Shown: positions 1 to 35,239 of the stretch, in pieces | How the letters are laid out: every line of letters starts with the position of its first letter | Position numbering within the stretch: the first letter of the stretch is position 1 | NCBI GenBank assembly: GCA_031292015.1 | Contig: JARLHY010000093.1 | Coordinates: 1 to 35,239, forward strand | Length of the DNA: 35,239 bases | Source: Negativicutes bacterium | Lineage (GTDB): Bacteria > Bacillota_C > Negativicutes > Sporomusales_B > JARLHX01 | Direction: 5' to 3' | Position numbers and translations under genes: made by a program | The notes under the pieces: model-generated | What the model saw: only the letters and a program-made list of their open reading frames with translations | Databases searched by the model: none | Told to the model about the DNA's origin: nothing

Positions 1-2
1 CA

Positions 3-707
3 GAAGACCAGGAGCTAAATAAGTTAATCGACAAAAATTCCGAAGTGCTTTATACCCAAATCGTCGAAAGGATTCGCATGTGGATCCTCAAAGGCTATTT
101 GAAGGAAGGGGACACGCTTCCCTCAGAGCGCGAATTGGCCCAGATGTTTGAGGTCAGCCGGATGCCGGTAAGTCAGGCGATAAAGATCCTGGAATTCCTG
201 GGAGTTGTTCAGCAAGTCAGAGGTAAAGGCGTATGTGTCAAAAAGATTGACCTTCATCATATCCTGAATAATATTGGTTTCTTAATGCTGGATCCCCAGC
301 GGGGATTATATGACTTGTTTGAGGTGCGGGAAGCTATTGAAATCCAGGCGGCGAAGCTGGCCGCGCAACGCCGCTCCAAGGACGATCTGGACGCGATGGA
401 AGATGCTTTGCTGGAAATGGAACGGAATATTGTTATGAAAAAAGATGTGAAAAATGCTTCGATGCGTTTCCATTCCGCGCTCATCGCTGCCGCCGGCAAT
501 GATGTCTTGATAAAAGTAAATGATTTTTTAGCAGAATTGTTAAGATACTCGCGGCAGAAGTCACTTAATGAAGTTAGCCGGCAGGATGTTGCCCTAACTT
601 ATCACAAACGCATTTTTCAGGCGGTCAAAGAGCAAAATGCGGAGAAAGCCAGCGTCGCTATGCAGGAGCATTTGCAGCAATTGACCACAACGCTGGAAGA
701 TAAATAG
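3..707 (+). CDS. GntR-family (FCD subfamily) transcriptional regulator, probably 5'-partial
   Basis: A DNA-binding regulator with an N-terminal winged helix-turn-helix (LPSERELA and the following recognition helix, roughly residues 25-65 counted from the GTG at 45) and a C-terminal all-helical FCD ligand-binding domain (DLFEVREAIE near residue 90, FHSALIAAAGN near 143, then YHKRIFQAV with C-terminal helices). The frame is open to the left edge. The only in-frame start inside the window is GTG at 45, which leaves almost no residues before the first helix, so the true start is probably outside. It lies 134 bp upstream of suyAB on the same strand. FCD regulators commonly control neighbouring carboxylate catabolism genes, so control of suyAB and the transporter by a sulfonate or its product is a reasonable inference. 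The ligand is unknown. Confidence 0.85.
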   Translation, partial: EDQELNKLIDKNSEVLYTQIVERIRMWILKGYLKEGDTLPSERELAQMFEVSRMPVSQAIKILEFLGVVQQVRGKGVCVKKIDLHHILNNIGFLMLDPQRGLYDLFEVREAIEIQAAKLAAQRRSKDDLDAMEDALLEMERNIVMKKDVKNASMRFHSALIAAAGNDVLIKVNDFLAELLRYSRQKSLNEVSRQDVALTYHKRIFQAVKEQNAEKASVAMQEHLQQLTTTLEDK

Positions 708-725
708 CGTTAGACAATCAATGGC

Positions 726-741
726 ATGCCAGAATGCCAGA
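726..741. promoter_or_regulatory. Tandem 8-bp repeat, possible operator upstream of suyAB
   Basis: ATGCCAGA occurs twice back to back, and the first copy is overlapped by a GGCAT/ATGCC inverted pair (723-738). It sits between the regulator stop and suyA. An operator for the adjacent GntR-type protein is a guess from position only. At 755-765 there is also a strong Shine-Dalgarno-like AAAGGAGGTGA with no suitably spaced start codon, so it may be fortuitous or mark a lost small gene. Confidence 0.25.
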
Positions 742-841
742 AGAGCAACGAAGTAAAGGAGGTGAACCGTCTTCGGCGCGAATCAGTATCCCGGTTCAGG
801 CGGCTCAACTGATAATAAGGATTTTATGAAGGAGGATGAAC

Positions 842-1123
842 ATGCGACACAAGTTTTTAGTCCACGGTGTGGAGGATAATGTCGGGGTAGCTGTCCAGGA
901 CATTACGGCCGGCGAAAACGTAATCGGGGTTTTTCTGGACACAGACGGAGAAACAACGATAAAATCCAATCATGATATTCCCCTTGGACACAAGATCGCC
1001 CTGAAAGCGCTGAAAACCGGTGAGTTTGCTACAGAATACGGAGAAACAATCGGCAAAACAACGCAGGACATCAAGCCGGGCGACTGGGTACATATTCACA
1101 ACCTGAAAAGTGCGAGGTGGTAA
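842..1123 (+). CDS. suyA: (R)-sulfolactate sulfo-lyase small subunit (SuyA), UxaA N-terminal/SAF domain protein
   Basis: Small subunit of the enzyme that eliminates sulfite from 3-sulfolactate, giving pyruvate. The 93-residue protein is a single SAF-type domain: FLVHGVEDNVGVAV at the N-terminus, IPLGHKIALK in the middle and GDWVHIHNLKSARW at the end, the usual pattern for SuyA and for the N-terminal part of altronate dehydratase. ATG 842 is preferred over ATG 836 because GAAGGAGG (828-835) abuts 836 and is six bases from 842. SuyB follows with only two bases between the genes. A stand-alone small subunit with a roughly 385-residue partner matches SuyAB, whereas altronate dehydratases are usually one fused protein. 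A split dehydratase for a sugar acid remains possible; the sulfur-rich surroundings favour SuyA. Confidence 0.72.
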   Translation: MRHKFLVHGVEDNVGVAVQDITAGENVIGVFLDTDGETTIKSNHDIPLGHKIALKALKTGEFATEYGETIGKTTQDIKPGDWVHIHNLKSARW

Positions 1124-1125
1124 AA

Positions 1126-2280
1126 ATGAATACAAAAATATTAGGTTATCGCCGCGAAAATGGCCAGATCGGGATCCGGAATCATGTCCTGCTGCTGCCG
1201 CTGGACGCCGTATCCTATCCGGTCTGCCGGGCCGTCGCCAATACGGTGGCAGGTACGCTTTATATTACTCATCCGTACGGCCGGATGCAGTTCGGGGCAG
1301 ACTTGGATCTGCATTTTCGGACACTCATCGGGACCGGCAGTAATCCGAATGTAGCGGCAGTCATCGTTATCGGTATTGAGCCGGTCTGGACAAAAAGAGT
1401 GGCCGATGGTATCGCCAGGACCGGCAAGCCGGTTGCCTATTTCTGGACTGATGAGAATGGGGATTTTAAAGCCATCGAACAGGCTTCGCGCAAAGCCGCG
1501 GAATTCGTCCACTGGGCTACGGGACTGGAAAAAGAGGAGGCCGATCTCAAAGACCTGATTTTCGGCTATAAGTGCGGAGAATCAGATACGACTTCAGGCT
1601 TGGCCGGCTGCCCGTCCGCCGGTGTTGTTTGCGACCAGCTGGTACAAATGGGGGCAACGGTGATGTTTGGCGAGACACCGGAAATCACCGGCGCGGAACA
1701 TATCCTGGTCAAGCATTTCGCGACCAAAGAACTAGGGGATCGATTCATAAAAATACACAAAGATTATCTGGATCTCATTTTTTCCAAAGGCGAGGATCTT
1801 CTGGGATCGCAGCCAAACCAGGGCAATATCGCCGGCGGAATAAGCACTATCGAGGAAAAAGCCCTGGGCAATATCCAAAAACTGGGCAAGTCCCCGGTTG
1901 TTGGTATTCTGGATACTTGTGAAGCTCCCACTAAACCGGGTCTGCATTTTATGAATACATCATCGGCCGCGGCCGATTTGGTGACCGCCATGGCAGCTGC
2001 CGGAGCCGCGATGACCGTATTTGTCACCGGCAAAGGCAACAATGTCGGCAATCCGATAATACCAGTGGTTAAAATATGCGCCAACCCGAAGATTTGCCGA
2101 CTCGTGCCTGAAAATCTGGATGTGGATGTAAGCGGCGTCATCACCCGGGAATTAACACTGGGACAAGCCGGCGACAAAATCATGGACTGCATCGTCAAGA
2201 CGGCCCGAGGTCGGTTCACGGCGACAGAAGTGCTAAAACACGATGAGTTCGCTTTGACCCGGCTATATCCCCAGTCATAA
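1126..2280 (+). CDS. suyB: (R)-sulfolactate sulfo-lyase large subunit (SuyB), UxaA-family lyase
   Basis: Catalytic subunit, cytoplasmic, predicted to desulfonate sulfolactate to pyruvate and sulfite together with SuyA. The 384-residue protein has the family hallmarks: GYRRENGQIGIRNHVL at the N-terminus, a cysteine-containing YKCGESDTTSGLAGCPSAG segment near residue 160-175, GETPEITGAE near 190, and late conserved segments ILDTCEAP and VTGKGNNVGNPIIPVVKIC. Related UxaA/SuyB lyases use iron bound by such cysteines. ATG 1126 is chosen because GAGGTGG (1114-1120) sits five bases upstream. The GTG at 1117 lies inside the end of suyA. It forms an operon with suyA and the transporter. Length and split architecture favour SuyB over altronate or galactarate dehydratase, but the substrate cannot be proven from sequence. 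Confidence 0.72.
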   Translation: MNTKILGYRRENGQIGIRNHVLLLPLDAVSYPVCRAVANTVAGTLYITHPYGRMQFGADLDLHFRTLIGTGSNPNVAAVIVIGIEPVWTKRVADGIARTGKPVAYFWTDENGDFKAIEQASRKAAEFVHWATGLEKEEADLKDLIFGYKCGESDTTSGLAGCPSAGVVCDQLVQMGATVMFGETPEITGAEHILVKHFATKELGDRFIKIHKDYLDLIFSKGEDLLGSQPNQGNIAGGISTIEEKALGNIQKLGKSPVVGILDTCEAPTKPGLHFMNTSSAAADLVTAMAAAGAAMTVFVTGKGNNVGNPIIPVVKICANPKICRLVPENLDVDVSGVITRELTLGQAGDKIMDCIVKTARGRFTATEVLKHDEFALTRLYPQS

Positions 2281-2321
2281 GCTTATAAACCCGAGAGGTG
2301 GCGGAAACACAAGGAGGACGC

Positions 2322-3638
2322 ATGAATTTGCAGCTTAATGTGGAACAGACATACAGCCATTCGATCAAGAAGATGAAGCAATACCGACTTTGGATTTTCT
2401 GCGCAATTTCCGCCACCTATCTGGTGTCTTACTTTCATCGTGCCGCTCCGGCTGTGGTGGGCCCAGAGATAATGAAAGAATTCTCCCTCGATCCGTCTGC
2501 CCTGGGATTTATCGGTTCGATGTATTTCTGGGCCTATGCCGCCACAGCCCTGCCGGCAGGCATCTTGGCTGATACATGGGGAGCACGAAAAACAATCGCA
2601 ACTTTTGTACTGCTGGCAGGGATTGGCGGATTCATCTTTGCTCTGGCTCCCAGTGTACCATTCATGGCGCTGGGCCGATTTGTAATCGGCTTCGGTGTCG
2701 GGGTCGTCTATGTGGCGGCCATGCGCATCCTCGCCGATTGGTACAAACCTGATGAGATGGCCACATATTCTGGTATCTTGCTGGCGGTCGGGAATATCGG
2801 AGCCTTAATATCCACCACGCCCCTGGTCATTCTCATGGAGAATATCGGCTGGCGCCATTCTTTCAGTCTGGTGGCCGGACTAACTTTGTTAACAAGCGCC
2901 GTAGCCTATGGGATTATTCGCAATAAGCCGGTTGACCTGGGATTTACCCCGCCCCTGGAAGGCATGGACTCGACCCGGGCAGCGCAAAGTCCGAAAGTTT
3001 CTTTACCTGAAGCGATGCAAGCGGTCTTTGGCAGCAAAAGATTTTATTTACTGGGGCTTTTACTGTTTTCTTACTACGGAACCTTCATGGGGGTCGGCTC
3101 GCTATGGGCGGGGCCTTACCTGCAAAACATCTATGGCCTGTCGAAACAGGTAACAGGAAATGTACTCATGATGTTTCCGCTGGGGATGATTGTGGGCTGT
3201 CCGTTGGCGGGATACATATCAGATAAGATATTGCAGTCGCGGAAGAAGGTTCTGCTTTTGGGCGGCTTGCTGCACACCTTAAGCTATATACCGCTGTTGT
3301 TTTTTAGCGACACTATGGCTCTCACGACTTTATATGTCCTGTTTTTCTGGTATGGTCTGTCAGGCGGGGCTTTCGTTTCCTGTTTTGCCTGCGCGAAAGA
3401 AACGTGTGAGGCCCGGTTTGCCGGTACAGCCGTCGGCGCGTTGAATATTTTCCTTTTTGCCGGCGGAGCTTTCTACCAGTACGTAATGGGGCTGATCATC
3501 AATCTCTATCCAACAACGGCTCAGGGTGTTTATTCGATAGCCGCTTACAGGGCTGCATTCACGGTTCCGGTTTGCGGACTGCTTTTGGGAATTGCGGCTT
3601 TTGCATTTTTCAGGGAAACCGCAAAGATAGATCCCTAA
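2322..3638 (+). CDS. MFS transporter, probable sulfolactate/organic anion permease
   Basis: A 438-residue integral membrane protein of the major facilitator superfamily with about 12 predicted helices. It shows the MFS loop 2-3 signature after helix 2 (GILADTWGARKT, about residues 80-91) and a second half starting near residue 240 after a hydrophilic loop (TPPLEGMDSTRAAQ). ATG 2322 is chosen over the GTG at 2298 because AAGGAGG (2311-2317) is placed correctly for it. It starts 41 bases after suyB and is the last gene of the + strand unit, so uptake of the SuyAB substrate is the likely role. That role is inferred from context only. No clear terminator hairpin follows the stop. Confidence 0.8.
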   Translation: MNLQLNVEQTYSHSIKKMKQYRLWIFCAISATYLVSYFHRAAPAVVGPEIMKEFSLDPSALGFIGSMYFWAYAATALPAGILADTWGARKTIATFVLLAGIGGFIFALAPSVPFMALGRFVIGFGVGVVYVAAMRILADWYKPDEMATYSGILLAVGNIGALISTTPLVILMENIGWRHSFSLVAGLTLLTSAVAYGIIRNKPVDLGFTPPLEGMDSTRAAQSPKVSLPEAMQAVFGSKRFYLLGLLLFSYYGTFMGVGSLWAGPYLQNIYGLSKQVTGNVLMMFPLGMIVGCPLAGYISDKILQSRKKVLLLGGLLHTLSYIPLLFFSDTMALTTLYVLFFWYGLSGGAFVSCFACAKETCEARFAGTAVGALNIFLFAGGAFYQYVMGLIINLYPTTAQGVYSIAAYRAAFTVPVCGLLLGIAAFAFFRETAKIDP

Positions 3639-4618
3639 AAAAAGCACGCTACGCAAAACTCAATTTGAAAAAAGCAAGTTAACACGCGGCGAAAAGAGTC
3701 ATAGTCTGAATTCTTATGGACCATGACCTGCAGATCGCGATTCGATGCTTGTCGCATTAAATAAAACCCGCAACATTCACACTCTGTCAAAGGTGGGAAT
3801 GGTGAGAATCAAAGGCACTTTGGCATTAGATAAACACTCTATATTTACGAAGCAAGGCTGAACGTCTTTCACATAGCATCTGGCAGAAGGAGGTGTTTTC
3901 CGCTGGCCGGTCTCATTTTTTTGATATTTTTTTAACGTCCGATAATATCTATTATGTTAAGTAAACTGTCAGAGGGACCGATATAAGTCTGTATTTTTGC
4001 AATCGGATCCTGATGCTGTACGAGCCCCTAGCAGCGGGTTTTTAAATGTTCTAGGTCCGAATACCCCGGCCCCTGATTTAAATCGTCTTATACGCGATTC
4101 TACGAGGTCGTTTTTTTCAGGAAACCGCATCTTTTTATCTTCCCGGCCAAACTTCATGGTATTTACATCAATAAAGACTTCGGTCAGCCGTCAGCTGAAT
4201 ATATCACATAGTGTTTATCTGGATATTTGATTAAAACTCTGCAATCAGTCGATTTGATCGAATCCGCCACCGAAAATGCAATTAAATCGACTCGGTCGCT
4301 AATTTATTAGTTCAAAATTAAAATTAATCCGCCTAAACATCATTTTATGATCGCTTTTTAACCCGACCGTTGATCCAGCATTCATTCGCAACTATTTCGG
4401 GGTGTTATTTTAATATATAATTATCCCGCAAGGTAGCAAGTCCGATCTCCTGAAATTTTCCCCCTCCCAGTCCTCCACTACCCTGCTTCTGGAAATAAGT
4501 TACATATTTCACAATATCCGTTGCCTTTGCCCATAGCGATGAAGCAAACCTATAAGATCAAGCGTCCTTCCTTATATTGCCCTCTCGTTTTCGGTGCTTC
4601 CATCAAGATCAATAGCCT
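3639..4618. other. Long convergent intergenic spacer, no supported gene
   Basis: This 980-bp stretch separates the + strand suy unit from the - strand cluster. It is visibly more AT-rich than either side (runs such as TTTTTTTGATATTTTTTTAA near 3915-3935 and AATATATAATTA near 4410). No frame has family-like sequence with a good ribosome site. The one strong SD-like site (AGAAGGAGG near 3885) leads into a reading frame of only about 24 codons ending near 3964. I see no tRNA, IS end or convincing terminator. A decayed gene is possible. Confidence 0.5.
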
Positions 4619-5764
4619 TCACTTTAGCGGCTGGGCGTCGGCGAAACTCACCACCATCGTCCGGAAGTGGCGACAGTTCCCAATAAGGTCAGGGCTGTGC
4701 TTGAACAGTCCCCCACCCATCAGGAAAATCACTTCCTGGCCGTAAACCGCCAACAGTTCCGGCACGTTGTCGAGACTCAGCCCGCCGCCGGGGCTGGGGA
4801 AAATGGCTTTGATATGGCCCATGGGTGCGGCGCTGCCGGCGGCGATGCTTTCGCATTCTTCCCGGCTGAAGGAAAACCGCCCGCCGAAATTGGGATAGAT
4901 GGTGGCGTCGGCTCCGGCCAGCCGGGCAATCTGCCCGAAAAGGCAATAGTGGGACAAGCCGGCGTCGCTGTTGATGACGTAAGTGCCCTGAAAGGCCGGA
5001 TGGCTGATGACCGGCAAAGCGATGCCGTCATCGTCGGCCAAAGATCGCATGGCATCAAGGCCTGTTAGCGCGGGGGCCACTACCAGTCCCCCGGCTCCCG
5101 CCGCCTTGGCCAGTCTGGCCCGCCGGAACATCTCATCCGGCGCAGCTGTCACGTTAGCTACATAGATGCTGTTTCCGCCTGTTTCAGAGTTTGCTTTGTC
5201 CACAGCTGCCGCGCAGCGTTCGACCCGTTCGGCGAAGGGAGCGAAACATTGATTGGTCAGGCCATGATCGTCCTTGATGATGTCGATCCCGCCAACAGCG
5301 CATTTGTAAGCAACTTCCGCAAGTTCAGCAGCCGACAGGCCCATCGGTTTGAGTGCCGTCTGCAGCAGCGGGCGCCGCGGGACTTTCAGAAGGGTTCGCA
5401 GACCATCCCGCCCGAAGCGGGGACCGCGGAAAGACTTCAGGAGCGAAGCCGGCAGATCCAGGCTTTTCACCCGGATACCCGGCTTGATGCTGATATTGCC
5501 GAAAACCACGTTCAGCAGCTGGGTCAACTCGCCGGCTGCAGTTTCTGTGGCATAACTTACGCGGGCGAAGTATCGACCTACACCATCAGCGGCAAAACTC
5601 TCGAGCCGGCCGACCACCTCATCGCGGATAAAGCCGGCAGGCACCAAATCCTCGGGAAATTCCACCGTTTGCTCCAGACAGATATCTTTGGCTTTGGCCA
5701 GGGCTTCCGCTTCGCCGCCGGTCAGAGTGTAGTCGACATGAAAACGTTCTCCCGACAGCATCAT
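4619..5764 (-). CDS. RuBisCO-like protein (form IV family)
   Basis: A 381-residue member of the RuBisCO superfamily that is not a carboxylase. Aligned by eye to RuBisCO, the segment TALKPMGLS (K139) matches the 175-177 region, with Met at the second lysine position. GGIDIIKDDHGL keeps the carbamylated lysine (K164) and Asp (D166) but has His167 in place of the metal-ligand Glu. SHPAFQG (H255) matches the 294-298 region. Phosphate-binding glycines are present (SPGGG near 324-328; MGGG near 349-352). Loop 6 lacks the usual catalytic Lys. This suggests enolase/isomerase-type chemistry on a phosphorylated sugar-like substrate. Known family roles include the methionine salvage enolase, the 5-methylthioribulose-1-phosphate isomerase of Rhodospirillum and apionate enzymes; the specific one is not evident. 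Its start overlaps the transketolase stop (ATGA), so they are co-translated. Confidence 0.85.
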   Translation of the reverse strand: MMLSGERFHVDYTLTGGEAEALAKAKDICLEQTVEFPEDLVPAGFIRDEVVGRLESFAADGVGRYFARVSYATETAAGELTQLLNVVFGNISIKPGIRVKSLDLPASLLKSFRGPRFGRDGLRTLLKVPRRPLLQTALKPMGLSAAELAEVAYKCAVGGIDIIKDDHGLTNQCFAPFAERVERCAAAVDKANSETGGNSIYVANVTAAPDEMFRRARLAKAAGAGGLVVAPALTGLDAMRSLADDDGIALPVISHPAFQGTYVINSDAGLSHYCLFGQIARLAGADATIYPNFGGRFSFSREECESIAAGSAAPMGHIKAIFPSPGGGLSLDNVPELLAVYGQEVIFLMGGGLFKHSPDLIGNCRHFRTMVVSFADAQPLK

Positions 5765-6768
5765 AGCGCCTCAGCCTTTGCTGCGCTGTGAACAGGCGCC
5801 AGGTATACCTCCGCCAGCTCAGCTTCGGCAATATGAAATTTATTGCCGGTCAGTCCCTCGATGGCGCGGATAAGAGCCATCGAGTCGATTTCATATTCTT
5901 TCATCAGATAAGGCCGGCTGGCTCCGTGGGCATACACATCCTTGAGGCCGACCCGCACCAGTTTTTTTCCCATCCCCTGCTCGGCCATGACTTCGGCCAC
6001 GATGCTGCCCAACCCGCCGATTACCGAGTGGTTTTCCATTGTGACAACTCCATAGCGGGTGCGGGCGATGGCCTCCAGCACCGCCGGGTCGTTGAAGGGC
6101 TTCAGGGTGCTGACATGCAGGTGGTGTACCCCCAGACCGCGTTTTTTCAGCGCCTGGGCCGCCCGCATAGCTTCTTCGGTGCAGATGCCGCTGGTCAACA
6201 AAGTGATATCGTCTCCCGTGCTTACCAGGCGGGACTGGTTCAGGCGCATCGGGTTCTGCGGATTGAAGAGGCGCGGAATCTCACCCCGCAGGATCCGTAC
6301 ATAAACCGGTCCAGGAACTGCGTAAGCCACATCGAGAACGCTTTCCACATCGGTGGCGTCGCCACACTCCAGGATGGTCATGTTCGGCAGGGCCCGCATC
6401 ACGGCAATATCCTCGATGGCCTGGTGGGTCGCGCCGCCGGGGGTGGTGATTCCAGGCAGAAAACCGAACATTTTCACCGGCAGGTTGGGGTAGGACACCG
6501 ACATCGCCACCTGGTCGTACGCCCGCCGGTAGATGAATACCGCAAAGGTATGAATAAAAGGAACGAGACCTTCCCGGGCCAGACCGCCGGCGAAGCTCAA
6601 CATGTTTTGCTCGGCGATTCCCATGGAGAAAAAACGCTCAGGATAGGTATCCCGGAAGAGATCGGCTTCCACAGAACTGGTCAGGTCTGCCGATAACACC
6701 ACGACTTCAGGCCTGTGCTCCGCCCACTTTACCAGGTTGCTCCAGTGAACTTTCGACACTATCTCCAT
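5761..6768 (-). CDS. Transketolase-like protein, C-terminal (pyrimidine-binding plus C-terminal domain) subunit
   Basis: A 335-residue second half of a split thiamin-diphosphate enzyme. GIAEQNM (E53) carries the catalytic Glu that activates the cofactor, FAVFIYRRAYDQV follows, and GGATHQAIEDIAVMRALPNM (about 111-130) is the usual late motif. The C-terminal domain begins near residue 190. Relative to canonical transketolases, the SHAGI-type His is replaced (FLPGI, L104) and the GxDG Asp before THQ is replaced by Gly, positions that contact the donor sugar. It starts 18 bases after the N-terminal subunit behind GAGGTAGAAGA and overlaps the RuBisCO-like gene by four bases. Substrate unknown; split transketolases also act on apulose 4-phosphate and on 6-deoxy-6-sulfofructose. 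Confidence 0.85.
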   Translation of the reverse strand: MEIVSKVHWSNLVKWAEHRPEVVVLSADLTSSVEADLFRDTYPERFFSMGIAEQNMLSFAGGLAREGLVPFIHTFAVFIYRRAYDQVAMSVSYPNLPVKMFGFLPGITTPGGATHQAIEDIAVMRALPNMTILECGDATDVESVLDVAYAVPGPVYVRILRGEIPRLFNPQNPMRLNQSRLVSTGDDITLLTSGICTEEAMRAAQALKKRGLGVHHLHVSTLKPFNDPAVLEAIARTRYGVVTMENHSVIGGLGSIVAEVMAEQGMGKKLVRVGLKDVYAHGASRPYLMKEYEIDSMALIRAIEGLTGNKFHIAEAELAEVYLAPVHSAAKAEAL

Positions 6769-6786
6769 TCTTCTACCTCACTATCA

Positions 6787-7698
6787 CTATAATTCGTTGA
6801 TGGCAGCATGATACTGCTGTTTTTCTTCTTCACCGGTAAACCGCACATAGTGGAGTTTGGGGGAACGTTTCTTTAGAAGAGGGATATTCCTGCACGGATC
6901 GGTCACCGCCAGGATAATGAGCGGCCTGTCTTGGGGCTTTATGGTGGCGATGCCGGCCAGGGCCTCAATGTTGTGGCCGTCGATACGGAATACTTCCGCC
7001 CCGAAAGCCTCGAAGCGTTTATCGAAAGGTTCGATGTTCATGACCGAACACACTTCGCCGTCGCATTGCTGTCCGTTGACATCCACCACGACGGCCAGAT
7101 TGTCCAGCCTGTGATAAGAGGCGGATTGAATGGCTTCCCAGTTCTGGCCGGACTGAAATTCCCCGTCCGACATAAAGACCCAGACCCGCCCGCTGTCGCC
7201 GCGCAGTTTGCGGGCCATGGCGATTCCGGCGGCCTGACTGAGTCCCTGCCCCAGAGAACCTGACATCACTTCCATGCCTGGGGAGTGCTCGGCGCCGATC
7301 ATTTCCACCGTGCTGCCGTCCTTGTTAAACTGGCTCATGCCTTCGGGGGCCATGCGGCCTGTTTCCACCAGCGCGGCATAAAGCACCAGGGAGTACTGGG
7401 ATGGTGAGAGAATAAACCTGTCATACTCCGGACTCTTTGGGCCGTTGAACGCCGCTCCGGTGGTATAGCGAGGATTGGCCGGACCCGGCACTCCCTGGAA
7501 AGGCGGCGGAACAATCGGCTTATCCACCGTGCCCAGATTCATCGCCTTGATATACAGGGTGGCCAGGATCTCGGCCGCCGAGCAGGCCTGGCTCAGATAG
7601 CCGCCGCTGTTGGTGACCGTGTGCTCCAGCACTCGCCGGCGTATTCCCCGGGCGACCCTTCTGACCTCGTTTTGCCAGCCCCAGTCAGAACTAATCAT
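6787..7698 (-). CDS. Transketolase-like protein, N-terminal (ThDP pyrophosphate-binding) subunit
   Basis: A 303-residue first half of the split enzyme. The ThDP/metal motif is SDGEFQSGQNWEAI, ending in LDNLAVVVDVNG (about 177-209), with Ser in place of the first Gly of the usual GDG. SGSLGQGLS (about 146-154) is canonical. Two histidines conserved in transketolases appear substituted: SGGYLS has Tyr34 where SGGH or SGHPG is normal, and SPSQYS has Gln101 where SKGH is normal. The ATG at 7698 follows GAGGGG with normal spacing and is preferred over ATG 7731, which has no ribosome site. It is the first gene of a unit (this gene, C-terminal subunit, RuBisCO-like protein) preceded by leader element L1. 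The substitutions suggest a substrate other than ordinary pentose phosphates. Confidence 0.83.
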   Translation of the reverse strand: MISSDWGWQNEVRRVARGIRRRVLEHTVTNSGGYLSQACSAAEILATLYIKAMNLGTVDKPIVPPPFQGVPGPANPRYTTGAAFNGPKSPEYDRFILSPSQYSLVLYAALVETGRMAPEGMSQFNKDGSTVEMIGAEHSPGMEVMSGSLGQGLSQAAGIAMARKLRGDSGRVWVFMSDGEFQSGQNWEAIQSASYHRLDNLAVVVDVNGQQCDGEVCSVMNIEPFDKRFEAFGAEVFRIDGHNIEALAGIATIKPQDRPLIILAVTDPCRNIPLLKKRSPKLHYVRFTGEEEKQQYHAAINEL

Positions 7699-7815
7699 TC
7701 CACATATCCCCTCAGTTGATATATTTTTCATTCACGGCACATGCCAAAACAGTTAATCTTAACCATTATTATACCGGCTTCCTCACCTGCAGGCCAGCAG
7801 AACCTATTTCCTTGG

Positions 7816-7877
7816 AAACAGCAAACAGGCCAAGGCACTCCCCTAGGAATGCCCTGGCCTTCCATCGCCTGATCAGC
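7816..7877 (-). promoter_or_regulatory. Leader element L1 (switch hairpin plus terminator) upstream of the transketolase/RuBisCO-like unit
   Basis: On the - strand, GCU GA UCAG (7877-7869) is followed after a short loop by UGGA A GGC (ending at 7857). The GGC starts an 11-bp terminator stem AGGCCAGGGCA/UGCCUUGGCCU with one G-U pair. The first hairpin is imperfect here (an A-G mismatch and a G-U pair), making this the least regular copy, and the U tract is weak (GUUUGCUGUUU). The element begins about 8 bases after the DUF1858 stop and ends 118 bases before the start codon. A TATAAT at about 7770 without a good -35 lies in the remaining leader. Confidence 0.6.
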
Positions 7878-7885
7878 CGACGTCT

Positions 7886-8074
7886 TTACGCAGCTTTGTT
7901 CAAGTCCGCGATTAATGCGTCGATATCGATGCCGTGGGCCAAAGCGCCTTGTTCGATGTTTTCGAACCGGGCGGCTGCGCAGCCGAAGCAGCCCATGCCG
8001 TGGTTGCGAAATACTTCGATGGTGTTCGGATATTGCCTGACAACATCACCGATACCCATTTCTTTTGTGATCAT
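7886..8074 (-). CDS. DUF1858 domain protein (small CxxC protein)
   Basis: A 62-residue protein formed by one DUF1858 domain: an N-terminal GIGDVVRQYP helix, then HGMGCFGCAAARFENIEQGALAHGID with a CxxC pair (C29, C32), the family hallmark that may bind a metal or a redox ligand. ATG 8074 is preferred to ATG 8095 because AAGGAGG stands eight bases upstream of it. It lies 64 bases downstream of the amidohydrolase with no terminator between, so they are probably co-transcribed. Such proteins occur in many anaerobes, often fused to or beside iron-sulfur redox proteins; no biochemical role can be assigned here. Confidence 0.8.
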   Translation of the reverse strand: MITKEMGIGDVVRQYPNTIEVFRNHGMGCFGCAAARFENIEQGALAHGIDIDALIADLNKAA

Positions 8075-8138
8075 TGGTTGTCCCTCCTTATTCAATGTAA
8101 AACATTGCCCGGAAAACCCTGATTATGACCTGGCAAAA

Positions 8139-9506
8139 TCAGATCTGATAGTCGTAAACAGGTTTCGTACAGCGCACGGCTTTTCCGGCCTTCCCGTCCA
8201 AGAGCCTACCCCAGTCGAGTGCAGCCCTGCCGTTAACAAAAACATACTCGATGCCTTCGGGAAAAGCGTTCGGCAAGCCGAAATCGGCTTTATCGACAAT
8301 ACCGTGGATGTCAAACACCACCAGATCCGCGTCCATGCCTTCCCTGAGCCGCCCCTTTGTGCTGAAGCCCAGGGTCTCGGCCGGCAACAGGCTGGCTTTG
8401 CGGACAGCTTCCATCAGGTTGAGTTCGTAGCGTTCGGTGACCATCTTTTTGAAGAAGCGGGGGAAACTGCCGGCGATTTGCGGATGTCCCTCGCCAGGCG
8501 AATATGGACCGGCATCGGTGGAGGGCATGGCATACGGATGATTCAGTGCCATGTATATTTCTTCTTCGATACCGGTAATAACAACCACCGCCGTATCAGG
8601 AGCCGTGTCACGCAGTTCATGGTACATAGCCGGATTCAGCCTCCGGCCTTTATACTTGCCGGTGATGACCAAAATGTCCTTCAGGTCCCAGGAGTTCGCT
8701 TCCAGATAATCCTTATTGAACAAAGCCGCCCCGATATGGGTTGCCCACTGGGTGTACATGCCGCTGTCAAACCGGATGTCCAGGCCGTCCGCCCTGGCTT
8801 TGTCGATGACCGCCAGCGCTTCGTTCATGACTCCTGTGCCATACTGATACACCAAATGAGACACCTGGATGCGCGCCCCGGTCTGGCGGGCAATGGCGAT
8901 GGCCTCGACGAGCGAGTACATATCGGTGCCTGTGGCCATACGGGTATCTATGGCAACAATTCGGCCATACCTGGCAGCCAGTCTGCTCAGCCGCAATATT
9001 TCCTCGTCAGAACTGCCGGGAGCATAGCCCAACCCTAAGGAAAGACCGCACGCGCCTTCCTCAAACGCTTTTTCCACCAGATACTCCATTTGGGATATCT
9101 GCTCGGGTCTTGCCGGTTGCAGCGGGTCAACCGCCCCTACCGCCTCGCGCAGACTCATGGAGTGGCCGAAAAGTTCGGCTTGATTGATGATGAACCCGTT
9201 GTCTTCCTGGGCACCAAAAAACGAGTCGATATCAAGGGGGCTGGCGCCGCAGTTACCGCCGACAGTGGTGGTGATCCCCTGCCGCAGGGAAAGTTCGCCG
9301 CAATATCTGTCCAGATCGACGTGGCCGTGGATATCGATAAAACCGGGGCAGACGATGCTGCCGGAAGCGTCGATTTCCCTGGCGCCATGGATTTCCTCCC
9401 TTGTTACGGCCGCAATTTTCCCTTCCTTTATTCCGACATTGCCGGCGGAGCGGGTAAGTTTTTCCGGATCAATCAGGATACCGTTGGTTATCACTGTGTC
9501 GAACAT
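8139..9506 (-). CDS. D-aminoacylase / N-acyl-D-amino-acid deacylase-like amidohydrolase
   Basis: A 455-residue metal-dependent amidohydrolase, cytoplasmic. The N-terminal beta-sandwich runs into PGFIDIHGHVD (H60, H62 metal ligands); GGNCGASP follows (C86, the cysteine ligand typical of D-aminoacylases), then VSHLVYQ (His near 220), PSTDAGPYSPGEGHPQ (the family Asp) and FSTKGRLREGMDADLVVFD at the C-terminal sandwich. The family cleaves N-acyl groups from D-amino acids or related amides. In this setting an N-acylated sulfur amino acid is an attractive but unproven substrate. It is preceded by leader element L2, and the ribosome site (GGTGATGAG) is weak. Related dihydroorotase- or hydantoinase-type enzymes are less likely because of the GNCG motif. 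Confidence 0.8.
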   Translation of the reverse strand: MFDTVITNGILIDPEKLTRSAGNVGIKEGKIAAVTREEIHGAREIDASGSIVCPGFIDIHGHVDLDRYCGELSLRQGITTTVGGNCGASPLDIDSFFGAQEDNGFIINQAELFGHSMSLREAVGAVDPLQPARPEQISQMEYLVEKAFEEGACGLSLGLGYAPGSSDEEILRLSRLAARYGRIVAIDTRMATGTDMYSLVEAIAIARQTGARIQVSHLVYQYGTGVMNEALAVIDKARADGLDIRFDSGMYTQWATHIGAALFNKDYLEANSWDLKDILVITGKYKGRRLNPAMYHELRDTAPDTAVVVITGIEEEIYMALNHPYAMPSTDAGPYSPGEGHPQIAGSFPRFFKKMVTERYELNLMEAVRKASLLPAETLGFSTKGRLREGMDADLVVFDIHGIVDKADFGLPNAFPEGIEYVFVNGRAALDWGRLLDGKAGKAVRCTKPVYDYQI

Positions 9507-9569
9507 TTCTCATCACCGCCCGCGAAATAGATCTATTTTTGCTGTTGCAAGGTCAAAGAATCAACTGGG

Positions 9570-9629
9570 AAAGAAAGACCAAGATCCAACACTGTGGAGA
9601 GTCTTGGCCTTCAGGCGGTCTGATCCGGC
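9570..9629 (-). promoter_or_regulatory. Leader element L2 upstream of the amidohydrolase
   Basis: On the - strand GCC GGA UCAG (from 9629), loop ACCGC, CUGA A GGC (ending 9607). The upper stem pairs perfectly and this copy carries one extra G in the internal loop. The GGC begins a terminator stem GGCCAAGA/UCUUGGUC (one G-U pair) followed by UUUCUUU. The element lies between metY and the amidohydrolase, 64 bases before the amidohydrolase start. No separate promoter is evident in the short gap after metY, so it may act on read-through transcription. Confidence 0.68.
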
Positions 9630-9655
9630 AGGCGTGATTTGGCTGCGTAGAAGCC

Positions 9656-10990
<1,335 letters not shown>

Positions 10991-10991
10991 T

Positions 10992-11055
10992 CAAAAGAAA
11001 AAGGCTGAAGAAGCGGCGATTTGCCACTTCTTCAGCCTTCAGGTTTCTGATCGGC
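10992..11055 (-). promoter_or_regulatory. Leader element L3 upstream of metY
   Basis: On the - strand GCC GA UCAG (from 11055), loop AAAC, CUGA A GGC (ending 11035), exactly matching the consensus. The terminator is the longest of the set: AAGGCUGAAGAAG pairs over 13 bp with CUUCUUCAGCCUU, an inner GGC/GCC extends it, and UUUUUCUUUU follows. It lies 50 bases before the metY start and 64 bases after the cysK1 stop. No strong promoter is seen in that gap. Confidence 0.72.
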
Positions 11056-11118
11056 TCGCTATCGGTTTATCGGGCCACGGCTTCATAGGAAGCTCCGAAG
11101 CCAAAGTTTAAGAAAGTC

Positions 11119-12054
11119 TTACTGTTTTTCGAACAGCACGGTGGAAAGGTAGCGTTCACCGGTGTCGGGCAGCAGGGCCACGATGGTCTTCCCGGCGTTT
11201 TCCGGCCTGAGGGCCAGTTGGGTGGCAGCGTAGGCCGCCGCTCCGCTGGAAATGCCTACAAGCAGTCCCTCGTTTTTGGCCAGTTCCCGGGCCGTCTCGA
11301 AGGCGTCTTCGTTTTTCACCTGAATAATTTCATCAATTATTTTTACGTTCAGAACATCAGGTACGAAGCCTGGGCCGATACCCTGAATCTTGTGCGGGCC
11401 GGGTTTGCCGCCCGACAGCACCGGGGAATCGAAAGGCTCCACGGCAACAAGCTTGAAGCCAGGTTTGCGGGATTTTAGGACTTCCCCCACGCCGGTAATC
11501 GTCCCGCCGGTGCCGACGCCGCCGACAAAGATGTCGACCTGGCCGTCGGTATCCTGCCAGATTTCTTCGGCGGTGGTTTTGCGGTGAATTTCGGGGTTCG
11601 CAGGATTTTTGAACTGCTGTGGCACGAAAGAGTTGGGGGTTTCGGCCGCGAGGGCCTCGGCCCGGCGAATTGCCCCAGGCATGCCTTCCGTCCCGGGGGT
11701 CAGTACCAGTTCCGCTCCCAGCGCCCGCAGCAGATTTCGACGCTCAATACTGAAGGTCTCGGGCATGGTCAGGATCAGGCGGTACCCTTTTGCCGCCGCG
11801 ACGAAAGCCAGGGCTATGCCGGTGTTGCCGCTGGTCGGCTCAATGATGACGCTGTCTTTTTTGAGTATGCCTCTGTCTTCAGCATCCTTGATCATGGCGT
11901 AGCCGATCCGGTCTTTCACGCTGCCCAATGGGTTAAAATACTCCAGCTTGGCGAGCAGTCTGGCTTTCACTCCCTTGGCGGCGCTGTAGTTGTTCAGTTC
12001 CAGCAGTGGTGTCCCGCCTACAAGTTCCGTAAGATTCCGCGCGATTTTTGCCAT
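11119..12054 (-). CDS. cysK: Cysteine synthase A-type O-acetylserine sulfhydrylase (copy 1)
   Basis: A 311-residue fold type II PLP enzyme making cysteine from O-acetylserine and sulfide. Motifs in order: [10 protein letters not shown], the PLP lysine in [10 protein letters not shown] (K47), the substrate loop [10 protein letters not shown] near 83, the phosphate-binding [10 protein letters not shown] near 180, [11 protein letters not shown] near 213 and [11 protein letters not shown] near 268. It has the normal length for CysK and no extra domain such as CBS, so cystathionine beta-synthase is unlikely. AAGGAGG lies upstream of ATG 12054. It has its own consensus promoter and leader element L4. 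A close paralogue is encoded at 31985-32917, next to the second nitrogenase-like pair. Confidence 0.93.
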
Positions 12055-12143
12055 TTTGAATCATCCTCCTTAACGTTGGTTCCGATTTCTCCAAGCCTGT
12101 GGTTTGGGTAAAAAACCGCCGATGGTATTGCGGTCAGTTCTTT

Positions 12144-12212
12144 GAAAAAAATAAACAGGCTAAGGTGTTTCCCCTGCGGGAACGACCTTAGCCTTCAGAA
12201 TTTCTGATCAGC
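12144..12212 (-). promoter_or_regulatory. Leader element L4 upstream of cysK1
   Basis: On the - strand GCU GA UCAG (from 12212), loop AAAUU, CUGA A GGC (ending 12191). The same GGC starts the terminator stem AGGCUAAGGU/ACCUUAGCCU (12194-12185 with 12166-12157), topped by GUUCCC/GGGAAA-like pairing and followed by GUUUAUUUUUUU. The promoter at 12234-12262 lies just upstream, so this copy belongs to the 5' leader of cysK1, about 20 nt from the expected RNA start. The rest of the leader runs 90 bases to the start codon. Confidence 0.75.
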
Positions 12213-12233
12213 TCGGATTTGATTGTTGGACTT

Positions 12234-12262
12234 ATTTTATACCTTCAGCTGATTTCTGTCAA
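12234..12262 (-). promoter_or_regulatory. Housekeeping-type promoter for cysK1
   Basis: On the - strand a perfect -35 TTGACA (12262-12257), 17-base spacer, then -10 TAAAAT (12239-12234). It lies between the stop of the DUF2292 gene and leader element L4. Transcription should begin near 12227. It shows that L4 is part of the cysK1 leader and not merely a terminator for the upstream gene. Confidence 0.75.
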
Positions 12263-12286
12263 TATACTCTGAAATAATATCCGACG

Positions 12287-12652
12287 TCAGATGCCGTCGC
12301 CGTGCTGGCCTTCCATCCGGTTCCAGCGGGTTTTCTCGTTGCGTTCAATCTGAACTGCTTTCCCGTTTTCCACCATGAGGATAACCTGGCCGAATTTCAA
12401 CCCGAACAGAGCCCGGATCACCCTGCTGCGCAATACCGGGTTGCGGTCCCGCGTCGCCTTCGGCAAAAGTCTGGGGGTGCCGTCGAGCCGGATTTTTTCC
12501 CCCAGGTCGATTTGAATCAAACGCGCATCCTGGACAGTCAGCACAATGCTGCCGAAACTGGTTGTCGCCACCGCATCCTCGATACGGTTCAGCACCTTTT
12601 CACTGATGTTGCTTGTCGACAATTGCCAGTACCCGTTTTCTGCGGCACTCAT
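12287..12652 (-). CDS. Tandem DUF2292 (YezD-like) small protein, partner of nitrogenase-like pair 1
   Basis: A 121-residue protein containing two copies of the DUF2292 pattern (helix, then F/Y-G-x-V/I, a short beta strand, xGRxIQI and EKxR). Copy 1 is about residues 20-55 (TSFGSIVLTVQDARLIQI, then EKIRL) and copy 2 about 75-110 (LKFGQVILMVENGKAVQI, then EKTRW). It ends in HGDGI, exactly like its paralogue at 28674-29021. Single-domain relatives are usually about 60 residues; I recall them near sulfur-assimilation genes but cannot check. ATG 12652 follows GAGGAGGTGAG, 21 bases after the K1 stop. Being last in both nitrogenase-like units suggests a shared accessory role such as assembly, a small subunit or regulation. 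Confidence 0.8.
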   Translation of the reverse strand: MSAAENGYWQLSTSNISEKVLNRIEDAVATTSFGSIVLTVQDARLIQIDLGEKIRLDGTPRLLPKATRDRNPVLRSRVIRALFGLKFGQVILMVENGKAVQIERNEKTRWNRMEGQHGDGI

Positions 12653-12673
12653 AGCAGACTCACCTCCTCTTGG

Positions 12674-14020
12674 TCATCTGGCCGAAATAATGGCACTAAC
12701 CAGATCTTCCACCAGACACAGGCCGCCGTTGAAACCGGTGTAGCCCCGGTTCAGGACGGCCCTGTTGGCTACAGGAAAACTAACGCTCAAGTGGGCGGCG
12801 CTTAAGTCTTTGGCCAGTTCCCGCTCCAAAGAACTGCCGATCACAAAGGCCGGCGCCGGGGGATTGCTGTACTTCCCGCCGTCGCCGCTGCGGTTTCGCC
12901 AGTGGGAATACACCTTGTTCCTGATGGTCGAAGTGTCGGCGTCGAAAAAAATCTTTGGCGACAGGCCGGACTGAAGACCTGTCCCCCGGGCGGCGACCCT
13001 CTGTTGCTGGGCGTCATCCAGGATGTCGGTGACCACAACGGCCTCAGGCAGCCAGCCCAAATCGTCAGCCAGGAAACGGGTAATGGATGACGCATAGTTG
13101 GAATCGGCCACCACCGCGAAATAGCGCTGCAGATCCATATCGTTGAAGCAGTCGGTGAGAGGATCCAGCAGCTGGTAATAGCGCTGGTTTTCCCGGCGAA
13201 TCAGCGCCTGGGTCTCCTTAAGGGGTAAATCAAGGCGTGTTGCCACATTAGTCAAGAATTCGCTGGCCGCGGACGGCCCTATCGGCAGCGGCGCTATAAG
13301 GTACGGTATATCATGGATTTCCTTGCTTAGGTCAGCCGCCTGCCAGCCCAGCACATCGGAAACGACGATATTCAGCTCGGCGCTGCCGGCCTGACGGATG
13401 CCTTCCAGGCTATCGTCGACGGTGAAGAATGCATTCACTTCCAACCCCAGCTTAGTAAGCAGCGCTCGCAGCTCCAGCAGATTGCCGCGCCAGAAAACGT
13501 CGAAATAAGGGGCGATACCCCACAGGTTGACTTTCTTGCGCTGCTTGACGGGACTGGCCGGGACATAGTTTTGCAGCAGGCTTTCCAGCACCAGTTCGTA
13601 GCCGCGGTAGGAGTTCCCCCGGAAGCCGCCGGTTTCGGCGTAAAGAATCGGGACACCGGCCTCGGCCAACGGATTGACCACCGAACCCACATCATCGCCG
13701 ATCATCTCGGTGACGCAGCTGGTCAGGACGAAATACAGCTTGCCGTCCATCACCTTCAAGGTGTTCTCCACCTGCTCGGCCAGACGTTCGCCGCCGCCGA
13801 AGACTACTTCGCGTTCCTGAACGTTGGTTCCGGGCATGCTCAGCCCGCCGCAGTAACCGCCCACCTGGAGGCCGCAGCCGCCGGCCTGGGTCCAGGCTAG
13901 ATTGCCGGCGCAGCCGGGCGGGGCGTGAACGATGTGAATGGTTTGTGGCAGGGCGGAAACGGTGGCGATCGCTCCGCCTAGGGCGCAGGTGAAGCGCGGC
14001 CGTTCGACAAAACTGCTCAT
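12674..14020 (-). CDS. Nitrogenase-like component 1 beta subunit (NifK/NifN-type), copy 1
   Basis: A 448-residue member of the nitrogenase component 1 superfamily. Three cysteines match the NifK P-cluster ligands by position and context: FTCALGGA (C12), PPGCAGN (C37) and TSCVTEMIGDD (C102), the last matching the NifK TTCMAEVIGDD segment. Conserved context includes FVERPRF at the start and KVMDGKLYFV. The start is ATG 14020, overlapping the D1 stop by one base (TGATG) behind GGGGAGG; the frame's 18-codon upstream extension lies inside D1 and is ignored. Together with D1 it should form an alpha2beta2 reductase. The lack of the NifK N-terminal extension and the sulfur context argue against nitrogen fixation. 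Methylthio-alkane reductase (MarK) is the closest known functional idea. Confidence 0.85.
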   Translation of the reverse strand: MSSFVERPRFTCALGGAIATVSALPQTIHIVHAPPGCAGNLAWTQAGGCGLQVGGYCGGLSMPGTNVQEREVVFGGGERLAEQVENTLKVMDGKLYFVLTSCVTEMIGDDVGSVVNPLAEAGVPILYAETGGFRGNSYRGYELVLESLLQNYVPASPVKQRKKVNLWGIAPYFDVFWRGNLLELRALLTKLGLEVNAFFTVDDSLEGIRQAGSAELNIVVSDVLGWQAADLSKEIHDIPYLIAPLPIGPSAASEFLTNVATRLDLPLKETQALIRRENQRYYQLLDPLTDCFNDMDLQRYFAVVADSNYASSITRFLADDLGWLPEAVVVTDILDDAQQQRVAARGTGLQSGLSPKIFFDADTSTIRNKVYSHWRNRSGDGGKYSNPPAPAFVIGSSLERELAKDLSAAHLSVSFPVANRAVLNRGYTGFNGGLCLVEDLVSAIISAR

Positions 14021-15504
14021 CAGGCCTCCCCTCCCACTGTCTTGATATAGGTAAACGGATCCTGGCCGTACCATTCCTCCCGATACGGGAGCTTCAGCCA
14101 GTTAGCCAGGTTGCGGTTGAAGCGCGGGTTGACCAGTTGGCGGTGCAGGCGCCTGGCCAGCTGATAGGCACCCTGATAGCCGACGAATTGCAGGCCGACG
14201 TTGTAGATGACGTTGGTTGCCACCCCGGCCTTGGCGGCGGTGGCATTGCCGTTCATATGGCCGAGAAAGACGTCGGGCTGAAGCCGCCGGATAAGGTTGG
14301 CCTCCTCAAACGGCTGGCAGTTGGCGACATTCAGCGTCAGATCCTCGCTGGTGATATTGATCAGCTTGTCGTATTCCGCGTCAGCGAATTCGTCATGATG
14401 GAACGACCTGACGGCAACCACCTCAAAGCCAAGCTCGGCCAACAGAATCGAGGTCGCCAAAGCGCGAAACTCCCCGGCGCTGACAAATGCCTTTTTTCCG
14501 GCAAATGTCGGCCGGAGTTCGGCCAGAGCTGCTTCCAGTTCGGCCTCCTCCCGGGCGATCAGCGCCTCGGCTTTCTCTTCCCAGCCGAAGTGCCGGGCCA
14601 CGCTTCGCAGCCATTCGCCGGTGTTGCGGATACCGATGGGCATATGTTTCAGTTCATAGGGAATGCCGTATTTCTCCTGTAAATGGTTGAGCAGATAGTC
14701 GTCGTGGGTCGGGCAGGTGCTGACCGACAACTGGGCATGGGTAAGACGGTACATATTTTCCGGCTTGGCGAAAACAGGAAAAATGTTGACCTCCAGGTCC
14801 AGCGCTTTTAGCAGCCGTTCCAGCTCCACTTCGTCAACCCGGCCCATGGAAGAGACGTTCATCAGATTTACGGTCGGGTGGTCGGGTCGGGCCAGGGCCA
14901 GATTCTCGGCGGTATCCTGCAGCATCACCCGGCCGACGGCGTGATAGACGGCGTCATAGGCTGTTGCCCAGATCTTGGTTTTGAAACCTTCGCAGTGCAC
15001 CGGCAGCAATTTGGCGCACACCTCAGGCTGCAACTGCTCGGTCAGGCCGTCGATGTCATCGCCGATAATGCCGGGAACGCATCCGGCCACCACGAAGATG
15101 ATGCTCGGCCGAAAGCGGCGGTCGGCTTCCCTGATGGCGGCAGCCAGCTTTTCCTCACCGCCGCCGATCACCTCGGCCTCAGAAAGAGCGGTGGACAGCC
15201 AGGTGCCGTCCTTGACGACGCCCCAGCGCTGCGTATTGCCGCTCCGCACCGCGGCGTTGCCGCCGTGGGCCGACGAACCGCAGCCGATGGCTCCATGCAT
15301 GAGAACGACGCTGTCAGGGATGCTGTTCATCATGCCAAGGGCTGGCAGCAGCAGGCAAATGGAATTCTGTGAAAAAGAACGCTCGCCGTCCGGCTGGCAG
15401 CAACGAAGGCGCTTCACCACGCCGGACAGGGAACCGCCGCAGGCAATGCAGGCGTTTAGACGTCCTTCCCGTTTAGGCGGTTCTCTTTGCTCCAAATAGC
15501 TCAT
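14020..15504 (-). CDS. Nitrogenase-like component 1 alpha subunit (NifD/NifE-type), copy 1
   Basis: A 494-residue component 1 subunit. Cysteines equivalent to the three NifD P-cluster ligands are in QNSIC (C50), GAIGCGSS (C75) and AGCVPGIIGDDIDGL (C142). C264 in VSTCPTHDDY, before LQEKYGIP, aligns with NifD Cys275, the cofactor ligand. The region matching NifD His442 reads LQFVGYQGAYQ, with no His. An extra Cys-rich N-terminal segment (C19, C22, C35, C36) is present. VHCEGFKTK near 169-177 is shared with D2 and resembles NifE/NifD. The ATG follows AGAGGAGGGAGAAAT. No NifH-like protein is encoded in the window. A metallocluster-bearing reductase acting on an organosulfur compound is inferred from the neighbours. 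Confidence 0.85.
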   Translation of the reverse strand: MSYLEQREPPKREGRLNACIACGGSLSGVVKRLRCCQPDGERSFSQNSICLLLPALGMMNSIPDSVVLMHGAIGCGSSAHGGNAAVRSGNTQRWGVVKDGTWLSTALSEAEVIGGGEEKLAAAIREADRRFRPSIIFVVAGCVPGIIGDDIDGLTEQLQPEVCAKLLPVHCEGFKTKIWATAYDAVYHAVGRVMLQDTAENLALARPDHPTVNLMNVSSMGRVDEVELERLLKALDLEVNIFPVFAKPENMYRLTHAQLSVSTCPTHDDYLLNHLQEKYGIPYELKHMPIGIRNTGEWLRSVARHFGWEEKAEALIAREEAELEAALAELRPTFAGKKAFVSAGEFRALATSILLAELGFEVVAVRSFHHDEFADAEYDKLINITSEDLTLNVANCQPFEEANLIRRLQPDVFLGHMNGNATAAKAGVATNVIYNVGLQFVGYQGAYQLARRLHRQLVNPRFNRNLANWLKLPYREEWYGQDPFTYIKTVGGEA

Positions 15505-15558
15505 ATTTCTCCCTCCTCTTGCGGCTTGTCGCCGCTAGTGCCGGCATAACATCAAAAA

Positions 15559-16590
15559 TCAGTTGCAGGTTTCCCGGCCGGCAGCCAGAAAAGCTTTCAC
15601 GTTGGCTAGCGGCGTCGCCGGCGGGATGTCGCAGCCAGGCATCAGGATGAACCGTTCAAAATCCTTGACTTCATCTAGGCTCCGCCGCGCCAGGGCGGCC
15701 AGCGCCTCCGGCTCGCCGTCTTTCAGGGTCAGCGGGTTCAGGTTTCCGGCCAGGGCGGCTTTATTGCCAAGAACTTTGGCCGCAGTGGCCAGGTCGACTT
15801 TATAGTCTACCGACAGCAGGTCAACGCCAAGATCGGCCACCGTTGCCAGCCGGTCGGTGATATTGCCGCAGATATGCAGGGTGATCAGGGCTCCGTCCCG
15901 GCGCAGGCGGTCGAACAGCTTCTTCAGATACGGGGCCACATATTCCTCAAAATGGCGCTGGGATATAAGGTCGCCTGACGCCGTCGGCTCGGCCACGGAC
16001 AGCAGCTCGGCCCCTTGGGCGACGGCCGGGGCAAGGTAGCGGTAAGCAACTTCGGTCATGATTTCCAGTAGGGCATGAATGCCTTGCTTATCCTTGTAGA
16101 GGCCGCTCATCACCTTTTCCACTCCGTAGAACTGTCCGGCCAGGGTAAAGGGGCCCCAACTGGAGGTTCCGATAAGGTAGCGGTCGCCGAGTTTGGCGCT
16201 GGTGGCTGCGATGATGTCCAGCAGGGTGATGATCCACCCGCTGCGGGCAATGATGGAAAAATCGAGGCCGTCCGCGGCGGATATTGTCTTGAACGCCGGG
16301 CCGGTTACGTCGATATTGCCCTGGGGGCGAAATTTGATGCTGCCGCCGAAGAGCCTCACCAGCAGGTTGTGGTAGCCCGACCCGGGCCAGACAATGTCCG
16401 AGAGGACCTGGTCGTTGACCTCGGCGATCATTTGGGCGGCTGTCGCGGGTTCGTCGAGAACGTCCTTCAGGGAAAGCCCCTTCTGGCGGAAGGTCCATGT
16501 CCCGCCGGACAGCAGTGCCGCCGGACGCCGCGGTAGTTTTGTTTCCCCGTGGGGCCGAAGAACCTGTAATGCGATTTCCCGGGGAGTCAT
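15559..16590 (-). CDS. UroD-family (MtaA/CmuA/MtsA-like) corrinoid methyltransferase 1
   Basis: A 343-residue TIM-barrel protein of the uroporphyrinogen decarboxylase-like methyltransferase family. The zinc-thiolate pattern His-x-Cys followed by a distant Cys is intact: LHICGN (H239, C241) and MPGCDIPP (C320). Such zinc sites activate a thiol for methyl transfer to or from a corrinoid protein; true heme-pathway UroD lacks this site. The ATG at 16590 follows AAAGGAGGAATGTGCA; the longer frame starting at 16707 overlaps the permease and is rejected. It sits between permease 1 and D1 inside the long L5 unit, about 5 kb from the corrinoid protein gene. Substrate unknown; methylated thiols, as for methanogen MtsA, are plausible. 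Confidence 0.85.
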   Translation of the reverse strand: MTPREIALQVLRPHGETKLPRRPAALLSGGTWTFRQKGLSLKDVLDEPATAAQMIAEVNDQVLSDIVWPGSGYHNLLVRLFGGSIKFRPQGNIDVTGPAFKTISAADGLDFSIIARSGWIITLLDIIAATSAKLGDRYLIGTSSWGPFTLAGQFYGVEKVMSGLYKDKQGIHALLEIMTEVAYRYLAPAVAQGAELLSVAEPTASGDLISQRHFEEYVAPYLKKLFDRLRRDGALITLHICGNITDRLATVADLGVDLLSVDYKVDLATAAKVLGNKAALAGNLNPLTLKDGEPEALAALARRSLDEVKDFERFILMPGCDIPPATPLANVKAFLAAGRETCN

Positions 16591-16633
16591 TGCACATTCC
16601 TCCTTTATTGGGTCATTGATGAGGTTTAGGTTG

Positions 16634-17383
16634 TCAGGCAGTCTTCTTCCAGCGCAGCAAGCGGGCGGACAGGCGGTTATAGCCGGCCATAAGCACCAAC
16701 ACCACAAGGCCGATGATGATAATGCCTGCGACTACCCGCGGGTAGTCGGCAAAATCGGAAAAGTATTTCACATACCAGCCAAGGCCGGTGGTGGCACCGA
16801 TCATCTCGGCCGCGGTAAGCAGAATGAAGGCCAGCACCAGGCTTACCGTCCCTCCGGTCAGGACATGGGGCATGGCTCCCGGCAGCAGGATGTCGACAAA
16901 CATGCTCCATTGGCCGACACCGAGGGTGCGGGCCGAATCGATGATCGGCTTTTCCACCGCCCGGACCCCGGCCACGGTGTTAATGAACAGTGGCCAAAAA
17001 GCGCCGATAAAGATGACGAAAATCGAGGAATGGGTGAAGGTAGGCAGCAGGACGATGGCATAAGGAATATAGACAATGGGCGGAATGGGGCCAAGCACGT
17101 TCATCAGCGGCTCGATGGCGCCATACAGCCGTTTGTGCCAGCCTACCGCCAGGCCCAGCGGAATCGCTGTGACCACAGCCAGCAGGTAACCGCAAAACAA
17201 CAGGCGGAAGGAACTCAGCAGGCTTTTGCCAAAGACGGCTTTGTCCTCAATAATGAGTGACAGCACCTTCGGGGGCGACGGAAACAAAAGCGGGTCGAGG
17301 ATTCCCAGCCAGCCAGTGACCGTCTGCCATACCGCCAGCAGGGCACCGATCAGCAGAATCCTGTCCAGAACAGTCTGTTTCAA
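16634..17383 (-). CDS. ABC importer permease 1 (SsuC/TauC-type)
   Basis: A 249-residue inner-membrane subunit with about six helices and the importer EAA-type loop (SARTLGVGQWSMFVDILLPGAMP, roughly residues 150-172), which contacts the ATPase. It belongs to the nitrate/sulfonate/taurine permease family. The start codon is TTG at 17383 within a TTGA overlap with the ATPase stop, preceded by a G-rich ribosome site. Order SBP, ATPase, permease, all tightly packed. Sulfonate or another organosulfur compound is the likely cargo from the neighbours; sequence alone does not separate sulfonates from nitrate, thiamin-precursor or other cargo. Confidence 0.88.
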   Translation of the reverse strand: MKQTVLDRILLIGALLAVWQTVTGWLGILDPLLFPSPPKVLSLIIEDKAVFGKSLLSSFRLLFCGYLLAVVTAIPLGLAVGWHKRLYGAIEPLMNVLGPIPPIVYIPYAIVLLPTFTHSSIFVIFIGAFWPLFINTVAGVRAVEKPIIDSARTLGVGQWSMFVDILLPGAMPHVLTGGTVSLVLAFILLTAAEMIGATTGLGWYVKYFSDFADYPRVVAGIIIIGLVVLVLMAGYNRLSARLLRWKKTA

Positions 17384-18153
17384 ATCCCCTCCCCCCTCTC
17401 CAGGTTGTCAAGTTCTTCGATGAGTTCAGCCTGCAGCAGCGAAAGGATGTCGCTGCGAAGCTGCAGATATTCCTTGTTGTTGATGAGTTGGGAGCGGCGG
17501 CGGGGGCGCTGGAAAGGCACCGGGAGGATCTGGCGGATGCGGCCGGGGCTTGGAGTGAAAACCACGATCCTGTCGGCCAGGTAGAGCGCCTCGTCGATAT
17601 CATGGGTTACCAGGAAAACCGTTTTTTTATTGCCGGCTTCCTGCCAGAGACGCAGCAGCAGATCCTGAAGATAGATCCGGTTTTTGGCGTCCACCGCTCC
17701 GAAGGGTTCATCCAGCAGATAGATGGGCGCCCCCAGGGCAAAGGCTCTGGCGATAGCCACCCGCTGCCGCATGCCGCCGGAAAGCTCGCCGGGGTATTTC
17801 GCCCCGGCGTCGCTGAGGCCGACAATGTCCAGCAGTTTCTTCGCCTGATCCTTGGACGCGGTCCCGACCTGTTTCAGGGCAAAAGATATGTTGTCCACAG
17901 CGGTCATCCAGGGAAAAAGGGAATAGTCCTGAAATACCACCGCCCGGTCGGGTCCGGGGCCGGTTACCGGGCGGCCGTTCAGAAAAATCTCGCCGCTGGT
18001 GGGGGCCACCAGCCCGGCCAGCAGGGCGATGGTCGAACTTTTTCCGCCGCCGCTGGGACCGACCACCGCGACGAACTCCCCCTCCGCGATGTCCAGGCTG
18101 ATGTCCTTCAGCGAAGGTTCGCTTGCCTGCTGCCCCGGATAGACAAGAGACAC
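17380..18153 (-). CDS. ABC importer ATPase 1 (SsuB/TauB-type)
   Basis: A 257-residue (from GTG 18153) nucleotide-binding subunit with Walker A GPSGGGKSS, Q-loop FQDYSLFPW, signature LSGGMRQRVAIARA, Walker B YLLDEPFGAVD and switch His in VTHDIDEAL. Start problem: GTG 18153 is the first ordinary in-frame start but lies within the first beta-strand. The frame is open upstream to the SBP stop and encodes LAFLRLTN just before it, which fits the family's N-terminus. An AAAGGA site is at 18193-18188, spaced for in-frame ATT 18183 or CTG 18177. So either a non-standard start is used or the N-terminus is shortened. It overlaps the permease by four bases. Confidence 0.88.
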   Translation of the reverse strand: MSLVYPGQQASEPSLKDISLDIAEGEFVAVVGPSGGGKSSTIALLAGLVAPTSGEIFLNGRPVTGPGPDRAVVFQDYSLFPWMTAVDNISFALKQVGTASKDQAKKLLDIVGLSDAGAKYPGELSGGMRQRVAIARAFALGAPIYLLDEPFGAVDAKNRIYLQDLLLRLWQEAGNKKTVFLVTHDIDEALYLADRIVVFTPSPGRIRQILPVPFQRPRRRSQLINNKEYLQLRSDILSLLQAELIEELDNLERGEGI

Positions 18154-18195
18154 GTTAGTCAGTCTCAGGAAAGCCAGCGCAATCAGTCCTTTCTG

Positions 18196-19266
18196 TTACA
18201 GATCGTTTTTGGCGAAATCGCTTTCCAGCTTGATATAGGTCTGATTCTGGGGGTAGCGGGTCCGCAGATCTTTCAGCGCCTGCTGGTAGATGCCGGTATT
18301 GATGAACTTGGTTATATCCTGGTCGCTCTCCAGGTAGCCGATGCTCTTCATCGATTCCCAGAAATCAACCACCCGTTTTTTGTCCGGATCGGGGATGCTG
18401 TGAATATGGCCGCTGTACGCCGCTTGCTTGAGCAGGTTCTTGTCCAGCTTGACGTATTTGCTGAGGATTTCCACGGTGGCATCCTGGTTGTTGATATAGA
18501 AGTCATAGGCTCTGATCTGGGCCCGACTGAAGCGGATGAAGGCCTCCTGCTTGTTCTTGACGGTATCTTCAAGACCCACAAGGCGGCAGCAGACATGTCC
18601 GTCATAGTACTGGGACGACCATTCGACGATCTTCAGTCCCTGCTGCTCAGCCATCTCGGTGAAAGGCACCCAGATATTGCCGGCGTCGGCGCTGCCCTTC
18701 TTGACTGCTTCCAGCACGGCGGCCGGCGAGTCAAGCTCCTGGATGGTCACCTGGGTTTTCCAGTCGATGCCGGCTTTGGACAGACCGTAGCGCCATACCG
18801 CGTCACCCGAGGCCAGCCTCACGGTGGCCACTTTGGCGCCGACAAATCCCTGCGGGGTTTTAAACCGTTCGGCATTCTCCGGCCTGGCGACGATGGCGTG
18901 ACCCTCGCTCTGCATACCGCCGATAATGGTGAAGGGAGTTCCTTTGGAGATAAACACCAGCGGCCCCGCCGTCCCAAAGGAACCGGTGTCCAGCTTGCCG
19001 CTCTTGATGGCGTTCAGGCCCTCGCCGGTGTTGGTGAACTGGAACAGTTCGACATCCAGCCCTTCCTCGTCATAAAATCCTTTATCCTTGGCCACGAAAT
19101 AGAGGACATGACCGACAGCCGGCAGATAGCCGACATTAAACTTGATCTTTTCCGCCGGCGGCACGGCTTTTCCGTCCGGGGCCTGGGCTTTCTGACCGCC
19201 GCAGCCGGCCGCGACCAGGGTCACAATCAGCGCCAGGCACAGCCACAATACTCTTTTTTTCAGCAT
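18196..19266 (-). CDS. ABC importer substrate-binding lipoprotein 1 (SsuA/TauA/NMT1-like)
   Basis: A 356-residue lipoprotein: a basic N-terminus and hydrophobic segment end in the lipobox LVAAGC, so Cys22 should be lipidated and the protein anchored outside the membrane. The mature part is a periplasmic-binding-protein type II fold (FNVGYLPAVGHVLYFVAKDKGFYDEEGLDVELFQF is the usual first strand-helix-strand). A vicinal cysteine pair occurs at C226-C227 (YDGHVCCRL), and a similarly placed pair occurs in the second binding protein. ATG 19266 follows AGGAGTG. It heads the SBP-ATPase-permease module inside the L5 unit, 42 bases after the activator gene. Likely ligand: an organosulfur compound, inferred from context. 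Confidence 0.87.
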   Translation of the reverse strand: MLKKRVLWLCLALIVTLVAAGCGGQKAQAPDGKAVPPAEKIKFNVGYLPAVGHVLYFVAKDKGFYDEEGLDVELFQFTNTGEGLNAIKSGKLDTGSFGTAGPLVFISKGTPFTIIGGMQSEGHAIVARPENAERFKTPQGFVGAKVATVRLASGDAVWRYGLSKAGIDWKTQVTIQELDSPAAVLEAVKKGSADAGNIWVPFTEMAEQQGLKIVEWSSQYYDGHVCCRLVGLEDTVKNKQEAFIRFSRAQIRAYDFYINNQDATVEILSKYVKLDKNLLKQAAYSGHIHSIPDPDKKRVVDFWESMKSIGYLESDQDITKFINTGIYQQALKDLRTRYPQNQTYIKLESDFAKNDL

Positions 19267-19308
19267 TCGCGTTCACTCCTTGTCGTTTGTTTGCCTTTAC
19301 AGGGAAAT

Positions 19309-20970
19309 CTATATAGCCGGCGCAGCCAGATCCTGTGGCAGGTCCGGTTCAGGAAATTCCAGGCATTTTACGAACAGCCGGTCAAAGTTGGCCAGTGTCG
19401 CCAGTTCCAGCACCGTTACCGCCGCTACCGTCGCCCCGATATGCTGCCGCGCCTGGTTGTTCAACAAAAATTCCCGGCCGCCGGACAAAGAGGTGTTTCC
19501 CAAGAATTCGATTCTGCCGGCGAAGGCCGGCGGCAACAACCCGAGGTCGATAAGGCTTTCGGCCCGCAGGTGATAGCCGAAGGAGCCGGCGATCAGCACC
19601 CGCATGACATCTCCGGCCGTGAGGCCGTGGTGCTGAAGCAGCGCCTCGATGCCTGCCCTGATGGCCCCTTTGGCCAACTGGACCTGTCTGATGTCCTGCT
19701 GGGACAGTGTGATATCATCGGTTACCGTGAAAGCCGGCTTCCCATTGACTGAGGCCAACAGCCGGGCAAACTGCGGCGGCAACTTTTTGCTGAATTTGCC
19801 GCTGCCGGTCACCAGGCCGTACTTCACCAGTTCGGCGACGATGTCAAGCAGGCCGCTGCCGCAGATACCGCTTGCCGGCAGGTCGCCGATGGTCTTGATA
19901 TCGCGCTGACCGGCCGGGGACAGCCGGAACTGCTCCACCGCCCCTGGCGCCGCCCGCATTCCACAGCTGATGTTCATGCCTTCAAACGCCGGCCCGGCGG
20001 CGGTGGACGTGGCGACAAGAAGACCGTCCGCCGCCAGCACGATTTCACCGTTAGTGCCGATGTCGATGAACAGGTTAACCTCCTGCCGCTGCGCCAGACG
20101 GGCGGCGAGAACGCCGGAAGTGATGTCGGCTCCGACATAGGCGGATATCACCGGCGGCAGATAGACCATCGCCGAGGCTGCGGCATTGAGGCCAAGATCG
20201 GCGGCGGCGAGGCTGTTGCCGCCGCGAATCAACGGCGTGTAGGGAAACTTGCCGAGAGAGACCGGACTGATGTTTGCTCCCAGGTGGAGCATGCAGGTAT
20301 TGCCGCTGAACACCAGCTCGTAAATGCCGGACGGCGAAATCGCCGCCTTTTTGGTTACCTCGCCGGTCAGCCGGTTCACTTCGTCGATGAACAGCCGGTG
20401 CAGCTGCCGCAAACCTTCCTGATTTGACGCGTAGCGTATCCGGGAGAGTACGTCCTGAGCCAGCCGGCTCTGGGGATTTAGCGACCCGGCCGTGGCCAGT
20501 TCCCGGCCGGTCAGCAGGTCGATGAGCGAGACCACCAGGGTGGTGGTGCCAATGTCGACAACCAGCCCATACAGTGCTCCGGAGGTGTCGCCCTGTTCGG
20601 CGGCGGCTAGTTCGCCGCCGCGATAGACGGCGGTGATGTTGGCTGCCTGCAGGAAGTCCTTCCTGACGGGGCTGTCTATGGTCACGACTGCTGTAAGGCC
20701 GTCTTGTTTGATCTGGAGGTTGTCGCTGTCATGGCGCTCGATGATTTCGACGGTGGCGTCGCCCTGGAGGATTGTTTTGCAGGCCAGGGCGATTTTTCGC
20801 TCTTCGCCGGAAACCGTGACCGCCACCTTGCATTTGCCGCAGGTGCCGTTGCCGTTGCAGGGTGATTCCAGGGTCACCCCGGCCCGTCTGGCTGCGCCCA
20901 GAAGGCTCTCCCCGTCAGAAGAGACCACTTTGGTGGTTCTGTCGCTTAGGACAAAAATGACTTCAGCCAC
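19309..20970 (-). CDS. RACo-type reductive activator of corrinoid proteins (2Fe-2S ferredoxin plus ASKHA ATPase domain)
   Basis: A 553-residue protein that should re-reduce adventitiously oxidised Co(II) corrinoid to Co(I) using ATP. An N-terminal plant-type 2Fe-2S domain has ligands C38, C44, C47 and C64 (SPCNGNGTCGKC, then LACK). After a linker comes the DUF4445/ASKHA region with a phosphate-binding VDIGTTT, a second nucleotide motif DIGTNGEI, a GSGLLD segment and a C-terminal GRIEFLGNTSLSGG. The start is taken as GTG 20970, seven bases after AGGAGGG; GTG 20976, which overlaps the upstream stop, is also possible. It lies directly after two UroD-family methyltransferases and the corrinoid protein, the expected context. 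Confidence 0.9.
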   Translation of the reverse strand: MAEVIFVLSDRTTKVVSSDGESLLGAARRAGVTLESPCNGNGTCGKCKVAVTVSGEERKIALACKTILQGDATVEIIERHDSDNLQIKQDGLTAVVTIDSPVRKDFLQAANITAVYRGGELAAAEQGDTSGALYGLVVDIGTTTLVVSLIDLLTGRELATAGSLNPQSRLAQDVLSRIRYASNQEGLRQLHRLFIDEVNRLTGEVTKKAAISPSGIYELVFSGNTCMLHLGANISPVSLGKFPYTPLIRGGNSLAAADLGLNAAASAMVYLPPVISAYVGADITSGVLAARLAQRQEVNLFIDIGTNGEIVLAADGLLVATSTAAGPAFEGMNISCGMRAAPGAVEQFRLSPAGQRDIKTIGDLPASGICGSGLLDIVAELVKYGLVTGSGKFSKKLPPQFARLLASVNGKPAFTVTDDITLSQQDIRQVQLAKGAIRAGIEALLQHHGLTAGDVMRVLIAGSFGYHLRAESLIDLGLLPPAFAGRIEFLGNTSLSGGREFLLNNQARQHIGATVAAVTVLELATLANFDRLFVKCLEFPEPDLPQDLAAPAI

Positions 20971-20972
20971 CT

Positions 20973-21989
20973 TCACCCCTCCTTTACGCCGCCGGTCATC
21001 GCCCGGATGCACGCCAGCGACGTGGAGGTGCTCAGACCGCAGGCCGGAGATATGATGTCGATGCCGTCGGCGACCAGTTGCCGGGCCTGGTCGGCCACTT
21101 TTGCGGCCGGCCCGAATTCCAGCAGATAGGTGCTGAGGTTGCCCATGGTGGTGATTCCGGGAAAGTCAGCCTTGAGCTGCTTGAGGTTGACCACCGCGTC
21201 GGTGCTGACGGCGTCGGCTCCGATGCCGGCGATCAGCGGGCGCACACTGTTCATGTTGCCGCAGATATGGACAAGCACCGGCACCTTGCGGGCGTGCAGG
21301 GCGGCGATGATTTTGCCGATATAAGGAACCGCGAATTCCTTGAAGGTTTTGGGGCCCAGTATTTCCCCGGTGGCGGTGGGGTCACCGATGGATATGACGG
21401 TGGCCCCGCTGTCGACCAGCCGCCCGGCAAAAGCGATGAGCAGTTCGGTGACGTATTCCAGGACCCGGTGGCACTCGGCCGGGGTTTTGCGAAACTCTTT
21501 CAGCAGCGTCACCGGATCGACCAGGCTGGCCGCAGTGCTGATCGGGCCGGTCAGATTACCGATAACCGGGACGTCGGGATAGCGGCGGGCCAATATCGAC
21601 GCCGCTTCAGCCACTACGGCGATGCGGCCGCTGTCCAGCATGGCTCCGATATCCCTGGTTGTAACCAGGCCGGCTGACGGAAAAACTTCTTTGGTGATTT
21701 TGGGTTCGCAGGCCAGGGTGCCGTAGGTGACTTCGCTGCCCAGCACTTCGGCCTCCACCGTCATGCAGAAGGGAATTCCCAGGTTCTCGAAGCCGGTCAA
21801 TTCATGTACGTCGCCGGCCAGGTCGGCCATAAGGGCCGCATCGCTGTGAGCTTCCGGCAGGGTATGGCCGGTGTTGTTCATGACCTCGACGATGGCAGCG
21901 TTCATCATTCCTCCGGTGCAGATCACCGGCGGTCGGTCGGTTTTTTCCTTACGGGCAACGGCCAGCAGCCTTTCTTTGGGACTCAGCAT
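20973..21989 (-). CDS. UroD-family corrinoid methyltransferase 2
   Basis: A 338-residue MtaA/CmuA-like methyltransferase with the zinc-thiolate set H241, C243 (LVHICGNM) and C317 (SPACGLST). Family landmarks also seen: TGPISTAASL near 147-156 and SIGDPTATGEILGP near 200-213. It begins in a one-base TAATG overlap with methyltransferase 3 and ends overlapping the activator gene, so the corrinoid protein, methyltransferases 3 and 2 and the activator are tightly coupled. One of the pair probably methylates the corrinoid from a donor and the other moves the methyl to a thiol or other acceptor; which does which cannot be told from sequence. No pterin-binding (MtrH-like or MetH-like) methyltransferase is present in the window. 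Confidence 0.87.
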   Translation of the reverse strand: MLSPKERLLAVARKEKTDRPPVICTGGMMNAAIVEVMNNTGHTLPEAHSDAALMADLAGDVHELTGFENLGIPFCMTVEAEVLGSEVTYGTLACEPKITKEVFPSAGLVTTRDIGAMLDSGRIAVVAEAASILARRYPDVPVIGNLTGPISTAASLVDPVTLLKEFRKTPAECHRVLEYVTELLIAFAGRLVDSGATVISIGDPTATGEILGPKTFKEFAVPYIGKIIAALHARKVPVLVHICGNMNSVRPLIAGIGADAVSTDAVVNLKQLKADFPGITTMGNLSTYLLEFGPAAKVADQARQLVADGIDIISPACGLSTSTSLACIRAMTGGVKEG

Positions 21990-23065
21990 TATTGTCCAAC
22001 TCCCCCTGCCAGCAATTTATCCGCATTTACCGGATACCCGATTTCCCTGACTGTGGCCAGCATGGCGTCGATGTTGGCGAAGGGGGTCTCGGTCGGCAGG
22101 CTGCAGCCGCTGGCGACGATATAGCCTTTGGGATTGTCATGGCCCTGGGCGACGCATTCGCGCACCGCCGCCCGTACGTCGGCAGGCGTCCCCTGGAGCA
22201 TGACCTCCGAGGGCTTGATGTTGCCCATCAGCCTCGCCCGGTGGCCGACTTTTTCCTTGGCCGCAAGGAGGCTGGCAGCGTTGTCGATGCTGAGGCAGTC
22301 GGCCCCGGCGTCGCACATGTCCGGCCAGATTTTCGCCGTTTTGCCGCAGATATGAAGAGTCACGGTTTTGCCGCGGGAATGGATGTAGTCGATCAGCCGC
22401 TTCAGGTAGGGAAAAGCGAATTCGCGAAACTGGCCGGGGCTGATGACTGTGGAGGATGACATGGGATCGGTCAGGCTGGGACTGCAGCCTGCGTCGATAA
22501 TGGCCTGGGAGTAGCGCAGGGCGGTTTCCAGCGACAGCTCGCAAAGCCGGTGCACGGCCTGGGAGTCTTTGCCCACCAGCCTGACAAGGTTTTCGGTGCC
22601 GATAAGAAAGGATGCGTTGGTGAAAGGGCCGGTTACGGCGCCGGTCACGGCCACCTCTTGACCGACCGCGTCCACAGCGATTTTCATGGCCTCGAGATGC
22701 TGGGGCAGATTGCCGTCCCGGTAAGGGTCAGCCGGTTTGAGAGCATCGATTTCTTCCACTGCGGTTATAGCCGGTGCTTCAAGATAGGCGGTTTCATCGG
22801 CCGGATAGCGGACCTTCGCCCCCATCGCTTCGGCCTGGCCGTAAAGATCGGTAAAAATACGGATGATATCATAGCCAAACCGCCGGTAGGCGGCGATCTG
22901 CGCCGCAGCGATCAATTTACCGTTCCCGCGGAAATCGGCCACTTTGACGCCGAGCACCCGGGCGGCGGTGTTGCCGACAATCGGCACGCACGGCAACCTG
23001 TCGATGGCTTGGTTCCGGTTGTAAGCGCCGAGCCGCTCCAGCGGGGTCATCTGATCTTTGGACAT
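21989..23065 (-). CDS. UroD-family corrinoid methyltransferase 3
   Basis: A 358-residue relative of MtaA/MtsA/CmuA. The zinc-thiolate residues are H238, C240 (TLHICGKT) and C321 (VASGCSLP). It has TGPFTNASFLIG (about 145-156) and LTDPMSSSTVISP (about 198-210), the counterpart of the active-site segment in methyltransferase 2. Its ATG overlaps the corrinoid protein stop (TGATG) after a GGTGG ribosome site, so the two proteins are made from one message in linked amounts. It is clearly diverged from methyltransferase 2 and not a recent duplicate. Likely acts on the corrinoid protein directly upstream; methyl donor unknown. Confidence 0.87.
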   Translation of the reverse strand: MSKDQMTPLERLGAYNRNQAIDRLPCVPIVGNTAARVLGVKVADFRGNGKLIAAAQIAAYRRFGYDIIRIFTDLYGQAEAMGAKVRYPADETAYLEAPAITAVEEIDALKPADPYRDGNLPQHLEAMKIAVDAVGQEVAVTGAVTGPFTNASFLIGTENLVRLVGKDSQAVHRLCELSLETALRYSQAIIDAGCSPSLTDPMSSSTVISPGQFREFAFPYLKRLIDYIHSRGKTVTLHICGKTAKIWPDMCDAGADCLSIDNAASLLAAKEKVGHRARLMGNIKPSEVMLQGTPADVRAAVRECVAQGHDNPKGYIVASGCSLPTETPFANIDAMLATVREIGYPVNADKLLAGGVGQ

Positions 23066-23721
23066 CAGCTGCCACCACCCAACAGACTCCTTACCTTTCG
23101 CACCGCTTCCGTGGCGTTGGCGGCATAAGCGTCGGCGCCGATCTTGTCGGCGAAGGACTGGGACACCGGCCCGCCGCCGATAATAACCCGGAAAGAATCC
23201 CGGCGATTTCCCTCCTGCAGGAGCCGGATGACTTCAAACATGCCGTCCATGGTGGTGGTCATCAGGGTGGAAACAGCGATGATCTTTGCCCCTGTCTCGA
23301 CGGCCTTGCCGACGAATTCCGCCGGCGGAATGTCCCGGCCGAGGTCGATCAGCTCGAAACCCGCCGTTTCCAGCATAATCTTGACGATGTTTTTGCCGAT
23401 GTCGTGGGTGTCGCCTTCGACGACGCCGATCACGATCTTGTGTTTTTCGGCGGCGTCATCGGTCTTAAGGTGGGGCCGCAGTACATCGAGGCCGGCGTAC
23501 ATCGCGTCAGAGCACATCAGCAGTTCGGGGATGAAGTATTCTTCCTCCTCAAACAGGCGCCCGGCGCGTTCCATTCCGTCGGCCAATCCTTTTTCGATGC
23601 CTTCGTACGCGTCGATACCTGCGGCGATGACCGCCCCGGCGGCCTCAACCGCCCCTTCCTCCTCCATCTCCAGCACCGCGTCGGACAAATCATGCAGCAG
23701 TTCTTCCTTAGCCTTTGTCAT
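23065..23721 (-). CDS. Methyltransferase corrinoid-binding protein (MtaC/MtbC/MtsB-like)
   Basis: A 218-residue cobalamin-binding shuttle protein. An N-terminal four-helix cap (about residues 1-90, with GLADGMERAGRLFEEEEYFIPELL) precedes the Rossmann-type B12 domain with EGDTHDIGKNIV, whose His106 is the base-off lower ligand of cobalt; VSTLMTTTM near 150 and GGGPV near 185 are the other B12-contact loops. ATG 23721 follows CAGGAGGTAGAG; the frame's earlier start at 23745 lacks a site. It is the first gene of the eleven-gene unit and directly follows leader element L5. It would carry the methyl group between the UroD-family enzymes and be reactivated by the RACo-type protein. Confidence 0.92.
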   Translation of the reverse strand: MTKAKEELLHDLSDAVLEMEEEGAVEAAGAVIAAGIDAYEGIEKGLADGMERAGRLFEEEEYFIPELLMCSDAMYAGLDVLRPHLKTDDAAEKHKIVIGVVEGDTHDIGKNIVKIMLETAGFELIDLGRDIPPAEFVGKAVETGAKIIAVSTLMTTTMDGMFEVIRLLQEGNRRDSFRVIIGGGPVSQSFADKIGADAYAANATEAVRKVRSLLGGGS

Positions 23722-23771
23722 GGCTCTACCTCCTGTTTCAAACAAAAATGGGTTATGATACGTTTCCAGCG

Positions 23772-23836
23772 AAACAACAAAAGGCTAAAGAGAAGGGACT
23801 AGCCCATCATCTTTAGCCTTCAGTTCACTGATCAGC
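23772..23836 (-). promoter_or_regulatory. Leader element L5 upstream of the corrinoid/nitrogenase-like unit
   Basis: On the - strand GCU GA UCAG (from 23836), loop UGAA, CUGA A GGC (ending 23816), a perfect consensus copy. The terminator stem is AAGGCUAAAGA/UCUUUAGCCUU (23820-23810 with 23791-23781) with an inner GGG/CCC, followed by UUGUUGUUU. It lies 51 bases before the corrinoid protein start and controls access to about 11.4 kb of genes. A possible -10 (TAAAAT, 12 bases upstream of the element) lacks a good -35. Confidence 0.73.
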
Positions 23837-23896
23837 TTGTTATGATTCATTTTATCCGCGCACCAAAGCAAACGTGCCTGGGGGGACAGAAAATAG

Positions 23897-24919
23897 TCAG
23901 TTGACTCCTTCCAGCCTGACGAACACCCGGCGCTTGAGTACTGCTTCGCTTGTAGTCGGTTCGAGGACACCAATCGACTTCATTTCGGTGATCGCCAAGT
24001 CTACTGCTTTTTCACCGCCGTCCACCGACGGGATGTAGTTGTAAGACTTCAAAAGTTTGGCGATCAGCTCGACATTCCCCGGCACGTACTTCTTCTCGAC
24101 CATCAGCTTCGCCGCTTCGTCCTGGTTGGCGGCTACCCACTTGGCGCCTTTCATCAGCGCCCTGGTCACGGCGGCCGCACCGGCGGGATCTTCTTTCAGG
24201 AATTTGCCGCTGATGGTGGCCATGCAGCAGTATTCCTGGCTGTAGGGCTGGTCATCGGCGGTGTTGATCAGCTTGCGCGCCTTGCCTTTTTCAACGATAA
24301 GCTGGGAGATGGGATCGGACAGGGTAATGGCCGCCACCTCGCCCCGGTCAAGCGCTCCTTCCAGTTCGGTTGCCGGAAAAGCGCGCCACTGAACATCCTT
24401 CTTGGGGTCGACGTTGGCCTTGGCGAGGGCTCGCATGGTGAAAACCATCGGGCCGTCCCCCATGCCGTTGTTGCCGATGGTCTTGCCTTTGAGGTCGGCC
24501 ACTGTCTTGATGTCGGAGCCTGTGGGCACCAGCGTCTGGATGCAGCCGGTATGGATACCAGCGGTAAACGAGGCGTTGACGCCTTGTTCAAAGGGTTTGA
24601 CCCACTTCATGACCATGCCGTTGGCGGCCTCGATTTTGCCGGTAGTCAACGCCTCTTTCAGGGTTTCGAAATCGACCTTCACCAGTTCGACCTCCAGCCC
24701 TTCCTCTTTAAAGAAACCTTTTTCATAGGCCGAATAGATAAAGGCCTCGCAGGCTCCGCCGGCGTAGCCGATCTTGATTTTTTTCGGCCCCTGGGCCTGC
24801 TGGGCGCTCTGACTTTTGCCGCAGCCGGCCGCCAGCAGCAAAACTCCGGTCAGCAGGAAAACAGACAGCATAACAGCCAGTACCCGGAATCGCGGGGAAT
24901 GCTTCAGCTTTTTGGGCAT
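23897..24919 (-). CDS. ABC importer substrate-binding lipoprotein 2 (SsuA/NMT1-like)
   Basis: A 340-residue lipoprotein with a long hydrophobic leader ending in the lipobox LLAAGC (Cys33 lipidated). The mature domain is a type II periplasmic binding protein (KIGYAGGACEAFIYSAYEKGFFKEEGLEVELV). It carries a vicinal cysteine pair C231-C232 (SQEYCCMATISG), matching the position of the pair in binding protein 1, plus further cysteines at 57 and 126. ATG 24919 follows TGAGGAGGAGAAAA. It is last in a permease-ATPase-SBP unit headed by L6, the reverse gene order of importer 1. Ligand unknown, probably an organosulfur compound. Confidence 0.86.
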   Translation of the reverse strand: MPKKLKHSPRFRVLAVMLSVFLLTGVLLLAAGCGKSQSAQQAQGPKKIKIGYAGGACEAFIYSAYEKGFFKEEGLEVELVKVDFETLKEALTTGKIEAANGMVMKWVKPFEQGVNASFTAGIHTGCIQTLVPTGSDIKTVADLKGKTIGNNGMGDGPMVFTMRALAKANVDPKKDVQWRAFPATELEGALDRGEVAAITLSDPISQLIVEKGKARKLINTADDQPYSQEYCCMATISGKFLKEDPAGAAAVTRALMKGAKWVAANQDEAAKLMVEKKYVPGNVELIAKLLKSYNYIPSVDGGEKAVDLAITEMKSIGVLEPTTSEAVLKRRVFVRLEGVN

Positions 24920-24939
24920 TTTTTCTCCTCCTCAGGCTT

Positions 24940-25749
24940 TTATAAGTAATAGTCAGGTGAATCATCATGAGCCAGCTGGAACAACTCCAGCACTTCCGAG
25001 CGGATACGGAAAAAATCGGGATAATTCCGCCGCCGCGGCCGCTCCAGGCGAACATCGGCGATCTTTACCACCTTGCCGGGGCGCGGGGTCATGACGATGA
25101 TCCGGTCGGCAAGATAAACGGCTTCGTCGATATCGTGGGTGACGAAAACCATGGTGGTTCCCCGGTCCTGCCAGATGCGGAGGATTTCCTCCTGCATCTT
25201 CATCCGGGTGAAAGCGTCCAGCGCGCCGAGCGGTTCGTCCAGCAGCAGTACTTTGGGATGGTTAACCAGCGCCCGGGCCAGCGCGGCCCGCTGGGCCATG
25301 CCGCCGGACAACTGGTAGGGATAGGCGTTTTCAAAGCCGTCGAGTCCCACCAGGCTGATATAGTCGTCGATATCGCAGCGCTGTTTCCAGGGGAGGCCCC
25401 GGGCGTCCCAGCCTGTAGCCACATTTTCCCGCACCGTTTTCCAGGGAAAAAGGGTCGGATCCTGGAAAACCAGACCTCTTGTATAATGGGGGCCGGTGAC
25501 TTTTTCCCCGTCCAGGGTAATGACCCCGGCACCGGGCGAATCCAGCCCGGCTATCAGCCTCAGCAGCGTTGACTTGCCGCAGCCGCTGGGCCCGAGCAGG
25601 CAGACGAACTCTCCCGCACCGATGGTCAGGTCGACGGATGCCAGAGCTACAACCTCGGCCCCGGCGGCGTCGTGAAAAATCTTGCCGACACCATGGATGT
25701 CCAAGCGCCCGGCTGTTTCCTTTGCAGTCAGACTCTGCGCCCCTACCAT
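24940..25749 (-). CDS. ABC importer ATPase 2 (SsuB/TauB-type)
   Basis: A 269-residue nucleotide-binding subunit: Walker A GPSGCGKST, Q-loop FQDPTLFPW, signature LSGGMAQRAALARA, Walker B VLLLDEPLGALD and switch VTHDIDEAVYLADR. The start is ATG 25749, which overlaps the permease stop in ATGGTAG and has AAGGGG nine bases upstream. The long in-frame extension to 26028 lies inside the permease gene in another frame and is not coding. It is cytoplasmic and couples ATP hydrolysis to uptake through permease 2. It differs clearly from ATPase 1, so the two importers are separate systems and not a recent duplication. Confidence 0.92.
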   Translation of the reverse strand: MVGAQSLTAKETAGRLDIHGVGKIFHDAAGAEVVALASVDLTIGAGEFVCLLGPSGCGKSTLLRLIAGLDSPGAGVITLDGEKVTGPHYTRGLVFQDPTLFPWKTVRENVATGWDARGLPWKQRCDIDDYISLVGLDGFENAYPYQLSGGMAQRAALARALVNHPKVLLLDEPLGALDAFTRMKMQEEILRIWQDRGTTMVFVTHDIDEAVYLADRIIVMTPRPGKVVKIADVRLERPRRRNYPDFFRIRSEVLELFQLAHDDSPDYYL

Positions 25750-26756
25750 TTGATCAGCCCCTTCTGCCACGCCAAAACCCTGTCCCGGAAGCGGAAGAGC
25801 AGCGTGATGATGGCAGAGAACAGCAGCGACATGACGATGAGGGCCGCGTAAACCTTGCCGTATTCGGCCCAGCCCTGGGCCCAGGTGATGAACCAGCCCA
25901 AACCGGCCTTGACACCGAGCATTTCGCCGACGATCAGGGTGACAAAGGACATCCCCAGCCCCATGAATAGTCCGACGAAGATGGTCGGCAGCGCCGCAGG
26001 CAGGGCCACGCGGCTGACCAGGTACCACTCGCTGGCCCCAAGGCTGCGGGCCACCTCATAATAGGACTTGTTTACATTGGCGATGCCCGACCAGGTCATC
26101 ACAGTGAGGGGAAACCAGCAGGACAACGCGATAAGAAAGACGCTGGCGGTGAAGCTTGTCGGAAAAACCACCATGGCTATGGGAATCCAGGCTGTGGCCG
26201 GGATGGGGCCTATTACCCGCAGCAGCGGATTCAGCCAGTAGTGAAAGCGGGGCGACCAGCCCATCAGGACGCCGGTGGGCAGGCCGACCGCCAAGCCGAT
26301 GGCGTAGCCGATGGCGAGCAGCCGCAGGGAGTGAAGGACACTGAGTCCAAGGATATCCCGCTCGCTGATCAGTGCCGCCAGCACCACCGCCGGCGACGGA
26401 AAATAGGGCAGCGGCAGCAGGGCGAACTTTAAAGTGACCAGATCCCATACGATGATAACCCCGATCAGCGCGGTCAGCAGCGGTGCCTTCACCAACAGGG
26501 AATTCCACCAGGCTGGGCGAAGAGTGGCCACCGTTGTGGTGCAGGCATAAACCAGTGGAAAGCCGATGACGAGTGCCCGGAAATACTGTCCCTGAAACAT
26601 CGGCTGACTATTGGCCAATAGCAGGTATTCCCCCAGCAGAACCAGAGAAGCTGCAAGTGGTAACCCTAAAACGGCCCAGGTTTTCGGATGATGTTTGACG
26701 CTGGAGTTTGCGGAAAAGTTGCTGTTTGCGGTCAGTTCCGTTATACCGTCCGGCAT
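25743..26756 (-). CDS. ABC importer permease 2 (SsuC/TauC-type, N-terminally extended)
   Basis: A 337-residue membrane permease, longer than the usual 250-270 residues. The core has the EAA-type loop (EVARSLGASEWYLVSRVALPAALP, about 245-268). The extra N-terminal part (residues 25-115) contributes additional hydrophobic segments (TWAVLGLPLAASLVLLGEY and YFRALVIGFPLVYACTTTV), so about eight helices are expected. ATG 26756 follows CAAGGAGGAAACAACT; the frame's earlier start at 26801 lies within leader element L6. First gene of importer unit 2. An N-terminal extension of this kind is found in some members of the family; its role is unknown. Confidence 0.87.
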   Translation of the reverse strand: MPDGITELTANSNFSANSSVKHHPKTWAVLGLPLAASLVLLGEYLLLANSQPMFQGQYFRALVIGFPLVYACTTTVATLRPAWWNSLLVKAPLLTALIGVIIVWDLVTLKFALLPLPYFPSPAVVLAALISERDILGLSVLHSLRLLAIGYAIGLAVGLPTGVLMGWSPRFHYWLNPLLRVIGPIPATAWIPIAMVVFPTSFTASVFLIALSCWFPLTVMTWSGIANVNKSYYEVARSLGASEWYLVSRVALPAALPTIFVGLFMGLGMSFVTLIVGEMLGVKAGLGWFITWAQGWAEYGKVYAALIVMSLLFSAIITLLFRFRDRVLAWQKGLIKW

Positions 26757-26771
26757 AGTTGTTTCCTCCTT

Positions 26772-26834
26772 GAAAAAGTCGCAGGCCGGGCTCCGCCACA
26801 AGGGCGATTCCCGGCCTTCAGTCTTCTGATCAGC
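26772..26834 (-). promoter_or_regulatory. Leader element L6 upstream of importer 2
   Basis: On the - strand GCU GA UCAG (from 26834), loop AAGA, CUGA A GGC (ending 26814). The terminator arm has changed on both sides relative to other copies (AGGCCGGG with CCCGGCCU, plus an inner UCGCC/GGCGG), so pairing is kept while sequence is not. UUUUU follows. The element ends only 16 bases before the start codon, with the ribosome site AAGGAGG directly behind the U tract. Confidence 0.72.
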
Positions 26835-26860
26835 CTATTAGGTGTTTGATTTCTGACTAC

Positions 26861-27520
26861 CTATTCTTCTGGTTGCAGCAGGCGTTTGTAGTAAAAACCG
26901 CTGGTGTACAGCGCCGCCGCCGGATTGTGACCCAGCACCCGGTCCTTGGTGATCAGGGTGGTCACCGGCGCATCGGAATATTTGATAAAGAGCGAGTCGT
27001 GCCCCACACACAAGCCGACAATGACGTTGAGGTCAGCCTGCCATTCATTCAGCAGTCTGGCCTGCAGCACAGGATTGCACATCGATTCATGGCAGCCTTT
27101 TTGAACCTTGAATTCCGGCGGGACACCGATTTCGGTTTTATCCACCGCCCCGACCTTGCACAGTACGGCGTACCCCTTAAGCCCCTTGGCCTGAAGAATA
27201 TCCTGAAATATCTTCGCTTCCTGGATAAGTCCGATGCAGGTGGCGATGCCGATCTTTTCGGCGCCCAGTCGCTTGGCGAAGGCGATGATTTCCTCCACTC
27301 GGGTCAGCTTGCCATAGTAAACGCCTTCCACTTCGGCAGCCGCCTTGGCGATGGCGGCCGTCTGAGCGTCTTTCTTGTATTCTTCGGTCACGGCGTCTGC
27401 CTGTGGCTGCGCTTTGGTTGTCAGGCAAAATTCGGGAAAGTTTTTATCCCGGCGATAACAATTGAGGACACCGCAGGAGCTGCAGGACAGTTCGCGGCTT
27501 GGCTGGTTACTCTTGGCCAT
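26861..27520 (-). CDS. DUF1847 metal-binding-like protein
   Basis: A 219-residue cysteine-rich cytoplasmic protein of the DUF1847 family. An N-terminal cluster CSSCGVLNCY plus a following Cys (FCLT) looks like a zinc or Fe-S site; further conserved cysteines lie in IGIATCIG (about 95), VLCKVGA (about 121), KGCHESMCNP (about 144-149) and GLCVGHD (about 171). It starts behind AAAGGAGA 52 bases after the DUF169 gene, with no terminator between, so both belong to the L7 unit. No enzymatic function is established for the family as far as I know; the many cysteines suggest a metal, cofactor or thiol-related role. Confidence 0.85.
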   Translation of the reverse strand: MAKSNQPSRELSCSSCGVLNCYRRDKNFPEFCLTTKAQPQADAVTEEYKKDAQTAAIAKAAAEVEGVYYGKLTRVEEIIAFAKRLGAEKIGIATCIGLIQEAKIFQDILQAKGLKGYAVLCKVGAVDKTEIGVPPEFKVQKGCHESMCNPVLQARLLNEWQADLNVIVGLCVGHDSLFIKYSDAPVTTLITKDRVLGHNPAAALYTSGFYYKRLLQPEE

Positions 27521-27572
27521 ATAGATCTCCTTTGTTTATGTCTTTCGGACAGTTTCAGAGTGCCTGCCGCCG

Positions 27573-28358
27573 CTATGGTTTGCTGCCTGTCTCTTTCCAC
27601 ATCGCCGCCAGTTGCTGGTACTTTGGCGGGAATTCCGCCTCAACCTTCAGATTTACCGGGATGGGATAGCGGACTCCCCCTCTTTCGGTCCCTTCCAGGC
27701 CCCTCAGCAGTTCGTCGAGACGGTGGAAAGGAATGCTGAAACACATTTCGTGATCCTGGGTCAGACCGAATACCCGATCGCCGTAGCAGGGCAATATCAC
27801 TTTGGCCTCACCATCCCGGCGGGTACCGATAATCATGTCGGCGCAGTCGGCCCGCGGCGACGCCGTCGCCGGCAGCGTTCCGCCTTTTGCGAACAGGGCC
27901 CCTGCGGCCAGCCGCATAACCTGGGCCGAGTTGGCGTAGACAACGACTACCTCTGGTTCGAAATCGGCCCGCCGTAGCGGCCCGACCAGGATGGTGCCGG
28001 CCTCGCCCGGACCGAGCTTTGGTATCGCCGCTTCGGCTTTAGCTCCTGCTTCCAGCGTCTCGCAGTACATTCCGGCGGCGAGGTTTCCCTGCTCGTAGTA
28101 GGGAATTAGCGGGGCATAGCCAAAGACGGTTTGGGCGATGGGGCAGGACTGGTCAGCGGCGCCGACAGCAAGTGTCCAGCCATAGCGCCTGGCCATGCCT
28201 ACCGCCTGGCAAACGCTCAGTCTTGTTCCAAGATCGCGCTCCGGTCGTTTGGCCTTGGCCGGCACCGGCTCACCCGGCTTCAGCACCCGGATGGCCAATG
28301 GGAAGGTATCCGGCCTGATATAGCGCTCCAGTTCCTGGGCTACCGTTTCATAAGACAT
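27573..28358 (-). CDS. DUF169 family protein
   Basis: A 261-residue protein of the DUF169 (COG2043) family: LERYIRPDTFPLAIRVLKPGEPVP at the N-terminus, CQAVGMARRYGWTLAV near 50, CPIAQTVFG near 72, LVGPLRRADFEPEVVVVYANSAQ near 124 and SPRADCADMIIGTRRDGEAKVILPCYGDR near 167-195, followed by EMCFSIPF. Cysteines recur at C50, C72, C171 and C191. No signal peptide or membrane segment is seen. ATG 28358 follows TTAGGAGG. It is preceded by a promoter (28492-28520) and leader element L7 and followed by the DUF1847 gene. Function unknown; membership of the same leader-controlled set ties it to the sulfur theme by inference. Confidence 0.85.
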   Translation of the reverse strand: MSYETVAQELERYIRPDTFPLAIRVLKPGEPVPAKAKRPERDLGTRLSVCQAVGMARRYGWTLAVGAADQSCPIAQTVFGYAPLIPYYEQGNLAAGMYCETLEAGAKAEAAIPKLGPGEAGTILVGPLRRADFEPEVVVVYANSAQVMRLAAGALFAKGGTLPATASPRADCADMIIGTRRDGEAKVILPCYGDRVFGLTQDHEMCFSIPFHRLDELLRGLEGTERGGVRYPIPVNLKVEAEFPPKYQQLAAMWKETGSKP

Positions 28359-28382
28359 GGTTCGACCTCCTAAAAAATGTGC

Positions 28383-28455
28383 TAAAAAAAGAACAAGGCT
28401 AAAGAAAGTTTTCAGCGAAAACTATTTCTTCAGCCTTCAATCGTTATTGATCGGC
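28383..28455 (-). promoter_or_regulatory. Leader element L7 upstream of the DUF169/DUF1847 unit
   Basis: On the - strand GCC GA UCAA (from 28455), loop UAACGA, UUGA A GGC (ending 28433). The fourth stem pair is A-U here and G-C elsewhere, a compensated change that supports the hairpin. The terminator AAGGCUGAAGAAA pairs with UUUCUUUAGCCUU (one G-U), continues with AGUUUU/GAAAAC around a CGCU loop and is followed by GUUCUUUUUUU. A promoter lies just upstream at 28492-28520. The element ends 25 bases before the start codon. Confidence 0.73.
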
Positions 28456-28491
28456 ACCGACAGTATGTAACTGGGAAATTAGATTAATGAT

Positions 28492-28520
28492 AAATTACCA
28501 TAGGCACCGGCAGGTGTCAA
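28492..28520 (-). promoter_or_regulatory. Promoter for the DUF169/DUF1847 unit
   Basis: On the - strand a perfect -35 TTGACA (28520-28515), 17-base spacer, and a weaker -10 TAATTT (28497-28492). The expected RNA start near 28485 places leader element L7 inside the transcript. Confidence 0.55.
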
Positions 28521-28546
28521 GCGCTTTTTTCCCGTTCCCTCATTTG

Positions 28547-28591
28547 CCGGCGGAATATGCGCCCTCACGATGAAGGCTCAACATCCGCCGG
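28547..28591. repeat. 8-bp inverted repeat with a 29-base loop
   Basis: CCGGCGGA (28547-28554) and TCCGCCGG (28584-28591) flank a 29-base loop, between the terminator at 28612-28651 and the promoter at 28492-28520. It has no U tract, so it is not an obvious terminator; a protein-binding site or RNA structure is possible. Role unknown. Confidence 0.3.
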
Positions 28592-28611
28592 ACAGCGCCC
28601 TCCCCCGCCAC

Positions 28612-28651
28612 AAAAGCATTGGGTTTTGCCGCAGCAAAACCCAATGCTTTT
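28612..28651. terminator. Bidirectional intrinsic terminator after the second nitrogenase-like unit
   Basis: A perfect 18-bp stem (AAAAGCATTGGGTTTTGC with its complement) closes a CGCA loop, with A and T runs on both sides. It starts 22 bases beyond the stop of the DUF2292 gene and ends the - strand unit cysK2-K2-D2-DUF2292. It lacks the conserved first hairpin of the L elements, so it is a useful contrast to them. Confidence 0.85.
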
Positions 28652-28673
28652 CCTTCTTTTTGTTATTGTTTTC

Positions 28674-29021
28674 CTAGATTCCGTCACCGTGAAGACCTTC
28701 GGCCCGGTCAAGGCGTCGTTTTTCGGTACGGTCGATCTGGATGGCCTTGCCGGCCTTCACCGACAGCGTCACCTGGCCATATTTCAGTCCTCCCAGCGCC
28801 TGCCGGATTTTTCCCTGCAGTAAGGGGGTGCGGGTTATTGGGGTTCTGTGCAGCACCTGCTGCGGCAAATCCGGGCCAAACCTGACTTTTTCCACTATCT
28901 CCATCTGAATCAGGCGTCCTTCATGGGCGGAAATTACCACAGAACCAAAACTGGTGGCTGATACGATATTTTCGATATAGGTCAGGACATTGTCGCCAAT
29001 GTCGTCAGTTGACAATTTCAT
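28674..29021 (-). CDS. Tandem DUF2292 (YezD-like) small protein, partner of nitrogenase-like pair 2
   Basis: A 115-residue protein with two DUF2292-type repeats: residues 11-47 (TSFGSVVISAHEGRLIQM, then EKVRF) and 68-104 (LKYGQVTLSVKAGKAIQI, then EKRRL). The C-terminal HGDGI is identical to that of the copy at 12287-12652. The second repeat matches the single-domain family best; the first is more diverged. It follows D2 by 45 bases and precedes the terminator at 28612-28651. The start at ATG 29021 has an AAGGCGGTGA site. Presence behind both D/K pairs, despite their opposite subunit order, argues for a functional link to the reductase. Function unknown. Confidence 0.8.
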   Translation of the reverse strand: MKLSTDDIGDNVLTYIENIVSATSFGSVVISAHEGRLIQMEIVEKVRFGPDLPQQVLHRTPITRTPLLQGKIRQALGGLKYGQVTLSVKAGKAIQIDRTEKRRLDRAEGLHGDGI

Positions 29022-29066
29022 TGCGAGGTTTCACCGCCTTTCTTCTTGTTTTTGCCGCAGGAGCGA

Positions 29067-30590
29067 TTAACCGGCCTTTGCGTCCAACGTCACCTTGGCG
29101 TCAATATAGGCAAAGGGGTCTTCGTCAAACCAGTTGGTTTGGTACGGAAGTTTTACATTGACCGCCAAGTTACGGTTGAAGGCAGGATTTCTGAGGATTC
29201 TGACCAGCCGGCGGGTAATCTCGAAAACGCCGCTGTAGCCCATGTAATTGTTGGACTGCTGAAAGATGGGGAGAATCGGCAAGCCGTGCTTTGCCGCCCA
29301 GCCATTGCCGCCGGTGTGCCCCAGATAGAGGTCCGGTTTGAGTTTTTCGATCAGGTTGGCCTGCTCGAAGGGCTGGCCGGTAGCGACATTGATGGGTACT
29401 TTTTCGCCTTCAGGGAACTCCTCCAGCAGGGTGTCGGCGAATTGGTCGTAGTGATAAGCCCTGAGGCCGATGATTTCCATACCCAGATGCCTGAGAAGTT
29501 CGGCGGTGGCTATGACTCTGATCTCTCCGGCGCAGACCAGGACCCGTTTGCCGGCAAACAGGCCGCGGTATGGCTTGAGGGCTTCTTCCAGCTCGGCTGT
29601 CTCGCGGCCTATGAGCTGCTCAGCCTCTGCTTCCAGGCCGAAATGACGGGCGATATCGATGAGCCACTGTCCGGTCTGTCTGATGCCGATGGGGATCGAA
29701 TGAAGCACAAAAGGGATGCCGTACTGTTCGCGCAGATGCTCGACGAAATAGTCGTCATGGGTGGCGCAGATGCTGACATTCAGCGCCGATTCGACAGCGG
29801 TGCTAAACTGCCCGGGCTGGGCAAAGCACGGCAGGATGTTGACGCTGAGGCCCAGCGCCTCCAGCAGCCGGGTCAGTTCAAGTTCGTCAAGGCGGCTCAT
29901 CGAAGAAACATTCAGCAGGTTGACGGTCCGGCTTTGACGCAGTCTCTCGGCGAAGTCCCGCTGCTGGTCGGCAATCAGGCGAACCCGCTCTTGCTCCGGT
30001 CGGACCAGGTTGCGTAATATCCCGTGATAGGTGGCGTCATAGGCGCTGGCCATGATCTTTGTTTTGAAGCCTTCGCAGTGAACCGGAACAATTCGGGCGC
30101 TGATCTGCTCTTGCAGTTCGGCGATAAGGCCGTCGATGTCATCGCCGATCAGGGCCGGTACGCAGCTGTTGACAATCGCGATAACCTGGGGCCGGAATTC
30201 ATCTTCAGCGAAAAGGACGGCTTCCCGGAGCCGGTCCTCGCCGCCGTTGATTGCATCCAGCTCGCCGAGGTTGGTGGACAGCCAGATCAGCCCTCTGGCC
30301 TGGGGATCGCGCAGGCGCTTGAAGGTCTTGTTGGTTCCGGCGAAGGAGACGTTGCTGCCGCCGCAGCCCACCGGGCCGTGGACGATGATGACCGTATCCT
30401 GGAGAGTATTGATGGTGGCCAGACTCAGGTTGAGCTGGCAGCCCTGGGTTTGGGCGAAAGTCCGCCGCAGGCCGTTCAGGCAGCCTTGTTTCGACTGTCC
30501 CACAAGATCGCAGCAGGAGCCGCCGTAGGCGTTGCAGACCCGCAGCCGGTCTTCACGTACCGGCGGAGCTTTCTCTCTGATAAAATCCAT
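29067..30590 (-). CDS. Nitrogenase-like component 1 alpha subunit (NifD/NifE-type), copy 2
   Basis: A 507-residue component 1 subunit. P-cluster-type cysteines: TQGCQLN (C51), GPVGCGGS (C76) and NSCVPALIGDDIDGL (C143). Cofactor-type cysteine: VSICATHDDY before LREQYGIPF (C275). The segment equivalent to NifD His442 reads SNNYMGYSGVFE and has no His. An extra Cys-rich N-terminal region (C19, C26, C27, C37) is present, as in D1. It also shares VHCEGFKTKI, NLLNVSSMSRLDELEL and the C-terminal WFDEDPFAYI pattern with D1, so the two are paralogues. Here it is downstream of its K partner, the reverse of set 1. Predicted metallocluster reductase; substrate unknown, organosulfur suggested by the adjacent cysteine synthase. 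Confidence 0.85.
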   Translation of the reverse strand: MDFIREKAPPVREDRLRVCNAYGGSCCDLVGQSKQGCLNGLRRTFAQTQGCQLNLSLATINTLQDTVIIVHGPVGCGGSNVSFAGTNKTFKRLRDPQARGLIWLSTNLGELDAINGGEDRLREAVLFAEDEFRPQVIAIVNSCVPALIGDDIDGLIAELQEQISARIVPVHCEGFKTKIMASAYDATYHGILRNLVRPEQERVRLIADQQRDFAERLRQSRTVNLLNVSSMSRLDELELTRLLEALGLSVNILPCFAQPGQFSTAVESALNVSICATHDDYFVEHLREQYGIPFVLHSIPIGIRQTGQWLIDIARHFGLEAEAEQLIGRETAELEEALKPYRGLFAGKRVLVCAGEIRVIATAELLRHLGMEIIGLRAYHYDQFADTLLEEFPEGEKVPINVATGQPFEQANLIEKLKPDLYLGHTGGNGWAAKHGLPILPIFQQSNNYMGYSGVFEITRRLVRILRNPAFNRNLAVNVKLPYQTNWFDEDPFAYIDAKVTLDAKAG

Positions 30591-30608
30591 TGCTCTGACC
30601 TCCTCTTT

Positions 30609-31949
30609 TTATCTTGTGGCCACCAACTGGCTGAGTATGTCTTCCGCGAGGCGAAGGCCGCCGGAATATCCGGCGTAGGCACGGTCCAGCACGATGCGGT
30701 TGGACACAGGGTAGGTCACGCTCAGATGGGGTACGCCCAGATCATCGGCCAGTTCTTTTTCATAGATGCTGCCCAGCACAAAGGCCGGACTGAAGGAATC
30801 GAAATAACGGCCGCCCCGGCTCTGCGGCCAGTGGGCCGCCAGATGTTTCGCCACACTGGAGGCGTCGGTGTCGAAGACCACCTGGGGCGACACGCCGGAC
30901 TGAAACTGTTTAAATCTGTCAAGGACCGGGACTTGCTGTTCTTCCGTCAGTTCGTCGGTCACCACCACAAGTTCAGGCAGCCACCCCAGGTCATCAGCCA
31001 GAAACGCGGCCAGCGGCGAGGCGTAGTTGGCGTCGGCGGCAATTACGGCATAACGCTGCATATCAAGATCGTTGTATGCGTCGGCCAGGCGGCTGAAGTA
31101 GCTGTAAAAGCGCGCCTGTTCCCCGGCGATGAGCCTGTCGGCAGTCTCTGAGTCGATACCCAGCGCAACGGCAACCTGGCGGATAAAATTCCCGGCGGCT
31201 GTCGCTCCGACGGGCAGCGGCAGGGCGATGTAAGGCGTGTCATGAACTTCGGCAAACACTTTTGCCGGGGCAATCCCCCAGGCATCCGAGACCACGACAT
31301 TCAATACGGCTTTGGCGGCGCCGCGAAGGTTTTCAATGGTTTCATCCTGACTGAAGAAGGTGTTGACCTCCAGCCCCAGTTTTTGCAGCAGCCGCTTCAG
31401 GGCGGCGAGGTTGCCCTGCCAAAAGACGTCCTGCACCGGAACTACCCCAAACAGATTGACGGTTCTCTCCTCTTTTTCGGCCTGAGGCGCCACAACTTCC
31501 CGGAACAGGGTTTCCAGCACGATGTCGTAGCCTTGATAAGAGTTGCCGCGAAACCCGCCGGTATCGGCTGCCAGCACAGGCATTTTCGCTGAGTTGAACC
31601 GCCTGGCCACACTGATGGCGTCATCGCCGATAATTTCAGTCATACAGCCGGTCACCACAAAGTAAAGATCGCCGTCCATTACCTTCAGCGTGTTCTCGAG
31701 TTGTTCGGCCAGGCGCTCCTCGCCGCCGAAGACGATTTCTTTCTCGTAGACGTTGGAACTCGGCACCGCCAGGCCGCCGCAGTAACCGCTGCCAAGATAG
31801 CCGGCAGCGCCGTTAAGGGCGTTGCCGATATTGCCGCCGCAGCCGGCAGCGGCGTGAATGATGGGTATCGTACGCGGCAGAGCGTTCAGGGTGGCGATGG
31901 CGCCGCCCAGTGTGCAGAGGAATCTCGGTCGTTCAACAAACTTGCCCAT
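30609..31949 (-). CDS. Nitrogenase-like component 1 beta subunit (NifK/NifN-type), copy 2
   Basis: A 446-residue paralogue of K1. The three cluster-type cysteines occupy the same positions as in K1: FLCTLGGA (C12), AAGCGGN (C37) and TGCMTEIIGDD (C102). FVERPRF, YCGGL, EIVFGGEERLAEQLENTLKVMDGDLYFV and GGFRGNSYQGYD are shared. It starts at ATG 31949 behind AGAGGTG, 35 bases after cysK2, and is followed 18 bases later by D2. With D2 it should form a second reductase, perhaps with another substrate range. As for set 1, no NifH-type ATPase lies beside it. Confidence 0.85.
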   Translation of the reverse strand: MGKFVERPRFLCTLGGAIATLNALPRTIPIIHAAAGCGGNIGNALNGAAGYLGSGYCGGLAVPSSNVYEKEIVFGGEERLAEQLENTLKVMDGDLYFVVTGCMTEIIGDDAISVARRFNSAKMPVLAADTGGFRGNSYQGYDIVLETLFREVVAPQAEKEERTVNLFGVVPVQDVFWQGNLAALKRLLQKLGLEVNTFFSQDETIENLRGAAKAVLNVVVSDAWGIAPAKVFAEVHDTPYIALPLPVGATAAGNFIRQVAVALGIDSETADRLIAGEQARFYSYFSRLADAYNDLDMQRYAVIAADANYASPLAAFLADDLGWLPELVVVTDELTEEQQVPVLDRFKQFQSGVSPQVVFDTDASSVAKHLAAHWPQSRGGRYFDSFSPAFVLGSIYEKELADDLGVPHLSVTYPVSNRIVLDRAYAGYSGGLRLAEDILSQLVATR

Positions 31950-31984
31950 AGCGCACCTCTTCCCAAAAAGTCATAACATCAACC

Positions 31985-32917
31985 TCACTCCGGGTCCTGA
32001 AACAGCGCGGTGGAAAGATATCGCTCACCGGTGTCCGGCAAGATGGCGACAATGAGCTTGCCGGTATTTTCCGGCCTGCGGGCCACCTGGAGAGCGGCGA
32101 AGGCGGCGGCGCCGGAGGATATCCCCACAAGCACGCCTTCTTCTCGCGCCAACCGCCTGGCTGTTGCGAAGGCTTCGTCATTTTTCACTTTGAATATTTC
32201 GTCCACAAGCGGCAGATGGAGCACCTGGGGAACGAACCCGGCGCCGATCCCCTGGATTTTATGCGGTCCGGCTTTGCCGCCGGACAAAACCGGCGAATCG
32301 AAAGGTTCCACAGCGACAACCTGCACTGCGGATTTGCGTTTTTTGAGGATTTCGCCCACGCCGGTGATGGTGCCGCCGGTCCCGACACCGCCCACCAGAA
32401 TATCGATTTTGCCGTCGGTGTCGTTCCAGATTTCCTCGGCGGTGGTTGCCCGGTGGATTTCCGGATTGGCGGGGTTGTTGAACTGCTGCGGCACAAAGGA
32501 ATTGGGCGTCTGCGCGGCGAGTTCCTCGGCTTTGCGCACGGCGCCTTTCATCCCGTCGGTCCCCGGTGTCAGCACCAGTTCAGCGCCGTAGGCCCGCAGC
32601 AGATTGCGGCGCTCGACACTCATGGTGTCAGGCATGGTCAAAATCAGGCGATACCCCTTGGCAGCGGCGACAAATGCCAGTCCGACCCCAGTATTGCCGC
32701 TGGTAGGCTCGATGATCACGGTATCAGGACCGATCTGGCCCGCTTCCTCGGCGGCCTTGATCATGCTGAAACCGATCCGGTCCTTGACGCTGCCGGCCGG
32801 GTTGAACGACTCCAGTTTGGCCACCACGTCGGCTTTTGTTCCCACCCCCAGCCGATTGAGCCGCAGCAGGGGCGTACCCCCAATAAGATCAGTAAGGTTG
32901 TCGTAAATTCTACTCAT
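31985..32917 (-). CDS. cysK: Cysteine synthase A-type O-acetylserine sulfhydrylase (copy 2)
   Basis: A 310-residue PLP enzyme closely related to the copy at 11119-12054. PLP lysine in [10 protein letters not shown] (K45), [12 protein letters not shown] near 82, [13 protein letters not shown] near 179, [22 protein letters not shown] near 211 and [11 protein letters not shown] near 267. It opens the unit cysK2-K2-D2-DUF2292, behind AAAGGAGGTAAAAAAC. Unlike cysK1 it has no L element; its 80-base upstream gap contains only a small GTTGT/ACAAC repeat. Coupling to a nitrogenase-like reductase suggests direct capture of sulfide or another nucleophile released by that enzyme. Confidence 0.92.
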
Positions 32918-32997
32918 GTTTTTTACCTCCTTTTTATTGGTGTTTGTTTATGTTGTATCTAAAACAACGATTACTCGCAGCTGTGTGGCATTGATTT

Positions 32998-33657
32998 TTA
33001 CGCCGTAGCCAGCCGACCGTCCGTCAGACGGAGCCGGCGGTCGGCCCTGGCCGCCAGTGCAGGATCATGGGTGACGATGATGACGGCCGTGCCGCTGCTG
33101 CGGGTGTGCAGCAGAGCGTCAGCGACGTCTTTAGCAAGCCTGGGATCAAGATCATTGGTAGGTTCGTCCGCCAGGATAATGACCGGATCGAGCAGCAGGG
33201 CCCGGGCCAGTGCCACCCGGCGCAGCTGGCCCAGGCTGAGTTCCTGGGGCCGATGGTTGAGACGGTGATCGAGACCGAAGTTGACCAGAAGTTCCCTGGC
33301 CTTTTTTTCCGTCTCCCGGCCTGAACGGGTGAACCAGGCCGGCACCAGAACGTTTTCCAGCGCGGTTAGGGAATTGATCAACCGGGCCCGCTGGAAGACG
33401 AAGCCGAAATATTGCCCCCGTATCCTGGCCAGCCGAAGCTGGTCCAGGCCCGTCACTTCGGCGCCGTCCACCAGCACTTGCCCTCCTGTCGCCTGCTGCA
33501 GCAGGCCGGCGATGGAAAGCAGCGTCGTTTTGCCGCTGCCGGACGGTCCGGTGATGGCCAGCGCCTCGCCCCTTTCCAGGCTAAAGGACACATCGGTTAA
33601 AATCGGGTCAGTCCCGTAGTTTTTGCTGACCTCGCGGATTTCCAGCACGCTGCTCAT
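32998..33657 (-). CDS. MacB/LolD-type ABC transporter ATPase
   Basis: A 219-residue nucleotide-binding subunit of the LolD/MacB/FtsE branch: Walker A GPSGSGKTT, Q-loop VFQRARLINSLTALENV (typical of this branch), signature LSLGQLRR (Leu in place of the first Gly of LSGGQ), Walker B VIILADEPTNDLD and switch THDPALAARAD. ATG 33657 is chosen over ATG 33663 because GGGAGG abuts the latter. It follows the FtsX-type permease directly. It probably powers an export or mechanotransmission function and not uptake. No substrate can be inferred; membership of the sulfur system is uncertain. Confidence 0.88.
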   Translation of the reverse strand: MSSVLEIREVSKNYGTDPILTDVSFSLERGEALAITGPSGSGKTTLLSIAGLLQQATGGQVLVDGAEVTGLDQLRLARIRGQYFGFVFQRARLINSLTALENVLVPAWFTRSGRETEKKARELLVNFGLDHRLNHRPQELSLGQLRRVALARALLLDPVIILADEPTNDLDPRLAKDVADALLHTRSSGTAVIIVTHDPALAARADRRLRLTDGRLATA

Positions 33658-33670
33658 GTTCATCCTCCCT

Positions 33671-34870
33671 TTAATCAAATTCGCCGCGGGTCATTACGGT
33701 GGCGGGATCGACGCGACTGCCGCGAAGGGCGGGAAACCAGGCCGCCAATGCCCCGCAGCCCGAGAAAATTCCGGCGATCAGCAGACCTGCAGTGACCAGG
33801 AACGTCCAGGACGGCGGAATAAACGGAAAAGCCTGATATGCTTCCAACAGGTTCAGGCTGATCTTATAGAGGGCGGTGCCCAGGATAAGGCCGCACAGCG
33901 AACCGGCCGCTGCCACCGCTGCAGCCTCCCCGACAATGACTATGGCAATATCCCGGGCGGAAGCGCCGATTGCCAGGTACAGTCCCCATTCGGCCTGCCG
34001 CTCCACCGTCAGAGCATAGAAACGGGAGAAAAGCTGAAACAGCGAGGCGGCTCCTGTCAGCAGCCCGACTCCACCCAGCAGCAAAACCAGGACGGTGAAC
34101 TGGTCGCCGATCTTTTTTTTCACATCGGCAGCCACGATGGGCTGCAATAATCCCAGTTCCTGGATCCGGGTGACAATATCCATGACATTGGCGGTCGGGT
34201 CAACCTGCACCAGAATAGCCGAAATCAGACCGGCCGGAGGTCCCTGTTTCTCCCACACTTTATTTAAGTACGGGTTGGCGCCGACCACCCGCCTGGCTTC
34301 CTCCATATTCACGAACAGGGAGTAATCGAGGGTTGTGCCGGTCTCTTCGGCCACGGCCACGATGCTGTACCATTTGCCGAGGATGGCTATCCTGTTCTCG
34401 GTCCAGGTCGGCACCTTGGCGCCGAGAATGACTTCGTCGGCGGCCAGGCCGGCCTTGTTGAGCTTTTTCAGCCATGGTTTCACAACCCAGTCACTGTCAG
34501 GGTCATAACCCAGCATCCGGTTGTTGGTGCCGATATCATGGCAGTCGGCGGTAAGAGTATGGGTAAAGAACTGCGGTGTGGCACGACGAACGCCGGGAAT
34601 GGCGCGAACAGCGTTTGCGGTGTCCGCCGGCATGTACGAGTTGGCCGCAGCGCCGCCGAACAAGATAAGGCTGGGGTCCATGGTCACGCCGAAGGGAACG
34701 ATGACGATGTCGGCCCCCATCCGCTGTTTGGACAGCTCAAGGCCTGAAACGACGCCCTGAAAGATGGCCGCAGCACAAAACACGATACCAGCGCCGATGG
34801 CGATGGCTACTATGATGGCAAGATTCTGGATCTTTCGGTGCAGCAAACTTCTCCAGATTAAAAGTGTCAC
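33671..34870 (-). CDS. MacB/FtsX-type ABC transporter permease
   Basis: A 399-residue membrane protein with one N-terminal helix (LAIIVAIAIGAGIVFCAAAIF, about 15-35), a large extracytoplasmic MacB-type domain (about 50-255) and three C-terminal helices (FTVLVLLLGGVGLL; IAIVIVGEAAAVAAAGSL; FLVTAGLLIAGIFSG), the standard FtsX layout. It ends in PALRGSRVDPATVMTRGEFD, the usual FtsX tail. GTG 34870 follows AGAGGGG and is preferred over the open frame up to 34960, which overlaps the upstream gene. Forms a unit with the ATPase and the DUF4418 protein. Confidence 0.87.
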   Translation of the reverse strand: MTLLIWRSLLHRKIQNLAIIVAIAIGAGIVFCAAAIFQGVVSGLELSKQRMGADIVIVPFGVTMDPSLILFGGAAANSYMPADTANAVRAIPGVRRATPQFFTHTLTADCHDIGTNNRMLGYDPDSDWVVKPWLKKLNKAGLAADEVILGAKVPTWTENRIAILGKWYSIVAVAEETGTTLDYSLFVNMEEARRVVGANPYLNKVWEKQGPPAGLISAILVQVDPTANVMDIVTRIQELGLLQPIVAADVKKKIGDQFTVLVLLLGGVGLLTGAASLFQLFSRFYALTVERQAEWGLYLAIGASARDIAIVIVGEAAAVAAAGSLCGLILGTALYKISLNLLEAYQAFPFIPPSWTFLVTAGLLIAGIFSGCGALAAWFPALRGSRVDPATVMTRGEFD

Positions 34871-34919
34871 GCTGATTTCCCCTCTTCGCAACTCGCCGAT
34901 TCCGGTAAAAAGCCGAGTC

Positions 34920-35239
34920 TTATTCCACTTCCGTCTTTCGCGACAGCCATAAAGCACCAAGCCCGGTCAAGACCAGCAGCGCTCCGCCGATCGTCTCGAA
35001 AAAGCCGGTCCTGTGGCAGGCTCCGCCGTCTTCGCACAGTCCGAGGGCCCATGGCTGCGGTATGATGACTATAACCAACCCGAGCAGAAAAATAACGAAA
35101 CCGGCCAGGAACTTCGCCTCGGCGGTGCGCAGCACCAAAAGCGCCCCGGACAGAATGAGCGCCAGCAGGGTGATCAGAAACTCCGCCTGAAAGGCGAAAT
35201 GGCACTGCATTGGCGAGCCGGTCTTGGTCAGCCCGGTGC
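34920..35239 (-). CDS. DUF4418-like membrane protein, 5'-partial
   Basis: The frame is open to the right edge, so only the C-terminal part (about 105 residues) is seen. TKTGSPMQCHF followed by three or four hydrophobic segments (FLITLLALILSGALLVL; FLAGFVIFLLGLVIVII; ETIGGALLVLTGLGALWL) and a loop with LGLCEDGGACHRTG resembles DUF4418 proteins, which have MxCH and a second cysteine-containing loop. The ATG at 35210 is probably internal. It precedes the MacB-type permease and ATPase by 49 bases. Function unknown. Confidence 0.65.
   Translation of the reverse strand, partial: TGLTKTGSPMQCHFAFQAEFLITLLALILSGALLVLRTAEAKFLAGFVIFLLGLVIVIIPQPWALGLCEDGGACHRTGFFETIGGALLVLTGLGALWLSRKTEVE

Follow-up and report, generated by a model that had tools for sequence, protein, structure and literature searches.

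Antiterminator proteins of the BglG/LicT type act at RAT hairpins that overlap an intrinsic terminator, and the gene of the regulator adjoins its own terminators. ANTAR sites consist of two hairpins whose hexaloops carry a fixed A1 and G4. PyrR promotes termination; its gene comes first in the pyr operon with the attenuators downstream, and the protein acts in trans on more copies. A locus that can be compared with all three lies in a 35,239-nt stretch of DNA from a Negativicutes bacterium, the whole of which is called the window here.

Seven leaders in the window are like BglG/LicT sites in that a hairpin, proposed to be protein-dependent, overlaps an intrinsic terminator and the candidate regulator gene lies next to its own terminators. 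However, the RNA consensus differs and the candidate partner, a DUF2292 protein, is unrelated; in Pfam (E <= 0.001) the DUF2292 proteins of the window match DUF2292 only, with no CAT-RBD or PRD domain. Like ANTAR antiterminator RNAs, the leaders are small hairpin sites before terminators, but a single hairpin of variable loop length stands upstream of the terminator here, and the leaders do not conform to the ANTAR definition. With PyrR and the pyr attenuators the locus shares a (candidate) regulator gene that comes first, attenuators downstream in the same operon, and a proposed action in trans on further copies. In contrast to PyrR, binding to the hairpin should prevent termination here, and both protein and RNA are unrelated. 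The SAM riboswitch (RF00162) likewise controls sulfur genes through a leader terminator, whereas the element itself has no Rfam match. The initial annotation had recognised no described RNA family, and Rfam 15 agrees, as no match fell on any element. Over the window there was no match at or above the gathering threshold, and the five matches at E up to 5 (two CD-box snoRNA, one HACA-box snoRNA, one lncRNA and one antisense RNA family) all lay off the elements. Rfam returned only SAM riboswitches over 20 related loci and nothing over 14 loci of the L057 and Pseudomonas phyla. If the reading developed below is true, the element would be a new Rfam family with members in many bacteria, placed ahead of genes with roles in sulfate uptake, in making cysteine and methionine, and in using organosulfur compounds, and of genes for nitrogenase-like reductases.

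All seven minus-strand leaders that had been pointed out were recovered with model R2, each with a hairpin and an intrinsic terminator, and the genes named downstream of them were correct. The E-values ranged from 1.7e-12 to 3.5e-5; the next-best matches in the window had E-values of 0.051 and 0.26. R2 was trained on 73 rows, which include the copies at 10992, 12144, and 28383 and leave the other four window copies outside. Copy 1 (7816-7881; R2 match 7822-7881) precedes the split transketolase/RuBisCO-like unit (6787-7731, 5761-6768, 4619-5764), copy 2 (9570-9629; match 9571-9625) an amidohydrolase gene (8139-9506), and copy 3 (10992-11061; match 10997-11059) a MetY-like Cys/Met PLP enzyme gene (9656-10942). 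Copy 4 (12144-12218; match 12152-12216) follows a DUF2292 gene (12287-12652) and precedes a PALP/CysK-like gene (11119-12054). Copy 5 (23772-23842; match 23777-23840) precedes the gene of a B12-binding corrinoid protein (23065-23745) and URO-D methyltransferase-like genes, and copy 6 (26772-26840; match 26778-26838) precedes genes for an ABC permease (25743-26801), an ATPase (24940-26028), and an NMT1-type binding protein (23897-24919). Copy 7 (28383-28461; match 28391-28459) sits between a second DUF2292 gene (28674-29021) and DUF169/DUF1847 genes (27573-28358, 26861-27520). The initial annotation had described one hairpin common to all seven. The core does align, but the upper stem of the 7816 copy is broken (UCAG/UGGA, three of four pairs with one mismatch), and the 9570 copy has one additional G ahead of GATCAG, because of which R2 matches it only from position 8. 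Copy 7 has a compensatory stem, UCAA/UUGA. When up to 3 mismatches were allowed, a pattern of fixed spacing matched the window 13 times, where 3.35 matches were expected and the highest count in 100 shuffles was 8; these 13 matches include four of the seven leaders, and the other three differ in loop length.

The hairpin is a real RNA structure. Its consensus consists of a lower stem R-G-C-Y/G-G-C-Y, an internal loop with GA opposite A, a 4-bp upper stem, and an A-rich loop whose length varies (lengths 3 to 8 were scanned). Among 74 R2 matches beside DUF2292 genes, the upper stem was paired in 99.7% of cells with both-side changes at all four pairs, and the GA/A loop was kept in 72; this set serves as a check without the GA/A search filter, yet R2 itself rewards the GA/A bases and the upper stem. 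The lower stem lies outside the R2 model and in the same matches was paired in 218/218 cells (100%), with both-side changes at two of three pairs. In a scan without any stem-pairing requirement, 209 of 238 sites formed four of four pairs (0 of 19 in the reversed control), some of the loci having been fetched by the pattern or by model R1, both of which reward the core. Filtering for lower-stem pairs gave 266 sites, and 5 in reversed sequence. Alignments A2 (10 near-duplicates left out) and A5 (73 of 115 sequences) also show invariant GA, A, and G, which is uninformative because the search rules fixed these bases. In five Bacilli loci (L003, L050, L076, L079, L094), GATCAG..CTGAAGG and the terminator are kept and the lower stem is not. 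A kink-turn reading of the GA/A loop was set aside, as by eye its 3' strand runs A-G-G where the kink-turn pattern has G-A.

How does the hairpin relate to the terminator? The GGC that had been described as common to both is indeed shared, and the 5' arm of the terminator is the 3' strand of the hairpin. The arm also includes the A before GGC, which forms an A-U pair in 72 of 73 sequences of a wider set. The terminator helix covaries as well. In other words, two mutually exclusive helices use a common strand and both covary, as in an attenuation leader. The terminator was the more stable fold in 282/282 elements, which had been chosen for pairing (medians -21.1 vs -7.4 kcal/mol). The covariation of both alternative helices, together with this energy order, supports the antiterminator/terminator layout first suggested for the window. 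With the energy balance on the side of the terminator, read-through requires that something keep the hairpin in place. It is highly improbable that the copies are plain terminators, or that an adjoining DNA operator acts instead of an RNA switch. Copies in Bacillota do have a good terminator, and the commonest variant of the hairpin contains a palindrome, CTGATCAG. However, only the UCAG/CUGA variant (142 of the 266 sites) is that palindrome, and the other variants keep the cross-loop pairing without it. The sequence conservation beyond the terminator stem, which had been noted in the window and is seen in the GA/A loop of the model matches, also argues against this explanation.

The targets of the element are largely sulfur genes. 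Among 150 first downstream proteins, a random part of 249, matches at E <= 1e-5 included 18 sulfate-binding proteins, 12 cysteine synthases, 7 Cys/Met PLP enzymes, and 7 PAPS reductases. The genes that follow the element in many genomes support the sulfur regulon proposed from the window alone, and the element does occur before sulfur genes in related genomes. As part of the best explanation, the seven copies would be the sites at which transcription attenuation controls a sulfur-supply regulon.

The initial annotation had found no candidate RNA-binding protein in the window. This does not hold, since two DUF2292 genes are present, each directly upstream of a copy, and the family tracks the element in genomes and phages. 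Both are on the minus strand and encode putative antiterminators with two PF10055 stretches: one of 121 aa (12287-12652; 80.6 bits) and one of 115 aa (28674-29021; 77.5 bits), against a Pfam gathering cut-off of 22. The two proteins are 47% identical, and as PF10055 members above the cut-off both belong to the family of OscA (NF033785) and YezD. Unlike OscA, the 28674-29021 protein, the one of the two that was scanned with this equivalog, has two domains and scores 50.2 bits, below the curated cut-off of 85. Excerpts of two papers, both citing Viti 2009, report that oscA and the gene of a sulfate-binding protein are transcribed as one unit and tie OscA to sulfur starvation and Cr(VI) resistance (PMC3596284, PMC2996968); in the latter it is termed a small protein of unknown function. 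No RNA link of OscA, YezD, or DUF2292 turned up in the literature searched.

DUF2292 probably serves as the RNA-binding antiterminator of an attenuation regulon for sulfur starvation, as judged from gene order, co-occurrence, and RNA pairing. The leader RNA would form either the short hairpin or the intrinsic terminator, which uses the 3' strand of the hairpin. The default would be OFF, with the terminator as the more stable fold. Sulfur shortage would be the trigger for DUF2292 to bind the hairpin, presumably by recognising the conserved GA/A loop. The bound hairpin would keep the terminator from forming, and RNA polymerase would then read into the sulfur genes. If true, this would explain how OscA/YezD, a small protein of sulfur starvation, works, and would add a class of very small RNA-binding antiterminators.

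Evidence for this model comes from the linkage of the element to PF10055, the one protein family profiled against it. PF10055 was present in 12/12 genomes chosen for bearing elements. Among 151 genomes of Bacilli, the class of Priestia, 56 had the element, 59 had PF10055, and 54 had both (Fisher p 2e-32). The corresponding counts were 32, 41, and 27 of 249 genomes in the phylum of Pelosinus (p 5e-21) and 9, 10, and 7 of 148 in the phylum of locus L057 (p 2e-8). The positives in the Bacilli and Pelosinus-phylum samples are not independent because R2 was built partly from DUF2292-adjacent elements in them; independence does hold for the finding that genomes negative for PF10055 seldom have elements. 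PF10055 occurred without an element at E <= 1e-4 in 5/59 Bacilli, 14/41 Pelosinus-phylum, and 3/10 L057-phylum genomes, the large searches having used stricter filters that lost weak matches. Most elements in Bacilli genomes with both lie far from the gene (87 of 132 at >1 kb from any DUF2292), a count taken as support for a possible action in trans. In 19 of these 54 genomes no element lies within 1 kb of DUF2292 at E <= 1e-4; two of the 19 (G330, G341) have a weaker copy beside the gene. The genome pattern scan gave at least 123 sites in at least 119 stretches, and 12 of the listed sites failed the terminator test, including L067, which is probably genuine. Four further pattern-scan sites (L017, L028, L043, L054) were judged by eye to be chance, and the weak R2 matches in G422 and G458 are probably chance as well. 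R1 matches at E 1e-4 to 1e-2 were set aside; some (G110, G251) match both strands and resemble ordinary terminators.

Could the hairpin bind a sulfur metabolite directly, as a compact riboswitch, with DUF2292 only the most conserved co-regulated gene? Riboswitches typically occupy such a leader position and overlap a terminator in this way, many targets fall in one pathway, and SAM riboswitches stand upstream of DUF2292-cysH operons in some Bacilli (SAM riboswitches precede DUF2292 in L191, L279, L286, and L287). DUF2292 might be only a co-regulated effector. However, the conserved unpaired part, GA/A and an A-rich loop of variable length, is very small for an aptamer. Furthermore, an element (E <= 0.01) lies within 400 nt downstream of DUF2292 in 46 of 80 loci and within 400 nt upstream in only 3; being mostly upstream of the terminator, DUF2292 would escape its control. 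(Of 89 fetched loci, nine were omitted, all of them second domains or lying beside listed genes apart from L210; with L213 it marks a second gene of G002, and an R1 match lies about 210 nt upstream of that gene.) The same hairpin, apparently without a terminator, also follows oscA, and phages carry hairpin and DUF2292 jointly before short phage genes. The riboswitch explanation is therefore unlikely.

Alternatively, another RNA-binding protein or an RNA polymerase factor could read the hairpin, and DUF2292 could act indirectly, for example as a sensor subunit. A few element-bearing genomes do lack a detected PF10055 (2/56 Bacilli, 5/32 Pelosinus phylum, 2/9 L057 phylum). The structure model of DUF2292 (mean pLDDT 77, alpha-beta-beta repeats) also has no usable PDB match: comparison with the PDB by sequence and by fold, within the families covered by the search, gave no convincing match. 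Just 3 proteins, one of them the query, came back from a homology search with P0001. Against a different reader stands the joint presence of DUF2292 and hairpin on phage contigs, and this explanation is quite unlikely.

In the Pseudomonas phylum, R2 at E <= 1e-4 found no element in 14/14 PF10055 genomes or loci. Under a rule relaxed after the sequences had been inspected, 10 of the 14 loci have the hairpin core, apparently without a terminator, in the 200 nt that follow DUF2292; even the bare core was absent from the other four. By an earlier, stricter rule the hairpin was found in 3 of 14 loci of this phylum, and the L057 phylum had 6 such loci. Weak R2 matches in two genomes of the Pseudomonas phylum (G654, G732) are probably chance. 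Shine-Dalgarno sequestration was considered at L371 and rejected, as by eye a plausible next start codon lies further downstream.

Returning to DUF2292 as the reader of the hairpin, it seems fairly likely that DUF2292/OscA/YezD is a family of minimal RNA-binding regulators (a domain of about 40 residues) whose sites descend from one ancestral hairpin, in which two short stems flank a GA/A internal loop. In Bacillota and relatives the site would have been fused to terminators, in regulons of up to about 32 copies; in Pseudomonas relatives it would have no terminator and would separate oscA from the following gene, often one of sulfate uptake; and in phages protein and site would form a portable antitermination module outside sulfur metabolism. 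Given the very small size of protein and site and their joint occurrence in phages, the pair could be developed into a portable genetic switch. A viral scan with the UCAG variant gave 3 matches, none with a terminator, which were judged chance. In all 9 viral contigs that encode a phage DUF2292 (7 of them first found via the element, some near-duplicates), the element lies downstream of the gene on the same strand, and hairpin and gene stand together ahead of short phage genes.

All seven minus-strand leaders proposed in the initial annotation were recovered by R2, a covariance model of the element. Their E values ranged from 1.7e-12 to 3.5e-5, with the next best matches in the window at 0.051 and 0.26, and three of the seven were among the R2 training rows. 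When aligned, the leaders share a core (RGCYGAUCAG, a loop, and CUGAAGGCY). The core leads into a terminator, the 5' arm of which starts with the GGCY of the core. Copies are named here by their start; 7816 has one mismatch in the upper stem and 9570 has one extra base. The genes downstream are split transketolase/RuBisCO-like, amidohydrolase, MetY-like, CysK-like, a corrinoid unit, an importer, and DUF169/DUF1847. A 62-aa ORF with a GCFGCA motif (7886-8074, minus strand), which resembles DUF1858, is located between the amidohydrolase gene and copy 7816. The window had no Rfam 15 match at gathering scores, and no element matched Rfam 15 even at E up to 5, in agreement with the initial annotation, which did not recognise the consensus as that of a described family. 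The element is also absent from the accessible part of an RNA-discovery paper (PMC11109978). Among the papers listed in searches of mostly non-subscription main texts, there was no account of the RNA, nor of DUF2292, the protein family discussed below, as RNA-binding.

It is close to certain that the element is a structured RNA with an attenuation layout. The cleanest count is that of 74 R2 matches found near DUF2292 genes (89 loci), for which motif rules were not applied as a filter. The upper stem, which R2 models, was paired in 99.7% of cells with both-sided changes at all four pairs. The lower stem, which lies outside the R2 model, was paired in 218 of 218 cells with both-sided changes at two of three pairs, and sliding controls gave 19 to 59%. 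A GA opposite A was conserved in 72 of the 74. Further evidence comes from a scan in which the flanking GYYGA, AGGY, and terminator were set and stem pairing was left free. In 278 partly overlapping sequences (1.89 Mb, some fetched by pattern or by R1, an earlier model), it found 238 unique sites, 209 of which had all four upper-stem pairs in 21 stem combinations (UCAG/CUGA in 131); among the 19 sites in reversed sequences, none had all four. Near DUF2292 genes, pairing was kept in the variants UCAG/CUGA, CCAG/CUGG, CCGG/CCGG, CUAG/CUAG, GCAG/CUGC, and UUAG/CUAA. At the bases 5' of GATCAG, which an exact-pattern scan left free, the 101 rows had G (95), C (93), and a pyrimidine (99). Among 73 aligned variants, selected for pairing, both-sided changes occurred at seven of eight hairpin pairs and the terminator covaried as well, which supports the antiterminator/terminator layout of the initial annotation as two competing helices. 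The loop shows only a preference for A. In each of the 282 elements, the terminator was more stable than the hairpin; termination would therefore be expected as the default, and the antiterminator hairpin would need help to form.

What could provide this help? The initial annotation identified no RNA-binding protein in the window, yet two genes of the DUF2292 family (PF10055; OscA/YezD) are present and are likely candidate partners. One (12287-12652, minus strand) lies directly upstream of copy 12144 (12144-12218) and the other (28674-29021, minus strand) directly upstream of copy 28383 (28383-28461). The best NCBIfam match of the latter protein, below that family's cut-off, is OscA, a 'sulfur starvation response protein'. 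According to PMC3596284 and PMC2996968, both citing Viti 2009, oscA shares a transcription unit with the gene of a sulfate-binding protein and has been connected with sulfur starvation and Cr(VI) resistance. Each gene-element pair follows a nitrogenase-like two-subunit operon (PF00148; 12674-15504 and 29067-31949) on the same strand.

Linkage supports well the proposal that DUF2292 is a putative RNA-binding antiterminator. At E ≤ 0.01, an element lay ≤400 nt 3' of the domain match in 46 of 80 DUF2292 loci versus ≤400 nt 5' of it in 3. In pattern-found loci, DUF2292 was located within 700 nt of the element on its upstream side in 12 of 112 cases and on its downstream side in 7 of 118. The order resembles that of PyrR and BglG, in which the regulator comes first and the attenuator second. 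In four loci (L191 1185-1293, L279 1268-1371, L286 1287-1388, and L287 1745-1850) a SAM riboswitch directly precedes DUF2292, followed by the element and, by eye, a cysH-like gene; in other words, the DUF2292 gene sits between two attenuators in series.

All 12 genomes picked because they have elements also had PF10055, as did 1 of 14 controls (Bacillus subtilis). In taxonomy-drawn samples (element at E ≤ 1e-4), element, PF10055, and both were found in 56, 59, and 54 of 151 genomes of the Priestia class (Bacilli), 32, 41, and 27 of 249 of the Pelosinus phylum, which share some genomes with the former, and 9, 10, and 7 of 148 of the phylum of locus L057; these positives are partly built in because R2 contains rows from beside DUF2292 (Bacilli and Pelosinus samples) and one from genome G009 (L057 sample). 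Elements were rare in PF10055-negative genomes (2 of 92, 5 of 208, and 2 of 138, respectively), and this rarity is not built in. Where both occurred together in Bacilli (54 genomes), 87 of 132 elements lay >1 kb from any DUF2292, and action in trans on distant elements is therefore implied. Nineteen of these genomes had no element within 1 kb of DUF2292 at E ≤ 1e-4, two of them having a weaker copy adjoining it.

The DUF2292-hairpin pair also occurs apparently without a terminator, in the Pseudomonas phylum, and outside sulfur operons, in phages. Of 249 genomes of the Pseudomonas phylum, 14 had PF10055 and two had an R2 match, none of them among the 14. A hairpin core followed ≤200 nt after 10 of the 14 PF10055 genes by a rule loosened after the sequences were inspected (3 of 14 by a stricter rule), against 0.007 per 200 nt elsewhere in these loci, and no terminator was seen after the core in these 10. 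By eye, the next gene is sbp-like in L390-L393, L395, and L396, and also in L275, L397, and L398, which do not have the core. In the L057 phylum the core was found in 6 of 10 loci (0.033 per 200 nt elsewhere). Two tandem cores, with no terminator seen, follow DUF2292 in L366, L368, L369, L371, L394, and L399, the first being irregular in L399.

When viral contigs were scanned for the C-G variant, 11 stretches were found, each with hairpin and terminator. In eight, a small same-strand ORF upstream was matched by a DUF2292 profile with E from 4e-7 to 0.024 (L410 and L413 weakest), and the three ORFs tested in Pfam, including that of L413, exceeded the cut-off (46.9, 42.3, and 26.6 bits). Conversely, searching with one phage DUF2292 returned nine viral contigs, and in each of the nine the element lies 3' of the gene on its strand; seven had already been found via the element, and L422 and L427 had not. 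Contigs with the module are L409, L411, L413, L414, L417, L418, and L419-L427; in phage modules a divergent DUF2292 gene is followed by the element on the same strand and then by short phage genes. Alignment A4 separates DUF2292 into two types. One, 'VQDG/S', ends soon after EKxRL; the other, 'VHDS', carries a C-terminal tail and comprises OscA of Pseudomonas and part of the Bacilli. In Sporomusa-group genomes DUF2292 is often a two-domain protein or two adjacent genes.

There is strong evidence that the elements define a sulfur regulon, as first suggested from the window, because their targets in many genomes are largely sulfur genes. A likely downstream ORF was found for 270 of 282 elements (249 distinct), and a random 150 of these were profiled at E ≤ 1e-5 rather than at curated cut-offs. 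Among the 25 commonest families, related ones overlapping, were sulfate-binding protein (18), cysteine synthase A (12), Cys/Met metabolism PLP enzymes, PAPS reductase, and NMT1-like binding proteins (7 each), NADPH-FMN reductase (6), corrinoid-binding domains (5), and nitrogenase-like reductases (4).

The exact pattern matched at least 119 stretches in GTDB species genomes. Among the matches listed, 111 of 123 sites had a terminator hairpin, four further sites having been removed as chance by eye, and hosts included Pelosinus, Sporomusa, Propionispora, Lysinibacillus, Priestia, Brevibacillus, Clostridium tyrobutyricum, and 'Deltaproteobacteria' assemblies. In twelve element-bearing genomes the copy number was 1 to 32 (R1, E ≤ 0.01); Sporomusa sp. 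KB1 had 32 and Propionispora sp. 2/2-37 had 24. Bacillus-group copies (L003, L050, L076, L079, and L094) keep GATCAG..CTGAAGG and a long terminator without a paired lower stem, TAC, TTC, or TGC replacing GCY. Genome G090, in which PF10055 was not detected, has a near-consensus element (L339 1501-1565, minus strand; 59 bits) in a prophage-like region, and the end of the gene after it resembles, by eye, a sigma-70 region 4 or late-regulator helix-turn-helix.
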